Positions 1-64,000 of a stretch of 64,000 nt of DNA are shown piece by piece. Numbering within the stretch: position 1 is the stretch's first letter; every line of letters begins with the position of its first letter. The notes under the pieces are model-generated. The model was not told where the DNA came from. It worked only from the letters and a program-made list of their open reading frames with translations, and did not search any database. Made by a program: the position numbers and the translations under genes. Origin of the DNA: Xanthomonas sp. AM6 (GTDB lineage: Bacteria > Pseudomonadota > Gammaproteobacteria > Xanthomonadales > Xanthomonadaceae); NCBI RefSeq assembly GCF_025665335.1, contig NZ_CP106869.1, positions 3,932,501 to 3,996,500 of the forward strand. Direction: 5' to 3'.

Positions 1-331
1 TCCAGCGCCGCGCGCCGTTGACGCTGCTGCCCAGCCCGGGCACGAACACCACGATCAGCAGGCCGAAGCACGCCAGCAGCAGCAGCTGGTTGTACTGCTC
101 GATGTTCTTCAGCTCGGTGCGCATGGTCCAGATCGCCAGGCCGATGCCGCCGGCCAGGAACAACAGATGCCGGGTGAGGTAATAGAACGGGCTGACGGTC
201 AGCTCGATCGAGCTGGAGCCGACCATCACCACGCCCAGCGAGGCCAGCGCCACCACCGCGCCGAGCAGCCACGGGTCGTAGCGGCCGCCGATGGCCTCCA
301 ATCGGGTTGCCTGGCGTGCGGCGTCGTTCAT
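1..331 (-). CDS. ftsW: Cell division protein FtsW, N-terminal part
   Basis: Only the first 110 codons are inside the window; the gene continues past the left edge. FtsW is the SEDS-family septal peptidoglycan polymerase that works with FtsI in the inner membrane. The ATG at 331 overlaps the mraY stop as ATGA. The visible part has a short cytoplasmic leader with the YDPWLL segment, three hydrophobic stretches, and ends in PGLGSSVNGARRW, which matches the conserved loop of FtsW. Following mraY directly, without murD between, is the order I associate with Xanthomonadaceae. RodA is the alternative, but the dcw position makes FtsW much more likely. Confidence 0.93.
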   Translation of the reverse strand, partial: MNDAARQATRLEAIGGRYDPWLLGAVVALASLGVVMVGSSSIELTVSPFYYLTRHLLFLAGGIGLAIWTMRTELKNIEQYNQLLLLACFGLLIVVFVPGLGSSVNGARRW

Positions 332-1416
332 CAGCGCACCTTCAACGTGGCCAGGCCGACCAGCACCAGCACCACCGAGATGATCCAGAAACGCACGATC
401 ACCCGCGGCTCGGGCCAGCCCTTCAGCTCGAAATGGTGGTGGATCGGCGCCATGCGGAACACGCGCTTGCCGGTGAGCTTGAACGAGGCGACCTGGATCA
501 TCACCGACAGCGTCTCGATCACGAACACGCCGCCCATGATCACCAGCACCAGTTCCTGGCGCACGATCACCGCGATGGTGCCGAGCACCGCGCCCAGCGC
601 CAGCGCGCCGATGTCGCCCATGAACACCATCGCCGGGTAGGTGTTGAACCACAGGAAGCCCAGGCCCGCGCCGGCGATCGCCGCGCAGATGATGATCAGT
701 TCGCCGGCGCCGGGGATCGAGGGGATCTTCAGGTAGGCCGAGAACACCGCGTTGCCCGAGGCGTAGGCGAACACGCCCAGCGCGCAGGCGACCAGCACCG
801 TGGGCATGATCGCCAGCCCGTCAAGGCCGTCGGTCAGGTTGACCGCGTTGGAGAAGCCGACGATCCAGAAGTAGGCGATGGCGACGAAGCTGATCCCGGC
901 CAGCGGCAGCGCGATCGACTTGAACATCGGGATGTAGAAGGTGATCGCCGCCGGCACGTCGGCGGTGTAGTAAAGAAACAGACCCGCGGCCAGGCCGAAG
1001 ATCGACTGCAGCAGGTACTTCCAGCGCGACTTCAGCCCGTTCGGGTCGCGGCGCACGATCTTGATCCAGTCGTCGTACCAGCCGATCACGCCGAACGCCA
1101 GCATCACCGCCAGCACCAGCCACACGTAGCGGTTGCGCAGGTCGCCCCACAGCAGCACCGACAGCAGCACGGTGAGCAGGATCAGCGAGCCGCCCATGGT
1201 CGGCGTGCCGGCCTTGGAGAAGTGGGTCTGCGGGCCGTCCTGGCGGATCGGCTGGCCGCCCTTGAACTGCGCCAGCTTGCGGATCATCGCCGGGCCCAGC
1301 CACAGCGACAGGAACAGCGAGGTCAGCGCCGCGAGGATGCCGCGGAAGGTGAGGTAGCCGAACAGCCCGAACAGGCTCTCCAGCTGCTGCAGCCAGCGGG
1401 ACAGTTCAAGCAGCAT
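331..1416 (-). CDS. mraY: Phospho-N-acetylmuramoyl-pentapeptide transferase MraY
   Basis: MraY moves phospho-MurNAc-pentapeptide from UDP to undecaprenyl phosphate, making lipid I at the inner membrane. The protein has 361 residues, the usual length, and about ten hydrophobic segments. It carries the family motifs [18 protein letters not shown] (acidic catalytic and Mg site) and [12 protein letters not shown]. The start at 1416 is preferred over an in-frame ATG five codons upstream because a strong GAGGAGG ribosome site lies 6 bases before it. The gene begins inside the last codons of murF and ends in an ATGA overlap with ftsW, so translation is probably coupled. Confidence 0.97.
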
Positions 1417-2937
1417 GCGACGCCTCCTCACCCTGCGCCAGCAACGCGCTCACGATCTTGTCCATGGCGCTGCCGCGCGAGCCCTTGACCAGGAGGGTGG
1501 CCGGGATCGGGGATTCGGGATTCGGGATTGGGAGGGGCGCAACGCCAGCGGACGCCACACCGGTGCTCTCATGCATGTGTTCTGTTTCCTGCTCTTGATC
1601 CTGCTTTTCCCGGGTCCCGCGTCCCGCGTCCCGCGTCCCGGCCACCGCGTCCAGATCGCGGCGCAAGGCGGCGATCAGCGCCGCATGGCTGTCGAACACG
1701 CGGCCGTTCTCGCCGAACGCCTGCGCGGCGATGGCGCTGAGGGGGCCCAGCGCGTACAGCCGGGTCAGCCCGGCGTCGCGCGCGCGGCGGCCGCCGCTGG
1801 CGTGCAGCGCCTCGGCGCCGTCGCCGAGTTCGCGCATGTCGCCCAGCACCAGCCAGCGCTCGCCGCCGGCGGCGGCCAGCGCGTCGATCGCCGCGGCCAG
1901 CGAACCGGGGTTGGCGTTGTAGCTGTCGTCGATCAGCACCGCGCCGCCGCGCAGCGTGTGCGCGATCTGCCGGCCCGGCACCGGCTGCACCTGCGCCAGG
2001 CCGGCGGCGATCAGCGCCGGCGCGATGTCCAGCGCCAGCGCCAGCGACGCGGCGGCCAGCGCGTTCATCAGGTTGTGGCGGCCGGGCAGCGGCAGCGTCG
2101 CCTCGACCTCGCCGTGCGGGGTGACCAGCACGAACTGCGAACGGTCCGCGCCCACCCGCAGCTGGGTGGCGGTGACCTCGGCGCTGGCCTGCAGCCCGAA
2201 GCGCAGCACGCGCGGGGTCAGCGGCGCCGGCAGGTGCTGTTCGAACCACGCGCCGAACGCGTCGTCGGCATTGATCACCGCGGTGCCGTCGGCCGGCAGC
2301 GCGGCGTAGATCGCGCCCTTGGTCCGGGCCACGCCGAGCAGGCTGCCCATGCGCTCCAGGTGCGCCGGGGCGATGTTGTTCACCAGCGCCGCGTGCGGGG
2401 CGACGATGTCGGTCAGGTAGGCGATGTCGCCCGGCTTGCCGGCGCCCATCTCGTAGATCGCGTAGTCGGCCGCGTCCGGCGCCTCGATCACCGCCAGCGG
2501 CAGGCCGATCTCGTTGTTGCGGTTGCCGGGGTTGGCGTAGACGCTGCCGCCGCCGACCCGGCAGGCGTGCTGCAGGATCGCCAGCAGCAGTGCCTTGACG
2601 CTGGTCTTGCCGTTGCTGCCGGTGATCGCGGCCACCCGCGTGGCGCGGCCGCGCTGCATGCCGGCGGCGATCCGCGCCAGCGCCAGCTGGGTGTCGGCGA
2701 CCAGCAGCTGCGGCAGTTCGATCTGCGGCTGCAGCAGGTCCACCAGCAACGCGCTGGCGCCGCGCGTGGCGGCGTCGGCGGCGAAGTCGTGGCCGTCGAA
2801 ACGCTCGCCGCGCAGCGCCACGTACAGGCTGCCCGGCGCCAGCGTGCGGGTGTCGTGGGCGATCGCGTCGATCGCCACGTCGTCGCCGTGCAGTTCGGCG
2901 CCGGCCCAGTGCGCGAGCATCGACAGCGGCAGGCGCT

Positions 2938-2941
<4 letters not shown>
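1406..2941 (-). CDS. murF: UDP-MurNAc-tripeptide--D-Ala-D-Ala ligase MurF, with repeat-derived insertion
   Basis: MurF adds D-alanyl-D-alanine to UDP-MurNAc-tripeptide using ATP in the cytoplasm. The P-loop GSNGKTSVK, the [11 protein letters not shown] segment and DDSYNANP are all present. The start is an ATG overlapping the murE stop (ATGA). The protein is 511 residues against about 450 usually. The excess is a low-complexity stretch, about residues 435-481 (bases 1499-1639), inserted between the C-terminal Rossmann-type domain and its last conserved element [12 protein letters not shown]. The insertion is encoded by two heptamer-repeat tracts, giving peptides such as [11 protein letters not shown] and [10 protein letters not shown]. 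The frame stays open and the essential C-terminal motif is kept, so the enzyme should be functional. Confidence 0.95.
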
Positions 2942-4427
<1,486 letters not shown>

Positions 4428-4431
<4 letters not shown>

Positions 4432-6299
4432 TGGCGGGTCTCCTGCAATGGCGTCGGCAACGCGGCCGGCGCCGGCGCGACGGCGTGCACGCTGGGCAGC
4501 GCGGCATCGACCTCGGCGGCCGCATCGGGCACGGTGGCCGGATCCGGCTCCACCGGCGCCGGCGGCGGCGCATGGCCGCTCTTGCCGGCGGCCTGCGCCG
4601 CCAGCCACGCCTGGATGTCGTCCGGCGGCACGTCCATCAGCCGCAGCGCGCCTTCCATCACGTTGTGGAACACCGGCGCGGAGACCAGGCCGCCGTAGTA
4701 CTTGGCGCCCTGCGGATCGTTGATCACGATGACCGTGGCGAAGCGCGGATTGGTCGCCGGCACCAGGCCGGCGAACAGCGCGTTGTAGTGGCCGCGGATG
4801 TAGCCGCCCGGACCGTTGAGGCGCGCGGTGCCGGTCTTGCCGGCGACGTGGTAGCCGAGCACGGCCGCGCCCTTGGCGCCGCCCTGGGTGACCACGGTCT
4901 CCATCATCGCCACCACTTCCCGCGCCACTTGCGGGCTGATCACCTCGCGCGCTTCCTGGTGCTGGCCCTTGACGAAGGTCGGCTGCATCAGCTTGCCGTT
5001 GTTGCCCAGCGCGGTGTACGCGGTGGCGATCTGCAGCGGCGTCACCGACAGGCCGTAGCCGTAGGACATGGTGGTCTTGGTGGTGCCGTACCAGCTCGGG
5101 CTGCCCGGATGCGACACCACGCCGGCCGACTCGCCGGGGAAGCCGCTGTGCGGCGCGCTGCCGTAGCCGAACTTGCGCACCGACTGGTAGAACGCCTGGT
5201 CGTCCAGCTTGGCGACGATCTTGGCCGCGCCGATGTTGGAGCTGCGGGTGATCACGCCGGTGACGTTGAGCACGCCGTTGTTGCGCGGCACGTCGCGGAT
5301 CGTGTACCGGCCCAGGGTCATGAAGCCCGGATTGGTGTCGATCACGGTATTCGGCGTGACCACGCCGGCCTGCAGCGCGGTGGCCACGGTCAGCGGCTTC
5401 ATCGTCGAACCCGGCTCGACCAGATCGGTGACCGCGCGGTTGCGGCGCGCGTCGGAATTGACCCCGCTGACCGCGTTCGGGTTGTAGGTCGGCAGGTTGA
5501 CCATGGCCAGCACTTCGCCGCTGTTCACGTCCACGATCACGATCGAGCCGGCCGCGGCCTTGTTCTCTTCCAGCGCCTTGCGCAGTTCCTTGTAGGCCAG
5601 GAACTGGATGCGGCGGTCGATGCTCAGGGTCAGGTCCTTGCCCGGCTGCGCCGGCTTGACCAGGTCGATGCTCTCCACGATCGCGCCCTTGCGGTCGCGG
5701 ATCACGCGCTTGGAGCCGGGCTTGCCGCGCAGCCACTCGTCGAACGCCAGCTCCAGCCCTTCCTGGCCGCGGTCGTCGATGTTGGTGAAGCCGAGCACGT
5801 GCGCCATCGCTTCGCCCTGCGGGTAGAAGCGGCGGAACTCGCGCTGCGAGAACACGCCCGGGATGCCCAGCGCGACCACCGCATGCGCCTTGTCCGGATT
5901 GATCCGGCGCTTGAGGTACATGAACTCCTTGTCCGCCTTCTGCGACAGCTTGGCGGTCAGCTCGTCGCTGGGCAGCTCCAGCGCCTGCGCCAGCTGCGGG
6001 ATGCGGTCGGGATTGCGCAGCAGCTCCTGCGGGTTGACCCAGATCGACTCGACCGGCGTGGACACCGCCAGCGGCTCGCCGTTGCGGTCGGTGATCATGC
6101 CGCGCGAGGTCGCGATCGGCAGCTCGCGCAGGTAGCGCGCCTCGCCCTGGCGCTGGTAGAAATCGCTGTTGATCAGCTGCACGTAGGCGGCGCGCCCGAT
6201 CAGCGTGACCGAGCACAGGCTCAGCGCCGCGCCGACCAGGACCAGGCGGCCGCGGAGATTGAAGTTGCTGCGCGGGCGGTTGCGGCCGGTCTTGCTCAT
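4428..6299 (-). CDS. ftsI: Septal peptidoglycan transpeptidase FtsI (PBP3)
   Basis: FtsI cross-links septal peptidoglycan and is the target of beta-lactams. The 623-residue protein has a basic cytoplasmic N-terminus, one membrane anchor at about residues 17-40, a periplasmic pedestal domain, and a transpeptidase domain with the three active-site motifs STMK ([10 protein letters not shown]), SSN (RSSNIGA) and KTGT (AGKTGTARL). A proline/alanine-rich C-terminal tail of about 50 residues ([11 protein letters not shown] region) follows the fold and is longer than in E. coli. The ATG overlaps the ftsL stop. Confidence 0.97.
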
Positions 6300-6559
6300 G
6301 GCCGCACCACCACGATGTCGCCGGTTTCCGGGAACTTCATGCCCAGCCGCTCGCGCGCGACCTGGTCGACGCGATTGCTCTCGGCCCAGGTCGCCTGCTC
6401 CAGCTGCAACCGGCCGAACTCGATGTTCAGCTCGTCGCGGTCGTGCTCCAGCCGCGACAGCTCCACGAACAGCTGCCGGTGGCGATGGCGCATGTACACC
6501 ACCCCGATCGCCGAGGCGATGGTGCAGGCGAGCAGGACGATGAGCAGCAGCCGGCTCAT
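6296..6559 (-). CDS. ftsL: Cell division protein FtsL
   Basis: An 87-residue single-pass membrane protein: a short N-terminus, a hydrophobic helix at about residues 3-22, then a periplasmic coiled-coil stretch rich in R, E and L ([23 protein letters not shown]). FtsL forms the FtsQLB complex that activates FtsWI. Sequence conservation in this family is low, so the call rests on size, topology and place between rsmH and ftsI. Both ends overlap neighbours by ATGA. Confidence 0.92.
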
Positions 6560-7623
6560 CGGGCGCCTCCTGTCGGAGACGCCGGGATTGGAGATTGGGG
6601 ATTGGGGATCGGGCGAGCGCTCTTCTCCAATCCCGAATTCCCAATCCCCAATCCCAGCTTCTCGGCCACCCGCAACACCGCGCTGCGCGCGCGCGGATTG
6701 ACTGCCAGTTCGGCGCTGTCGGCCTTGATCGCGCCGCCATGCAGCCGCAACGTCGGCACGAACGGCTGCGCCTCGGGCAGGCGGCGGTTGCTCGGCGGGG
6801 CCTTGGCGTGGCGGTTCATGAACTGCTTGACGATGCGGTCTTCCAGCGAGTGGAAGCTGATCACCGCCAGCCGGCCGCCCGGCTTGAGCCTGGCCAGCGC
6901 CGCGTCCAGCCCGGCCTCGAGGTCGGCCAGCTCGCGGTTGATGTGGATGCGGATCGCCTGGAAGCTGCGCGTGGCCGGGTGGGTCTTGCTGTCGCCGCGC
7001 GGCATCACGCTGGCGATCAGTTCGGCCAGCTGCGCGGTGCGGGTCAGCGGCTGCTCGGCGCGGCGCGCCACGATCGCGCGGGCGATGCGCCGGCTCTGGC
7101 GCTCGTCGCCGTAGGTCCACAGCACGTCGGCGATGTCGCGCTCGTCGGCGCGCGCCAGCCACTGCGCCGCGCTCTCGCCGGCGTCCGGGTCCATGCGCAT
7201 GTCCAGCGGGCCGTCCTTGCCGAACGAGAAGCCGCGCGCGGCCACGTCCAGCTGCGGCGAGGAGACGCCCAGGTCGAACAGCACCCCGTCCAGGTCGGCG
7301 GCGGCGTCCCACTGCCCCAGCTCGGCGAAGCTGCCGCGGCGGATGCGCACGCGCGCGTCGCCGCCGAACGCATGTTCGGCTTCGGCGATCGCCTCGGGAT
7401 CCTTGTCCATCAACAGCAGCCGGCCTCCTGGGCCGAGTTTGTGCAGCACCCCGCGCGCGTGTCCGCCACGCCCGAACGTGCCATCCAGATAGATTCCGTC
7501 TTCGATCACCTGCAGCCCGTCCATGACCTGCGCGAACAACACCGGCACGTGCGCCGCCGGCGGTTGCGACACCGGAAGGTGACCGGCCTGCGCCTGTCCG
7601 CGCATCCGGACACCCCGGCTCAC
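6556..7623 (-). CDS. rsmH: 16S rRNA C1402 N4-methyltransferase RsmH, with repeat-derived tail
   Basis: RsmH (formerly MraW) methylates N4 of C1402 of 16S rRNA. The SAM-binding [19 protein letters not shown] and [14 protein letters not shown] motifs are present. The protein has 355 residues; family members usually end just after the [14 protein letters not shown] segment. Here about 32 extra residues follow ([18 protein letters not shown] end), encoded by an inverted pair of GGGATTG-type tracts at 6584-6656. The tail still ends in an ATGA overlap with ftsL. The ATG at 7623 overlaps the mraZ stop; an internal start nearer the conserved HVPVLF segment is possible. Confidence 0.96.
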
Positions 7624-8066
7624 AACTTCAGATCGAGCAATCCATCGCCCAGATCCTCGTCAGACAAGGTCTGCTGGATCAATGCGCGATGAGCCTGCTC
7701 GCTCCACAATTCGAACTTGTCGCCCATGCCCAACAGCACGGCGCGCTTTTCAATGCCCACCGCGGCGCGATGGCTCGGCGGAATGGTGATGCGGCTGTTG
7801 GCGTCCAGTTCCAGCGCGGCCGAGGAACCCACCAGCTTCTGCTGCAGGATCCGCACCACGCGCTGGGTGTTGGGCTTGGCCATGACGTCGTCACGGACCC
7901 GCTCCCATTCCTTCTCCGCATACAGCCACAGGCATCCGGCTTCGAACGGGTTGTAGGTCAGCACCAGCCGATTGCCGCTCGCACGCGCGACGAGGTCGCG
8001 GTACGCGGTGGGAACCGCCATACGCCCCTTGTCGTCCACTGTGATTGCGGTCTCGCCTTGAAACAC
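7620..8066 (-). CDS. mraZ: Transcriptional regulator MraZ
   Basis: A 148-residue protein with two AbrB-like half domains: [18 protein letters not shown] at the N-terminus and [16 protein letters not shown] in the second half, each carrying the DxKGR/DxxSR signature. MraZ is the first gene of the dcw cluster and in E. coli represses its own operon by binding tandem repeats in the promoter. A matching set of five repeats lies 42-85 bases upstream, supporting autoregulation here. Confidence 0.96.
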
Positions 8067-8107
8067 GACGCCTACACCTTTCCGAATCCGCCTGGGCGGT
8101 CATTGAA

Positions 8108-8151
8108 CCACGAAAAACCACAAAAAACCCGGTTTCCCCTCAGGTGCCCAC
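8108..8151 (-). promoter_or_regulatory. Candidate MraZ operator: five repeats at 10-bp spacing
   Basis: On the minus strand GTGGG, GAGGG, CGGGT, GTGGT and GTGGT start exactly every 10 bases (8151, 8141, 8131, 8121, 8111). MraZ is known to bind short G-rich repeats one helical turn apart; E. coli has three. The first, third, fourth and fifth repeats vary, so only some may be strong sites. The array begins at the likely -10 element of the mraZ promoter, a position suited to repression. Confidence 0.6.
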
Positions 8152-8177
8152 CTTAGCAGCGCGCAAAAGGTTGTCAA
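8150..8177 (-). promoter_or_regulatory. Probable sigma-70 promoter of mraZ and the dcw cluster
   Basis: A perfect -35 box TTGACA (8172-8177, minus strand) is followed after 16 bases by TAAGGT (8150-8155), a weak -10. Transcription would begin inside the MraZ repeat array. The -10 is poor, so the exact start is uncertain. Confidence 0.5.
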
Positions 8178-8187
8178 CAACTTTGCG

Positions 8188-8256
8188 AGCGATAAATCGC
8201 TAGCCACATCAATGGCTTGCGCCATTCTTTAGAGACTTGTTCAAAGCTTATCCACA
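8188..8256. promoter_or_regulatory. AT-rich leader with two inverted repeats and a consensus DnaA box
   Basis: Between the mraZ promoter and the divergent NRDE gene lie an inverted repeat AGCGAT/ATCGCT with 2-base centre (8188-8201), a hairpin AATGGC/GCCATT with TTGC loop (8211-8226), and TTATCCACA (8248-8256, plus strand), a perfect match to the consensus DnaA box. This stretch is much more AT-rich than its surroundings. A single box is not an origin; a regulatory role is an inference. Confidence 0.4.
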
Positions 8257-8394
8257 AGTTGCTGTTTCGTCTCATATTTTGAGATTGAGCGGAAATTCAG
8301 CCCTGTGCACGAGGCGTTAAGACAGCCGGCCGTCGCCGCCCCGGCGGCCGGCCGGCTCGCGCGCCACTGCGCAAGGCCGCACAATCGGCGGCCT

Positions 8395-9201
8395 ATGTGC
8401 CTGGTCGCCCTCGCCCTGGAATCGCACCCGCGCTGGCGCCTGCTGCTGGTCGGCAACCGCGACGAATTCCACGCCCGTCCGACCGCCCCGCTGCAGCGCT
8501 GGGCGGCGCCGGCGCAGCGCGTGCTGGCCGGGCGCGACCTGCGTTCCGGCGGCAGCTGGGTCGGCCTGGACGACGCCGGCCGCTGCACCGTGGTGACCAA
8601 CGTGCGCGACCCGCTGGCGTCGATGTCCGGCGCCTCGCGCGGCGCCCTGGTCGCCGACTACCTGGCCGGCGCCGCGCCGGCGGCCGCCTTCGCCGATGCC
8701 CTGGCGCTGCGCGCCGACGCCTACCCGCCGTTCAACCTGTTGCTGGCCGACGCCGACGGCGCCCAGTACCTGGGCAACCACCCGCTGGCCCGCCAGCACC
8801 TGGCGCCGGGCATCCATGGCATGTCCAACGGCGCGCTGGACGCACCGTGGCCGAAGACCGCGCGCCTGTGCGAGGCCGTGGCCGACTGGATCGCGGCCGG
8901 CGACGAGGATCCGGCGCCGCTGTGGCGGGCGCTGGTCGACGAGACCGTCGCCGACGACGCGCAACTGCCCGACACCGGCGTGGGCCTGGAACTGGAGCGG
9001 CGCCTGTCGCCGGCCTTCATCCGCGGCCACGACTACGGCACCCGCGCCAGCACCATCGTGGCGGTGGACGAGAGCGGACGCGGCTGGATCCACGAGCGCC
9101 GCTTCGGCGCGAACGGCGTGTTTCTGGGAGAGACGCGGCTTGAAGGGCTCAGGACCGGGGACTCGGGACCCGGCAAGAGCAACAGCAAAAGCGAGACGTA
9201 A
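8395..9201 (+). CDS. NRDE / TANGO2 family protein
   Basis: A 268-residue cytoplasmic protein starting MCLVALALE, with Cys at position 2 as in the Ntn-hydrolase-like TANGO2 family, and the name-giving NRDE motif in GNRDEFHARPT. The family has been linked to heme handling in eukaryotes and some bacteria, but the bacterial role is not settled. The start is the ATG at 8395, which places Cys2 correctly; longer in-frame extensions would bury it. The last 17 residues (from about LRTGDSGPGK) are encoded by a GGGACTC-type repeat tract (9152-9173) and are probably an add-on. Confidence 0.88.
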   Translation: MCLVALALESHPRWRLLLVGNRDEFHARPTAPLQRWAAPAQRVLAGRDLRSGGSWVGLDDAGRCTVVTNVRDPLASMSGASRGALVADYLAGAAPAAAFADALALRADAYPPFNLLLADADGAQYLGNHPLARQHLAPGIHGMSNGALDAPWPKTARLCEAVADWIAAGDEDPAPLWRALVDETVADDAQLPDTGVGLELERRLSPAFIRGHDYGTRASTIVAVDESGRGWIHERRFGANGVFLGETRLEGLRTGDSGPGKSNSKSET

Positions 9202-9251
9202 GGCGGCAAGGCGCGGCGTAAACAGCGCCCACCGGCGGATCGGCCCTGCAA

Positions 9252-9275
9252 TCGGGACTGAAGTCCCTCCCACAA
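9252..9275 (-). repeat. REP-type hairpin
   Basis: GGGACT-GA-AGTCCC (9254-9267) followed by TCCCACA; read on the minus strand it is GGGAGGGACT-type, a relative of the GTAG-headed REP copies at 14965, 16325 and 59786. It sits just downstream of the NRDE gene. Confidence 0.6.
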
Positions 9276-9441
9276 CAGCCGAGCCAGCTGGCAGCCACGG
9301 CAGCGGGAAGAACCAAAGCAGCAGCGCGGCTACATCTGAGCAGAGCGATCTGGGCAGAGTCCGCCGTGCATCTGGAGCAAAGCCCCCTTTGGTAAAGGGG
9401 GCGCAGCGAAGCCGCGGGGATTTGGGGGGCAAAGAGCCCGG
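9276..9441. repeat. Repeat-containing spacer with hairpin
   Basis: No gene is visible. The main structure is a perfect 9-bp hairpin, GCCCCCTTT (9382-9390) and AAAGGGGGC (9394-9402), with a GGT loop, followed by a purine-rich stretch. This phrase looks like a dispersed chromosomal repeat rather than a terminator, because no T-run follows it. Confidence 0.5.
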
Positions 9442-9475
9442 AGCCCAAACTTTTGCTGCGCAAAAGTTTGGGGCT
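9442..9475 (+). terminator. Rho-independent terminator of the NRDE gene, facing rnpB
   Basis: Arms GCCCAAACTTTTG (9443-9455) and CAAAAGTTTGGG (9461-9472) pair almost perfectly around a 5-base loop and are followed on the plus strand by GGCTTTATTTG. The stem may also stop minus-strand rnpB transcripts, though no U-run follows on that side. Confidence 0.7.
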
Positions 9476-9501
9476 TTATTTGTGCGGCGCGCAAACAAAG
9501 T

Positions 9502-9870
9502 GGCGGAGCCGGCCGATAAGCCGGGTTCTGTCGTGGACAGTCATTCTTCTAGGCGCACCGTCACCGGTACGCTCGAGCAACCTACCCGGACCCGACGCGG
9601 GCAGCGCCATGAGGTCCCTATTTGGTCTTGCTCCAGGTGGGGTTTGCCGTGCCGGTCCGTTACCGGACTCGCGGTGCGCTCTTACCGCACCATTTCACCC
9701 TTACCGGCCTGCTTGCGCAGACGTAGGCGGTATCTTTCTGTTGCACTAGTCCGTCGGCTCGCGCCGCCCAGGCGTTACCTGGCACCTTGCCCTATGGAGC
9801 CCGGACTTTCCTCGGCATCCCGCCGCACCGAAATGCACCGGGATGACGCGACTGTCTGGCCGACTCCGCC
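9502..9870 (-). ncRNA. rnpB: RNase P RNA (bacterial type A)
   Basis: The catalytic RNA of RNase P, which matures tRNA 5' ends. On the minus strand the conserved segments appear in order: CCAGACAGTCGC, GAGGAAAGTCCGGGCTCC, ATAGGGCA..GGTAACGCC, the GTGCAACAGAAAGA core, GGTAAGGGTGAAA, GGTGCGGTAAGAGCGCACC, CCAAATAGGG, CCGGGTAGG, and the 3' ACGACAGAACCCGGCTTATCGG. The ends pair as helix P1: the 13 bases from 9870 (GGCGGAGTCGGCC) are complementary to 9502-9514. Length is about 369 nt, normal for type A. Confidence 0.97.
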
Positions 9871-9949
9871 GCGCGCATTGTCGCACGTGCGAGGGAACAT
9901 TGTTCCCTGCCCGCCAGGCGCAACCACCGACCGCGCCTTTGCCGCCGCC

Positions 9950-10774
9950 TCAGCCCCCGTACAACGCCTTGCGCGGCGCGCCGGTGATTTCCGCGGCGAG
10001 CTTGGCGGCGGTGGACGGCGGCAGGTGTTCGTTGAGCTTGGCGTAGACGCGGCGGCCTTCGGCCAGCTGCGCGTCGGCGTCGTCGCCAGCGCCCTGCACG
10101 ATCAGCACGAACTCGCCCTTGCGTTGGTTGTCGTCGGCTTCCACCCGCGCCTGCAGCTCGGCCAGGCTGCCGTCGAGCACGGTCTCGAACAGCTTGGTCA
10201 GTTCGCGCGCCAGCACCGCCGGGCGCGCGTCGCCGAACGCGGCGCGGCAATCGGCCAGGGACTCGACGATGCGGTGCGCCGATTCGTAGAACACCAGGGT
10301 GCGCGGCTCGCTGGCCAGGCGCAGCAGGCGCTCGCGGCGGGCGGAGGCCTTGGCTGGCAGGAAGCCTTCGAAGCTGAAGCGGTCGCTCGGCAGGCCGGCC
10401 ACGCTGAGCGCGGCGATCGCCGCGCAGGCGCCGGGCACCGGGCTGACCCGCACCCCGGCCTCGCGCGCCGCGCGCACCAGCCGGTAGCCCGGGTCGCTGA
10501 CCAGCGGGGTGCCGGCGTCGCTGACCAGGGCCAGCGAATCGCCGCCGAGCAGGCGCGCGACGATGCGCTGCGCCAGCGCCTCCTCGTTGTGCTCGTGCAG
10601 CGCCAGCAGCGGCCTGTCGATGCCGAAATGGCTCAGCAACTGGCCGCTGCGGCGGGTGTCCTCGGCGCAGATCGCCGCGACCGTACGCAGCACCTCCTGC
10701 GCGCGCGGCGTCAGGTCGGCGAGATTGCCGATCGGCGTGGCGACGACGTGCAGGGTTCCGGGCTGGGCGCTCAT
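9950..10774 (-). CDS. rsmI: 16S rRNA C1402 2'-O-methyltransferase RsmI
   Basis: RsmI methylates the ribose of C1402, the same nucleotide RsmH modifies. The 274-residue protein has the tetrapyrrole-methylase fold signatures: VATPIGNLADLT near the N-terminus, CAEDTRRSGQLL, VSDAGTPLVSDPGYRLV, and FYESAHRIVESLAD. The ATG is divergent from lpoA with an 80-bp shared spacer, the arrangement seen in many proteobacteria. Confidence 0.96.
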   Translation of the reverse strand: MSAQPGTLHVVATPIGNLADLTPRAQEVLRTVAAICAEDTRRSGQLLSHFGIDRPLLALHEHNEEALAQRIVARLLGGDSLALVSDAGTPLVSDPGYRLVRAAREAGVRVSPVPGACAAIAALSVAGLPSDRFSFEGFLPAKASARRERLLRLASEPRTLVFYESAHRIVESLADCRAAFGDARPAVLARELTKLFETVLDGSLAELQARVEADDNQRKGEFVLIVQGAGDDADAQLAEGRRVYAKLNEHLPPSTAAKLAAEITGAPRKALYGG

Positions 10775-10854
10775 CTACGGCTTTCCATGGTCAAGGGTAG
10801 AATCGTAGCGGTTTTCCCCGGCGCGCCCGGCGTGCCCTGCCGAATGGACCAGAA

Positions 10855-12579
10855 ATGAACAAGCGATTCGCAAGGATTTCCGCCCTGTCGCTGCTGGCGC
10901 TGCTGTTCGCCGGCTGCGCCACCACCAGCGTCACGCAGAGCGCGTCGCCGGCCCAGTCCGCGGCGCTGGCGCTGCTGGACCAGGGCAAGCCGCGGGAAGC
11001 GGCGCAGCAGCTCGAGGCGCAGGCCGCCGGCGCCACCGGCAGCGAGCGCAACCAGTTGCTGGCCGACGCCGCGTTCGCCTGGTACGAGGCCGGCGACGTC
11101 GCGCGCGCGCGCAGCCTGGTGGCGCAGGTGCAGCCGCGCCAGCTGTCGGGCCTGAGCAAGGTGCGGCTGGCCCTGGTCAACGCCGAGCTGGCGCTGGCCG
11201 ACCGCCAGCCGGCGCAGGCGCTGCAGGCGCTGGGCAGCGATCCGCAGGCGGTGCCGCAGAACCTGCGCGCGCGCTGGCACCTGGCCCGCGCGCAGGCGCT
11301 GGAAGGCACCGGCGACGGCAACGCGGCGCTGGACGAGCGCGCCCGCGCCGACCTCGGCCTGAGCGGCCAGGCGCGCACCGACAACCAGCGCGCCATCGTG
11401 CGCCTGCTGGCGGCGTTGAACGACGCCACGCTGCAGGCGCGCGCCGCCGCGCTGCCGGCCGGCGACCCGCTGTACAACTTCGCCGGGCGCGCGCTGATCA
11501 GCCGCGGCCTGCCGCTGCCGCGGCCGTTCGACCGTGGCGCGCAGTGGGGCTTCGACACCAGCAAGCGGCCGCCGGCCGAGCGCGACGGCTACCGCCCGCC
11601 GGCCAAGCTGGCGGTGCTGCTGCCGCTGAGCGGCAGCCTGGCCACCGCGGCCGCGCCGGTGCGCGACGGCCTGCTCGCCGGCTACTACGGCGAGACCCGG
11701 CGCCGGCCGGAGATCAACTTCATCGACACCACCGGCACCGCGGCCGGCGCGCTGGCCGCCTACCAGAAGGCGATCGACGGCGGCGCCGACTTCGTGGTCG
11801 GCCCGCTCGGCCGCGACGAGGTCAGCGCGCTGTTCGCGCGCGATGCGCTGCCGGTGCCGCTGCTGGCGCTGAACCGCGGCACCGCCGCGCCGCCCGCCGG
11901 CAGCGCCGGCTTCTCGCTGGCGCCGGAAGACGACGGCATCGCCGCGGCCGAATACCTGCTGGCGCACGAGCGCCGCAACGCGCTGGTGATCGGCAGCAAC
12001 GACGACAACGGCCGCCGCGCGGTGGCCGCGTTCCGCGAGCGCTTCAGCGAGCGCGGCGGCAAGGTCGTGGCCAGCGTCAGCGTGGCCGAGACGCCGGGCG
12101 ACGTCGGCGCGCAGCTGCGCAACGCCGGCGCCGCCGACGCGGTGTTCCTGGCGGTCAAGGGCGGCACCGCGCGCGCGCTGGCGCCGCAGCTGGCGCTGGC
12201 CGGTTTCGCCGGCAAGAGCCGGGTCGCGACCTCGCAGCTGGTGCTGGGCACCGGCAAGGCGGAGGACGACCTGGTGCTGGACGGCATCGCCTACCCGAGC
12301 GAACTGTGGAACGTGCGCGGCGTCGGCGGCCTGCCGGCGGCGACCAGCGTGGCCGAGACCCTGCCGACCGCGCGCGGCCCGGCCGGGCGCCTGTTCGCGT
12401 TCGGCTACGACGCCTGGCAGATCAGCGCCTACCTGGAGAAGCTGGCCACCGGCGCCGAGGCCAACCTGCGCGGCGCCACCGGCGTGCTGCACCTGGACGG
12501 CTTCGGCAACATCCTGCGCACCCCGGCCTGGTCCACCTTCAGCGGCGGGCGCGCGACGCCGCTGCCCGATGGGCGTTGA
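10855..12579 (+). CDS. lpoA: Outer-membrane lipoprotein LpoA, PBP1A activator
   Basis: A 574-residue lipoprotein with signal peptide and lipobox LLFAGC (Cys at about 21), then a helical TPR-like N-terminal half and a C-terminal half resembling a periplasmic binding protein ([27 protein letters not shown] onwards; GPLGRDEV). LpoA activates the transpeptidase of PBP1A from the outer membrane. Position between rsmI and yraN is the conserved genomic context. A TAGAAT -10-like element lies at 10798-10803; the -35 is unclear. The last codons overlap yraN. Confidence 0.93.
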
Positions 12580-12937
12580 CCGCCGGCAACGCGGCAACGA
12601 CATGGAAGCGGCGGCGCGCGCCGAACTGGAGCGCGCCGGGCTGCACCTGATCGCCGCGAACGTGCGCTATCGCGGCGGCGAACTGGACCTGGTGATGCAG
12701 CACGCGCAGTGCCTGGTGTTCGTCGAGGTGCGCTACCGGCGCACCGACGCGTTCGGCGGCGGCGCCGCCTCGGTCGACCTGCGCAAGCGCCGCCGCCTGG
12801 TGCTGGCCGCGCAGCTGTTCCTGGCCGCGCATCCGCACTACGCGAACCGGCCGTGCCGCTTCGACGTGGTCGAGGCCGAAGGCGAGCCGCCACGGCTGAC
12901 CTGGCTGCGCGACGCGTTCCGCGCCGACGACTGCTGA
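12569..12937 (+). CDS. yraN: UPF0102 (YraN) family endonuclease-like protein
   Basis: A 122-residue protein of the YraN family, which has a PD-(D/E)XK nuclease-like core: GGELDLVMQ followed by LVFVEVRYR gives the D-x-n-E-V-K/R-like pattern. Its cellular role is not established. The start overlaps lpoA by 11 bases; an internal Met at codon 12 ([10 protein letters not shown]) fits the usual family start and may be the real one. Confidence 0.88.
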
Positions 12938-12938
12938 C

Positions 12939-13484
12939 GTGCCCAGCATCTTCACCCACGCCGCGGTGCCGCTGGCGCTGTGGGCCGCCGCCGAGCGCGG
13001 GCGCATCTCCGGGCGCCTGCTCGGCGCCGGCATCGCCGCGTCGATGCTGCCGGACCTGGACGTGGTCGCGTTCGCCCTGCACATTCCCTACGCCGATGCG
13101 TTCGGCCACCGCGGCGCCAGCCATTCGCTGCTGTTCGCCGCGCTGCTCGGCGTGTTCGGCGCGCTGCTGCACCGGCCGTTGCGTGCCGGCGCGCTGCAGG
13201 CGGCGACGTGGCTGTTCGTCTGCACCGTCTCGCATCCGCTGCTCGACGCGCTGACCTCCGGCGGCCTCGGCGTCGCCCTGGCGTGGCCGTGGAGCGAGCA
13301 GCGCTGGTTCGCGCCGTGGCGGCCGATCCGGGTGTCGCCGTTCGCCAACGGGTTCTTCGGCGCGCGCGGCGTCGCCACCCTGCTGTCCGAACTGCGCTGG
13401 GTGTGGCTGCCGCTGGCGCTGGCGGTCGGCACCTGGAAACTGCTGCAGCCGCCCTCCTCTCCCGCACCGCGTTCGCCATCATGA
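12939..13484 (+). CDS. YdjM/DUF457-type membrane-bound metal-dependent hydrolase
   Basis: A 181-residue membrane protein beginning with GTG two bases after the yraN stop (MPSIFTHAAVPLAL). It has four to five hydrophobic segments and the family metal-ligand pattern: FTHAAV near the start, MLPDLDVV, and HRGASHSLLFA, then SHPLLDALTSGG. Family members are annotated as inner-membrane metal-dependent hydrolases, some linked to LexA-controlled DNA damage response; no function is shown here. It overlaps the next gene by ATGA. Confidence 0.85.
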   Translation: MPSIFTHAAVPLALWAAAERGRISGRLLGAGIAASMLPDLDVVAFALHIPYADAFGHRGASHSLLFAALLGVFGALLHRPLRAGALQAATWLFVCTVSHPLLDALTSGGLGVALAWPWSEQRWFAPWRPIRVSPFANGFFGARGVATLLSELRWVWLPLALAVGTWKLLQPPSSPAPRSPS

Positions 13485-14866
13485 TCACACCCTTGCCCGC
13501 CGCCCTGGCCGACACCCTCGCCGCACTGCTCGGCGCCGACGGCTGGCGCACCGACGCCGCCAGCCGCCGCAGCTACGGCGAGGACGATTCGCGGCGCTGG
13601 GCGCTGGCCGACGCGGTGGCGCTGCCGCAGACCCGCGAGCAGGTGCAGGCGATCGTGCGCGCCTGCCGGGCGCATCGCGTGCCGATCGTCGCGCGCGGCG
13701 CCGGCACCGGCACCGCCGGCGCCGCGGTGCCGTTCGGCGGCGGCGTGGTGCTGTCGTTCGCGCGCATGAACCGCATCGTGCAGCTGCGCCCGCAGGACCG
13801 CTGCGCGGTGGTCGAACCGGGTGTGCTCAACGGCGACCTGCAACAGGCGCTGGCGCCGCATGGCCTGTTCTGGCCGCCGGACCCGTCCAGCGCCGAGATC
13901 TGCAGCATCGGCGGCAACCTGTCGACCAATGCCGGCGGCCCGCGCGCGGTGAAGTACGGCGCCACCCGCGACAACGTGCTCGGCCTGGTCGCGGTGACCG
14001 GCGCCGGCGAGCTGATCCGCTGCGGCGGCGCCTACACCAAGGACGCCACCGGCTACGACCTGACCCACCTGCTGGTCGGCAGCGAAGGCACCCTGGCGCT
14101 GATCGTGGAGGCCACGCTGAAGCTGTCGCCGCGGCCGCTGGCGCAGGCCGGGCTGCGCGCGTTCTACCGCGATGCCGGCAGCGCCGCGGCGGCGGTGTCG
14201 CGGCTGATGGCGCAGCCGACCACGCCAGCGATGCTGGAATTCATGGACCGCAGCGCGATCGCGCTGCTGCGCCGCAACGGCAGCGACGTGCCCGAGGCCG
14301 GCGCGATGCTGCTGATCGAGGCCGACGGCGACCACGACACCCTGCCCTACGCCCTGCAGGCGCTGGGCGCGGCGGCCGAGGGCGAGGGCCTGCTGTCGCT
14401 GGACGTGGCCACCGACGGCGCCGCGCGCGACCGGCTGTGGGCCGCGCGCCGCGCGCTGTCGCCGGCGCTGCGCACGATCAAGCCGGGCAAGATCAACGAG
14501 GACGTGGTGGTGCCGGTGTCGCGCATCCCCGAGCTGGTCGCCGGGGTCGAGGCGCTGGCGGCGGAATTCGACCTGCCGATCGTCGCCTTCGGCCACGCCG
14601 GCAACGGCAACCTGCACGTCAACATCATGTACGCGCCCGACGACACCGCCGAGACCGCCCGCGCACACGCCGCGCTGCCGCGCCTGTTCGCGCTGGTGCT
14701 GGCGCTGGACGGCACGCTGTCGGGCGAACACGGCATCGGCGTGGCCAAGCGCGACTACATGGCCCAGGCCTTCGACGCGGCCACGCTCGACGCGATGCGC
14801 GCGGTGAAGCGCGCGCTGGACCCGGACGGCATCCTCAATCCGGGGAAGGTGTTGCCGGACAGATAG
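13481..14866 (+). CDS. FAD-linked oxidase of the GlcD / D-lactate dehydrogenase family
   Basis: A 461-residue soluble flavoprotein. The N-terminal FAD-binding domain shows VPIVARGAGTGTAGAAVP and PDPSSAEICSIGGNLSTNAGGPRAVKYG (the VAO/PCMH fold), and the C-terminal domain has GHAGNGNLHVNI and SGEHGIGVAKRDYM, typical of 2-hydroxyacid dehydrogenases such as glycolate oxidase GlcD, D-lactate dehydrogenase (cytochrome) and D-2-hydroxyglutarate dehydrogenase. The substrate cannot be told from the sequence. The ATG at 13481 overlaps the preceding stop. The gene is followed at once by a heptamer array. Confidence 0.93.
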   Translation: MITPLPAALADTLAALLGADGWRTDAASRRSYGEDDSRRWALADAVALPQTREQVQAIVRACRAHRVPIVARGAGTGTAGAAVPFGGGVVLSFARMNRIVQLRPQDRCAVVEPGVLNGDLQQALAPHGLFWPPDPSSAEICSIGGNLSTNAGGPRAVKYGATRDNVLGLVAVTGAGELIRCGGAYTKDATGYDLTHLLVGSEGTLALIVEATLKLSPRPLAQAGLRAFYRDAGSAAAAVSRLMAQPTTPAMLEFMDRSAIALLRRNGSDVPEAGAMLLIEADGDHDTLPYALQALGAAAEGEGLLSLDVATDGAARDRLWAARRALSPALRTIKPGKINEDVVVPVSRIPELVAGVEALAAEFDLPIVAFGHAGNGNLHVNIMYAPDDTAETARAHAALPRLFALVLALDGTLSGEHGIGVAKRDYMAQAFDAATLDAMRAVKRALDPDGILNPGKVLPDR

Positions 14867-14867
14867 C

Positions 14868-14918
14868 GGGGACTCGGGAATCGGGAATCGGGAATCGGGA
14901 ATCGGGAATCGGGAATCG
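14868..14918. repeat. Tandem heptamer array, six CGGGAAT units
   Basis: Directly after the oxidase stop codon, CGGGAAT is repeated perfectly six times (14875-14916), preceded by a GGGACTC variant. Related tracts occur at 1501-1533, 1609-1642, 6584-6656, 9152-9173, 19861-19890, 19934-19968, 28472-28501, 28646-28660, 29714-29745 and 34883-34973. Confidence 0.85.
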
Positions 14919-14960
14919 CAAGCATCGGCCTGGCTCCGCTTGCAGGCAAGCTGCAATCGC

Positions 14961-15034
14961 TTTTGTAGGAGCGGCTTCAGCCGCGACGAACGAAGCGGAC
15001 AAGGCTGACGACTCCGTAACCTGTCGGAGCTGAA
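14961..15034 (+). repeat. 74-bp repeat with GTAG-headed REP hairpin, copy 1
   Basis: GTAG (14965) heads a hairpin GCGGCT-TC-AGCCGC, followed by a tail running to CGGAGCTGAA. The whole unit is matched by a second copy at 16321-16394 in the same orientation. The GTAG head resembles the SMAG-type REP elements of Stenotrophomonas. The rest of the 14867-15273 spacer shows no gene; ORFs there lack recognisable content. Confidence 0.75.
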
Positions 15035-15273
15035 TCATCCTGCGGCACACGGGACCGGCCCACCCTGGCCACGTTTGCGGGAGATGCCCAGTCGTCAGCC
15101 GCGACTCGCGTCGTCGGTCGTGCCTGCGCGGCCGACGTCGCCTCGCCGGCATCGAGGCATGACCATCCGGCCATGCGGCCGAGGCATGAATGCACGATAG
15201 TGCCGCGATGCGAACGGGGACGTGCGGCGCATCCGTGCCGCGACCCGAGCGCCTGCACCAGGAACGACTCGGC

Positions 15274-16230
15274 ATGACGATCAGATTCGGCCTCGCGGCC
15301 GCCTTCATATGGCTGGCCGTCAGCGGCGTCGCGGCGGCGCAGCCGATCGACGAGCGCTCGATCGAGACAGCGACGCTCTCTGCCACCCTGTACACCCCCC
15401 AGGACGCCGCAGCGCACCCGGCGGTGCTGGTATTGGGCGGCGCGGAGGGCGGACGCGCCTGGGCCAAGCGCATCGCCAGGCGCCTGGCCGAGCAGGGATA
15501 TGTCGCGCTTGCGCAGAGTTACTTCAATGGACCTGGCCTGCCGTCGCAACTCAGTGCGATCCCGCTGGAACGGCTGCAGGCCGGCATCGACTACCTGGCG
15601 CAGCAAGGCCCGGCAGCGCCGCCGCGGATCGCCGTGCTGGGATTGTCCAAGGGCGCCGAAGCCGCGCTGGCGCTGGCTGCGCACGATACGCGCGTGGCTG
15701 CGGTGGTCGCCGCATCGCCATCGGACGTGGTGTGGCAGGGCATCGACCGCAGCGGCGGCGCAGCGGCCAGCTCGTGGACCTTGGCCGGCACGCCACTGGC
15801 CTACGTGCCCTTCGCGCCCTGTCCCGATTGCAAGGGCTTGCTCGATCTCTACACGCACAGCAGCAAGGCGGTCGCCGCCGACAGCCCTGCCAGGATCGCG
15901 GTCGAACGCATCCACGGCCCGGTGCTGCTGATCGCCAGCGCGCAGGACCGGGTGTGGCCGTCCGCACAGATGGCCGATGCGATCGCCGAGCGGCTGCGGC
16001 GGCGCCAGTTCGCCCACCGGGTCAGCGTGCTGCAATACCCGCAAGGCGGACATTTCGCCTTCGGCCTGGCGCCGACCGAGACCACGCTGCAGGAAGACAT
16101 CGGCTTCGGCGGCGGCACGCCGTCGGGACTGACCGAAGCGCGCGCGGACAGCTGGACGCGGACGACGGCGTTCCTGGATGCCGCGCTGCGCGACACCGGC
16201 GATACGCGTCCGGCGGCATCCGCGCACTGA
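15274..16230 (+). CDS. Secreted alpha/beta hydrolase of the BAAT / acyl-CoA thioesterase type
   Basis: A 318-residue protein with a clear signal peptide (residues 1 to about 23, ending SGVAAAQ) and an alpha/beta-hydrolase domain. The nucleophile elbow is GLSKGAEAAL, the G-x-S-K-G form of the BAAT C-terminal family; the acid is in AQDRVWPS and the histidine in GGHFAFG. Relatives act on acyl-CoA thioesters or amino-acid conjugates, but a secreted form must have another ester-like substrate, unknown here. ATG 15274 is chosen for the signal peptide and an AGGAA 9 bases upstream. The gene stands alone between two direct REP-containing repeats. Confidence 0.8.
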   Translation: MTIRFGLAAAFIWLAVSGVAAAQPIDERSIETATLSATLYTPQDAAAHPAVLVLGGAEGGRAWAKRIARRLAEQGYVALAQSYFNGPGLPSQLSAIPLERLQAGIDYLAQQGPAAPPRIAVLGLSKGAEAALALAAHDTRVAAVVAASPSDVVWQGIDRSGGAAASSWTLAGTPLAYVPFAPCPDCKGLLDLYTHSSKAVAADSPARIAVERIHGPVLLIASAQDRVWPSAQMADAIAERLRRRQFAHRVSVLQYPQGGHFAFGLAPTETTLQEDIGFGGGTPSGLTEARADSWTRTTAFLDAALRDTGDTRPAASAH

Positions 16231-16320
16231 CCCGGCAACCTGCACGTCAGCACCAGCACGCCCCGCGCCACCCGCGCAGATGCATAGCCGCAGCTGTTTC
16301 GCAGACAACTGGCTGCCGCT

Positions 16321-16394
16321 TTTTGTAGGAACGGCTTCAGCCGCGACGAACGAAGTGGACAAGGCTGACGGCTTCGGAACCAGTCGGGGCTGAA
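16321..16394 (+). repeat. 74-bp repeat with GTAG-headed REP hairpin, copy 2
   Basis: Same orientation and length as 14961-15034: GTAG (16325), hairpin CGGCT-TC-AGCCG, and tail to CGGGGCTGAA. The two copies bracket the BAAT-type hydrolase gene. Confidence 0.75.
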
Positions 16395-16443
16395 AGCCAC
16401 CTACTGCGGACCCAGTCGGCATGGCTTCAGCTGGCCACGCGGC

Positions 16444-17172
16444 TCATGCGATGCGTTCGCTCACCCCGATGAAACGCAAGCCCACGCCCGGCTCGGTGGC
16501 GATGTAGCGCGGCGCCACCGCGCTGTCGCCGAGTTTCTGGCGCAGCTTGCCGACCAGGATGCGCAGGTAGTGGGTGTCTTCCTGGTGGGTCGGCCCCCAC
16601 ACTTCGCGCAGCAGTTGCGGCTGGGTGAGCACGCGGCCGCTGTGGCGCAGCAGCAATGCCAGCAACGCGTATTCCTTGCGGCTCAGCGGCAACGGTTCGC
16701 CGTCCAGGCGCACTTCGCGCAGGCCCAGGTGGATGTGCAGGTGGCCGTCGTCGAATACCGGCTCGGCTTCGCCGGCGGCCGGCTGCATGCGCAGCAGCAC
16801 GCGGATGCGCGCCATCAGTTCCTGCACGCCGAACGGCTTGGTCACGTAGTCGTTGGCGCCGGCGTCCAGCGCCTGCACCTTCTCCGCTTCGCCGGCGCGC
16901 ACGGTGAGCATGATCACCGGCACCGTGGACCACTGCCGCAGTTCGCGCAGCACACTGTGCCCGTCCTGGTCGGGCAGGCCGACGTCGAGCACCACCAGTT
17001 CGGCGCCGTGCGCGGCCAGTTGCGCCAGGCCGTCGCCGCCGCTGGCCGCCTGCAGCACGCGGTAGCCCTGCGCGCGCAGGCTGATGTCCAGGAAACGGCG
17101 GATCTGCGGCTCGTCGTCGATGACCAGCACGCGCGGCGGCGGAATCGGATCGGCGTGGGACTCAGTCGGCAT
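16444..17172 (-). CDS. kdpE: Response regulator KdpE
   Basis: A 242-residue OmpR/PhoB-type regulator. The receiver domain (about 14-125) has the acidic pair in VIDDEPQ, phospho-acceptor Asp in VVLDVGLPDQDG, and Thr/Lys in MLTVRAG and VTKPFG. The winged-helix domain (about 140-235) ends GVGLRFIGVSE. KdpE activates the kdp operon when K+ is scarce. The start lies 11 bases inside the end of kdpD, so the two are probably translationally coupled. Confidence 0.96.
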   Translation of the reverse strand: MPTESHADPIPPPRVLVIDDEPQIRRFLDISLRAQGYRVLQAASGGDGLAQLAAHGAELVVLDVGLPDQDGHSVLRELRQWSTVPVIMLTVRAGEAEKVQALDAGANDYVTKPFGVQELMARIRVLLRMQPAAGEAEPVFDDGHLHIHLGLREVRLDGEPLPLSRKEYALLALLLRHSGRVLTQPQLLREVWGPTHQEDTHYLRILVGKLRQKLGDSAVAPRYIATEPGVGLRFIGVSERIA

Positions 17173-19852
17173 CGGGGCGCGGCGGCGGGGCGGGAGGTTC
17201 GATCAATGGCAGGGTAATGCGGATCGTGGTGCCGCGGCCATCGGCGCCGGGCAGCGCCTCGACGCTGCCGCCGTGCGCGCCGATCATGCCCTGGCAGATG
17301 GTCAGGCCCAGGCCGGTGCCGTGGCGGCCGCGGTCGCCGCGCTCGACGCTGTAGAACATGTCGAAGATGCGCGCGCGCTCGTCCTCGGGGATGCCCGGGC
17401 CGCGGTCGCTGATGTCGATGCGCAGGCGCTCGTCGACCATCGCCGCGCGCACGTCGATCGCCTCGCCCGGCGGCGAGAACTTGGCCGCGTTCTCCAGCAC
17501 GTTGAAGATCGCCTGTTCGACCAGCGCCGGGTGCACCCACAGCGTCGGCAGCCCGGCGGCCAGGGCGATGTCCAGGCGCACCTGCGGCTGGTAGCGCTGC
17601 AGCCGCCGCGCGGCCGAGCCGATCAGTTCGTCCACGTCGATCCAGTCGCGGTTCAAGGTCAGCCCGGTGTGGCCGAGCCGGGTCATGTCGAGCAGGTTCT
17701 GGATGTAGCGGTCCAGGCGCTCGCCTTCCAGTTGGATGGTCTCCAGCAGGCTGCGGCGGTCGTCGGCGTCCATCGCCTGGCCGTAGCTGGCCAGGCTGCT
17801 GGCCGCGCCGATCATCGCCGCCAGCGGCGAGCGCAGGTCGTGCGAGACCGAGGACAGCAGCGCCGAGCGCAGGCGTTCGGTCTCGCCGCTGACCCGCGCG
17901 CTCTCAAGATCGGCCACCAGGCGCGTGCGCAGCGCGGCCTGGCCGATATCCTCCACCATCGCCTCGGCCAGGCGCTGCTGCTCCAGCCCGGGGCGCTGCA
18001 CACCGGCGGCGAACTTCAGCCCGACCACGCCGATCGCGCCGCGTTCGTGGCGCACCGGCAGGAACCACCAGCTGGCGCCGGCCAGGGTGTCGGTGAAGCG
18101 GCCGGTGGCCTGGCCGTGGCGCTGCGCCCAGTCGGCGGCGCTGCGGTCCACCGCGGCCATCGACGGCGCGTAATCGTGCGCGCCACCCTGCGCGGCGGCG
18201 TGCGCCGCTTCCAGCGGCTGCAACCTTACCCAGGCCTCGGCCTCGAGCGTGGCGGCCAGCGCGCGGCGACCGGCCTCCAGCACCTGCCCCAGGTCGGCGG
18301 CGCTGGTCAGTTCGCGGCCCAGCCGCTGCAGCGCGGTGGTCTGCGCGTTGGCCGCGCGCAGCGCCAGCACCTGCATGCGCAGCCGCGAGGCCAGGCGCCC
18401 GGCGACCAGCGCGGCGACCAGGAACAGCAGCACCGTGACCACGCCCTGGCGCGCGCCGATGTGCAGGGTGTAGCGCGGTTCGATGAAGAAGAAGTTGTAG
18501 GCGAGAAAGCTCAGCAGCGCCGACAGCACCGCCGCGGCCATGCGCGTCCTCGCCGCGACCATCACCACCGCGACGATGAACACCATCGACAGGTCGTCGA
18601 TGCCGACCCAGCGTTCGGCGACCCAGCCCACCGCCACCGCCAGCAGCGAGGCCACCGTGGCGAACGCCAGGTCGTCGCGCGACAGCCAGTGGCCGGGGCT
18701 GCGCCAGCGCCTCCGCGCGCGTGCGCGCGCCTCCGGCGAACTGATGATGACCAGCTCGTAGTGCGCGCCACGCTGCAGCAATTGCTGGGTGAGCGTGCGG
18801 TTGATCATCCGCGCCAGCGGCCGCTCGCGGGTGCGCCCGAGCAGCAGCGTGGACACGCCGTTGTGCGCGGCGTGGTCGAGCAGCGCGTCGGCGACGCTGG
18901 CGCCGTGCAGCAGCGCGGCGTCGCCGCCGAGCCGACGCGCCAGCGCGAAGGCGCGGTCGATCTCCAGCAGCCAGGCTTCGTCGGGCTGCGCGCGGGTCTG
19001 CACGGTGACCACGCTCCACGGCGCGCCGCGGCGTTCGGCCACGCGCCGCGCCACCCGCACCAGGTAGTCGGACTGGCCGCAGCCGTCGATCGCCACCAGC
19101 ACCCGCCGCCGCAGGGCCACCCCGGTGCGGCCCTGCGCGGCCTGCACGTCGCGCAGGTCGCTGTCGACGCGGTCGGCCGCGGTCTGCATCGCCAGTTCGC
19201 GCAGCGCGGCCAGGTTCGACGGCGAGAAGAACGCCTGCAGCGCCTGCCCGGCCTGCTCGGGCAGGTACACCTTGCCCTGCTGCAGGCGTTCGATCAGCTC
19301 GCGCGGCGGCAGGTCGACCAGCACGATGTCGCGCAGGCGGTCGAAGATCGCGTCGGGCACGGTCTCGGCCACGCGCACGCCGGTGATGCGATGGACCACG
19401 TCGTTGAGGCTTTCCAGATGCTGGATGTTGACCGTGCTGTAGACGTCGATGCCGGCGTCGAGCAGTTCCTGCACGTCCTGCCAGCGCCGCTCGTGGCGGC
19501 TGCCGGGCGCGTTGCGGTGCGCGAGTTCGTCGACCAGCACCAGCGGCGGGCGCCGCGCCAGCAGCGCGTCCAGGTCCATTTCCTCGAGCGTGCGGCCGCG
19601 GTACTCGATGCGCCGCCGCGGCTGCATCGCCAGCCCGTCGAGCAGCGCGGCGGTCTCGGCGCGGCCATGGGTCTCGACCACGCCGACCATCACCTCGCTG
19701 CCCTGCTGCTGCAGCTGCCGCGCGCGCGACAGCATCGCGTAGGTCTTGCCGACGCCCGGCGCCGCGCCCAGGAACACGGTCAGGCGCCCGCCGCGTTCGC
19801 GCTGGAGCGCGCCGATCAGGGCGTCGGCTTGTTGGGTGCGGGGGTCGGGCAT
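17162..19852 (-). CDS. kdpD: Sensor histidine kinase KdpD
   Basis: An 896-residue inner-membrane kinase sensing K+ limitation. The N-terminal KdpD domain has the Walker A loop GAAPGVGKT (29-37) and HGRAET, next a universal-stress-protein-like domain (GRTRERPLARMINR), then four closely spaced membrane segments at about residues 395-490, a GAF-like region, and the kinase core with H-box SHDLRSPL (His671), N-box NVLENAAKFSPP, and G boxes DRGPGIPE and GTGLGLTIC. Length is close to the E. coli protein (894). Confidence 0.97.
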   Translation of the reverse strand: MPDPRTQQADALIGALQRERGGRLTVFLGAAPGVGKTYAMLSRARQLQQQGSEVMVGVVETHGRAETAALLDGLAMQPRRRIEYRGRTLEEMDLDALLARRPPLVLVDELAHRNAPGSRHERRWQDVQELLDAGIDVYSTVNIQHLESLNDVVHRITGVRVAETVPDAIFDRLRDIVLVDLPPRELIERLQQGKVYLPEQAGQALQAFFSPSNLAALRELAMQTAADRVDSDLRDVQAAQGRTGVALRRRVLVAIDGCGQSDYLVRVARRVAERRGAPWSVVTVQTRAQPDEAWLLEIDRAFALARRLGGDAALLHGASVADALLDHAAHNGVSTLLLGRTRERPLARMINRTLTQQLLQRGAHYELVIISSPEARARARRRWRSPGHWLSRDDLAFATVASLLAVAVGWVAERWVGIDDLSMVFIVAVVMVAARTRMAAAVLSALLSFLAYNFFFIEPRYTLHIGARQGVVTVLLFLVAALVAGRLASRLRMQVLALRAANAQTTALQRLGRELTSAADLGQVLEAGRRALAATLEAEAWVRLQPLEAAHAAAQGGAHDYAPSMAAVDRSAADWAQRHGQATGRFTDTLAGASWWFLPVRHERGAIGVVGLKFAAGVQRPGLEQQRLAEAMVEDIGQAALRTRLVADLESARVSGETERLRSALLSSVSHDLRSPLAAMIGAASSLASYGQAMDADDRRSLLETIQLEGERLDRYIQNLLDMTRLGHTGLTLNRDWIDVDELIGSAARRLQRYQPQVRLDIALAAGLPTLWVHPALVEQAIFNVLENAAKFSPPGEAIDVRAAMVDERLRIDISDRGPGIPEDERARIFDMFYSVERGDRGRHGTGLGLTICQGMIGAHGGSVEALPGADGRGTTIRITLPLIEPPAPPPRPDAD

Positions 19853-19971
19853 CGGGTGGCCGGGATTGGGGATTCGGGAGTGGGGATTGGCAAGAGCGTA
19901 CCGCGCGAGCCGTCGGCTTATTGCCTTTGCTTGTCCCCGGTCCCGCGTCCCGGGTCCCGGGTCCCGGCCTC
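19853..19971. repeat. Two heptamer tracts at the kdpC-kdpD junction
   Basis: GGGATTGGGGATTCGGG-type sequence (19861-19890) forms most of the 65-bp kdpC-kdpD spacer, and a GTCCCGG-type tract (19934-19968) encodes the end of KdpC. Both belong to the same degenerate 7-bp family found elsewhere in the window. Confidence 0.7.
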
Positions 19972-20553
19972 ATCCAACGCCAGGTTCAACGCCAGCACGT
20001 TCACCCGTGGCTGGCCGAGGACGCCGAACTGGCGGTCCCGGGTGTGCGTGGCGACCAGCGCCGCGACGCGGGCGTCGGGCAGCGCGCGCGCCTTGGCCAC
20101 GCGTGCCACCTGCTGCTGGGCGGCGGCCACGCTGATGTCCGGATCCAGGCCGCTGCCGGATTGGGTGAGCAGGTCGTCCGGGACCTGCGCCGGGTCCACG
20201 CCGTCGCGTGCGGCCAGCGCCGCGCGCGCGTCGGCGATGCGCTGCTGCAGGTCGGGATTGCTTTGCGCCTGGTTGCTGCCGGCCGCGGCCATCGGGTCGA
20301 ACTTGGCCGCCGACGGGCGCGGCTGGAAATAGCCGGGCGCGGCGAACGGCTGCGCGACCAGTGCCGAGCCGAGCACGCGCCCGTCGCGTACCAGCAGGCT
20401 GCCGTTGGCCTGCGCCGGGAACAGCGTGCCGGCCAGCAGGGTGGAGACCAGCGAATACAGCGCGGCGCAGGCCAGCACCAGCAGCGGCAGCAGCACCGCG
20501 CCGCGCCAGCGCAGCGGTTCGCGGCAGGAGGAAGAAGCCGGGGAAACGTTCAT
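19918..20553 (-). CDS. kdpC: K+-transporting ATPase subunit KdpC
   Basis: A 211-residue protein with one N-terminal membrane helix (about 18-45) and a periplasmic domain containing YFQPRPSA, the GSNQAQSNPDL segment and the SGSGLDPDIS motif of KdpC, plus VARAR-like VAKARALPDARVAALV. KdpC stabilises KdpA-KdpB. The family ends near VNVLALNLALD; here some 17 extra residues (AGTRDPGRGTGDKQRQ) come from a repeat tract. Confidence 0.95.
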   Translation of the reverse strand: MNVSPASSSCREPLRWRGAVLLPLLVLACAALYSLVSTLLAGTLFPAQANGSLLVRDGRVLGSALVAQPFAAPGYFQPRPSAAKFDPMAAAGSNQAQSNPDLQQRIADARAALAARDGVDPAQVPDDLLTQSGSGLDPDISVAAAQQQVARVAKARALPDARVAALVATHTRDRQFGVLGQPRVNVLALNLALDEAGTRDPGRGTGDKQRQ

Positions 20554-20594
20554 TGCGGGATGTCCGGAAGGAAGCGGAAGATCGGCGCTGGGGC

Positions 20595-22655
20595 TCAGCC
20601 CAGCGCCACCAGCAGCAGGTCGATCAGCTTGATCCCGACGAACGGCAGCAGCACGCCGCCGACGCCGTAGATCAGCATGTTCCGGCGCAGCAGCGAGGTC
20701 GCCGTGGCCGGGACGAAGCGCACGCCGCGCAGCGCCAGCGGGATCAGCGCCGGAATCACCAGCGCGTTGAAGATCAGCGCGGCCAGCACCGCATGCACGG
20801 GGCTGGACAGGCGCATCACGTTCAACGCCGCCATCTGCGGGATCGAGGCGGCGAACAGCGCCGGCAGGATCGCGAAGTACTTGGACACGTCGTTGGCCAG
20901 CGAGAAGGTGGTCAGCGCGCCGCGGGTGATCAGCTGCTGCTTGCCCACCTCCACCACCGCCAGCAGCTTGGCCGGATCCGAATCCAGGTCGACCATGTTG
21001 CCGGCTTCCTTGGCCGCCTGCGTGCCCGAGTTCATCGCCAGGCCGACGTCGGCCTGCGCGAGGGCCGGCGCGTCGTTGGTGCCGTCGCCGACCATCGCCA
21101 CCAGCCGCCCGCCGGCCTGCTCGGCGCGGATGCGCGCGAGCTTGTCCTCCGGCGTGGCCTCGGCGATGTAGTCGTCCACACCGGCCTCGGCGGCGATCGC
21201 CGCGGCGGTGAGCGGGTTGTCGCCGGTGATCATCACCGTCTTGACGCCCATCGCGCGCAGCCGCGCGAACTTCTCGCGCACGCCGTGCTTGACCACGTCC
21301 GACAGTTCGACCACGCCGAGCACGTGCCGGCCCTCGGCCACCACCAGCGGCGTGGCGCCGCTGCGCGCGACCTGCTCCACGCGCCCCTTCAGTTCCGCCG
21401 GCACCTGCCCGCCGAGCGCGGCGACGTGGCGGATCAGCGCATCGGCCGCGCCCTTGCGGATCGAACGCGGCGGCTGCTGCCCCTGCGCGGGCAGGTCGAC
21501 GCCGGACATGCGCGTCTGCGCGGTGAAGGCGACGAAGCTGGCGCCGTCCGGATCGGCCGGCGGCAGGCCCTGCTCGCGCGCCAGGCGCACGATCGACTTG
21601 CCTTCCGGGGTCGGGTCGGCCAGCGAGGACAGCATCGCCGCCTCGCGCAGCTGCGCCGCATCCACGCCGCTGAGCGCATGGAACGCGGTGGCCTGACGGT
21701 CGCCGTGGGTGATGGTGCCGGTCTTGTCGAGCAGCAGCACGTCGACGTCGCCGGCCACTTCCACCGCCTTGCCCGACTTGGCCAGCACGTTGGCCGACAG
21801 CGCGCGGTTCATGCCGGCGATGCCGATCGCCGGCAGCAGTCCGCCGATGGTGGTCGGGATCAGGCACACCAGCAGCGCGATCAGCAGCAGCGGATCGATC
21901 TGCACGCCGACGAAGCCGGCGATCACCGGCAAGGTCGCAACCACGATCAGGAAGGTCAGGGTCATCGCCGCCAGCAGCATGGTCAGCGCGATCTCGTTCG
22001 GAGTCTTCTGCCGGTTGGCGCCTTCGACCAGCGCGATCATCCGGTCCAGGAAACTGTGGCCCGGCTCGGCGGTGACCTTCACCACGATCTGGTCGGACAG
22101 CACCTTGGTGCCGCCGATCACGCCGGAGCGGTCGGTGCCGGCCTCGCGCAGCACCGGCGCCGATTCGCCGGTGACCGCGGCCTCGTTGATCGTGGCCACG
22201 CCGTGCAGGATCTCGCCATCGGCCGGAATGAGCTCTCCGGCGGCGATCACCACCAGGTCGCCCGGCTTGAGTTCGGCGGCGGGAATGCTGGTTTCGCCAT
22301 CCAGTTGCGCGCTGCGCACCCGGCGCGCCACCAGGTCCTTGCGCGCGCGCCGCAGCGAGGCGGCCTGGCCGCGGCCGCGCGCCTCGGCCACCGCCTCGGC
22401 GAAATTGCCGAACAGCACGGTGAGCAGCAGGATCGCGGTCACCGCCCAGCCGAACGCGGGCGCGCCCTGCCCGGCTACGGTGATCAACGCCGACAGCAGG
22501 GTGCCGGCGAACACCACCGCCATCACCGGGCTACCGAGCAGGTGCCGCGGCGAGAGTTTCAGCACGCTGGCGCGCAGCGCCGCGCGCAACGTGGGGCCGT
22601 CGAGCAGGCCAGGCTTGTGGACCGAGGAAGAAGTGTGCGGAAGCGGGGTGCTCAT
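20595..22655 (-). CDS. kdpB: K+-transporting P-type ATPase subunit KdpB
   Basis: The 686-residue ATP-hydrolysing subunit of the KdpFABC pump. It has the phosphorylation motif DKTGT (Asp310), the actuator TGES (162-165, whose Ser is an inhibitory phosphorylation site in E. coli KdpB), and the hinge [16 protein letters not shown], with seven membrane segments. The ATG at 22655 is preferred; an in-frame ATG eight codons upstream would run into kdpA. Confidence 0.97.
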
Positions 22656-22665
22656 GGTCGTGGTC

Positions 22666-24459
22666 TCAGTGCGCGGCAAGCGTCAGGTGATCGGCGATCG
22701 GGCCCAACACCAGTGCCGGCGTGAATTGCAGAACGGTCAGGACCGCGATCACCGCGATCAGGGTCAGCGCGAAGGTCGGGGTTTCCACCTGCAGGCTGCC
22801 GCCGGTTTCCGGCGCCACCCGCTTGCGCGCCATCTGCGCGGCCACGATCAGCGGCACGATCAGCGCCGGATAGCGGCCCAGGATCAGCACCAGCGTGCAG
22901 GTCAGGTTCCACCACGGAATGCCGTCGCCGAGGCCTTCGAACCCCGAGCCGTTGTTGGCGAACGCCGAGGTGTACTCGTAGAACACCTGGCTGATGCCGT
23001 GGAAGCCGGGATTGGAGGTGGCGGTGATCGCCGCCGGCATGGCCAGGGTCAGCGCGGTGAAGCCGAGCAGCACCAGCGGCTGCAGCAGCACCAGCAAGGC
23101 CAGCAGGCGCACTTCGCCGGCCTCGATCTTGCGGCCGAACAGTTCCGGCGTGCGCCCGGTCATCAGCCCGGCCAGGAACACGCTCAGCAGCAGGTACACC
23201 AGGAACTGCTGCAGCCCGCAGCCGATGCCGCCCCAGATCGCGTTGACCAGCATGTCGACCATGGCCACGCCGCCGGTCAGCGGCGCCAGCGAATCGTGCA
23301 TCGCGTTGACCGAGCCGTTGGAGCTCTGCGTGGTCAGCGCCGCCCATGCCGCCGACGCATCGGCGCCGAAGCGCACCTCCTTGCCTTCCATCAGCGCCGC
23401 GCTCGCGGCGCCGGGCGCATGGCCTTCGGACCACACCGCCACCGCGGTGGAGGCCAGCGACATCGCCAGCATGCTGCCGAACACCAGCGCGGTGAACTTG
23501 TGGCGCCCGGTGAACGGCCCGACCATGAATGCGATCGCGACCGGGATCAGCACCAGCGCCAGCATTTCCAGCAGGTTGGAGAACGGCGTCGGGTTCTCCA
23601 GCGCCATCGCGCTGTTTGGGCCGTACCAGCCGCCGCCGTTGGTGCCGAGCTGCTTGATCGCCACCATCGCCGCGACCGGGCCGAGCGGGATCTTCTGCGT
23701 CGCCATGCCGGCGCTGGCGTCCAGCGGCGTCGCCACCGGGCCGGCCGCCAGCGTCGACGGCACGCCCTGCTGGGTCAGCAGCACGGTCCACAGCAGGCAC
23801 AGCGGCAGCAGAAAGCGCAGCGTCGGCCGGATCACGTCGGCCCAGTAGTTGCCGACGTCGGCGTCGTCGGCGCCGAGCGTGGTGGGCTGCGCAGCCGTTG
23901 CGGCGAGCGCAGGTTGCCGTGCCTGGCGCATCGGCTCCGCATCGTGGGGCGCTGAGGCGGCCGCTGCCGGCAACGCCTCGACCGCTCGCCCACCGAACAG
24001 CGCGCGCAGCGTCGCCGCCACCAGCGCCAGGCCCATCATCGGGGTGATGAACTGCAGGCCGACCACGCCCACCGCCTGCGACAGGTACGACAGCTGCGCC
24101 TGGCCGGAGTAGTGCTGCTGGTTGGTGTTGGTCAGGAACGAGACCATGGTGTGCAGCGCGGTGTCCCAGCGCAGGTTCGGCACCGCATCGGGATTGAGCG
24201 GCAGCCACGCCTGGGTCACGAACAGGGCGAACACCAGCACGCCCAGCACCAAGTTGCTGGCCAGGAACGCGGCCGCGTAGCCGCGCCAGCTCATGCCGCG
24301 CGCCGGATCGGTGCCGAGCAGGCGGTACAGCGGCCGTTCGATCCAGCCGAACAGGGCGTCGCCGCGCATCGGCGCGCCGCGCATCACCTTGGCCAGGTAC
24401 AGGCCGAGCGGCCAGCCGAGCAGCAGCGCCAGCGCATAGACAAGCAATGTATCGATCAT
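22666..24459 (-). CDS. kdpA: K+-transporting ATPase subunit KdpA
   Basis: The 597-residue K+-binding, channel-like subunit, with ten membrane segments and four pore-loop repeats. Visible selectivity-type loops include [24 protein letters not shown] and [12 protein letters not shown]. The loop between the first and second repeats (about 160-200) is rich in alanine. Its start follows the kdpF stop by 16 bases. Confidence 0.97.
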
Positions 24460-24475
24460 GGAAGCGGTACTCGGC

Positions 24476-24568
24476 TCAGAAATCTTCGGGACGCAGGATC
24501 ACGTACAGCAGGTAGCCGGCGGCGAGGATCACCGCCACGCCGCAGATCAGCGATAGCCAGGTCGGCAT
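24476..24568 (-). CDS. kdpF: K+-transporting ATPase small subunit KdpF
   Basis: A 30-residue single-helix peptide, MPTWLSLICGVAVILAAGYL followed by LYVILRPEDF. E. coli KdpF is 29 residues with the same pattern of one helix and an acidic-aromatic end. It sits immediately before kdpA and has an AGGAGAG ribosome site. KdpF stabilises the complex in the membrane. It is easily missed because of its size. Confidence 0.9.
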   Translation of the reverse strand: MPTWLSLICGVAVILAAGYLLYVILRPEDF

Positions 24569-24586
24569 GTCATCTCTCCTAGGGAA

Positions 24587-25315
24587 TCAGAACGTGGCTT
24601 GCAGCGCGGCTTCCACGCGCCCGCCGGCCATGCCGGGGAACAGCCGCTCGGCGGCGCGATCGCTGTCGTGCGCGGTCAGCCGCAGCTCCAGGCCGGGGCC
24701 GCCCGGGCGGCCGCCGGGCAGGGTGAACACCGCGCTGACCAGGCCGTGGCTGTAGCTGTCGGCGTAGCCGCGCGCGAGCCAGTAACGGCCCACTGCCGCC
24801 TCGACGCGCACGCGTTCGTTGAACGGGTAGCGCGCGCCGAGCTGCGCATAGGTGCCGGTACTGTCGCTGGCCAGCGCGTCGTCGGACCAGCCCAGCTGCG
24901 CCCAGACGCGCTGCTTCCAGGTCACGGTCGCGCCCAGCTCGGTCCAGTTCAGCGCGGCGGCCGAGGGGTACTGGTAGCGGGTCAGGTTCGCGTCCCAGGC
25001 CCAGTCCGGGCTCCACTGCCCGCGCCAGCCGAGCACGCCGTCGATTTCGGTGCTGGCCTGCGGCGTGCCGTCGAAGCGGATCGACGACGCCCACAGCGAC
25101 GCGTACGCGCCGTTGTCGGCGGCCAGCGCCAGGCCGGCCTGGACGGCGGGATCGCCATCGCTCTGGGTGCTGCCGCGCCACACGTAATCGCTGGTGAGCG
25201 TGGCATTGCCGCTGACGCTGGCGGCGTGCGCGGAGGCGGCGCCGGCCAGCAGGGAAAGCGCGAGCGCGCCGCGCGACACGGGCCGGCGGGCGATGCGGGA
25301 AAGCGGGGAGAACAT
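24587..25315 (-). CDS. TorF-family putative outer-membrane porin, first gene of the kdp operon
   Basis: A 242-residue protein with a signal peptide (about 1-31, ending ASAHA) and then repeated amphipathic strands, ending in Phe as outer-membrane barrels do. The segment LTSDYVWRGSTQSDGDPAVQAGL is the hallmark of the TorF/Gcw_chp family of conserved outer-membrane proteins. ATG 25315 is chosen to give a standard signal peptide. Only 18 bases separate it from kdpF on the same strand, so it is probably co-transcribed with the K+ pump and may serve ion entry through the outer membrane; that role is inferred only from position. Confidence 0.82.
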   Translation of the reverse strand: MFSPLSRIARRPVSRGALALSLLAGAASAHAASVSGNATLTSDYVWRGSTQSDGDPAVQAGLALAADNGAYASLWASSIRFDGTPQASTEIDGVLGWRGQWSPDWAWDANLTRYQYPSAAALNWTELGATVTWKQRVWAQLGWSDDALASDSTGTYAQLGARYPFNERVRVEAAVGRYWLARGYADSYSHGLVSAVFTLPGGRPGGPGLELRLTAHDSDRAAERLFPGMAGGRVEAALQATF

Positions 25316-25404
25316 GACGGGAAGTCCAGGGCGGAACCGTTCCGCCGACCTGGTCATGTTCCGGCGCGGGGCCGTAAAGTCGCTATCGGCCGACGCCACC
25401 AGCG

Positions 25405-25426
25405 GCGTAAATTCCGCGTAATTTCT
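25405..25426. promoter_or_regulatory. Tandem 11-bp direct repeat upstream of the porin-kdp operon
   Basis: GCGTAAATTCC (25405-25415) is followed at once by GCGTAATTTCT. It is the most AT-rich spot in the 181-bp spacer between the porin gene and the next gene, about 90 bases before the porin start. It could be a binding site for KdpE or another activator; no known KdpE consensus is matched. Confidence 0.3.
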
Positions 25427-25457
25427 GCCGCCGCACGTCGACGGCGTGGTGCAGGGA

Positions 25458-25478
25458 AGGCCGGCGTTGCACCGGCCT
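25458..25478 (-). terminator. Hairpin after the S15/CocE-type hydrolase gene
   Basis: AGGCCGG (25458-25464) and CCGGCCT (25472-25478) pair across a 7-base loop, about 20 bases past the stop codon at 25497. Only TTCCC follows, so termination may be weak or Rho-assisted. Confidence 0.5.
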
Positions 25479-25496
25479 CCCCCGTCGAACGCACCC

Positions 25497-27074
25497 TCAG
25501 TGCAGCGGCACGCTCAGGCGCGACGGCGCCGCCGCCGGCGAACCGAAGCTGACGCTGCCGCCGAAGCGGCTGGCCGAGGTGTAGCGCGGATCGGTGGTGT
25601 CCACCACCAGCACCAGGCGGTTGCCGGCCGGGATCTCGGCGGCGGTGGCCTGCAGCGGCAGATCGATCGTGGTCGCCACGCCCGGGGCAGCGTTGCGCAG
25701 CGTGTACGGCGCATGGCTGAGCAGTTTCCCCACGCCGAGGCCATCCACGCTGTAGAGGTAGGCGAACAGCGACACGTTGGCCTGGCTCGGGGTCACGGTC
25801 ACGCGCAGCGACGGGCTGCCGACCAGGCGCTTGGCGCTGGCGTACGCCGGGCCGGCCCAGACCGCGGCGCCGCTGCGGGTCACCAGCGGGATCGAGGTGG
25901 TGACCGGCTGGCCGAAGCCCTGCAGCAGGCCGCTGACCAGCAGCACGCCCGAATCGGCCAGGGTCGGCACGCCGGTGGCGATGCGATGGCTCCAGCCGTT
26001 GCTGGCGCCGCTGCTCAGCGCGCCGGTCGCGACCAGGCCGCTCGGGCGGGTCAGGGCGTAGGTGGTCGCGCCGGCCTGCACGCTGTTCCAGTCGGCATAG
26101 CGCAGCCAGCTGCCGCCGAGGGTGGACAGCTGCACCGGCAGCTCGCTGTCCACGCCGTTGGCCTGGCCCTTGAGGTAATGGTCGAACCAGCGGGTGGTCT
26201 CGGTGTAGATCTCGTTGGGCAGACCGAGCGCGCCCGGCAGTTCGGCGGTGGCGTGGTCGCCCTGGCTGAACATCAGGTGCTTGGGCACGCTCAGGCGGTT
26301 GTACAGGTCGATGTACTGGTTCGGCGGGAACAGGCCGTCGTTGAACGCATTGGCCAGCAGCACCGCCGGGCCGTTGCGGTTGAGCGCCTGCAGCTCGTTG
26401 ATCACGCCGCGCTCGGCGGCCTTGGGCAGGAAGCCCTGCACCGCGCCGTCGTAGTCGCCGACCGCCACGCGCGCGCTGATCTGCGCCAGGTCCGGGCCGG
26501 GCCGGCCGGTGATCGCGCCGGACGCGACCAGCAGGCCGACGCCCTGCTCGCTGACCGTCGTGTTCGCGTACAGCGAGGCCTGCAGGTCGGCCCAGCCGCT
26601 CAGCGCGGCGACCGCCTTGATCCGCGGATCGCGCGCGGCGGCGAGCAGGCTGGTGCCGGCGCCGTAGGAGATGCCGGACACGCCGATCGCCTTGGGATTG
26701 GCCGGCGTGTTGGCCAGCGCCCAGTCGATCACCGTGCTGACGTCCTCCACCGTCGCCGCGCCGGCGATGTCGATCTGCCCGGCCGAATCCCAGAACCCGC
26801 GCGAGGTGTAGCTGACCACCACGTAGCCGTTGCTGGCCAGTTCGCTGGCGCGGCCCACGTATTCCAGGTTGGGCAGCGACCAGCTGGCCGGCATCACCAC
26901 CAGCGGAAAGGGTCCGGCGCCCTGCCCCTGCGGCACCAGCACCAGCGCGCCGAGCTTGGTGCCGTCCCAACTGGGGATGGTCTGGTACTGCTTGCTGAAG
27001 CCGCCGGCGAACGCAGCGGCGGAGAACAACAGCATCGCGCACAGGGCGATGCAGCGGGACAAGGACTTACGCAT
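25497..27074 (-). CDS. Secreted CocE/NonD (peptidase S15-like) hydrolase
   Basis: A 525-residue exported alpha/beta-hydrolase with a signal peptide (MRKSLSRCIALCAMLLFSAA, cleaved near AFA). The nucleophile is in GISYGAGTS, the S15 form G-x-S-Y-G; the acid is in FNDGLFPPNQ and the histidine in QGDHATAE. The C-terminal third (about 340-525) is a beta-rich domain as in X-Pro dipeptidyl peptidases and cocaine esterases (SLRVTVTPSQANVSLFAYLY). It could be a peptidase, esterase or acylase; the sequence does not decide. ATG 27074 fits the signal peptide. It stands alone between two repeat-rich spacers. Confidence 0.85.
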   Translation of the reverse strand: MRKSLSRCIALCAMLLFSAAAFAGGFSKQYQTIPSWDGTKLGALVLVPQGQGAGPFPLVVMPASWSLPNLEYVGRASELASNGYVVVSYTSRGFWDSAGQIDIAGAATVEDVSTVIDWALANTPANPKAIGVSGISYGAGTSLLAAARDPRIKAVAALSGWADLQASLYANTTVSEQGVGLLVASGAITGRPGPDLAQISARVAVGDYDGAVQGFLPKAAERGVINELQALNRNGPAVLLANAFNDGLFPPNQYIDLYNRLSVPKHLMFSQGDHATAELPGALGLPNEIYTETTRWFDHYLKGQANGVDSELPVQLSTLGGSWLRYADWNSVQAGATTYALTRPSGLVATGALSSGASNGWSHRIATGVPTLADSGVLLVSGLLQGFGQPVTTSIPLVTRSGAAVWAGPAYASAKRLVGSPSLRVTVTPSQANVSLFAYLYSVDGLGVGKLLSHAPYTLRNAAPGVATTIDLPLQATAAEIPAGNRLVLVVDTTDPRYTSASRFGGSVSFGSPAAAPSRLSVPLH

Positions 27075-27252
27075 GAACTGCCTCCCAGACAGCGCCGGGC
27101 CGGAATGGCCCAGCTGCCAGAAACGGTTACGGGGCACGCGACGCGGGCATCGCGTCTGGCGCACCGTACCAGCGGGTACGGACCATTTCACGCCGCAGTG
27201 CGGCACAGTATGGTGGCGCCTTGTGGCCGTCCATGGACCTGCGGGTTCCTTA

Positions 27253-27486
27253 GTGGGAGAAGGGACAGCTGCGGCGCACATAGCCCCTCTCCCGTCGGAG
27301 AGGGTTGGGGTGACGGATGGCGCGAAAGCGCCTCGCTGATCTGGATGCGCGAGGCTTCGCCCGGACCCTCATCCGGCCCTGCGGCCACCTTCTCCCGACG
27401 GGAGAAGGAACAGCCGCGTGCGCTTTAGCCCCGCTCCCACCGGGAGGGGGTGGGGTGAGGGTCCGGCGCGAAGCGCCTCGCGGATC
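27253..27486. repeat. Cluster of three MITE-like repeats
   Basis: In the 415-bp gene-free spacer, a unit of about 88 bp appears twice in direct orientation (27253-27341 and 27399-27486), each with GGGAGAAGG, a CCC(T/G)CTCCC...GGGAG(A/G)GGG hairpin, TGGGGTGA and GGCGCGAA(A)GCGCC. A third, inverted copy of the right part lies between them (about 27347-27398). No gene is visible. Confidence 0.7.
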
Positions 27487-27489
27487 CCG

Positions 27490-28464
27490 CTACCCGGCGA
27501 AATGCTCGTAGCCGCGCCGCGGCGGCTGCCAGGGCTGGCCGTCGGCATCGCGGACCACGATGCCGGCGCCGGCCACGATGCGGCCGATGGGCGTGGCGTC
27601 CACGCCGATCGCCTGCAGCGCCTGCACGATGGCCGCGCGCTGCGCCGGGGCGGCGGTGAAGCACAGTTCGTAGTCGTCGCCGCCGCCCAGTTGCCACGCG
27701 TGCACCTGCGCGGCGCTGGCCTGCGCCGGGGCGGCGGCGGCCGGCAGCGCGGCCAGCCACAGTTCGGCGCCGACGCCACTGCGCACGCAGATGTGGTCCA
27801 GGTCGGCCAGCAGGCCGTCGGAGATGTCGACGCAGGCGTGCGCCAGCCCGCGCAGGCGCAGCCCGGCCTGCACCCGTGGGGTCGGCCGCAGCAGGCGCTG
27901 GCGCAGGTGCTCGTGGACCGGGTCGGCGGCGGCATGGGCCACGTCCAGGCGCCCGGCCTGCCACAGCGCCAGTGCCGCGGCGGCCTCGCCCGGATGTCCG
28001 GTCACCCAGACCTCGTCGCCCGGCTGCGCGCCGTCGCGGCGCAGGGCGACGCCGGGCGCCACGCTGCCGATCGCGGTGACCGACAGCGACAGCGGCCCGC
28101 GCGTGGTGTCGCCGCCGGCCAGCACGATGGCGTGCGCGTCGGCCAGCGCGAAGAAGCCGTCGGCGAAGGCGTCGGTCCAGCCCGCGTCCTCGTGCGACAA
28201 CGACAGCGACAGCGTGCACCAGCGCGGCTGCGCGCCCATCGCGGCGAGGTCGGACAGGTTCACCGCCAATGTCTTCCAGCCCACGTCGGCAGGCGCCGTC
28301 TCGACCGGGAAGTGCACGCCGGCATTGAGCGTATCGGTGGTGATCGCCAACTGCTCGCCCGGCGGCGGCTGCAGCAGCGCCGCATCGTCGCCGATCCCCA
28401 ACGGCACGTCGTCGCGCGCCCCGATCCGGGCACGCAGGCGATCGATCAGGTCGAATTCGGGCAT
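27490..28464 (-). CDS. thiL: Thiamine-monophosphate kinase ThiL
   Basis: ThiL phosphorylates thiamine monophosphate to the active cofactor. The 324-residue protein has the PurM/ThiL-type motifs GIGDDAALL, TTDTLNAGVHF, NLSDLAAMGAQPRW, AGGDTTRG, and DISDGLLADL, and ends GYEHF. The ATG at 28464 fits the family start EFDLIDR; upstream codons are repeat-derived. Its place after nusB is a common riboflavin/thiamine neighbourhood. Confidence 0.96.
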   Translation of the reverse strand: MPEFDLIDRLRARIGARDDVPLGIGDDAALLQPPPGEQLAITTDTLNAGVHFPVETAPADVGWKTLAVNLSDLAAMGAQPRWCTLSLSLSHEDAGWTDAFADGFFALADAHAIVLAGGDTTRGPLSLSVTAIGSVAPGVALRRDGAQPGDEVWVTGHPGEAAAALALWQAGRLDVAHAAADPVHEHLRQRLLRPTPRVQAGLRLRGLAHACVDISDGLLADLDHICVRSGVGAELWLAALPAAAAPAQASAAQVHAWQLGGGDDYELCFTAAPAQRAAIVQALQAIGVDATPIGRIVAGAGIVVRDADGQPWQPPRRGYEHFAG

Positions 28465-28666
28465 TGGGGGGCCGGGATTGGGGATTCGGGATTCGGGATT
28501 CGCAACAGCCGGATGACCGGCCATTCGCGCAAAGAGCGTCGCGTTCGAGGTCGAGACTTACTGTTGGCAAGCATGGCCGCGAATGCCGTTGCCAGGAACC
28601 AGCATTCCTTCGCAATCAACGATGGTTGCCGGGATGCCGCCCTTGCGAATCCCCAATCCCGCGCCG
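28465..28666. repeat. thiL-nusB spacer with inverted heptamer tracts
   Basis: GGGATTGGGGATTCGGG-type sequence (28472-28501) next to the thiL start is matched by a short opposite-strand tract (28646-28660) near the nusB stop. Nothing else is recognised in the 202 bp. Confidence 0.6.
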
Positions 28667-29143
28667 TCAGGCGCCCGCGCCGCCCGACTCCACCGTGCGC
28701 CATTCCAGCGCGGCGCGGTCGAGCACGCCGTTGACGTAGGTGTGGCCGTGTTCGGAGCCGAAGCGCTTGGCGGTCTCGATCGCTTCGTTGATCACCACGC
28801 GGTACGGCACGTCCTGGCGGTGCAGCAGTTCGTAGGCGGCCAGGCGCAGCACGGCGCGCTCGATCGCGTCCACTTCCTCGACCGTGCGGTCCAGGTAGCC
28901 GACCAGCGCCGCATCCAGTTCGGTGCGGTGCTTGAGTACGCCTTCGACCAGGTTCTCGAAATAGATCAGGTCGGCGACTTCGTGCGCCTGCTCGTGGGCG
29001 AACTGCGCGATCACCTGCTGCGCGGTGCCGCCGGCGATCTGCCAGGCGTAGATCGCCTGCAGCGCGCGCCGGCGCGCGCGCGAGCGCAGCACCGGATCGA
29101 CGCCATCGCGGCGGACGTGCTTGTGGCCAGCGGACTTGTTCAC
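28667..29143 (-). CDS. nusB: Transcription antitermination factor NusB
   Basis: A 158-residue all-helical protein that, with NusE, binds boxA in rRNA leaders. It carries [57 protein letters not shown] and YVNGVLD, all typical. Start codon overlaps the ribH stop as ATGA, the standard ribH-nusB pairing. Confidence 0.97.
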
Positions 29144-29607
29144 GGCAGCAGCTCCAGAAGATTGACCATTTCCAACGCGGTCAGCGCCGCTTCCTCGCCC
29201 TTGTTGCCGTGGCTGCCGCCGGCGCGCGCCTCGGCGTCCTCGACCCGCTCCACCGCCAGCACGCCGTTGAGCACCGGGATGCGGAAATCCAGCGACACCC
29301 GCAGCAGGCCCTCGGCGCAGCCGTCGGCCACGTGTTCGTAGTGGCGGGTGTCGCCGCGGATCACGCAGCCCAGCGCGATGATCGCCGCGTGCTTGCCGGC
29401 GGCGGCCAGGCGCGCGGCGGCCAGTGGCAGTTCCCAGGCGCCGGGCACGCGGATCACGTCCACCGCATCCTCGGCGATGCCGTTGCCGGCCAGGCTCTCG
29501 CGCGCACCGGCGACGAGCACGTCGGTGATGCGTGCGTTCCAGCGGCTGGCGATGATCGCGAACCGGGCCGCGTCGGGAGCGCGGAGGTCGCCTTCGTAGT
29601 GGGTCAT
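29140..29607 (-). CDS. ribH: 6,7-Dimethyl-8-ribityllumazine synthase
   Basis: The penultimate enzyme of riboflavin synthesis, joining the RibB product with the pyrimidine. It has 155 residues with [25 protein letters not shown] (the catalytic His near the phosphate site), and [18 protein letters not shown] 96-bp spacer with a few repeat remnants separates it from ribBA. Confidence 0.97.
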
Positions 29608-29703
29608 GGCGGTGGTGGGTTCAGGGGGTTGGAGAGTTTAGCAGGCGGCCCGCCCGGGACTCGGGAGAGCTTAGAGCACGGCGCGCGCCTGCCAGCAAGG
29701 GCA

Positions 29704-30864
29704 TCAGCCTTTTCCGAATCCCGAATCACGAATCCCGGATCCCGGCCCCACCTCCACATGCTCCACCACCTCCAGCCCGAACCCGGCCAGGCCGACCTGG
29801 CGGCGCGGGGTGCCCAGCACGCGCAGCTTGCCCAGGCCCAGGTCGGCCAGGATCTGGCTGCCGGCGCCGTTGCGCCGCCACTGCCCCACGTCCTTGCTGT
29901 TGGCGGCCACGTCCGGCTGCTTGCGCAGCCGCGCCAGCAGCGCCTGGCTGTCGCGCGGCGCCGACAGCACCACCATCACCCCGCTGCCGGCGGCGGCGAT
30001 CGCGCGCAGCGCGTCGCTGGCGGCCACGCCGAAGTCGTCGCGGCGCCAGTGCAGCAGGTCGGCCAGCGGGTTCTCCACCTGCACCCGCACCAGGGTCGGC
30101 GTGGCCGCGTCGGGGGTGCCGCGGACCAGCGCGAAATGCAGGTCATGGGCGATGCGGTCGCGGTAGGTGACCAGGGTGAAGCCGCCGAACTCGGTCTCGA
30201 TCGGGCGCTCGTCGATGCGCTCGACGGTGTGCTCGGTGGCCAGGCGGTAGGCGATCAGGTCGGCGATCGAGCCCATCTTCAGCCCGTGCAGGCGCGCGAA
30301 TTCCTCTAGCTGCGGGCGCCGCGCCATGCTGCCGTCGGGGTTGAGCACCTCCACCAGCACCCCGGCCGGCTCCAGCCCGGCCAGCAGCGGCAGGTCGCCG
30401 GCGGCCTCGGTGTGGCCGGCGCGGGTCAGCACGCCGCCGGGCTGGGCGATCAGCGGGAAGATGTGGCCGGGCTGGCTCAGGTCGTGCGGCTTGGCGTCCG
30501 GCTTGACCGCGGTGCGCACGGTATGTGCGCGGTCGTAGGCCGAGATGCCGGTGGTGACGCCTTCGGCGGCCTCGATGCTGACGGTGAAATTGGTGTGGAA
30601 CTGCGCGGTGTTGTGCTGGACCATCGGCGCCAGCCCGAGCTGCGCGCAGCGCTCGCGGGTCAGCGACAGGCACACCAGGCCGCGCGCGTGAGTGACCATG
30701 AAGTTGATGTCCGAGGGCTTGACCAGCTCGGCGGCCATGATCAGGTCGCCCTCGTTCTCGCGGTCCTCGTCGTCGACGATGACCACCATGCGGCCGGCGC
30801 GGATTTCCTCCAGCAGCTCGGGGATCGGGGCGAAGTTCAGGCTCGGGGTGGTGGACGGTGACAT
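29704..30864 (-). CDS. ribB: 3,4-Dihydroxy-2-butanone 4-phosphate synthase with degenerate RibA-like domain
   Basis: A 386-residue two-domain protein. The N-terminal domain (about 10-210) has the full DHBP synthase signature: DDEDRENEGDLIMAAE, HTRGLVC-like HARGLVCLSL, and RAGHTEAAGDLPLLAG. The C-terminal domain aligns with GTP cyclohydrolase II, but where that enzyme has the zinc-binding cysteines this one reads VRVQVENPLADLLHWRRDDFG, with none. It should therefore make DHBP but not hydrolyse GTP, like the RibBX-type proteins known in proteobacteria; RibA must be elsewhere. The final dozen residues are repeat-encoded. ATG 30864 fits the family start; it is not certain. Confidence 0.92.
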   Translation of the reverse strand: MSPSTTPSLNFAPIPELLEEIRAGRMVVIVDDEDRENEGDLIMAAELVKPSDINFMVTHARGLVCLSLTRERCAQLGLAPMVQHNTAQFHTNFTVSIEAAEGVTTGISAYDRAHTVRTAVKPDAKPHDLSQPGHIFPLIAQPGGVLTRAGHTEAAGDLPLLAGLEPAGVLVEVLNPDGSMARRPQLEEFARLHGLKMGSIADLIAYRLATEHTVERIDERPIETEFGGFTLVTYRDRIAHDLHFALVRGTPDAATPTLVRVQVENPLADLLHWRRDDFGVAASDALRAIAAAGSGVMVVLSAPRDSQALLARLRKQPDVAANSKDVGQWRRNGAGSQILADLGLGKLRVLGTPRRQVGLAGFGLEVVEHVEVGPGSGIRDSGFGKG

Positions 30865-30958
30865 GGGGTCTCGCAGGATTCGCATGAGGTGGCGCCGCGG
30901 CGCCGGCAGCGCGGGCTGCGGCGGCGACACGGCCATCGGGAGCAGGACGGCGTTGGCG

Positions 30959-31558
30959 TCAGCCGTCGCGGCCGTGCAGCAGGCGTTCGACGTAGCGCGC
31001 GACCAGGTCGATCTCCAGGTTCACCGCCGCGCCGACCGCGGTCTGCGCGAACGCGGTGTTGGCCACCGTGTGCGGGATCAGCGCGACCTCGAAGCCGGCG
31101 TCGTCCACTTCGTTGACGGTCAGGCTGACCCCGTCCACGCAGATCGAGCCCTTCTTGGCGATGTAGCGCAGCAGCGCCGGCGGCGCGGCGAAACGCCAGC
31201 GCTGCGCACGCGCGTCCTCATGGATCGACAGCACCGTGCCGAGGCCGTCGACGTGGCCGCTGACCAGGTGCCCGCCGAGCCGGTCGCTCGGGCGCATCGC
31301 CCGTTCCAGGTTCAGCGCCGCGCCTTCGGCGAGCGCGCCGAGCGTGGTCAGCGACAGGGTCTCGGTGGACGCATCGGCCTGGAAACTGGCCGCGTCGAAG
31401 GCCACCACGGTCAGGCACGCGCCGTTGACCGCGATGCTCTCGCCGAGCTGCACGTCGGCGAACGGCAGGTTGCCGGTGGAGAAGGTGAAGCGGATGTCGC
31501 CGCCCTGCGGCTGGCGCGCGGCCAGGCGGCCGACGCCTTCGATGATTCCGGTGAACAT
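30959..31558 (-). CDS. ribE: Riboflavin synthase, alpha subunit
   Basis: The 199-residue trimeric enzyme that dismutates two lumazines to riboflavin. It starts MFTGIIEGVG and shows the two homologous barrels, each with its VNGACLTV and VDGVSLTVN motif, and GHLVSGHVDGLG. The gene follows an FMN riboswitch, so its transcription or translation should fall when FMN is plentiful. Confidence 0.97.
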   Translation of the reverse strand: MFTGIIEGVGRLAARQPQGGDIRFTFSTGNLPFADVQLGESIAVNGACLTVVAFDAASFQADASTETLSLTTLGALAEGAALNLERAMRPSDRLGGHLVSGHVDGLGTVLSIHEDARAQRWRFAAPPALLRYIAKKGSICVDGVSLTVNEVDDAGFEVALIPHTVANTAFAQTAVGAAVNLEIDLVARYVERLLHGRDG

Positions 31559-31644
31559 AGACAACGTTTCTCGCAAGGAAGGTGAGCGAAAAACGCCACA
31601 AGGCAAACAGGCGCACGCACAGCCGCGAGGCTGCGCGAAGGCCG

Positions 31645-31806
31645 TCTTCTTTCATCCGGACTATACCGTCGGCTCCGGCATCGGACCGGATCTGCTGACC
31701 TTGGCCGCGGCACCGCACAGGCCGTGCCGGTTCCGTTGCCAAGCGCTCGCGGGCTCGTGCTTGCGCACCTACCGCCGGTGGGGAATCGCACCCCGCCCTG
31801 AAGACG
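31645..31806 (-). promoter_or_regulatory. FMN riboswitch (RFN element)
   Basis: The minus strand shows the conserved RFN blocks in order: CTTCAGGGCGGGGTG, GATTCCCCACCGGCGGTA, a variable stem, GGTCAGCAGATCCGGT, GCCGGAGCCGACGGTATAGTC and CGGATGAAAGAAG. The outer helix is formed by the CTTC and GAAG ends. It lies about 86 bases upstream of ribE; the intervening leader holds a CGCAGCC/GGCTGTGCG stem and a GTTTTTCGC run that could act as the expression platform. Confidence 0.95.
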
Positions 31807-31835
31807 TTTGTGGTTGCCGGCGAACCGGCGTGCGC

Positions 31836-31841
31836 ATTCTA
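31836..31841 (-). promoter_or_regulatory. Candidate -10 element for the riboswitch-ribE transcript
   Basis: TAGAAT on the minus strand, about 30 bases before the riboswitch begins. No clear -35 box is visible in the GC-rich sequence upstream. Confidence 0.4.
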
Positions 31842-32027
31842 GCAGCGGCGCGCACCGCGGCGCGGCCGCCAGGCGCCACACCGGCAGGACGCTGCGTCGT
31901 GTCGGGAAATTCCCGATAGCCGGCGATGTGAAGAACAAGTTAAGGTTCGCGCCGCGACAGGAGACGTCGCTTTTTTCGCCTCGCAACGAGGCGAAGACAC
32001 GGACATCAATTCGGAGAGAAGTACCCA

Positions 32028-32651
32028 ATGCGCAACACCCTGATTCTGGCTGCCATGCTGGCGGCCGCACCGTTTGCCGCCCACGCCGAAGGCCTGAGCT
32101 ACAGCTACGTCGAAGGCGGCTGGAACCGCACCGACATCAACGTCGACGCGGCTTCCGAGGACATCGACGGCGGCTACCTGCGTGGCTCCTGGCAGATCGC
32201 CGAGCCGGTGTATGTGTTCGCCGGCTATCAACGCGCCAGCGACGACTACACCATCGCCACGTTCTACTCCAGCAAGGTCACCGTGCAGCAGGGCAGCCTG
32301 GGCATCGGCTACCGCCAGGAAATGACCGAGCGCGTGGACTTCACCGCCGACGTCAGCGTGCTGCGGGTGAAGGCCGAGGCCGACCTGCGCGAAGACGGCC
32401 GCCGTCTGGCGCGTGCCTCCGACTCCAACACGCTGGGCACGATCAACGTCGGCCTGCGCGGCAAGCCCTCCCCGCGCACCGAAGCCTGGGTGAAGGCCGG
32501 CTACATCGACGGCAGCGACGTGGACCAGGGCGAGTTCGTCGGCACCCTCGGCGGCCAGGTCAACTTCACCCGTACCTGGGGCCTGGTCGGCGAAGTGGAA
32601 TTCATCGACAACGCCAACCAGTACAAGGTCGGCGTGCGCGCCAGCTTCTGA
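32028..32651 (+). CDS. Ax21-like outer-membrane beta-barrel protein
   Basis: A 207-residue protein with a signal peptide (MRNTLILAAMLAAAPFAAHA) followed by eight or so alternating strands, ending in SF as outer-membrane barrels do. The SYSYVEGGWNRTDIN start and the repeated GIGY and GYQRAS strands match the Ax21/OmpX-like family of Xanthomonas. Ax21 was once reported as a secreted signal, a claim later withdrawn; the family is best described as outer-membrane vesicle-associated proteins of unknown job. It has a GGAGAGA ribosome site and its own terminator, and splits the riboflavin genes ribE and ribD. Confidence 0.85.
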   Translation: MRNTLILAAMLAAAPFAAHAEGLSYSYVEGGWNRTDINVDAASEDIDGGYLRGSWQIAEPVYVFAGYQRASDDYTIATFYSSKVTVQQGSLGIGYRQEMTERVDFTADVSVLRVKAEADLREDGRRLARASDSNTLGTINVGLRGKPSPRTEAWVKAGYIDGSDVDQGEFVGTLGGQVNFTRTWGLVGEVEFIDNANQYKVGVRASF

Positions 32652-32674
32652 TCCGGCGCGTCGCGATGTGATCG

Positions 32675-32713
32675 CGAAGGGCACGCATGCGCATACCGCA
32701 TGCGTGCCCTTCG
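32675..32713 (+). terminator. Strong hairpin terminator between convergent genes
   Basis: A perfect 17-bp stem (32675-32691 with 32697-32713), built around GGGCACGCATGC and its complement, with a CATAC loop, then TGTTTG on the plus strand. It lies between the convergent Ax21-like and ribD genes and probably serves both directions. Confidence 0.85.
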
Positions 32714-32738
32714 TGTTTGCGGGCCCGCCGCGCAGCGC

Positions 32739-33863
32739 TCAGCGCGGCACGGGCGTGTAGCGCAAGCGAAGATCGTGCCCCAGTTGCGCCACATCGTGCA
32801 GCTGCAGTTCCTGGCGCTGCGCCATCGTGTCGATGCCCAGCCCGGCCAGCAGCGGGCGGGCGGCGTCGCCGAGCAGCACCGGCGCCAGGTACACCAGCAG
32901 TTCGTCGACCAGACCGGCGCGCAGCAGCGCGCCGCCCAGGGTCGCGCCGGCTTCCACCTGGACCTCGTTGACGCCACGCCCGGCGAGCAGGCGCAGCACC
33001 GCGTCGAGGTCGAGCCGGCCGGACGGCGCTGCGACCGCGGCGAACTCGGCGCCCGGCAGCGGCGGTGGCGCCAGTCCCGGCGCATGCAGGTACAGCGTCG
33101 GCGCGGCGCCATCGCGGACCTTGGCCTGCCGCAGCGTGCGCAGCTGCGCATCCAGCACCACGCGCAGCGGCGGCACGACCTCGATAGCGTCGTCCAGGCG
33201 CACGCTCAGCGACGGGTCGTCGGCCAGGACGGTGCCGGCACCGCTCAGGATCGCCCCGGCGCGCGCGCGCCAGCGCTGCACGTCCTGGCGCGCGGCCGCG
33301 CCGGTGATCCACTTCGATTCGCCGCTGGCCAGCGCGGTGCGCCCGTCCAGGCTGGCGCCGAGCTTGACCCGCAGCCACGGCCGGCCGCGCTCCACCCGCG
33401 ACAGGAAGCCGCGATTGAGCGCGCGCGCCTGCGCCTGCATCAATCCCGAACGCACCTCGATGCCCGCCGCGCGCAGCAGCGCGAAGCCGCCGCCGTTGAC
33501 CTGCGGAAACGGATCGGCCATCGCCGCCACCACGCGCGCCACCCCGGCCTCGATCAGGGCCAGCGCGCACGGCGGCGTGCGCCCGTGGTGCGCGCACGGT
33601 TCCAGGGTCACGTAGGCGGTGGCGCCGCGCGCGCGCGCGCCGGCGGCGCGCAGCGCGAACACTTCGGCATGCGGACCGCCGGCACGCTGGTGGAAGCCCT
33701 CGCCCACCACCTCGCCGTCGCGCACCAGCACGCAGCCGACCATCGGGTTGGGCCGCGTGGTGTAGGCGCCGCGCTCGGCCAGGCGCAGCGCCTGCGCCAT
33801 GTGCGCATGGTCGGCGGTGGAGAACTCGCCCATGTCGCCGGCACGCATCTCGCCCATGCTCAT
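32739..33863 (-). CDS. ribD: Bifunctional riboflavin deaminase/reductase RibD
   Basis: The 374-residue enzyme catalyses two successive steps of pyrimidine processing. The deaminase domain (about 20-145) has the zinc ligands in HAEVFAL and PCAHHGRTPPC; the reductase domain (about 160-370) has KLGASLDGRTAL and NEVQVEAGATLGGALL. The ATG at 33863 overlaps the stop of the GNAT gene; internal starts at 33848 or 33833 would bring it closer to the E. coli N-terminus. Confidence 0.96.
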   Translation of the reverse strand: MSMGEMRAGDMGEFSTADHAHMAQALRLAERGAYTTRPNPMVGCVLVRDGEVVGEGFHQRAGGPHAEVFALRAAGARARGATAYVTLEPCAHHGRTPPCALALIEAGVARVVAAMADPFPQVNGGGFALLRAAGIEVRSGLMQAQARALNRGFLSRVERGRPWLRVKLGASLDGRTALASGESKWITGAAARQDVQRWRARAGAILSGAGTVLADDPSLSVRLDDAIEVVPPLRVVLDAQLRTLRQAKVRDGAAPTLYLHAPGLAPPPLPGAEFAAVAAPSGRLDLDAVLRLLAGRGVNEVQVEAGATLGGALLRAGLVDELLVYLAPVLLGDAARPLLAGLGIDTMAQRQELQLHDVAQLGHDLRLRYTPVPR

Positions 33864-34336
33864 GCCGCCAGCGCGCCGGCGTCGATGCGCATCACCGTCA
33901 CCTGCAGCGGCCCCAGCGGCAGTTCCACGTGCCGATGCCAGCCCAGGCGCTGGTAGAACGGCACCAGCTGCGGCTGGCAATACAGGTACAGATAGCCGAC
34001 CTGCAGCCGCGCCGCGGCCTGCACGCAATGCGCGACCAGTTGCGCGCCGAGCCCGCCGCCGCGCGCCTGCGGGCGCACGTACAGCGTCGCCAGCCACGGC
34101 GAGAACTGGCGGATGCGCGCGTCGTCGTTCTGCAGCAGGCTGACCGAACCGAGCCAGTCGTCGCCGTCGAGCGCGATCCAGGTGGTCGGGATGCGGCTGT
34201 CGCAGCGGTGGCTGCGCAGGTCGGCCTCGGCCTCGTCCACCGCCCATTCCGGCAGCATCGGGCCGAACGCCTGCAGGTGTTCGCTGGCCAGCGCCGGGAT
34301 GTGCTGCGGCGCCTCGGCCACGCAGACGATGCGCAT
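33860..34336 (-). CDS. GNAT-family N-acetyltransferase
   Basis: A 158-residue protein with the acetyl-CoA binding motif A in LYVRPQARGGGLGAQLVAHCVQ (R/Q-x-x-G-x-G/A pattern) and a C-terminal YLYCQPQLVPFYQRLGWHRH segment typical of GNAT folds. Substrate unknown. It lies tightly between nrdR (5-bp gap) and ribD (ATGA overlap), so it is co-transcribed with them. Confidence 0.85.
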   Translation of the reverse strand: MRIVCVAEAPQHIPALASEHLQAFGPMLPEWAVDEAEADLRSHRCDSRIPTTWIALDGDDWLGSVSLLQNDDARIRQFSPWLATLYVRPQARGGGLGAQLVAHCVQAAARLQVGYLYLYCQPQLVPFYQRLGWHRHVELPLGPLQVTVMRIDAGALAA

Positions 34337-34341
34337 CGCCG

Positions 34342-34872
34342 TCAGCGCTTGCCGGACCTGTCGCCCGGCTTGTCGGCGCGGACCAGGTCCAGCAGCGGCA
34401 ACTGCTCGCTGCCCACCGGCAGCTCGCGCTCGAGCTTCTCGATCTCCTCGCGGAAATCGGCCACGTCCTGGAAGCTGCGGTACACCGAGGCGAAGCGCAC
34501 GTAGCCGACGTGGTCGAGCTTGCGCAGCTCGGCCATCACGTATTCGCCGACCCGGATCGACGGCAGCTCGCGCTCGCCGGACATGCGCAGCTGGTGCACC
34601 ACCGCGCGCACCGCCGCCTCGATCTGCTCCTCGGCCACCGGCCGCTTCTGCAGCGCGCGGTCGAAGCTGGTGCGCAGCTTGCGCGCATCGAAGGCCTCGC
34701 GGCCGCCGTCGCTCTTGATCACCGTCGGCAGCTTCAGCTCGATCGTCTCCAGCGTGCTGAACCGCTCGCCGCACGCCTCGCACTCGCGCCGCCGACGGAT
34801 CGTCGCGCCGTCCTCGGACACGCGCGAATCGATCACGCGGGTATCGGTGTGCTGGCAGAAGGGGCAGTGCAT
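34342..34872 (-). CDS. nrdR: Transcriptional repressor NrdR
   Basis: NrdR represses ribonucleotide reductase genes in response to ATP/dATP. The 176-residue protein has a zinc ribbon (MHCPFCQH and [10 protein letters not shown]) and the ATP-cone domain ([28 protein letters not shown]). The nrdR-ribD vicinity after glyA is widely conserved in gammaproteobacteria. Confidence 0.97.
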
Positions 34873-34882
34873 TCAGAGCGCC

Positions 34883-34973
34883 GGGATTGGGGAATGGGGA
34901 TTGGGGATTCGGAAACGCAGGGCGCCGCGGGAATGGCCGTTCGCCAATCCCGAATCCCCCATCCCGAATCCCC
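34883..34973. repeat. Inverted pair of heptamer tracts between glyA and nrdR
   Basis: GGGATTGGGGAATGGGGATT-type sequence (34883-34911) is followed by its reverse-complement type (34944-34973), able to form a long imperfect hairpin just after the glyA stop. Confidence 0.65.
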
Positions 34974-34978
34974 GCCGC

Positions 34979-36232
34979 TCAGCCATACACCGGATACTTC
35001 CTGCACTGCGCCGTCACCGCCTCGCGCACGCGGGCGATGACCGCGTCGTCGGCCGGGGCGTCGAGGACGTCGGCGATCCAGTTGGCCAGGTCGATGCTGT
35101 CCTGCTCCAGGTAGCCGCGGGTGGTGATGGCCGGGGTGCCCAGGCGCAGGCCCGAGGTCACGAACGGCGAGCGCGGGTCGTTGGGCACCGAGTTCTTGTT
35201 GACGGTGATGTGCGCCTTGCCCAGCGCGGCCTCCGCGTCCTTGCCGGACACGTCCCTGCCGATCATGTCCACCAGCATCAGGTGGTTCTCGGTGCCGCCG
35301 GAAACGATCTTGTAGCCGCGCGCGATCAGGGTCTTGGCCATCGCCTGCGCGTTCTTCACCACCTGCTGCTGGTAGTCCTTGAACTCCGGCTCCAGCGCTT
35401 CCTTGAACGCCACCGCCTTGGCCGCGATCACGTGCATCAGCGGGCCGCCCTGGATGCCGGGGAACACGATCGACTGCAGCTTCTTGACCAGCTCCTCGCT
35501 GGCGCCCTTGGCCAGGATGATGCCGCCGCGCGGGCCGCGCAGGGTCTTGTGGGTGGTCGAGGTGACCACGTGCGCGTGCTCCAGCGGGCTCGGGTACACG
35601 CCGGCGGCGACCAGCCCGGCCACGTGCGCCATGTCCACGAACAGCACCGCGCCGACCTTGTCGGCGATGGCGCGGAAGCGCGCCCAGTCGATCTTCTGCG
35701 AGTACGCCGAGAACCCGGCCACCACCATCTTCGGCTTGTGCTCCAGCGCCAGCCGCTCGACCTCGTCGTAGTCGATCAGGCCCTGCTCGTCGACGCCGTA
35801 CTGCACCGCGTTGAACAGCTTGCCGGAGGCGTTGACCTTGGCGCCGTGGGTCAGGTGGCCGCCATGGGCCAGCGACATGCCCAGGATGGTGTCGCCCGGC
35901 TGCAGCAGCGCGAAGTACACCGCCTGGTTGGCCTGCGAGCCCGAATGCGGCTGCACGTTGGCGTAGTCCGCGCCGAACAGTTGCTTGACCCGGTCGATCG
36001 CCAGCTGCTCGGCGATGTCGACGAATTCGCAGCCGCCGTAGTAGCGCTTGCCCGGGTAGCCCTCGGCGTACTTGTTGGTCAGCTGGCTGCCCTGGGCCTC
36101 CATCACCCGCGGGCTGCAGTAGTTCTCGCTGGCGATCAGCTCGACATGGTCTTCCTGGCGGCCGGCTTCGGCGGCGATGGCCTGGGCCAGTTCGGGATCG
36201 TAGGTTTCGATGCGGGCGTCGCGCGGGAACAT
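34979..36232 (-). CDS. glyA: Serine hydroxymethyltransferase GlyA
   Basis: The 417-residue PLP enzyme interconverts serine and glycine while loading tetrahydrofolate. It has [40 protein letters not shown], and the PLP lysine in [14 protein letters not shown], and the usual length. The start [12 protein letters not shown] (36232) matches the family; an in-frame ATG six codons upstream is less likely. Confidence 0.97.
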
Positions 36233-36308
36233 CGGGTCTCCGGGGGGCATGGACAGAAGGCAGACCGCTAGTTTAAGCCCCGCGCAGCGCCGGCGGCGAA
36301 CCAAACGA

Positions 36309-36334
36309 CGACGGCCTCCCGCAGGAGGCCGTCG
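36309..36334 (-). terminator. Hairpin terminator after the RcnB-like gene
   Basis: CGACGGCCTCC (36309-36319) pairs perfectly with GGAGGCCGTCG (36324-36334) around a 4-base loop; GTTTGG follows on the minus strand. It should separate the RcnB-like transcript from glyA. Confidence 0.75.
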
Positions 36335-36354
36335 AAACGTGCGGTGCGGCCCGA

Positions 36355-36822
36355 TCAGCGGCCGTTGAGCACCAGGTCGGCGATGATGCCGCTGGCGATG
36401 GCGACCATCAGCAGGTTGCCGCGGTCGTCGCGGACCCAGCGGTAGCCGTACGGCGGGCGCCGCACCTGGTAGCGGTCGTAGTCGTAGACCACGTAGTTGG
36501 GGCCGTAGTAGCGCTGGCCGCGCGCCCACGGCGGCGGGCCCGGGTGGCCGTAGTAGACGACGTCCGGGCGGCGCCGGTAGCCGTCGCGATAGCCCTGGCT
36601 GTAATAGCGGCGGTCGTCGCGGCGCTCGCGCTCGCGCCAGTAACGGGCACGATCGCGATCGCGGTCGTGCCAGTCGCGGTCGCGGCCGCGGTCGTGGTCG
36701 TTCCAACCGTGACGGTCGCGGTCGCGATCGCCCCAGCCGTCGCGGGCGAAGGCCGGCGGCGCCATGAAACCCAGCGCCAGCAGGGACGAAAGGGCAAGGG
36801 TGGCAATGCGTTTGGTGTTCAT
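36355..36822 (-). CDS. RcnB-family periplasmic protein
   Basis: A 155-residue exported protein with signal peptide (ending PPAFA), a very charged Asp/Arg/His-rich middle (about 28-75, built on RDRDR and HDRGRD units) and the conserved RcnB domain with [19 protein letters not shown] and [18 protein letters not shown]. coli RcnB modulates nickel/cobalt efflux; many relatives have no such link. The His/Asp-rich tract is compatible with metal binding. Confidence 0.82.
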
Positions 36823-36874
36823 GGCAACTCCGTCACTTTTGGTGTCACGACTGCATTAATGCGCTTGCCGTCTG

Positions 36875-36898
36875 AACCGCTTCCTGCTGGAAACGGTT
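36875..36898. promoter_or_regulatory. 24-bp imperfect palindrome upstream of the RcnB-like gene
   Basis: AACCG.TTCC on the left and GGAA.CGGTT on the right match as an inverted repeat at 20 of 24 positions, 53-76 bases before the RcnB-like start. It looks like an operator for a dimeric regulator; the regulator is unknown. The adjacent XRE-type gene is one candidate. Confidence 0.4.
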
Positions 36899-36986
36899 AC
36901 GTATTCAGCTTTCCGGAAACGAGTAAGCGGGCATTACTTTTCGGCAGGTTCCCGTGCACGCCGGCGTACCGGCGCGAGCGTTGCAG

Positions 36987-37937
36987 TCAGTGGCGCTGCG
37001 CCGCTTCGCCGCGGACCGGCGCGGCAGCGTCGGACGACTGCGCGTGCAGCCGCAACAGCGCCATCCGCGCCGTCTCGTCGGCCGGCAGGTAGACCACCAG
37101 CCGGTTGCCGTTGCGCGGCGCCGACCACCAGTTGACCTGCTGCAGGTGCAGTTCGCCCGCCTGCGGATGGTGGAAGCGCTTGAGCTGGTTCTCCACCCCG
37201 CGCACCTCGCGCCGTTGCCGCCACAAGGCGTCGAACTCGGGCGAGGCGCTGCGGTAGCGCGCCAGCAGGCGCTCCCACGTCGGCTCGCCCAGGTGCTCGC
37301 CCATCGCGGCGCGCAACAGCGCCACCATGTGCTGCAGCACGGCGTCCCGATCGCCCAGGCGCGCGCGCCAGCGCGGGTTGGTGAACGCCTGGTAGACGCA
37401 GTTGCGATCGGCCTCGGGCAGATCCACCAGGGTCACCCCCATCAGCCGCTCGAAGGCCGGGTTGGCGCCGAGGATGTCGAAGCGCGGGCTCTGCAGCATC
37501 GCCGGCCACGGACCGAGCTGGTCGAGCAGCATGCGCCCCGTGTCGGTCAGGCGCTCGCACGGCTGCAGCCGCGGCGTGGCATCGCCCAAACCGGCCAGCG
37601 CCAGCACGTGGCCGGTTTCCACCTCCGAGCACTGCAAGGCGCCGGCGATGGCGGTCAGCACGCGCGCGGAGGCACGCACCGGGCGCCCTTGTTCGAGCCA
37701 GGTGTACCAGGTGACGCCGACGTCGGCGAGCGCGGCCACCTCCTCGCGGCGCAGGCCCGGGGTGCGGCGCCTGCCCGCACGCGGCAGGCCCAGCCGCGCC
37801 GGGTCCAGGCTCTCGCGGCGCGCGCGCAGGAACGCGCCCAGCGCGCGGGCACGTTCGACCGCCAGCGCAGGGCCGGGCGCGGCGACGCCGCCTCCGCCGG
37901 GCGCAGCGCCGGTGGGATGCAACCGGTCATTCAGCAT
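36987..37937 (-). CDS. XRE-type regulator with MmyB-like ligand-binding domain
   Basis: A 316-residue regulator. The N-terminal helix-turn-helix (about 30-105) includes the GLRREEVAALADVGVTWYTWLEQGR signature of MmyB-type proteins; the C-terminal PAS-like domain (about 135-300) has NPAFERLMG, EHLGEPTWERLLARYR and LHLQQVNWWSAP. Such proteins often control a divergent transporter or oxidoreductase, and here an MFS exporter gene diverges across a 106-bp spacer. The ligand is unknown. Confidence 0.88.
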   Translation of the reverse strand: MLNDRLHPTGAAPGGGGVAAPGPALAVERARALGAFLRARRESLDPARLGLPRAGRRRTPGLRREEVAALADVGVTWYTWLEQGRPVRASARVLTAIAGALQCSEVETGHVLALAGLGDATPRLQPCERLTDTGRMLLDQLGPWPAMLQSPRFDILGANPAFERLMGVTLVDLPEADRNCVYQAFTNPRWRARLGDRDAVLQHMVALLRAAMGEHLGEPTWERLLARYRSASPEFDALWRQRREVRGVENQLKRFHHPQAGELHLQQVNWWSAPRNGNRLVVYLPADETARMALLRLHAQSSDAAAPVRGEAAQRH

Positions 37938-38043
37938 GCTCGTTCTCCTCGCTCATCCGCTGCGCCGCGACGCAGGCGGGAAGCGCCAGTACCAGGATAA
38001 ATCACTCCTTGTACCAGTTTAGACAGTTCGCATACTGCGCGCC
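37938..38043. promoter_or_regulatory. Divergent promoter region of the regulator and the MFS exporter
   Basis: Two GTACCAG direct repeats lie about 23 bases apart around 37987-38017. On the plus strand TTGTAC and CATACT, separated by 16 bases, form a possible promoter ending about 10 bases before the exporter ATG, which would make the transcript nearly leaderless. The repeats are reasonable sites for the XRE-type regulator. Confidence 0.35.
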
Positions 38044-39549
38044 ATGAACACTTCACCCTCCTCCCCCACCTGCCCTGCCGCGCCCACGCCTCGCGATCGC
38101 CTCGACCGGCACCCGCCGCCGGGCGCCCATCCCAGTGCGGCGCCGACGCTGGGCGCCCGCGGGCTGGCGATCCTGCTGATCGGGCAGATGCTGCCGCTGA
38201 TCGACTTTTCCATCATCAACGTCGCCCTCGGGTCCATCGCCGACACCCTGCACGCCTCGGCGATGGCGCTGGAACTGATCGTGGCGGTGTACGGCGTGGC
38301 CTTCGCGGTCGGCCTGGCCGCGGGCGGGCGGCTGGGCGACAACCTGGGCCGGCGCCGGGTGTTCGCCGCCGGGGTGCTGCTGTTCGGCCTGGCCTCGCTG
38401 CTGTGCGGGGCGGCCGGCTCGGTGGCGGCGCTGCTGGCCGGGCGCGTGCTGCAGGGCCTGGGCGCGGCGCTGGCGGTGCCGCAGATCCTCGCCACCATCC
38501 ACGTCAGCCTGCGCGGCGAGGCGCATGCGCGCGCGCTGGCGCTGTACGGCTCGCTGGGCGGGATCGCGTTCGTCATCGGCCAGGTGCTGGGCGGCAGCCT
38601 GGTCAGCGCCGACATCGCCGGGTCCGGCTGGCGCGCCATCTTCCTGATCAACCTGCCGTTCTGCCTGCTGGCGCTGGTGGGACTGCGCACCGTGCCGGAG
38701 ACGCGCGCGGCGCGGCGCACTCCGCCCGACCTGGCCGGCGCCGGCCTGCTGGGGCTGTTCCTGGCCTGCCTGCTGCTGCCGCTGGCGCTGGGTCCCACGC
38801 TGCACTGGTCCGCACCGTGCCTGGCGGTGCTGGCCGCGACGGTGCCGTTGCTGGCGGCGCTGGCCCGCACCGAGGCATGGCAGGAACGCCGCGGGCGCCA
38901 GCCGCTGTTGCCGCCGGCGCTGCTGCGCCTGCCCAGCGTGCGCTTCGCGCTGCTGGTGGGCGCGCTGTTCTTCACCTGCTGGAGCGGCTTCATGTTCGCG
39001 CTCGCGCTGACCTTGCAGGCGGGCGCGGGGCTGCCGCCGCTGCAGTCGGGCAATGCCTTCATCGTGCTCGGCGCGGCGTACTTCTGCTCGGCGCTGCTCA
39101 GCGCGCGCGCGGTGGCCCGGTTCGGGCTGCTGCCCACGTTGCTGCTGGGCTGCGCGGTGCAGATGCTGGGCCTGCTGGCGCTGGCCTGGACGTTGCACGC
39201 GGTCTGGCCGCATCCCGGCTGGACGAACCTGGCCGCGCCGACCGCGCTGATCGGCGCCGGGCAGGCGTGGATCGTGGCCTGCTTCTACCGCATCGGCCTG
39301 TCGCAGGTGCCGACCGAGCACGCCGGCGCCGGCAGCGCCATGCTCTCCACCATCCTGCAGGCGGCGATGGGCCTGGGGCCGGCGGCGCTGGGCGCGGTCT
39401 ACGCGCATGCGCGCGGCGGCGGCAGCCTGGCGGCGATGCAGGCGGCGCTGGCCAGCGAATGGCTGGCGATGGCGCTGCTGGTGGCCTGCACGCTGCTGTA
39501 CTGGCAGCGCCAGCGCCGCGCGGGCCAGGCGCCGGCCGCGCGACGCTAG
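38044..39549 (+). CDS. MFS drug-type exporter (DHA2/EmrB-QacA family)
   Basis: A 501-residue inner-membrane protein with about 14 hydrophobic segments, MFS motif A (GRLGDNLGRRRVF) and motif C-like glycine pattern. The early segment QMLPLIDFSIINVALGSIAD carries the D-x-x-I-V-N-V-A motif typical of 14-helix drug/proton antiporters. Likely under the divergent XRE-type regulator. The substrate cannot be read from the sequence. Confidence 0.9.
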   Translation: MNTSPSSPTCPAAPTPRDRLDRHPPPGAHPSAAPTLGARGLAILLIGQMLPLIDFSIINVALGSIADTLHASAMALELIVAVYGVAFAVGLAAGGRLGDNLGRRRVFAAGVLLFGLASLLCGAAGSVAALLAGRVLQGLGAALAVPQILATIHVSLRGEAHARALALYGSLGGIAFVIGQVLGGSLVSADIAGSGWRAIFLINLPFCLLALVGLRTVPETRAARRTPPDLAGAGLLGLFLACLLLPLALGPTLHWSAPCLAVLAATVPLLAALARTEAWQERRGRQPLLPPALLRLPSVRFALLVGALFFTCWSGFMFALALTLQAGAGLPPLQSGNAFIVLGAAYFCSALLSARAVARFGLLPTLLLGCAVQMLGLLALAWTLHAVWPHPGWTNLAAPTALIGAGQAWIVACFYRIGLSQVPTEHAGAGSAMLSTILQAAMGLGPAALGAVYAHARGGGSLAAMQAALASEWLAMALLVACTLLYWQRQRRAGQAPAARR

Positions 39550-39614
39550 TCCGCCGCGGCCGCGCCGGCACGCGGCGCGCGCGGGCCGGCAGGGACGCGC
39601 CAACCCGGTACCGC

Positions 39615-39620
39615 TATAAT
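39615..39620 (+). promoter_or_regulatory. Consensus -10 box for ettA
   Basis: A perfect TATAAT 65 bases before the ettA start. The -35 region (about 39592-39597) is GC-rich and does not match consensus. Confidence 0.5.
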
Positions 39621-39685
39621 CGAGGGCATCCCTTTCGCCGCCTTCCGGCCCCGGCCGGCGGGCGTCCTGCGCCTACGGAGACCCC

Positions 39686-41347
<1,662 letters not shown>

Positions 41348-41362
41348 GCGGCGCGCCTGCTG

Positions 41363-41395
41363 CGCAAACGGCCGCGCCCTGCGCGGCCGTTTGCG
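41363..41395 (+). terminator. Rho-independent terminator of ettA
   Basis: Perfect 15-bp stem, CGCAAACGGCCGCGC with its complement, CCT loop, starting 16 bases after the ettA stop; the T-rich part lies in the descending arm. Confidence 0.8.
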
Positions 41396-41675
41396 TTCTG
41401 GGGTTCGGCGTGACGCGTGGCGTTGCGGCATCGGCAACGGGCATAACGACTGCGCAGGCACGCGGTGCGCCGGACGGCGCCATGCTCCCCCACAAGCGCG
41501 ACGCCCAGTTGCGAAACATGTCCGCTGCAGCCGCATGCACATCCGTGCGCGCCGAACCACTGGCGGCGAACCGCATCGGCAGCATGACCGGCGGCCTGCC
41601 CGCGCGCGCCGCGCGACGCGATCTTTCGCGGCGATGGTGTAGAAACATGGCTGGACCTCGCCGCCCGCGGATGCA
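41396..41675. other. Spacer without recognised gene
   Basis: Between the ettA terminator and the DUF4434 gene. Open frames exist on both strands but none has recognisable protein content or a convincing ribosome site. No promoter could be fixed for the downstream gene. Confidence 0.5.
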
Positions 41676-42692
41676 ATGAACGACGCTCGCCCCGGATCCC
41701 GCCCCTTCTCACTCAGCCGGCGCGACCTGCTGCGGCTGGCCGTGCTCGCGCCCGCCGCGGTCGGCGTGAGCATGCTGCCGGGCTGCGCCAACCCGCCGCG
41801 TTTCGATGGCGGCTTCATCCAGCCGTGGCGCAGCCACCTGGAACTGGGCGCGCAGGACTGGCAACGGCACATGGCGCTGGCCCAGCGCATGGGCTGCCGC
41901 CAGATCGTGGTGCAGTGGGCCGGGCTGTACGGCGGCGGCGGCGATGCGGACTGGGACGTGCCCGACAGCGTGATGCAGCTGATCTTCTCCACCGCCGCCG
42001 CCGCGGGCCTGCGGGTGCGCGTCGGCCTGCCCTACCACAGCGGCTGGTGGAAGGCGCTGCAGGCGCCGGAGCCGGCCACGCTGGAGGCGTTCCTGGCGCT
42101 GACCCTGGACAACGCCCGCGCCTACCTGCAGCGCGCGCCGTGGAGCGCGCAGGGCAACTTCGACGGCTGGTACCTGCCCTACGAACTTGAGCAGTTCCAT
42201 TGGGCGCAGGACGCGCGGCAGCAGCGCCTGTGCGCGTGGCTGGCCGCGCTGTGCGCGGCGGCGGGCGCCGGCACCGCGCAGCCGACCGCGATCTCCACCT
42301 ATTTCAGCCGGCTGCAGACCGACGGCTCGCTGGCGCAGCTGTGGACCCGCATCCTCGACCAGGCGCCGCTGCGGCCGATGGTGCAGGACGGCGTCGGCGT
42401 GGCCGGGCTGGACAACCTGGACGGCGTGAATCCGCTGCTGGCGCTGCTGCGCGCGCGCAAGGTCGATTTCGACGTGGTGGTCGAACTGTTCGAGCAATTG
42501 CCGAGCTCGGCCGCCGACGGCAGCAACTTCCAGGCGCAGACCGCCGACGCCGCGCGCATCGCCAAGCAGCTGGCATGGGCGCGCGGCAGCGGCGCCGCCG
42601 GCATCTTCGCCTTCGCGCTGGATCCGTGGCTGTCGCAGGACACGCCGCGCGCGCAGGCGCTGCGCCGGCAGTGGCGCGCCGGGCGCCAGTAG
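41676..42692 (+). CDS. DUF4434-type TIM-barrel lipoprotein, possible glycoside hydrolase
   Basis: A 338-residue exported protein. The N-terminus has SRRDLLRLA, a twin-arginine-like signal, and a lipobox ending MLPGC (Cys about 36), so it is probably a lipoprotein. The mature part starts GGFIQPWRSHLELGAQDW, and IVVQWAGLYG, GLPYHSGWW, DGWYLPYELEQFHW match the DUF4434 family, predicted glycoside-hydrolase-like TIM barrels. Glu in YLPYELEQ could be catalytic. It is convergent with the exopolysaccharide operon, ending 28 bases from it, which suggests but does not prove a role in trimming that polymer. Confidence 0.72.
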   Translation: MNDARPGSRPFSLSRRDLLRLAVLAPAAVGVSMLPGCANPPRFDGGFIQPWRSHLELGAQDWQRHMALAQRMGCRQIVVQWAGLYGGGGDADWDVPDSVMQLIFSTAAAAGLRVRVGLPYHSGWWKALQAPEPATLEAFLALTLDNARAYLQRAPWSAQGNFDGWYLPYELEQFHWAQDARQQRLCAWLAALCAAAGAGTAQPTAISTYFSRLQTDGSLAQLWTRILDQAPLRPMVQDGVGVAGLDNLDGVNPLLALLRARKVDFDVVVELFEQLPSSAADGSNFQAQTADAARIAKQLAWARGSGAAGIFAFALDPWLSQDTPRAQALRRQWRAGRQ

Positions 42693-42720
42693 GCGCCTGT
42701 CGGCAAACCCGTCGGCGCGC

Positions 42721-43854
42721 CTACAGCGCGCGGCCGATGATCTCGCGCAGGATCTCGCTGCTGCCGCCGAAGATGCGCAGCGCGCGCGCGTCGGCCCAGG
42801 CGCGGCCGATGCCGTATTCGCTGCTGTAGCCGTAGCCGCCGTGCAACTGCAGCAGCGCATCCAGCACCTGGCCCTGGGTCTCGGTGGCGTTGAGCTTGGC
42901 CATCGCCGCGGCGGTGGCCTGCAGCCGGCCCTGCATCTGCTCGCCCAGGCACTGGTCGAGGAAGCTGCGCAGCATCGCCAGCCGCGAGGCCGCGTCGGCG
43001 AGCACGAAGCGGGTGTTCTGGTGGTCGATCAGGTGGCGGCCGAACGCCTTGCGCTGGCGCACGTAGGCGATGGTCTGCTCGAGCATGCCTTCGGCCGAGG
43101 CCGCCGCGCGCAGCGCGATCGCCAGGCGCTCGGCGGCCAGTTGCTCGCCGAGGTAGTCGAAGCCGCGCTGTTCCTCGCCGAGCAGGTGCGACACCGGCAC
43201 CGCCACGTCCTGGAAGAACAGCTCGCTGGTGTCCTGCGCGTGCTGGCCGATCTTGGCCATCGGCGCGCCGCGGGTGACGCCGGGCAGCGCGGTGTCCACG
43301 CAGAACAGGCTCAATCCGCGCGCGCCCAGTTCCGGCGCCACGGTGGCCACCACCACCGCCACGTCGGCGTTGCTGCCGTTGGTGATCCAGGTCTTCTGGC
43401 CGTTGAGCAGGTAGTGTTCGCCTTGCCGTACGGCGCGGGTGCGGATCGCCTTGAGGTCGCTGCCGGCGCCGGGCTCGGTCATCGCGATCGCGCCGATCGC
43501 CTCGCCACGCGCCATCTTCGGCAGCCACGCCTCGCGCACCGCGTCGCTGCCGTAGCGCATCAGGTACGGCGCGACCATGTCCGAATGGATCGAGAAGCCG
43601 ATGCCGAGGAAATTGGCCCGCGCCAGTTCCTCGATCACGCAGGCGGCATGCCCGTCGTCGCCGCCGAGGCCGTAGGGTTCGGGCAGCTGGCAGTTGAGCA
43701 GGCCGGCCGCGCCGGCCGCGCGCCACAGCGAGCGCGGGGTGATGCCGTCGCGCTCCCATTGCGCGTAGTGCGGGGCGATCTGCGCCTCGATGAAGCGCCG
43801 CACCTGGTCGCGGAACAGGGCGTGATCTTCGCGGAAGACGGGGCGCTCGCGCAC
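42721..43854 (-). CDS. Acyl-CoA dehydrogenase-family flavoprotein, last gene of the exopolysaccharide operon
   Basis: A 377-residue flavoprotein with FAD and substrate motifs AMTEPGAGSD (124-133) and GQKTWITNG (152-160), RKAFG, and the C-terminal LHGGYGYSSEY. At the usual place of the catalytic Glu (the YEGT position) it has Gly (RIFGGSSEI), but Glu242 in LAAERLAIA matches the alternative catalytic Glu of long-chain and isovaleryl-CoA dehydrogenases. GTG 43854, two bases after the AlgF-like stop, gives the normal N-terminus. In this operon it may oxidise an acyl or aminoacyl group on the carrier protein, as flavin dehydrogenases do with prolyl-carrier proteins; ordinary fatty-acid oxidation is the simpler alternative. 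Confidence 0.88.
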   Translation of the reverse strand: MRERPVFREDHALFRDQVRRFIEAQIAPHYAQWERDGITPRSLWRAAGAAGLLNCQLPEPYGLGGDDGHAACVIEELARANFLGIGFSIHSDMVAPYLMRYGSDAVREAWLPKMARGEAIGAIAMTEPGAGSDLKAIRTRAVRQGEHYLLNGQKTWITNGSNADVAVVVATVAPELGARGLSLFCVDTALPGVTRGAPMAKIGQHAQDTSELFFQDVAVPVSHLLGEEQRGFDYLGEQLAAERLAIALRAAASAEGMLEQTIAYVRQRKAFGRHLIDHQNTRFVLADAASRLAMLRSFLDQCLGEQMQGRLQATAAAMAKLNATETQGQVLDALLQLHGGYGYSSEYGIGRAWADARALRIFGGSSEILREIIGRAL

Positions 43855-43856
43855 GC

Positions 43857-44546
43857 TCAGCGGCCGACCGGATCGGTGCCACTGAGCTGGCCCTGCAGCA
43901 CCGGCGCGGCGGCGCTGCCGCTCAGGAACAGGCTGTAGTGGTCGCCGGGCTGCAACGGCGGCAGCGCCAGCGGCGCGCTGTCCTTGCCGCCGCATCCGGC
44001 GACCAGCTGCGCCTTGACCGGGTTGATCGCACGCGCGCTGCTGGCGCCGGCGGCGACCGCCGGGAACACCACCGGGCCGTTGCCGGCCATCGCCAGCCGC
44101 GCCTGGCCGCAGCCGCTGGCCAGGTTGTAGAAACGGATCTCGGCCTTGAGCGCATCGCTGCTGCCGCCGCCGTCGGCCAGCACCGCCAGCGGCCGCGACG
44201 GTGCGGCCGGGTCCAGCACCAGCGTAGTGAAGCTGCCGGCGGCGACCTGCGCCTGCTGGCGCGCCTTGCCGGCCACGTGCACCGCGAATGGCTTGCCGCC
44301 TTCGACGATGGCGTAGCGAGTGGCGCGGATGGCCGGGCCGATGCGCTGCTCGGCACCGTTGCCGACGCCGACCGTGAGCGCGACGCTGCCCGGGTTGAGC
44401 ACGCGCACGAACGCCGAGCCGGCCGGCGGGCGGGCGGCGTACAGCTGCGCGAGGCGGCCTTCCGAAGCGCCCTGCTGGGCGCTGGCGGCCAGCGGCGCGA
44501 GCGCCAGCACGGCAGTGGCGAGCAGGGTCATGATCGGTCTCATCAT
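43857..44546 (-). CDS. AlgF-like periplasmic protein
   Basis: A 229-residue exported protein with signal peptide (ending AASAQQ). The mature part starts LYAARPPAGSAFVRVLNPG and includes INPVKAQLV, both close to the pattern of AlgF, an essential periplasmic partner in alginate O-acetylation. It has no enzyme motif. ATG 44546 overlaps the stop of the adenylating-enzyme gene (ATGA), and the stop is two bases before the dehydrogenase start. The presumed role is an adaptor between the membrane acyltransferase and periplasmic transferases. Confidence 0.8.
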   Translation of the reverse strand: MMRPIMTLLATAVLALAPLAASAQQGASEGRLAQLYAARPPAGSAFVRVLNPGSVALTVGVGNGAEQRIGPAIRATRYAIVEGGKPFAVHVAGKARQQAQVAAGSFTTLVLDPAAPSRPLAVLADGGGSSDALKAEIRFYNLASGCGQARLAMAGNGPVVFPAVAAGASSARAINPVKAQLVAGCGGKDSAPLALPPLQPGDHYSLFLSGSAAAPVLQGQLSGTDPVGR

Positions 44547-46018
44547 CGTTTCGGTTCCTGGCTGCGGAGCGTGCGCGCCAGTGCGTAGCGCTGCTCCAGT
44601 TGTTTGCGATCGACCTTGTGGGTGGCGCCGGTGGGCAACGCGTCCACGGCGATCAGTTCGGAGGGAATCATGTACGGCGGCACGCGCTGGCCGAGCTGCC
44701 GCTTCCAGTCGTGCAGCGCGTCGGGCAGCGGCTGCACCGCGCCGGCGCCCGGCGCGGCCGGTTCGACGAAGCCGATCATCCGCGCCAGGCTGCCGTCGGG
44801 CCGGCGCAGCACCACCGCCGCGCCGGCGACCACGCCATCCAGGGTGGACAGCGCCGCGTCCACTTCGGCCAGTTCGATGCGGTAGCCGTTGAGCTTGATC
44901 TGGTCGTCCTTGCGGCCGCGGAAGTAGATGCGGCCCTGCGCATCGACGTCGCCGAGGTCGCCGCTGCGGTAGGCGCGCTTGCCGTCGTGCTCGAACAGCA
45001 CGCCCTGGTCCAGGTCCGGGCGTTCCAGGTAGCCGCGCATCACGTGGTCGCCGGCCATGCAGATCTCGCCGTCGTCGATGAACACCTGCGCATAGGGCTT
45101 GGCCACGCCGATCGGGAACGGGTTGGGCGCGGCCGCGCGCAACGCCGGATCGATCTCCACCCAGGTGGTGGAACAGGTCGCCTCGGTCGGGCCGTAGGAG
45201 TTGACGATGCGCGCGCGCGGGAAGCGCGCCCACAGTTCCTCGGCCACGCGCGGGGTCAGCGACTCGGCGCCGAACACGAACACCTGCAGCGTGGGCAGGT
45301 GCTCGGCGCCGAAGCGCGGGTTGAGCAGCTGCTGGCGCACGAACGAGGGCGTGGACGCCCACACCGCCACGTCGGCATCGCGCAGGTGTTCGACGAAACG
45401 CGCGCTGTCGGCGATCACCTCGCGCGGGCACAGCACGCAGCAGCCGCCCAGGCCGAGCGCGCCGCACAGGTCGAACAGCGAGAAATCGAAGCTGAACAGC
45501 ATCTGGTTGAGGAACGCCGGCGCCGGCCCCAGCGCCAGGCAGTCGCGGATCCAGCCGGCGAACAGCGCCACGCTGTCGCGACCGATCTGCACGCCCTTCG
45601 GGTCGCCGGTGCTGCCGGAGGTGAACATGATGTAGGCCAGGTCCGGTACCGCCAGCGCGCGCGCCTCGTCGGCGCCGGGGCCGAACGCATCGGCCGCCGC
45701 GTCGTAGACCGCGGCGGCATGCACCAGCGCGGTGATGCGCTGCAGCCGCGCCGGCGGATTGATGGTGTCCACCGGCACGTAGGTCACGCCCAGCTGCAGG
45801 CAGCCGAGCATGGCCACCACGAACGCGGACTGCTTGTGGCCCCAGATCACCAGCGCATGGCCCGGCCGCACGCCGGCCTGCTGCGCGCGCGCGATCCAGT
45901 CCTGCGTGGCCTGGTACAGCCCGGCCCAGTCCAGCACCCCGGCGGCATCGTGCAACGCGGGCGCATGCGGCGCGCGGTCGCGTTCGACGAAGCGGCACTG
46001 GTCGAAATCAAAGCGCAT
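44543..46018 (-). CDS. DltA-like amino acid-adenylating enzyme
   Basis: A 491-residue ANL-family enzyme expected to activate a carboxylic acid with ATP and load it on the adjacent carrier protein. It shows A3 FTSGSTGDPKG (132-142), A5 NSYGPTEAT (273-281), A7 YRSGDLG, A8 GRKDDQIKLNGYRIELAEV, and the C-terminal catalytic Lys (468) in TGATHKVDRKQL. Asp178 in FSFDFS sits where aminoacyl-adenylating domains hold the substrate amino group, so an amino acid is likely. The overall pattern is DltA-like, but the Cys that tunes DltA for D-alanine (FCGE segment) is not present (FGAE here), so the amino acid may not be D-alanine. Confidence 0.85.
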   Translation of the reverse strand: MRFDFDQCRFVERDRAPHAPALHDAAGVLDWAGLYQATQDWIARAQQAGVRPGHALVIWGHKQSAFVVAMLGCLQLGVTYVPVDTINPPARLQRITALVHAAAVYDAAADAFGPGADEARALAVPDLAYIMFTSGSTGDPKGVQIGRDSVALFAGWIRDCLALGPAPAFLNQMLFSFDFSLFDLCGALGLGGCCVLCPREVIADSARFVEHLRDADVAVWASTPSFVRQQLLNPRFGAEHLPTLQVFVFGAESLTPRVAEELWARFPRARIVNSYGPTEATCSTTWVEIDPALRAAAPNPFPIGVAKPYAQVFIDDGEICMAGDHVMRGYLERPDLDQGVLFEHDGKRAYRSGDLGDVDAQGRIYFRGRKDDQIKLNGYRIELAEVDAALSTLDGVVAGAAVVLRRPDGSLARMIGFVEPAAPGAGAVQPLPDALHDWKRQLGQRVPPYMIPSELIAVDALPTGATHKVDRKQLEQRYALARTLRSQEPKR

Positions 46019-46045
46019 GGAGGCGGCTCCGGCCGTGGTCCAGGA

Positions 46046-46276
46046 TCAACGCCGGTGCGCGGCGACGTACTCGGCCAGCACCTGCACCGATTCGACCAGC
46101 GTGTCGATCTCGTCGATCGGCAGGGTCACGCCGAGGCGGTCCTTGACCTCGACCATCAGCTGCACCTTGGACATCGAATCGAACAGCGATTCCATGTACT
46201 CGTCGGGCTGCACGCGGGTGCCGATCACGCTCTCGACGATGTCGGTCAGCTGGGTCTGGAGGGTCTGCATGTCCAT
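46046..46276 (-). CDS. DltC-like acyl/peptidyl carrier protein
   Basis: A 76-residue acidic four-helix protein with the phosphopantetheine Ser34 in LFDSMSKVQL, the D-S-x context of carrier proteins, and a C-terminal ESVQVLAEYV helix. ATG 46276 is chosen for the AAGGTG ribosome site 6 bases upstream; a second ATG two codons later is less good. It lies 13 bases after the MBOAT gene and 27 before the adenylating enzyme, so it is the natural carrier for that enzyme. Confidence 0.9.
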   Translation of the reverse strand: MDMQTLQTQLTDIVESVIGTRVQPDEYMESLFDSMSKVQLMVEVKDRLGVTLPIDEIDTLVESVQVLAEYVAAHRR

Positions 46277-46289
46277 GGGATTCACCTTG

Positions 46290-47870
46290 TCAGAACTGGA
46301 AATAGAGGAAACGCGATTCTTTGTGCAGGCTCGCCAGGCACAGCGCGAGCAGCGACAGCATCGCCAGCAGCCACGGCAGGTTCGGCTGCCAGCGCATCCA
46401 CGCGCGCGGCGCCGGGCTCGGCTTGGCCAGCGCCGGCGAGTACACGCCCATGATCTGGTGCGCGTTGGGCGCCAGCCACACCACCGCCAGCAAGGCCGCG
46501 ATGTACAGCAGCTGCAGGTGGTGGCCGGCGAGCAGGCGCCAGCCGTCGGCCACGCCCATCCCGGCGACGTGGCCGAGGTTGTCCAGGCGTTCCCAGCCGC
46601 GCAGGCCGGCCATGCCCTGCACAAGTTGCCATGCCGCATGCACGCCGTCGGCGCGGAAGAACGCCTGCGCGAACAGCACCGCGACGAAGGTCAGCAGCAG
46701 GTAGCCGGCATGCTGCAGCGGGTTGAGCGTGCGCAACGCCGCCGGCTTGCGCCCGCCGACGAAGATGCGCCAGGCGTGGTTGATCGCCAGGTAGGCGGCG
46801 TGCAGCAGGCCGAAGATCAGGAACTGCAGGCCGGCGCCGTGCCAGATCCCGGCCAGGCCCATCGCCCACACCGTGGGCAGCACGATCATCGAGGCGAAGC
46901 CGCCGGCCGAGGCCACCGCGGCCGGGCCGGTGGCGCGCCCGTGGCGGGTGCGCCAGCGCGTCACCGCCATCGCCACCGGGTAGTACAGGTAGGCGGTGAT
47001 GTAGCGGGTCAGGGTCATGTGCCAGCGCGCCCAGAAGTCGATCACGCTGGTCGCCTTGTACGGCGAGTTGAAGTTGAGCGGGAAGCGGATGCCGAACATC
47101 CGCGCCAGGCCCAGCGCCATGTCCGAATAGCCGGAGAAATCGAAGTACAGCTGCAGCGCGTAGCTCAGCGCGGTGGCCCACGCGCCCCAGAACTGCACCT
47201 CGCCGGTACTGGCGAAACCGGCGTCGGCGTACGGCGCGATGCTGTCGGCCAGCAGCACCTTCTTGGCCAGGCCGATCACGAACAGCATGCCGCCGACCGA
47301 CAGGTTGTCGGCGTGGAAGCGGTAGGTCTCGCGCCTGCTGAACTGCGGCATCATCTCCTTGTGGTGGAGGATGGGGCCGGCGATCAGGTGCGGGAAGAAG
47401 GTCACGAACAGCACGTAGCTGAGCGGGCTGCGGTCATTGACCACGCCGGCGCGGCAATCGAGCAGGTAGCCGATCTGGGTGAAGGTGAAGAAAGAGATGC
47501 CCAGCGGCAGGATCAGCGCGTCCATCGGGCCGACGTTGAAGCCCACCTCGTGCGCGAAGGTGAGCATCGCCGCGAAGTACTTGTAGTGCACCAGCAGCGC
47601 CAGGTCGGCGGCCACGCCCAGCGCGGTGGCCAGCAGTTGCAGCCGCGGCCGCCCGGCCAGCGACAGGATCGCCAGGCTGACCAGGTAGTTGAACACGATC
47701 GAGCCGCCCAGCAGCACCACGAACTGCGGGTTCCACCAGCCGTAGAACACGATCGAGGCCACGCACAGCCACAGCGCGGCCAGGCGCGGCTGCAGCGCGC
47801 CCAGCAGGTAGTGCACGCCCAGCGCGACCGGCAGGAAGATCAGCAGGAACAGGAAGGAGTTGAACAGCAT
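46290..47870 (-). CDS. MBOAT acyltransferase (DltB/AlgI type)
   Basis: A 526-residue inner-membrane protein with about eleven hydrophobic segments. The MBOAT signature residues are present: His284 in FWARWHMTLTRYI and the invariant catalytic His344 in GIWHGAGLQF, plus LYFDFSGYSDMALG. DltB and AlgI carry an acyl group across the inner membrane, from a carrier protein thioester (DltB) or an acetyl donor (AlgI). Coming directly before a carrier protein and adenylating enzyme, a DltB-like mode is more likely here. Confidence 0.93.
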   Translation of the reverse strand: MLFNSFLFLLIFLPVALGVHYLLGALQPRLAALWLCVASIVFYGWWNPQFVVLLGGSIVFNYLVSLAILSLAGRPRLQLLATALGVAADLALLVHYKYFAAMLTFAHEVGFNVGPMDALILPLGISFFTFTQIGYLLDCRAGVVNDRSPLSYVLFVTFFPHLIAGPILHHKEMMPQFSRRETYRFHADNLSVGGMLFVIGLAKKVLLADSIAPYADAGFASTGEVQFWGAWATALSYALQLYFDFSGYSDMALGLARMFGIRFPLNFNSPYKATSVIDFWARWHMTLTRYITAYLYYPVAMAVTRWRTRHGRATGPAAVASAGGFASMIVLPTVWAMGLAGIWHGAGLQFLIFGLLHAAYLAINHAWRIFVGGRKPAALRTLNPLQHAGYLLLTFVAVLFAQAFFRADGVHAAWQLVQGMAGLRGWERLDNLGHVAGMGVADGWRLLAGHHLQLLYIAALLAVVWLAPNAHQIMGVYSPALAKPSPAPRAWMRWQPNLPWLLAMLSLLALCLASLHKESRFLYFQF

Positions 47871-47882
47871 CGTCGTCGGCGC

Positions 47883-49007
47883 TCAGTCGGTCTCGGCCAG
47901 CGCCGCGCGTTCGCCGTCGGTCAGCGGCAGGGACAGGGCCATTTCCGAGAATTCCCAGACCACCAGCTTCAGGCTCGGCGGCCATTGCGCGCGCTGCGGC
48001 CAGGCCGCCAGCAGCGCGCCGGAGAACTGGCCGCCGTCCAGGCTCTGGTTCCACACCTCGCGGCCGAGCGCATGGCCCAGGCGCTCGGCGAACAGGCTGC
48101 GGCGCCCGTTGGAACTGCCCAGCAGCAGTACTTCCACCGGCGGCGTGTCGTCCAGCAGGCCGCCGCTGCGCAGCGGCGCGATGGCCTGCTCCGGTTCGCG
48201 GTCCAGCGCCGGGCGCCAGGCCGGCGGCGCGTGCTCCAGCCCGGCCAGCACGATCAGGTCGCCCATCCGCGGTTTCGGCGCGCCGGGCGCACCGACCTCG
48301 AACGCCTGCCCGCCACGCCCGCCGAGCAGCGGCAGTGCCGACGCGGCCACCGCGTCGGCGGCGCGCTGCGCGCCAATGCGGTTCATGTGCACGTCGGTGC
48401 GGAAGAACACCGGTTCCTGCCCGGCCTGCAGCACCGGCAGCAGGTCGGTCGAGGCCACGCCGGCGGCGGCCAGCGCCTGCTGCCACTGCTCCAGCCGCGC
48501 GCGCATCGGCGCCGAATGGCGCAGGCCGCAGGTGTGCGCCTGCTCGATCCGCGCCTTGTCCGGCACCGCCACCACCAGCAGCTGCACGCCCTGCGCCTGC
48601 AGCTGCCGCGCCCAGTGCCGCATCAGGCGCACGCGCTGGGCGAACACCGCCTCGCCCACGCCCGCGGGCGGGCGCAGCCCGTCGCGGTAGAACAACCAGC
48701 CCGGGCAACCCAGCGCGACCTGCGGCCCGGCATCGCCGAGCAGCCGGTAGCGCAGCGCCGCGCCGGCCAGATCGGCCTGCGCCTGCAGCGGCAGCTTCAG
48801 CGCCTGGTTGATCGCGCGGCCGGCCTCGCCGTCGGCCCAGCGCGCCGGCGCCAGCGACGCCGCCGGCAGCTGCGCGCGGCCCAGCATCCAGCCGCCGGAC
48901 AGCAGCCCGGCGACCAGCAGCACCACCACCACCACGGCGGTGGCCACGTGCGCGCGCGCAGGCGCTGCCGCAGGCAGGGGCGCAGGCGCGCCGGGACGTG
49001 CGCTCAT
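47883..49007 (-). CDS. AlgJ/AlgX-like membrane-anchored SGNH protein
   Basis: A 374-residue protein with one N-terminal membrane helix (about 20-43) and a periplasmic SGNH-like domain. It shows CPGWLFYRDG, VVAVPDKARIE, the DxH pair in RTDVHMNR (Asp205, His207) and a Ser in VLLLGSSNGRR (298/299), the pattern of alginate acetyltransferases AlgJ and AlgX. It would accept the group delivered by the MBOAT and pass it to the polymer. The motif HW of the partner paralogue is HM here. Confidence 0.82.
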   Translation of the reverse strand: MSARPGAPAPLPAAAPARAHVATAVVVVVLLVAGLLSGGWMLGRAQLPAASLAPARWADGEAGRAINQALKLPLQAQADLAGAALRYRLLGDAGPQVALGCPGWLFYRDGLRPPAGVGEAVFAQRVRLMRHWARQLQAQGVQLLVVAVPDKARIEQAHTCGLRHSAPMRARLEQWQQALAAAGVASTDLLPVLQAGQEPVFFRTDVHMNRIGAQRAADAVAASALPLLGGRGGQAFEVGAPGAPKPRMGDLIVLAGLEHAPPAWRPALDREPEQAIAPLRSGGLLDDTPPVEVLLLGSSNGRRSLFAERLGHALGREVWNQSLDGGQFSGALLAAWPQRAQWPPSLKLVVWEFSEMALSLPLTDGERAALAETD

Positions 49008-49011
49008 CGGC

Positions 49012-50034
49012 TTACTTTCCCAGGGCCTTGTGCAGGCGCGCCTGCCACTGCGGCGCGCTCATGATCGAGGCGTTGTCCCATTGGCCGCGCGCATCCGGGC
49101 CCTGCACATAGGACGGCTCGAACATCTGCCACACCAGCACCTGCGGCTTGGTCTTCTGGAACTCGGGCGATTCCAGGTATTCCAGCAGCATCACCCACGG
49201 GCCGACGTTGCCGGGCTTCCAGTTCACCGACACCGGGCGATCGAGCAGGTTGGACAGCTTCTGCGGGAAACCGAAATACGGCTGCACCATGCTGTGCCCG
49301 GTGACATGCACCGGCGCCGGCGCGTCGTCCAGCAGCGCTTGCTGCTCGGACTGGCGACGCACGGTGAAGGTGTCGCGGCCCACCGCCTTGCGCTGCGCGT
49401 CGGTCAGGAACAGCTCGGCCAGGTCGCCGAAGCGGCGCTCCTTGATCTCGCTGCCCAGGGCCATGCCGGTGCCGTCCTGGCCCTGCAGCCGCGGCACCTG
49501 CTGGCGGACCTGCGCGGCCACGGCCACGGCCACCGCGTCGGCGGCCGGCTGGGTCCAGTGCTGGTCGCTGCGGTAGAACACCTCCTGCCCGCCCTGCTTG
49601 ACCTGGCGCAGCACCTGCAGCGCGTCCACCGCCGGCACCTGCGCCTTGCCCAGGCTGTCGTGGATCAGCGCGTAGCGGCCGCGCACGGCATCGCTCATGC
49701 GCTTGCCGTCGGGCAGCTTGTCCTCGTAGAACAGGGCCTTGTCCGGCAGCACCAGCACTTCCAGCCTGACTCCGGCCGCCGCCAGCGCCGCGCGCGCCTC
49801 GGCGATCAGCGCGGTGTTGCGGGCGATCGCGGCGCCGTCGACGTCGGTCAGGCTGCCCCATCCGGGGAACAGCCAGCCGTCCTTGCCGACCATCACGATC
49901 GAGGAGTCCTGCGCAGCGCCGGCGGCGGCAGGCGGCGCCTGGGCCAGCGCCGGCGCGACGGCGAAGGCGAACAGCAGGCCCAGCCACAGGGCGCGGGCCT
50001 GCGCACGCGGGGGCGGGAAGACAGCAGCGGTCAT
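49012..50034 (-). CDS. AlgX/AlgJ-like periplasmic SGNH protein
   Basis: A 340-residue exported protein with signal peptide (ending PALAQA). The SGNH-like domain has GKDGWLFPGWGS, VLVLPDKALFYEDKLP, the catalytic-type DQHW (Asp157, His159) in YRSDQHWTQ, and Ser248 in TGHSMVQPYFGFP, close to AlgX/AlgJ. ATG 50034 is supported by AAGGA 7 bases upstream; an ATG five codons earlier is possible. It is a paralogue of the next gene, giving two potential periplasmic O-acyl(aminoacyl)transferases. Confidence 0.85.
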   Translation of the reverse strand: MTAAVFPPPRAQARALWLGLLFAFAVAPALAQAPPAAAGAAQDSSIVMVGKDGWLFPGWGSLTDVDGAAIARNTALIAEARAALAAAGVRLEVLVLPDKALFYEDKLPDGKRMSDAVRGRYALIHDSLGKAQVPAVDALQVLRQVKQGGQEVFYRSDQHWTQPAADAVAVAVAAQVRQQVPRLQGQDGTGMALGSEIKERRFGDLAELFLTDAQRKAVGRDTFTVRRQSEQQALLDDAPAPVHVTGHSMVQPYFGFPQKLSNLLDRPVSVNWKPGNVGPWVMLLEYLESPEFQKTKPQVLVWQMFEPSYVQGPDARGQWDNASIMSAPQWQARLHKALGK

Positions 50035-50051
50035 GGCGGTTCCTTGCATGA

Positions 50052-52874
50052 TCAGTAGTAGAAGGTGGCGGTGGCGAACAGGCCCTTGGCGCGCTGGGTA
50101 TCCCCGCCGCCGAGCGCGAAGCGGTACTGCACGCTCAGGTCCAGCGAGGAGCGCGCCGCGTTGTAGTGGTCCTCGCGGAACCAGTAGCGCACGCCGAGCC
50201 CGGGGCCGGCGCCCAGCGACCAGCTGCGGTCGGTGTCGGACAACGCGAACGCCTGCTCGCCGATCAGCGGATAGGCGATGCCGCTGACCCGCGAGCGCTG
50301 GTCGAGCCAGTCCGCGCCCACCACCACCGACGGCGTCAGCACCCAGCGGGTCTGGTCGGCGCCGAACCGGTAGCTGCGCCCCAGGCGCAGCTCGGCGGCG
50401 GCGAACCATTGCGAGCGGTGCAGGCGGCCGTCGGAGTCGAGCAGGCTTTCGACCGGGGCGCCGGTGGCGTCCAGCCGGTCCACGCTGAAGCGCGCGCGGT
50501 TGTCGTCCCAGCTGTAGCCGGCCTGGGCATAGCCGCTCAGCGTCCACCACTGGTTCACGTCGGTACGCACGCCGGTGCCGTGGTAGAAACCATAGGTCAG
50601 GTACGACATCCAGCCGCCGGCGTCGCTGTCCAGGCGGTAGCGCGCCAGCGTGTTGACCTGCAGCGGCTGGTTCGAGTCGCGCTGGATGCGGCACTGGACC
50701 GCGGCCGCGTCCGGATAGACGCCGCCGTTGCGGGTGGCGGTGCCGAGGAACTGGCGGCGCTCGATGCCCGCGCTCAGGCCGGTGCGGCCGAACGCGTAGC
50801 GCACGCCGAACGATCCGATCGTGGAAGGCCAGCCGGCGATCGAGCGCGAACGGCTCAGGCGCTCGGCGCGGGCGCGCGCGTCCTCGGTGGCTTCGCCGGT
50901 GCACGGATCCACCGCGCGCACCGATTCGAACGTGCCGCCTTCGTCGTACAGCGTGTTGGCCACGCGGGCGTAGGCTTCCAGCGTGCCATGTCGGTCGTTG
51001 AGCGCCTGCGGCCGCCAGAACGCCTCCAGGGTGCCGAAGGCCGAGTCGCCCGGGGTGCTGATCGCCGATCCGCCCAGGTTGGTCGCGGCCTGGCGCGCGC
51101 CGCGGTAGCCGGCCGAGGCGATCAGGCCCCACTCGCGCGAGAGGTTGGCGATCGAACTGCGGGTGTTGTAGCGCTGCGCCTTGTCCAGCGGCAGCCGGCC
51201 CTGGTCGGCGCGATCGATCGCGCTGCGCAGCAGCGCCACGGCCTGCGGGTTGTCGCCATTGGCTGCGCTGGCATAGGCCTGGTCGAGCACCACGCTGGGC
51301 GGTGCTTTGCCGGTGGCGTCGGCGGCGCGGAAATCGTCGAGCGCCTGCGCCGGTTCGCCGGCGCGCAGCTGCAGATACCCGCGCTGCATCAGCAGTCCGG
51401 CGTCGGCGGGGCGCTGGCCCAGCGCGCTGTCCAGGCGTTGCCGCGCCTGCGCCTGCTGGGCGCGGTCGCCGGCGGCCAGCGCGGTGGTGAGCAGGTTCTG
51501 CAGGCTGGCGTTGTCCGGGCTCTCCTGCAGCGCGCGCTGCGCTTCGCGGATGGCCTCCTGGTAATCCTGTCGCCCGTACGCGGCGTAGGCGCGTTGCGCG
51601 GCGCTGCCGCTGCCCTGCAGGTCGGCCGGGGTCAGTTCGCACTGGGTGCCGTAGGGCGTGTCGCGGCACTGCTGGAACGGCGCCGGGTACGACGCCAGGG
51701 TCAGCGCCGGTGCCGGGCGCGCCTTGCGCAGCGCCTTCTCGCGCTGGGCGATGGCCTGGCCGATCTGCTTGCGCGCGGTCTCGTCCGCATCGGCCAGCGG
51801 GTCGGCCTGCAGCGGCTGCAGCAGGCGCGCGGCACGCTCGCGATCGCCGGCGGCGATCGCCGCATCCACCGCCAGCAGGCGCACGTTGCGCTGCTGTTGC
51901 GCATCCAGCCAGTCCTGGCGCAGGGCGGCGTCGAAATCGGCGTTGGCCTCGGCGCTGCGCAACTGGCGCTGGCGCAGATACCCGCGCATGACCAGCGCCA
52001 CGGTGTCTTCGCTGTCGTTGGCCAGCGCCTGGTCGGCGGTGGCCTCGGCGGCGGGCAGTTGCCCGTCCAGCAACTGCACGGTCATCAGCAGCAGGCGATG
52101 CGACGCCACGTCCGGCGCATACGCCACCGCTTGCCGGGCGAACCCGGCGGCGGCGCCGAAGTCCTGCTCGATCAGCGCCTGGTAGCCCTCCTGCGCCGGC
52201 TTGACCGCGCGCTGGCGGCCCAGCGCCACGCGCTTGGCCTGCAAATCGGCGACATTCGGCGCGCCCAGCTGGATCGCCGTGGCGGCCGCGGCTTCGGCCT
52301 GTTCGAACTGTTGCTGGACCTCCAGCGCCGACACCCACAGGATCGCCCATGCGCCCTGCTGCGGCTGCTGCCGGAACGCCTGTTCGGCCTGCTCGGCGGC
52401 CTGCGCCATGCGGTCGTTGTTGTAGGCCTCGTAGGCCTGGGTGGCCAGCGCGAAGGCGCGCTGGTAGGCCTGTTCGGCCGCGCTCGGACGCGCGGTCGCG
52501 CGCGGCGCGGGGGCGCCGCCGGCGCGCGCGGAGGCCGACGCCGGCGCCGCCGCGGCCAGCCCCGGCAGCGCCGGATCGCGCAGCCCTTCGGCCAGCGCGC
52601 GGCGGGCCTGCGCGCGCGCTTCGTCGCCGCGGCCCAGTTTCTGCAGCGCGTAGATCTGCAACAGGCGCAGGCGCACCACGTCCGGGCGCAGCCGCGCCGC
52701 TTCGGCCGCCTGGCGGCTGGCCTGCTGGTAGTCGCCGCGCGCGTAGGAGGCGTAGGCATCCTCGGCGATGCGGTAGGCGGCGCCGGCCAGCGGCAGTTGC
52801 TGCGCGTGCGCGGTGGCGCTGCCCAGGCCGAGCAGGCCCAGGACGATGACGCCCGAAAGCAAGGTGGTTCTCAT
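50052..52874 (-). CDS. nfrA: NfrA-like TPR and outer-membrane protein
   Basis: A 940-residue exported protein: signal peptide (ending TAHAQQ), a long helical TPR region (to about residue 650, with units such as AYRIAEDAYASYARGDYQQA and PDNASLQNLLTTALAAGDRAQ) and a C-terminal beta-rich domain ending in FYY, as outer-membrane barrels do (DLSVQYRFALGGG near the end). Domain order and length match NfrA, the outer-membrane protein used by phage N4, thought to export a surface glycan. ATG overlaps the nfrB stop. The sequence is too divergent to say if it serves as a phage receptor here. Confidence 0.85.
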   Translation of the reverse strand: MRTTLLSGVIVLGLLGLGSATAHAQQLPLAGAAYRIAEDAYASYARGDYQQASRQAAEAARLRPDVVRLRLLQIYALQKLGRGDEARAQARRALAEGLRDPALPGLAAAAPASASARAGGAPAPRATARPSAAEQAYQRAFALATQAYEAYNNDRMAQAAEQAEQAFRQQPQQGAWAILWVSALEVQQQFEQAEAAAATAIQLGAPNVADLQAKRVALGRQRAVKPAQEGYQALIEQDFGAAAGFARQAVAYAPDVASHRLLLMTVQLLDGQLPAAEATADQALANDSEDTVALVMRGYLRQRQLRSAEANADFDAALRQDWLDAQQQRNVRLLAVDAAIAAGDRERAARLLQPLQADPLADADETARKQIGQAIAQREKALRKARPAPALTLASYPAPFQQCRDTPYGTQCELTPADLQGSGSAAQRAYAAYGRQDYQEAIREAQRALQESPDNASLQNLLTTALAAGDRAQQAQARQRLDSALGQRPADAGLLMQRGYLQLRAGEPAQALDDFRAADATGKAPPSVVLDQAYASAANGDNPQAVALLRSAIDRADQGRLPLDKAQRYNTRSSIANLSREWGLIASAGYRGARQAATNLGGSAISTPGDSAFGTLEAFWRPQALNDRHGTLEAYARVANTLYDEGGTFESVRAVDPCTGEATEDARARAERLSRSRSIAGWPSTIGSFGVRYAFGRTGLSAGIERRQFLGTATRNGGVYPDAAAVQCRIQRDSNQPLQVNTLARYRLDSDAGGWMSYLTYGFYHGTGVRTDVNQWWTLSGYAQAGYSWDDNRARFSVDRLDATGAPVESLLDSDGRLHRSQWFAAAELRLGRSYRFGADQTRWVLTPSVVVGADWLDQRSRVSGIAYPLIGEQAFALSDTDRSWSLGAGPGLGVRYWFREDHYNAARSSLDLSVQYRFALGGGDTQRAKGLFATATFYY

Positions 52875-55015
52875 GCCTGCAGTTCTCCGCCGGCGCTGTA
52901 TCGGGGTAGGCCGGCACGGCGATGCTGCTCGCGCACGGCGGTGGCGATCGCCGCCTGGGTGGCGACGCCCTGCTTGACCAGGTGGTCGCCGATGCGGCCG
53001 TCGCGCTGCGGCCTATATTCGTCCAGCACGCGCTCGAACTGATCGCGCGCGATCAGGCGCATTTCCACCAGCAGGTCGCCCAGCAGCGGCACCGCGTCGA
53101 TGCGGTAGCTTTCGCCGCTGATCAGGCGCAGGCCGGCATTGATTTCGCTTTCGCGCGCGATCGACTGCCTGAGCACGCTGGCGTGCGCGTCCTGCAGCAG
53201 CCGCGCCTGCTCGGCCTCGGACAGCGCGTTGGACACCGCGACCGCCAGCTCGCCGGGCGCGCCCGGCGGCAGCGGCAGCAGGCGCCACTGCACGCAGGCC
53301 TCCACCGACAGCGGGAACTGCCCGGCCTGCAGGTAGTCCACGTCGATCGCCGCGCGCGGCAGGTCACCCTGGAAGGCGATCGCTTCGGCCAGGGTTTCAT
53401 CGTCCAGCCAGCCCTGCGCGACCAGGATCCGCCCCAGCGGCTGCTGGCGCCCGCCCTGCTGTTGCTGCAGCGCCTGCTGCAGGCGCTCGGGCTCGACCGC
53501 TTCCCAGATGGACAGCAGTTCGCCCAGGCGCCGGCGCGTGTGCACCAGCTGCGCGGCGGAGGGGAAATCGTGCATGGTCTTGTCCCACACCATGCGCTTG
53601 CCGAACAGCAGGTACAGCAGGAACATGCGCCAGGCGCGCGCGGTGGCCATGAAGTTGATCATGTTGCCGACCACCATGCGCGGGATCGACATCAGCGCAT
53701 GTTCCCAGCCGTACAGGCGGTTGACGAAGTAGAAGCGCTGCGCCACGCGCGTGGCCAGCGCCGCGGTGGTCAGCAGCGCCACGTTCATCTGCCAGGTACC
53801 GCTCTGGAAGATGGTCGGGAACTGGGTGCTCCACGCGCCGGTCACCTTGAGCACCCAGAACAGCATCAGCTGCAGGAAGATCAGGTAGGCGAAGACGCTG
53901 ATGAACGAGGTGACGATGCCCTTGCGGTCGCGCGCGAGCAGGTACTTGGTCGCCAGCGAGCCGCGCCAGCCCAGCGTCTCCCAGCTCTGCAGGCCGATGC
54001 CCAGCACCCAGCGCGCCTTCTGCCGGTACGAGGCGCGGAAGTTGTCCGGGAAGTATTCGCGCACGCACAGCGCCATGCGCAGGGTGCGCTCGCGCACCGG
54101 GCCCCAGCCGAACCACGACGGGCGGCGCACGCGGAACTGCACCGGGAAGCGCGCGAAGATCGAGTGCATGCCCATCGCCGCCAGCCGCGCGCCGACGTCG
54201 TAGTCCTCAGTCAGGCTGTCGGTGTTGAACGGCTGGTTGCCGGTGGCCTCGCTCAGCGCCACCAGCGCCTTGCGCGAGAAGCAGGTGCCCACGCCGGCCG
54301 AGGGCACCATGCCGGACACGCTTTCGCGCACCACCAGGTCCTTGGCGTGCCATTCGGCGAACTCGTCCATGTACACGCCGGCGACCAGTTCGTACCACTC
54401 GCGGTCCAGCGAGGTCACCGGCAGCTGGATCATGTCCTTGCGCGGCAACAGGTAGTTGAAGAACCGCAGTTCCATCGGGTGCAGCACGTCCTCGCTGTCG
54501 TGCAGGACCACGCCGGCGAATTCGATGCCGTGGCGCTTCTCGTAGTCGAAGATCGCCAGGACCAGCCAGTTCAGGCAGTCGGCCTTGCTGGTCGGGCCGT
54601 CGTGCGGCACCTCGACGCGGCGCATGCGCTTGTAGCGCCGGCACATGCGCTCCACTTCGGCGATGGTCTGCGCGTCGTTGGGATAGGTGCCGACGAAGAC
54701 CACGTAGTCGTGGTAGTCGAGCACGTCGATCATGTTCTCGACCATCTGCCCGATCACGTCGTACTCGGCCCAGGCCGGCACCATGATCGCCAGCGTCTGC
54801 TCGGGCCGCTGCAGCAGGTCCTGCTGGGTCAGCGGCCGGTACTGGCTGCGCTGCTTGAGGATCAGGGTGCGCCAGATCTCGCGCACCCAGTACCAGGCAT
54901 CGATGAACAGGTCGTCGATGCTGGAGATCAGGATCACCACCGCCACCACCACTGCCGCCGTCTCCAGGAAGGCGTAGTAGTTGGCGAGGTGGATGTTCCA
55001 GTACAGGCCGTCCAC
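52871..55015 (-). CDS. nfrB: NfrB-like glycosyltransferase with C-terminal MshEN region
   Basis: A 714-residue inner-membrane family 2 glycosyltransferase. The catalytic part (about 70-340) has HDSED (172-176), TED (269-271) and QKARW (332-336), the D-DxD-TED-QxxRW set of processive synthases such as cellulose synthase. Membrane segments flank it. After residue 490 come MshEN-type motifs: RLGELL...LQQALQQQ (496-518) and, 30 residues on, PLGRILVAQG...LAEAIAFQ (526-549); a looser RIGDHLVKQG copy lies near the C-terminus. MshEN domains bind c-di-GMP, and E. coli NfrB is controlled this way. The second copy has Pro in place of the leading Arg. Confidence 0.92.
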   Translation of the reverse strand: MDGLYWNIHLANYYAFLETAAVVVAVVILISSIDDLFIDAWYWVREIWRTLILKQRSQYRPLTQQDLLQRPEQTLAIMVPAWAEYDVIGQMVENMIDVLDYHDYVVFVGTYPNDAQTIAEVERMCRRYKRMRRVEVPHDGPTSKADCLNWLVLAIFDYEKRHGIEFAGVVLHDSEDVLHPMELRFFNYLLPRKDMIQLPVTSLDREWYELVAGVYMDEFAEWHAKDLVVRESVSGMVPSAGVGTCFSRKALVALSEATGNQPFNTDSLTEDYDVGARLAAMGMHSIFARFPVQFRVRRPSWFGWGPVRERTLRMALCVREYFPDNFRASYRQKARWVLGIGLQSWETLGWRGSLATKYLLARDRKGIVTSFISVFAYLIFLQLMLFWVLKVTGAWSTQFPTIFQSGTWQMNVALLTTAALATRVAQRFYFVNRLYGWEHALMSIPRMVVGNMINFMATARAWRMFLLYLLFGKRMVWDKTMHDFPSAAQLVHTRRRLGELLSIWEAVEPERLQQALQQQQGGRQQPLGRILVAQGWLDDETLAEAIAFQGDLPRAAIDVDYLQAGQFPLSVEACVQWRLLPLPPGAPGELAVAVSNALSEAEQARLLQDAHASVLRQSIARESEINAGLRLISGESYRIDAVPLLGDLLVEMRLIARDQFERVLDEYRPQRDGRIGDHLVKQGVATQAAIATAVREQHRRAGLPRYSAGGELQA

Positions 55016-55021
55016 AGGCGG

Positions 55022-57241
55022 TCAGTGCCCGGACTGGGCGGACTTGCGGCGACGGCGGACCTGGGTCACGCGCGCGGCCAGCAGCATGAACACGATCACC
55101 CCGACCAGCACCAGCAGCCACACCATATGCTGCTGCCACACCGGCTGCGGGTCGGCCTGCTCGGCCAGCTGCGCGCCGGTCGGGTCCTGGCCGTCGAAGT
55201 CCTGCACCACGCCGCGCGCATCCAGCAGCGCCAGGTTGCCGCGGATCAGCCGGAACGGCGCGTCGAGCTGCGGGCCCTGCGCGCCCAGCTCGCGGTAGAT
55301 CACCCCGGTCCTGGCGCCGCTGCCGACCACTTCGACCAGCGCGGCGCGGTCGAGCCCGGCCACGTCCAGCAGCACCTGGTTGCCCGGGCCGGACACCACC
55401 AGCTTGCCGCCGCGCAGCGCGCCGGTCTGCTCCAGGCCCTGCGGGGCCAGCATGAAGCTCAGGTAGGCGCCGTTCGGCGCGATCGCGGTCTTCGGGTCGC
55501 CGAGCTTGAGCGTGGCGGCCATCGGCGAGGCGCCGGTCGCGCTGGCGAGGTGGATCACCTTGGCCAGCGTCGCCGGCGCATCCTGCAGCCAGCTCGACGG
55601 CACGAACACCTCGTGCGCACCGGCCAGCTGCGAGGCGGCGCCGACGAAATCGCCGCCGAGGCTGCGCTCGCTCAGGCGGATGTGGCTGCTGGGCAGCACC
55701 GACACCGGGTAGCCGGTGGCCGGATCGTGGCAGTACGGGCGCGCCGGCTGGCGCAGGAAGCTGATCCGCACCTGGTTGCGCGCGGCCAGCGCGTAGCCCG
55801 GCACCTTGGCGACCAGGCGCTGCGGCTTGCCGTCGCTGTTGAGGACCTTGGCGCCCACCAGGTAGTCGTTGAAGAAGATCGAGGCGACCGCGCCCTGCCC
55901 GGCCGGATTCGGCGCGGCGGAGACGTCGACCACCACTTCGCTGGGCAGGCGCCCGTCGCTGGACAGCGCGCCCAGGTCGAAGCTGGCGGTGCGGTCGCCG
56001 CGCGCGACGATGTCCAGGGTCCCGGCCATGTTGCCCAGGCGGTTGAGCAGCACCACGCCCTTGTCGGCCGGCGGCTGCAGCGCCGTGCCGACCAGCAGCG
56101 AGCGGCCCAGCGCGTAGGCGCGCCACTGCTCGGTCAGCAGGCCGGCGACCTTGGCGCCGGCGCCGGTGGCGACCAGCAGGGTCGGACGCCCGCCGACCAG
56201 CGCCACCTGCACCGAGGCCTTGGCGGCCGGCTGTTCGAACCCGGCCATGTCGGCCTTGCGCCACGCGGCGAACGCGCTGGCCGCGTCCGGCGACGCCGCG
56301 CCGACCTCGCCGGCCAGCGCATCCAGCGCGGCGCGCACGCCGGCGCGCAGCGGATCGCTCAGCACCGCCACGTCCACCGCGAGCGGGCCGGCATCGCCCA
56401 GCGACAGCAGCGCGCCGACCTCGGCCAGGCTGCCGATGCGGTGGCTGGCGCTGCCGTCGGCCAACGCCGCATAGGCGGGAATGCCGGCCAGGCTGGCCGG
56501 GATGCTCAGCCCGCGCAGGTCCACGCTGCCGCCCACCGCCGGCAGCGCGACCACCTCCACGCGCTTGCCGCCGTTCTCCAGCGCCGCGCCCACGCGCCAT
56601 GCGGCGTCGTAGCTCTCCACGCTGGTGGCACGGCCATCCACCAGCAGCCGCACCTTGGCCGGCAACGCGCCCCAGGCCTTGGCCACGGTGTCGATCGCGC
56701 GGCCGTCGAAGCGGTAGCTGAAACGCGACTCCGGCGACAGCCGCAGCACGTTGGCCGGCGCGCTCTGGTCGGCGCACTCGTATTCGGACACCACCGACCA
56801 CCAGCCCACGCCGAAGCGCACGAAGCCGTTGGCGCGGGCGAACCCGTCGATGCCGATCAGCTGGCTGGCATCGCCCTGCGCGTCGGTGATCGAGCGCGCC
56901 GCCACCGGGTCGCCGTCGATCGACAGCAGGCTGGAGGTGCGCCCGGTGTGTCCGCGCATGTAGCGCGCATCGACCTGCAGTTTCGCATCGTGGGTCGGCA
57001 CGCCGGCCGGCACCGGCAGGTAGATCTCGCGCTGGCTTTCCTGGCCGCTGAGCACCAGCGGCTGGGCGAAGCCCAGGTCGCGCAGGGTCATCGAGCGCTG
57101 CACCGTGGTCTGGCCGGCCCATTCGCCGAACTGGCCGGCGACGGAGTCGGCGGCGGCGGCGGGCGCCAGTGGGGCCAGCAGGACCAGGGCCAGCGGCCAT
57201 CCCTTGGGGAAGCGTGCGGTACGACGTCGGGTCTGGGTCAT
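55022..57241 (-). CDS. BcsB-like periplasmic polysaccharide synthase subunit
   Basis: A 739-residue protein with a signal sequence (about 1-34), a large periplasmic part with cellulose-binding-like domains (for example VLSGQESQREIYLPVP near the start and SFLRQPARPYCHDPATGYP), and a C-terminal membrane helix (about 703-722) followed by a basic tail. It belongs to the BcsB family that guides a growing glycan through the periplasm and stimulates the synthase. ATG 57241 overlaps the wecB stop, and only 6 bases separate it from nfrB, so it is the likely partner of NfrB. It is distinct from the cellulose bcsB expected upstream of bcsC. Confidence 0.88.
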   Translation of the reverse strand: MTQTRRRTARFPKGWPLALVLLAPLAPAAAADSVAGQFGEWAGQTTVQRSMTLRDLGFAQPLVLSGQESQREIYLPVPAGVPTHDAKLQVDARYMRGHTGRTSSLLSIDGDPVAARSITDAQGDASQLIGIDGFARANGFVRFGVGWWSVVSEYECADQSAPANVLRLSPESRFSYRFDGRAIDTVAKAWGALPAKVRLLVDGRATSVESYDAAWRVGAALENGGKRVEVVALPAVGGSVDLRGLSIPASLAGIPAYAALADGSASHRIGSLAEVGALLSLGDAGPLAVDVAVLSDPLRAGVRAALDALAGEVGAASPDAASAFAAWRKADMAGFEQPAAKASVQVALVGGRPTLLVATGAGAKVAGLLTEQWRAYALGRSLLVGTALQPPADKGVVLLNRLGNMAGTLDIVARGDRTASFDLGALSSDGRLPSEVVVDVSAAPNPAGQGAVASIFFNDYLVGAKVLNSDGKPQRLVAKVPGYALAARNQVRISFLRQPARPYCHDPATGYPVSVLPSSHIRLSERSLGGDFVGAASQLAGAHEVFVPSSWLQDAPATLAKVIHLASATGASPMAATLKLGDPKTAIAPNGAYLSFMLAPQGLEQTGALRGGKLVVSGPGNQVLLDVAGLDRAALVEVVGSGARTGVIYRELGAQGPQLDAPFRLIRGNLALLDARGVVQDFDGQDPTGAQLAEQADPQPVWQQHMVWLLVLVGVIVFMLLAARVTQVRRRRKSAQSGH

Positions 57242-58419
57242 GGCATCAGGTCTGAAGAGAGGGAATGGGAAACCGCCGCGGCACGGCCGGGGACGAACGG
57301 GTCGAATGGCAGGCCGCGCAAGGCGGCCACGATCCGCGCCGAGGCGCGGCCATCGCCGTAGGGGCTGGCGTCGGGCAGGAACTGCGCCGGTCGCGCCGGC
57401 TGGTCGCAGGCGGCATGCACCGCGGCCACGATCCGCGCCGGATCGGTGCCGACCAGCTTGACCACCCCGGCCTGGACCGCTTCGGGGCGCTCGGTGACCG
57501 CGCGCATCACCAGCACCGGCCGGCCCAGCGCCGGCGCTTCTTCCTGCACCCCGCCCGAATCGGTCAGCACCACGTGCGCGCGCTGCATCAGGCGCACGAA
57601 GGCGAGGTAGTCCTGCGGCGCGATCAGGTGCACGTTGTCCAGCCCGCCCAGCTGCGCGCGGACCGGGCCCTGCACGTTCGGATTCAGGTGCACCGGGTAG
57701 ACGATCTGCAGGTCCGGGCGCTGCGCCAGTTCGGCCAGCGCCCGGCAGATGTTGGCGAAGCCGTCGCCGAAGCTCTCGCGGCGGTGCCCGGTGACCAGCA
57801 GCAGCTTGCGCTCCGGCAGCAGGAACGGGAACTGCGCATCGACCGCGCCGCGCAGCGCGGCATCGCGCTGCAGCCGCTCCACGGTCTGTTCCAGCGCATC
57901 GATCACGGTGTTGCCGGTGACGCTGATGCGGCCGGACAGGTGTTCCTGCTCCAGGTTGCGGCCCGAGCTGTCGGTGGGCGCGAACAGATGGTCGGCGACC
58001 ACATCGATCACCCGCCGGTTCATTTCCTCCGGCCAGGGCTGCTCCAGGTTGCCGGTGCGCAGGCCCGCCTCGACGTGGCCGACCGGGATGCGCCGATGGA
58101 AGGCGGCCAGCGCCGCGGTCATCGCGGTGGTGGTGTCGCCGTGCACCAGCACGCGGTCCGGCTGCACCTGCTCGTACAGGGCGTCGAGCCTGGCGAACAG
58201 CCGCGAACACAAACCGTTCAGGGTCTGGTTGGCTACCATGACGTCCAGGTCGTGGTCGGGCTGGATCTCGAACAGCGACAGCACCTGGTCCAGCATCGCC
58301 CGATGCTGGCCGGTGATGCAGACCAGGGAGTCGATGTCCGGCGCGGCGTGCAGCGCGCGCACCAGCGGCCCCATCTTGATGGCTTCAGGGCGCGTGCCAA
58401 AAACGGAAAGAACCTTCAC
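57238..58419 (-). CDS. wecB: UDP-N-acetylglucosamine 2-epimerase (non-hydrolysing) WecB
   Basis: A 393-residue cytoplasmic enzyme interconverting UDP-GlcNAc and UDP-ManNAc. It has FGTRPEAIKM, VHGDTTTAM, GHVEAGLRTGN, GHRRESFGDG, YPVHLNPNV and DSGGVQEEAPALG. GTG 58419 gives the usual start MKVLSVFGTRPEAIK and has GGAG 7 bases upstream. As first gene of the operon it most probably provides UDP-ManNAc to NfrB. In E. coli WecB serves both enterobacterial common antigen and the NfrAB glycan; here no wecC follows, arguing for direct use of ManNAc. Confidence 0.95.
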   Translation of the reverse strand: MKVLSVFGTRPEAIKMGPLVRALHAAPDIDSLVCITGQHRAMLDQVLSLFEIQPDHDLDVMVANQTLNGLCSRLFARLDALYEQVQPDRVLVHGDTTTAMTAALAAFHRRIPVGHVEAGLRTGNLEQPWPEEMNRRVIDVVADHLFAPTDSSGRNLEQEHLSGRISVTGNTVIDALEQTVERLQRDAALRGAVDAQFPFLLPERKLLLVTGHRRESFGDGFANICRALAELAQRPDLQIVYPVHLNPNVQGPVRAQLGGLDNVHLIAPQDYLAFVRLMQRAHVVLTDSGGVQEEAPALGRPVLVMRAVTERPEAVQAGVVKLVGTDPARIVAAVHAACDQPARPAQFLPDASPYGDGRASARIVAALRGLPFDPFVPGRAAAVSHSLSSDLMP

Positions 58420-58445
58420 CAACCCGCTCCATGTGGTCTGAATAG

Positions 58446-58489
58446 CGTGATGCTCGTCACACTATAGTACCCCAAACGGGCAGGTGCCA
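58446..58489 (-). promoter_or_regulatory. Promoter of the wecB-nfr operon with a CRP/Clp-type site
   Basis: On the minus strand TATAGT (58461-58466) makes a good -10 box; 17 bases upstream TGGCAC is a poor -35. Abutting the -10 on its downstream side is TGTGA-N6-TCACG (58446-58461), a one-mismatch match to the CRP-family consensus TGTGA-N6-TCACA. It would lie on the transcription start, where binding normally represses. In Xanthomonas the CRP-like protein Clp binds c-di-GMP, which releases it from DNA. Confidence 0.5.
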
Positions 58490-58695
58490 CCCGGCGCGGC
58501 GGGCGGGAGCTTCCTTGGGCGCTCGCTGCGGGCAGTCCCGGCGCCAGCCTTTCAGCGGAGTTTTGCGGGTTTTCCCGGATGAAAACCGCCAGTTGCCTAC
58601 CGGACCGGCAGGGCCGGCGCCGTTGTAGACAGATGCTTGCCCAGCGCATCGCCAGCCTGGCAGCGGCCGGCGGTCTGCGTCCCGGGCACGATTCC

Positions 58696-58921
58696 CCTGC
58701 TGGCATCGCGCTGCCGCAGCCGACTCCCACGACCATCTGGCGCCTGTCCTGGCCGCTGCGCTGGAGCGCGCGACGTGGGCATCGCCCATGCAATCCGGTT
58801 CCGGGTCATGCTGGGCATCGCGCCGCTGCAGCCAACCTGCGACCACGGCCATCTGGCCCGTCCTGGCGCTGCGCTGCGGAGCGCGCGCGACGTGGGCATC
58901 GCGCAGGCGATGTGGCGTGCG
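58696..58921. repeat. Two imperfect tandem repeats of about 115 bp in the wecB leader
   Basis: Within the 698-bp spacer 58420-59117, a segment with CTGGCATCGCG, CATCTGGC, CTGCGCTG and GCGACGTGGGCATCGC occurs twice (about 58696-58808 and 58809-58921); matching blocks are 112-117 bp apart. No gene is recognised; the open frames here are short or lack conserved content. Confidence 0.6.
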
Positions 58922-59117
58922 CCGCCGGTCCGACGCCGCGGCGCGCCGAGACGCCGGAAATGCGCCAGGCAATCACTGCCCGGCTCCTCGCATCGTCGGA
59001 ACGCTGCCGCTGCGTGCGCCATCGTCAGGGGGATAGCCGGGACCGTGGTCGATCGCCGCGGGCAGATCATCCATGCCCCAGCACCCGCCCGCCAAGCGGA
59101 CTTGGCTGTGGGCCGCG

Positions 59118-59633
59118 CTACAGCTCGTAGGACAGCACGTCCTCGAAGCCGAACTTGCCGAAGTCGCGGATCCGCGACGGGTACAGCCGGCCGATCAGGT
59201 GGTCGTGCTCGTGCTGCACCACCCGCGCATGGAAGCCTTCGGCCTCGCGCACCACCGCGGCGCCATCCGGGTCCACGCCGCGGTAGCGGATATGGCGGTA
59301 GCGCGGGATCACCGCACGCAGCCCGGGAATGGACAGGCAGCCTTCCCAGCCGTCCTCCAGTTCGTCGGACAGCGGCTCGATCTGCACGTTGGCCAGCGCG
59401 GTGCGCGGCACCGGCGGCGCGTCCGGATAGCGCGCGTTGCTGTCGAAGCCGAACACCATCAGCTGCAGGTCCACCGCGATCTGCGGCGCGGCCAGGCCGA
59501 CCCCGCGCGCGGCATCCATGGTCTGGAACATGTCGGCCACCAGGGCATGCAGCGCTTCGCTGCCGAAGTCGTCGACCGGCTGCGCGATGCGCAGCAGGCG
59601 CTGGTCGCCCATACGGATGATGTCGCGGATCAT
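59118..59633 (-). CDS. def: Peptide deformylase
   Basis: A 171-residue metalloenzyme removing the formyl group from nascent proteins. It has all three family motifs: GVGLAAPQI (motif 1), EGCLSIPG (motif 2, with the metal Cys) and QHEHDHL (motif 3, HExxH). ATG 59633 has GGAG 7 bases upstream. It lies alone between two exopolysaccharide operons and downstream of bcsC by 275 bp. Xanthomonads usually have more than one deformylase gene; this may be the accessory copy, because the essential one is normally next to fmt. Confidence 0.95.
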
Positions 59634-59729
59634 GGCCCTGCTCCTGTCGCCGGATGCGGCCCGATTATCCGCCGACCGGGGCCGACCTGCAGCCGCGGCC
59701 GCACAGCGCGGGCGCTCCATGGCCGCTGC

Positions 59730-59808
59730 AGTCGGGGCTGAAGCCCCTCCCACAGCGCATCCAGCCAACCATCCGCAAGCCCACTGTAGGAGCGACTTCA
59801 GTCGCGAC
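59730..59808. repeat. REPIN: two REP hairpins in opposite orientation
   Basis: GGGGCT-GA-AGCCCC (59734-59747), followed by TCCCACA, reads on the minus strand as a G-rich REP; GTAG (59786) heads GCGACT-TC-AGTCGC on the plus strand. Compared with the copies at 14965 and 16325, both arms change together (GGC/GCC to GAC/GTC), keeping the stem paired. Lies in the 275-bp bcsC-def spacer, in which nothing else is recognised. Confidence 0.75.
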
Positions 59809-59908
59809 GAACGAAGCCGCAGACCTGGCCGCGCCGGATGGTGTCGAGGCCGAAACCCCTCCCCACAGTGCCCCAGCCCCCAAGCGCAAGCGCCTGCACA
59901 GCCCCGCC

Positions 59909-62900
59909 CTACTCCCCCGCGTACGGCGAGGCCAGCACCTGCGGGCGGCGGCCGAGGCCGGCGCCGAGGCGGTCGAGCACGAAGCGCACGTAGACGTTGG
60001 TGCTGAACTGGTTGTAGTCGCGGGCATTGTTGAAGATCAGCCGCCCGCCCAGGAACAGTTGCGGCGCCAGCTGCCATTCGGCTGCGCCGGCGATGTTGTA
60101 GGACACGCCGGTCTTGCTCTGCCCGGCGTAGACCGGCGCGGTGTAGGTGTCGACCAGGCCGAGCAGCGCGGCCAGCGAGGCGGCGTCGTAGGCGGCCTGC
60201 TGCATCTGCGCGCTGGTCGGGAAGTAGGGGCTGTCGTCGCTGCGGAAATGCTGCACGCCGACGCTGGCGTCCACGCTCCAGTTGACCTTGCGCCCGGACG
60301 AACGCCCGCTCCAGTGCACCGGGAAGCCGAGGTCGACGTAGTCCTGCGGGCTGAAGTAGCCGCCCTGGCCGTAGGTGTAGCCGCTGAGGTTCTTGTCGTA
60401 CTGCATCGCGGTCAGGTTGAGGCCGGCGGTCAGCGACTGGTTCTCGGTCTCCAGCGCGTGCACGTACACACCCAGGTCCACCTGGCGGTGGTCGTTGTCG
60501 GCGACGTTGCGCCCGACCAGGCGGTCGGCGGTGAGGTTGGCGTAACCGCCGAGCAGGCCGTTGTCGAGCGTGGCCGACAGGCGCACGCCGTTGCTGGTCA
60601 CGCCGCCCCAGCCGAGCCCGGCGCGGCCGTCGTCGACGCCGGCGAAGGACAGCAGGCTGTCGCTGACCGCGCGCCGGAACACCTGCCCCGAATAGGTCAG
60701 GGTGTCGCCGATCTGGCCGCGGTAGCCGGCGCCGCCGACGATGCGCTGTTCGGGGAAACCGACCGGGGTGCTGCCGAGGTCGGCGGCGAAACCGCCGTTC
60801 CGGTACTTCACCGCGACGCCGACGCCGCTGGCGTCCTGGTCCAGGCGCCGCGCGCCGGCGCCGTTGGCGGCCATCGTGTACAGCGCCTGGCTGAAGCCGG
60901 CCGGGGTCAGGCTGGCCGCGGTGGTGTTGGCGGCCAGCGCGCGGAAGCGCGCCACGTCGGCCGCGCTCAGGTCGGCGCTGCGCGAGGCGTCGCCGAGGAT
61001 GGCGCTGGCCAGGGTACCGATCGACACGTCCGCGGCGACGTTGCCGAGCAGGAACGCCGACAGCGGTTCGGCATACAGCGCCTGCAGCGCCGCGGCCTCG
61101 CGCTGCGCGTTGGTCAAGGTGGCGTCGGTGTCGTTGTACAACGCGTTGTACAGGCCGGTGTTCACCGCGTAGGCGCGCAATGCGTTGCGGGTGGCGTTGC
61201 TGTCGCCTTCGGTGAGCAGCAGCTGGTACAGGTCGCTGCCGATCAACGCGTCGATCGGCGTGCGGTCGGCGGCCAGCGCATCGCCCAGCGCCGCGTTCGA
61301 GCCGGCGCCGAAGCGGCTGGCGGTGGAATAGGCGGTGTCGAGCGTGCCGGCGTCGAGCAGGGTCGGGGTGACGTCGACGCTGAGCTTGCCCTCGCCGACC
61401 GCGAACTCGCCGTGCAGCGGCACTTCCAGGTCGTTCAACTTGCCCAGCCCGGCCTCGCCGTCGCGCGCGCGGTACAGGGCGCCGGCGGCCAGGCTGTCGC
61501 TGTTCTCCGCCTGCACTTCGCGCAGTTCGTCGAGCACGCTGCCGCTGCGCGCCGGCGCGGCCTGCGCCTGGCGCGCGGCGCCGGTCGCCACAACGCGGTC
61601 GTCGGGAGCGTAGGCCGGGGCCAGGCGCGCGGCCGGTGCGCGCTGGCCCGGCACCGGCAGCGCCGCCAACTGCACGGCCGCGGCGCTGGCGCTGGCCGGC
61701 GGCGGCAGGTCGTCGCCGGGATAGGCGGATGCGGAGGCGCTACCGCCCGCCGCCAGCGCGGCCGGCGACGCGGCGCGTGCGTCGGTGGCGTAGGACGGCG
61801 CGGAATAGGCGCCGCCGAGACTGTCGGAGACCACCGCCGCGCTGCGCGGCATGCGTCCGCTCATGCCGGCGAACGGATTCAGCGGACGCCCGGCGCCGGC
61901 GGAGGACGCCGGACCGTTGGCGGCCGGCAGGCCGTTGTCGTACTGCCCGGCCTCGCGCGCCTGCGCCGCCAGCGCGGCGCGGAAATAGGTTTCGGCCTTG
62001 CGGTTCTTGCCGGCGCTGCGGTACACGCGGCCGGCCGCGCTCAGCACCGCCGGCGAATCCGGCGCCTGCGCCAGCGCGCGCTGCAGGTAGTCCTCGGCGC
62101 TGTCCAGGTCGCGCAGCGCGGCGGCGGTGTTGGCCGCGGCGATCAGCGTGTCCAGGTCGTTGGGCGATTGCTGCAGCTGCTGCTGGTACAGCACCAGCGC
62201 CTGGCGCTGGTCGCCGGCGCCGGCGTACAGCCGCGCCAGTGCGGCCACCGCCTTCGGGTCCTGGGTCTGTTGCGCCAGCAGCGGCGCCAGCGCGTCGTAC
62301 GCCGCTTCCAGGTTGCCCAGCTCGCGCAGCGCGTCCACTTGGCGCAGCGTGTAGCCGCTGCGCAGCGCCTGGTAGCGGCGCTGCTGCTCGGCGCTCATGT
62401 CGGTGTCGCGCAACTGGCGCAGGGTGGCGGCCAGTTCGGCATCCTGCTGCGCGCGCAGCAGCACGCTGGCGTACTGCAGCCGCGCCTCGGTGTTGGGATT
62501 CTGCGCGACCAGGCGCTGCGCCAGGGTCAGCGCGCGCGGGTTGCTGCCGATGTCGGCATAGGCGCCGGCCATCGACGCCAGCAGCGCCGGCTGCTCCAGC
62601 GCGCCGCCGAGCGCGGCCTCGGTGCGCGCCAGCAGCAACTGCGCTTCGCCGGCGCGGCCCTGCTGTTGCAGCAGCCGCGCCTGCGCGGCCTGCTGCTCGA
62701 CCCAGGCGGTGTTGCGCAGCGCACTCATCTCTGCGGTGCGCGCCGCGGTCGGGATGCGTTCCAGGCTGGCGTAGGCGCTGGCCCAGTCGCCGCGCTCCTG
62801 TGCCAGCAGCGCGTTGGCGTACAGCGCCTCGGGCATGTCGCCGTGCACCGCGAGCAGGCCGTCCATCACGCTGCGCGCCTGGTCCGGGCGCCCGGCCTGC

Positions 62901-64000
62901 TGGTACAGCCGGGCCAGGTCCAGCCGCACCCACGGATCGCCGGGGCGCTCGACCATCGCCGCTTCCAGTTCGCTCTGCGCGGTGACGGTGTCGCCGGCCT
63001 CCAGCGCCTGCTTGGCGCGGGCGCGCTGCACGTTGGAACGCAGCGCGGCTTCGCCGCCGGCCTTCTCGCGCTGCGCCGGGCTGAGCCGGGCGAACAGCGC
63101 ACTGGCCTCCTCGGCGCGGCCCTGGCGGCTGTACAGGCCGATCAGGCCCTGCAGCGCGCCGGCGTCGTCGGCGCTCAGCGCCAGCGCCTGGCGGTAGCTG
63201 CGTTCGGCCGCGGCGGCGTCGCTGGCCGCCTGCAGGTCGCCGAGCAGCACGTGGCCGGCGGCTTCGCCGGGTTGCAGCTTCAGCGCCTGCTGGGCCAGGC
63301 GCAGCGCGTCGTCGCTGTCGCCGCGGCCGCGTGCGGCCTGCGCCTGTTGCAGCTGCAGCCAGTAGCGCGCGCTGTCCAGCGCCGACCGCCACTTGCCGTT
63401 GCCGGCCGCGGCCGGGCGCAGCAGCTCCTGCGCCTCGCCGAAGCGCTGCTGGCGCAGGCGGATCGAGCCCAGGCCGCCGAGCGCGTCGGCATCGCGCGGA
63501 CGCGCGCGCAGCACCTGGGTGAAGCGCTGCTCGGCCACGGCGAGGTTGCCGGCGTTGAGCGCCTTGAACGCCTCGCCGAGCTGCTCGCCGGCCGGGTCGG
63601 CGGCCTGCGCGGCGCGCTGCTGGCGCAGTTGCGCGGCCTTGTTGGCCACTTCGGCATCGTTCGGGTTGGCCGCCAGGAACGCCTGGTACAGCGGCGCATC
63701 GGCGCTGCCGGCATTGAGCCACAGCAGCGCCTGGCGCCAGGCCGCGCGCGCCGGACCGCCGACGTCGGCACGCTTGCTCATCGCGCCGAGCTGGGCGATG
63801 CCTTCGCGCCGCGACGGTTCGCGGTAGGTCAGCACCTGCGCCAGCGCCAGCGCCGCGGCGCTGTTGCTGGGCTGCGCGGCGGCCAGCCGGCGCAGGCCGT
63901 CGCGCGCGCCTTCCCAGCCCTGCGGGGTGCCGGCCAGGGCCTGGTAGTACTCCAGCGCCAGGTGCTCCGGCGGCGCCTTGCCGGCGAACAGCGCCTGGTA
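59909..64000 (-). CDS. bcsC: Cellulose synthase operon protein BcsC, N-terminus missing
   Basis: 1363 codons are visible and the frame is open through the right edge, so the protein is longer. The visible part starts with TPR-type repeats (for example [36 protein letters not shown]) up to about residue 690, then an alanine/proline-rich linker, then the BcsC C-terminal domain with [34 protein letters not shown] and [12 protein letters not shown], ending with a barrel-like tail. BcsC exports cellulose through the outer membrane. As normally the last gene of bcsABZC, it implies a cellulose operon beyond the window. Confidence 0.93.

Follow-up and report, generated by a model that had tools for sequence, protein, structure and literature searches.

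Gene content and layout of the locus

In the window, i.e., the whole 64-kb stretch of DNA analysed here, the open reading frames place eleven genes in a minus-strand run at positions 42721-58419, next to a convergent gene of the DUF4434 family (Table 1). wecB and the bcsB-like gene share a 4-base overlap (ATGA). The remaining junctions, read 5' to 3', measure 6, -4, 17, 4, 12, 13 and 27 bases, then an overlap of 4 or 1 bases between the dltA-derived and algF-like genes, and finally 2 bases. The first-pass annotation had described eleven same-strand genes with gaps of at most 27 bases, and the widest gap is indeed 27 bases; its right end at 58489, however, overshoots the start of wecB, which lies at 58419. 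The start of the bcsB-like gene was placed at 57241, and GTG at 43854 is the most likely start of the dehydrogenase gene. For the fifth gene, a frame at 49004-49987 was rejected for its low-complexity translation and lack of a family match; the correct frame is 49012-50034. The same eleven genes occur in the same order in 27 genomes of xanthomonads, Stenotrophomonas, the Achromobacter family and Cupriavidus. Because identical order recurs so often, it is beyond chance, and the operon is confirmed as a genuine locus.

The CRP/Clp-type palindrome upstream of wecB has no second match in the window, where 0.06 would be expected; of 100 shuffled sequences, 5 contained at least one. In an alignment, TGTGA-N6-TCAC was found in seven of the eight nfrB-bearing members of the genus and GTGA-N6-TCAC in the eighth; the palindrome was absent from eight other loci scanned.

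Table 1 Features of the locus in window coordinates
Feature	Position	Strand	Evidence or remark
CRP/Clp-type palindrome TGTGA-N6-TCACG	58446..58461	-	42 bases upstream of wecB start
wecB, non-hydrolysing UDP-GlcNAc 2-epimerase	57238..58419	-	TIGR00236
bcsB-like periplasmic/inner-membrane subunit	55022..57241	-	PF03170
nfrB-type GT2 synthase, MshEN-related c-di-GMP motif	52871..55015	-	NF012033, NF053729
nfrA-type TPR/outer-membrane export protein	50052..52874	-	PF13283 (NfrA_C)
algJ-like SGNH acyltransferase	49012..50034	-	PF16822; 340 aa
algX-like SGNH acyltransferase	47883..49007	-	PF16822; 374 aa
MBOAT acyltransferase	46290..47870	-	PF03062
Acyl/peptidyl carrier protein, DltC-like size	46046..46276	-	PF00550 (PP-binding)
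DltA-derived adenylating ligase (AMP-binding), code DFFAVGSCSK	44543..46018	-	TIGR01734, code, tree
algF-like periplasmic accessory protein	43857..44546	-	PF11182
Acyl-CoA-dehydrogenase-family enzyme, putative acyl-ACP dehydrogenase	42721..43854	-	PF00441/PF02771/PF02770
DUF4434 gene, YbcH family, convergent, glycoside-hydrolase-like fold	41676..42692	+	PF14488

WecB matches its family at 446.6 bits (cut-off 210) and keeps K15 in 24 of 24 sequences. NfrB scores 1150 bits with NF012033, and its c-di-GMP motif 72.8 bits with NF053729 (cut-off 38); the tested TED and QxxRW residues are invariant (29/29). It stays below the cut-offs of Pfam MshEN (16.3 vs 23.1) and of the E. coli NfrB equivalog NF008411 (633 vs 1170 bits). 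The C-terminal family of NfrA is recognised at 75.7 bits (cut-off 25), and the BcsB-like protein at 26.6 bits (cut-off 21). PDB ranks 1-22 for the predicted fold of the latter are all cellulose-synthase entries, at TM-scores of 0.24-0.34 and from a poor model (pLDDT 57) that serves as support only. Together, wecB, bcsB, nfrB and nfrA form a pathway of the N4-glycan-receptor (NGR) type, which is also found standing alone. wecB is the first gene of the operon here and lies adjacent in the genomes with the full block; this linkage says only that UDP-ManNAc is available.

The product of the DUF4434 gene (PF14488, 167 bits) belongs to the same family as E. coli YbcH, with 29% identity, and its model resembles glycoside hydrolases in structure comparison. 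The gene, unmentioned in the first-pass annotation, adjoins the locus in the eight nfrB-bearing genus members, in one genome with the core alone (G071), in two Stenotrophomonas and in three named Burkholderiales records, as well as in Achromobacter-family loci among those listed. It marks the end of the locus.

The features of alginate-type O-acyl transfer are present, namely two PF16822 proteins with Asp-His-Ser and an AlgF. The AlgJ-like protein (241.6 bits) has AlgJ 4o8v as its closest solved relative (E 6.9e-18), and its D, H and S are kept in 29 of 29 sequences. The AlgX-like protein matches at 222.6 bits across residues 97-355 and retains D, H and one of two candidate serines in all 29, the other position being S in 19 and T in 10. 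The 19 residues beyond its SGNH domain leave no room for the C-terminal carbohydrate-binding module of AlgX. The AlgF-like protein scores 58.4 bits (cut-off 34.4), and both tested histidines of the MBOAT are kept (29/29).

Distribution and exchange of the acylation block

The nfr and acylation genes had been proposed to travel together, and a neighbourhood comparison that could have spoken against this linkage found them together in the 27 genomes. The tested catalytic residues are invariant in 24-29 sequences per gene. Across seven genome pairs, dN/dS is below 0.5 for all genes, the exception being acp (76 codons), with 1.16 in one pair. Distances of the MBOAT and the ligase correlate at 0.98, and every gene pair compared at no less than 0.83, so that the MBOAT-ligase value is as expected of any co-inherited operon.

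The seven-gene block algJ-algX-MBOAT-ACP-ligase-algF-dehydrogenase sits between nfrA on one side and the DUF4434 gene on the other, a position that is one precise slot in both groups. The nfr core occurs without the block in three genomes (G111, G153 and G071), next to a decayed copy in another (G151), and the block is missing from 18 of 20 further Achromobacter-family loci. In two genomes, an FkbH-ACP cassette and a sister MBOAT stand in place of the seven genes. The claim that all these genes form one machine is thus borne out as far as co-occurrence goes; since the core is often found without the block, a core with an exchangeable module describes the locus better than one indivisible machine. 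The sequence of NfrA tracks the presence and type of the block: where NfrB is 89-97% identical to that of A. pestifer, NfrA identity to the same species ranges from 82 to 94% among 16 carriers of the block and from 54 to 80% among 13 genomes that do not carry it.

The nature of the transferred group

The ligase clade (100/100) is nested within the DltA group, with dra-type DltA proteins as nearest kin. In the MBOAT tree, the proteins from loci with the ligase and those from loci with FkbH form sister groups (100/100), and DltB stands apart at 100/99. By this position and by its score (170.8 bits, DltB curated cut-off 375), the MBOAT is judged not to be a DltB. The earlier label of a Dlt/Alg hybrid is therefore literally right, for in the trees the ligase falls among the DltA proteins and the MBOAT lies apart from DltB. 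Given this ancestry and the retained equivalents of Asp235 and Lys517, a Gram-negative Dlt pathway could be supposed to put D-alanine on an NGR-type polymer, with the dehydrogenase as a passenger. The pocket argues against it. According to a passage of PMC8972799, a cysteine in the D-alanine pocket of DltA keeps out L-alanine; in the ligase, this selecting cysteine is replaced by glycine in 29 of 29 sequences, and the positions that hold the methyl group of D-alanine are altered. The code reads DFFA[V/L/M]GSCSK in 28 of the 29, compared with DLYVLCTVAK in all ten dra-type DltA rows. Furthermore, 21 of 22 Achromobacter-family genomes bearing the ligase own a second DltA-like match (52-56% identity); the ten dra-type copies read in other places all have the D-alanine-type code. 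The ligase falls below the DltA equivalog cut-off (339.8 vs 559.85 bits), as does the carrier below those of DltC (28.4 vs 68 and 26 vs 52.35 bits), and family profile searches found no DltD among the eleven genes. D-alanylation is hence regarded as improbable. The ligase is a descendant of DltA with an altered substrate code, for which the DltA label holds by descent and fails by pocket. As the pocket has changed, the attached group is probably not D-alanine; it would most likely be another carrier-borne amino acid. We can name no substrate that matches the code.

The carrier itself is recognised by PF00550 (25.6 bits), and its phosphopantetheine serine is kept in 28 of 28 sequences. If ligase, carrier and dehydrogenase were merely a co-transcribed small-molecule pathway, MBOAT, AlgJ, AlgX and AlgF could carry out alginate-like O-acetylation. 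The literature interprets nfr clusters that contain alginate-type genes as acetylating (PMC8669469, PMC8669472), and an nfr cluster on Paraburkholderia dioscoreae pII has MBOAT, AlgX, AlgJ and AlgF without carrier genes. That MBOAT, however, is only 32% identical and branches outside, although on a long branch. Carrier and ligase lie within the acyl block in 29 of 29 loci, and two loci with the same MBOAT lineage but no ligase hold another carrier cassette instead. Among the closest plasmid relatives of the MBOAT (eight of ten listed records, two of the eight without annotation), one of six annotated records has a carrier gene (FkbH-ACP, L225). On balance, plain O-acetylation is unlikely, and the genes point to a carrier-borne donor rather than acetyl. 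More doubtful still is a role of the block in modifying a small molecule or some other surface glycan, with shared regulation as its only tie to nfr. Core and block are separable, as such a reading would have it; the single precise slot and the tracking of the block by NfrA speak against it, and AlgX and AlgJ types act on exported polymer in alginate, as stated in a part of PMC4148444. The one other ligase match at class level (G527) has no further operon relative nearby, and the ligase was found in no viral contig searched.

All 27 dehydrogenase sequences carry the Glu of the LCAD/IVD position. The first-pass annotation listed this enzyme without using it. Its nearest solved relatives are general and long-chain acyl-CoA dehydrogenases, with the prolyl-ACP dehydrogenase 4irn far lower, and it misses the RedW and PigA equivalog cut-offs (200.3 vs 650 and 191.7 vs 500 bits). 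Formation of pyrrole-2-carboxylate from proline by the ligase-carrier-dehydrogenase trio was dropped as the main reading because of these relatives and missed cut-offs, and because the ligase code is unlike the proline code. The dehydrogenase probably alters or oxidises the loaded group. Nevertheless, the draft genome of S. daejeonensis has the same ligase code and no dehydrogenase orthologue (best match 36%), and in another genome (G796) none lies within 3.7 kb after algF; the enzyme is therefore no strict requirement, and it could act on some other substrate.

Proposed pathway and comparison with known systems

The reading we favour, with reasonable though not high confidence, is that the locus serves to synthesise, export and decorate an exopolysaccharide of the NGR type, the block adding an amino acid that is borne by the carrier, is not D-alanine and has probably been oxidised. 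WecB would supply UDP-ManNAc, which NfrB would polymerise under c-di-GMP control; the BcsB-like protein may guide the chain across the periplasm, NfrA would pass it through the outer membrane, and the YbcH-like protein may trim it or assist. The DltA-derived ligase would activate an alpha-amino acid and load it onto the carrier, where the acyl-CoA-dehydrogenase homologue would probably oxidise it. Transfer of the group across the inner membrane could then fall to the MBOAT, with AlgJ and AlgF as relays and AlgX as the enzyme that esterifies the polymer on its way through. The donor end of the block would be exchangeable, as suggested by the two relatives with an FkbH-ACP cassette for ligase, carrier and dehydrogenase. 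A tentative extension, which we hold with clearly less confidence, is that the decoration slot swaps carrier cassettes (none; ligase-ACP with or without dehydrogenase; FkbH-ACP-VOC), so that in related bacteria the same phage-receptor-type polysaccharide would bear chemically different groups, with NfrA changing along with the group, here a dehydrogenated amino acid. We know of no dehydrogenated amino acid as a polysaccharide substituent.

If true, the pathway behind the N4 phage receptor of E. coli would serve in other genera as a carrier-protein-fed platform for variable decoration, and the locus would offer a testable case of a phage-receptor glycan coat changed by enzyme-cassette swaps. 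Transfer machines of the alginate type would also gain a further kind of donor, namely an amino acid that is borne by a carrier and may be oxidised.

Ligase, carrier and dehydrogenase also occur together in natural-product pathways, e.g., in prolyl-carrier dehydrogenation to pyrrole. These free-standing sets share the three enzyme kinds with the locus and differ in the dehydrogenase, which here misses the RedW and PigA cut-offs. With D-alanylation by Dlt or dra systems (the latter label coming from Bordetella), the locus has in common a DltA-lineage ligase, a small carrier protein and an MBOAT; it differs by the altered pocket, another MBOAT lineage, AlgJ, AlgX and AlgF in place of DltD, and the added dehydrogenase. 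The likeness to alginate O-acetylation (AlgI, AlgJ, AlgX, AlgF) lies in the MBOAT, the two SGNH proteins with triads and AlgF, the differences being the carrier-protein donor and the AlgX-like protein, whose length leaves out the carbohydrate-binding module. The donor in alginate acetylation was still unknown as of 2014, according to a passage in PMC4148444.

The earlier statement that no described system has this gene set was too strong. Alginate-type O-acetyltransferase genes were reported in nfr clusters of Simplicispira suum and Achromobacter xylosoxidans (PMC8669469, PMC8669472), which share the nfr core and O-acyltransferase homologues with the locus, as well as a BcsB homologue in A. 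xylosoxidans. Those clusters were read as acetylating, which differs from the reading given here, and the words DltA, ligase, acyl carrier, dehydrogenase, alanyl and adenyl are absent from both main texts. Among the matches listed for open-licence PMC papers, none dealt with the ligase or carrier in nfr loci. With the E. coli Nfr/NGR system (nfrBA-ybcH and wecB), the locus shares WecB, a GT2 synthase with a c-di-GMP motif, an NfrA-type protein and a YbcH-family protein. Unlike the E. coli nfr operon, it contains the acylation block and a BcsB gene, its ybcH-like gene is convergent, and wecB lies inside the operon.

Gene content and distribution of the operon

The first-pass annotation proposed an operon of eleven same-strand genes, running from wecB to an acyl-CoA-dehydrogenase-family gene. 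This is borne out, and the case is stronger than that annotation could know: all junctions are overlaps or gaps, the widest of 27 bases. Based on Pfam, NCBIfam and solved structures, the core encodes, in operon order, WecB, a BcsB-like protein, an NfrB-type GT2 synthase with a c-di-GMP motif, and an NfrA-type outer-membrane protein. The acylation block that follows encodes AlgJ-like and AlgX-like SGNH proteins, an MBOAT protein, a carrier protein (ACP), a DltA-like adenylating ligase, AlgF, and the dehydrogenase. The genome is one contig of 4.9 Mb; among named records its closest relatives are Stenotrophomonas, and it is called a xanthomonad on this basis alone. Upstream of the operon lies a BcsC-like gene (PF05420, 324 bits), which places a gene for cellulose-type export next to the nfr genes. 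This upstream stretch is partly matched upstream in L040, L042, and L043.

Positions of features in the window and in retrieved loci
Sequence	Feature	Position	Strand	Remark
Window	RNase P RNA	9501-9867	-
Window	FMN riboswitch	31640-31809	-
Window	tRNA-Gly(gcc)	38742-38837	+	called span 96 bases, above usual length
Window	DUF4434 gene	41676-42692	opposite to operon	same family as E. coli YbcH
Window	eleven-gene operon	58419 (wecB start) to 42721 (dehydrogenase stop)	-
Window	CRP/Clp-type site	58446-58461		TGTGA-N6-TCACG
Window	upstream stretch	59118-63835	-	peptide deformylase-like gene and BcsC-like TPR/outer-membrane gene
L044 (G151)	decayed block	2705-5258
L069 (S. daejeonensis)	nfr locus	3146-11470
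L072 (C. basilensis)	DUF4434 gene	13446-14318	that of its operon
L225 (Rhodobacteraceae bacterium SC52 plasmid)	ACP-FkbH-MBOAT-hypothetical-VOC set	2682-7960

In the window's genus, NfrB was found in 8 of 20 genomes, 6 of which also have a ligase match. Five of the eight carry the full operon, two the core only (G111 and G153), and one (G151) an intact core with a decayed block, consisting of a ligase tail, AlgJ pieces, and a dehydrogenase in several frames. AlgX, MBOAT, and carrier were searched at the G151 locus and none matched; the block has apparently been lost recently. In a 149-genome sample of the family, an orthologue-level ligase match occurs only in the window's own genome; the matches in 25 other genomes have 29-40% identity and mostly lie within frames of NRPS size. 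Ligase matches at E 1e-55 or better number two in 369 genomes of the class: the window's own and one isolated ligase. In a scan of genome contigs, at least five of the best 80 of 311 relatives are nfr-linked, namely those of Stenotrophomonas nematodicola, S. daejeonensis, Achromobacter pestifer, Achromobacter sp. UMC46, and Cupriavidus basilensis. A wecB match lies immediately upstream in all five, spanning one TGA in two of them.

The Achromobacter family was represented by 268 genomes, with NfrB in 48 and a ligase match in 60. The ligase is at least 71% identical in 22 genomes and 55% in G796; the remaining matches (about 47-56%) are, as far as read, of the dra type, i.e., DltA of the Dlt/dra D-alanylation kind. 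Gene order is complete in all 20 loci inspected of the 22 (19 stretches and L071; G559 and G562, on short contigs, were left out), nfrA being split over two frames in G546 (L204). All eleven genes occur in the same order in 27 genomes: 20 of the Achromobacter family, five of the genus, S. nematodicola, and C. basilensis. For three of these loci (S. nematodicola, UMC46, and C. basilensis), only part of the BcsB gene is covered at the locus end, and wecB comes from a separate upstream search. G796 has two nfr loci (L221/L248), one with a divergent ligase block, where a dehydrogenase match was not found, and the other with the core only.

Active sites and origins of the acylation block

Residues were surveyed at 29 loci (27 full-order genomes, S. 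daejeonensis, and G796), with odd gene ends in wecB of L204 and bcsB of L216. The presumed catalytic positions are invariant: WecB K15 (24 sequences), NfrB TED and QxxRW, two MBOAT histidines, Asp-His-Ser of AlgJ and AlgX (29 loci), the carrier serine (28 sequences), the ligase Asp235 and Lys517 equivalents, and the dehydrogenase Glu at the LCAD/IVD position (27 sequences). Of the two candidate serine positions in AlgX, one is Ser throughout and the other varies, with Ser at 19 of the 29 loci and Thr at 10. In seven genome pairs, dN/dS is below 0.5 for every gene, except for 1.16 in one pair for acp, a gene of 76 codons.

The block ligase is not DltA. Its score with the DltA model, 339.8 bits, is under the cut-off of 559.85. 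The ten pocket residues read DFFA[V/L/M]GSCSK in 28 of 29 loci and DFFAYGGVSK in G796. The dra-type code is DLYVLCTVAK in all ten rows from Achromobacter-family genomes (two rows identical, seven from genomes without the block), and that of B. subtilis DltA is DLMTMCTVA. A second DltA-like match (52-56% identity) is present in 21 of the 22 block-carrying Achromobacter-family genomes. In DltA, the cavity for the D-alanine methyl group is described as a leucine, Met200, and Cys268, the latter selecting against L-alanine (PMC8972799). All three positions are altered in the block ligase, with glycine at the Cys268 position in 29 of 29 loci. The retained Asp235 points to an alpha-amino acid as the predicted substrate. 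The 17 nfr-linked ligases group as a single clade (100/100) next to the dra-type rows in a 44-row tree, which carries a long-branch warning that includes G796 and in which the dra rows themselves group weakly (72/49).

Plasmids of Klebsiella electrica (L038) and Enterobacter cloacae (L039) carry an IS-flanked dltD-small gene-MBOAT-ligase-carrier cassette; the L038 ligase code, DLIVIISIAK, is unlike both the D-alanine DltA and the nfr type.

Likewise, the block MBOAT is not a DltB. A 30-sequence tree, in which some DltB rows are fragments and the Paraburkholderia row lies on a long branch, puts the ten MBOATs of ligase loci in one clade (100/98), with the two FkbH-locus MBOATs as its sister (joint 100/100), and keeps nine DltB rows separate (100/99). 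Ligase and MBOAT thus differ in origin, which makes the block a true hybrid.

An exchangeable slot for a proposed decoration module

At this locus, a polymer pathway of a known kind is joined to a putative carrier-fed decoration module, which is new to us and sits at an exchangeable slot. In the Achromobacter family, twenty further nfr loci were inspected, leaving out G562 and seven genomes whose NfrB identity is 41-43%. The acylation genes were not matched in 18 of the 20, save for a weak dehydrogenase match (33%) in L249. Among the 13 closest block-less loci, the nfrA stop lies 3-541 bases from a convergent DUF4434 match in 12; in L238, such a match was not found. A third version occurs in G539 and G740, with the order nfrA-algF-algJ-algX-FkbH-ACP-MBOAT-VOC followed by a convergent DUF4434 gene. 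FkbH proteins charge carriers with a glyceryl unit, and those of G539 and G740 match TIGR01686 with 323 and 311 bits. A set related to this cassette is found on the Rhodobacteraceae plasmid (L225), where nfr genes were not found nearby.

NfrB matches were obtained in 25 plasmid records, of which seven were inspected. Variovorax, Nitratireductor, and Pseudomonas plasmids have the core with BcsB only, those of Burkholderia pyrrocinia and a Comamonadaceae bacterium the core without a BcsB-like match, and that of Caballeronia the core without an acylation match. The Paraburkholderia dioscoreae plasmid has algF-MBOAT-algX-algJ, with carrier genes absent.

The S. daejeonensis locus looks like an apparent recombinant between FkbH-type and ligase-type nfr loci. 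Its NfrA is nearest to the FkbH type, at 48% identity (590 bits) versus 31% (177 bits) to the window. For its algX, MBOAT, carrier, and ligase, identity to the window is 74-82%. A dehydrogenase orthologue was not found in this draft genome.

Judged from identities, NfrA follows block presence. NfrB of both G111 and G150 is 93% identical to the window, whereas NfrA identity is 90% for the block carrier G150 and 73% for G111, which has no block, with the steepest drop in residues 189-470. Compared to A. pestifer, 16 Achromobacter block carriers show 89-97% for NfrB and 82-94% for NfrA; the values are 89-95% and 54-80% for 13 non-carriers, the species compared not being independent. The remoter carriers L219 and L220 have NfrB at 79% and NfrA at 58-59%, as distance predicts. 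NfrA of L204 and L235 was read in two pieces.

Regulation, the DUF4434 neighbour, and known systems

The CRP/Clp-type site is the single match in the window, where 0.06 are expected. TGTGA-N6-TCAC stands at the same place in seven of the eight nfrB-bearing genus members and GTGA-N6-TCAC in the eighth, in surrounding DNA that has diverged. A search of G071 and seven Achromobacter-family loci gave no such site. Xanthomonas Clp is described to repress xagA by binding a site of this type, an effect relieved by c-di-GMP (PMC3528676). The predicted Clp site and the NfrB c-di-GMP motif suggest that the locus may be controlled by c-di-GMP at two levels.

A DUF4434 match ends the locus at its 3' side in the window and the seven other nfrB-bearing genus members, as well as in G071, S. 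nematodicola, S. daejeonensis, Achromobacter sp. UMC46, and all 19 full-block Achromobacter-family stretches (at 0.8 kb in L220 and 2.3 kb in L219, where the stretch end cuts off the match). In all of these, it is convergent to the operon; C. basilensis, with the gene on the operon's own strand, is unlike the other full-block loci checked. The predicted fold (pLDDT 83.6) is nearest to a putative alpha-L-fucosidase, then to xylanases and mannanases, and two glutamates (E169 and E269) do not vary across 16 aligned rows. The protein may be a glycosidase.

E. coli NfrB has been shown to be a c-di-GMP-activated exopolysaccharide synthase whose polymer is needed by phage N4, with UDP-ManNAc as its proposed substrate (PMC8669469, PMC8669472). 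The transfer order AlgI-AlgJ/AlgF-AlgX is a proposed model (PMC4148444). In Simplicispira suum and Achromobacter xylosoxidans, alginate-type acetyltransferase genes are mentioned as part of the nfr clusters; the terms DltA, ligase, acyl carrier, dehydrogenase, alanyl, and adenyl are absent from the main texts concerned (PMC8669469, PMC8669472). In E. coli, the YbcH-family gene is the third of the operon nfrBA-ybcH, whereas the DUF4434 gene of the window, 29% identical to YbcH, is convergent instead.
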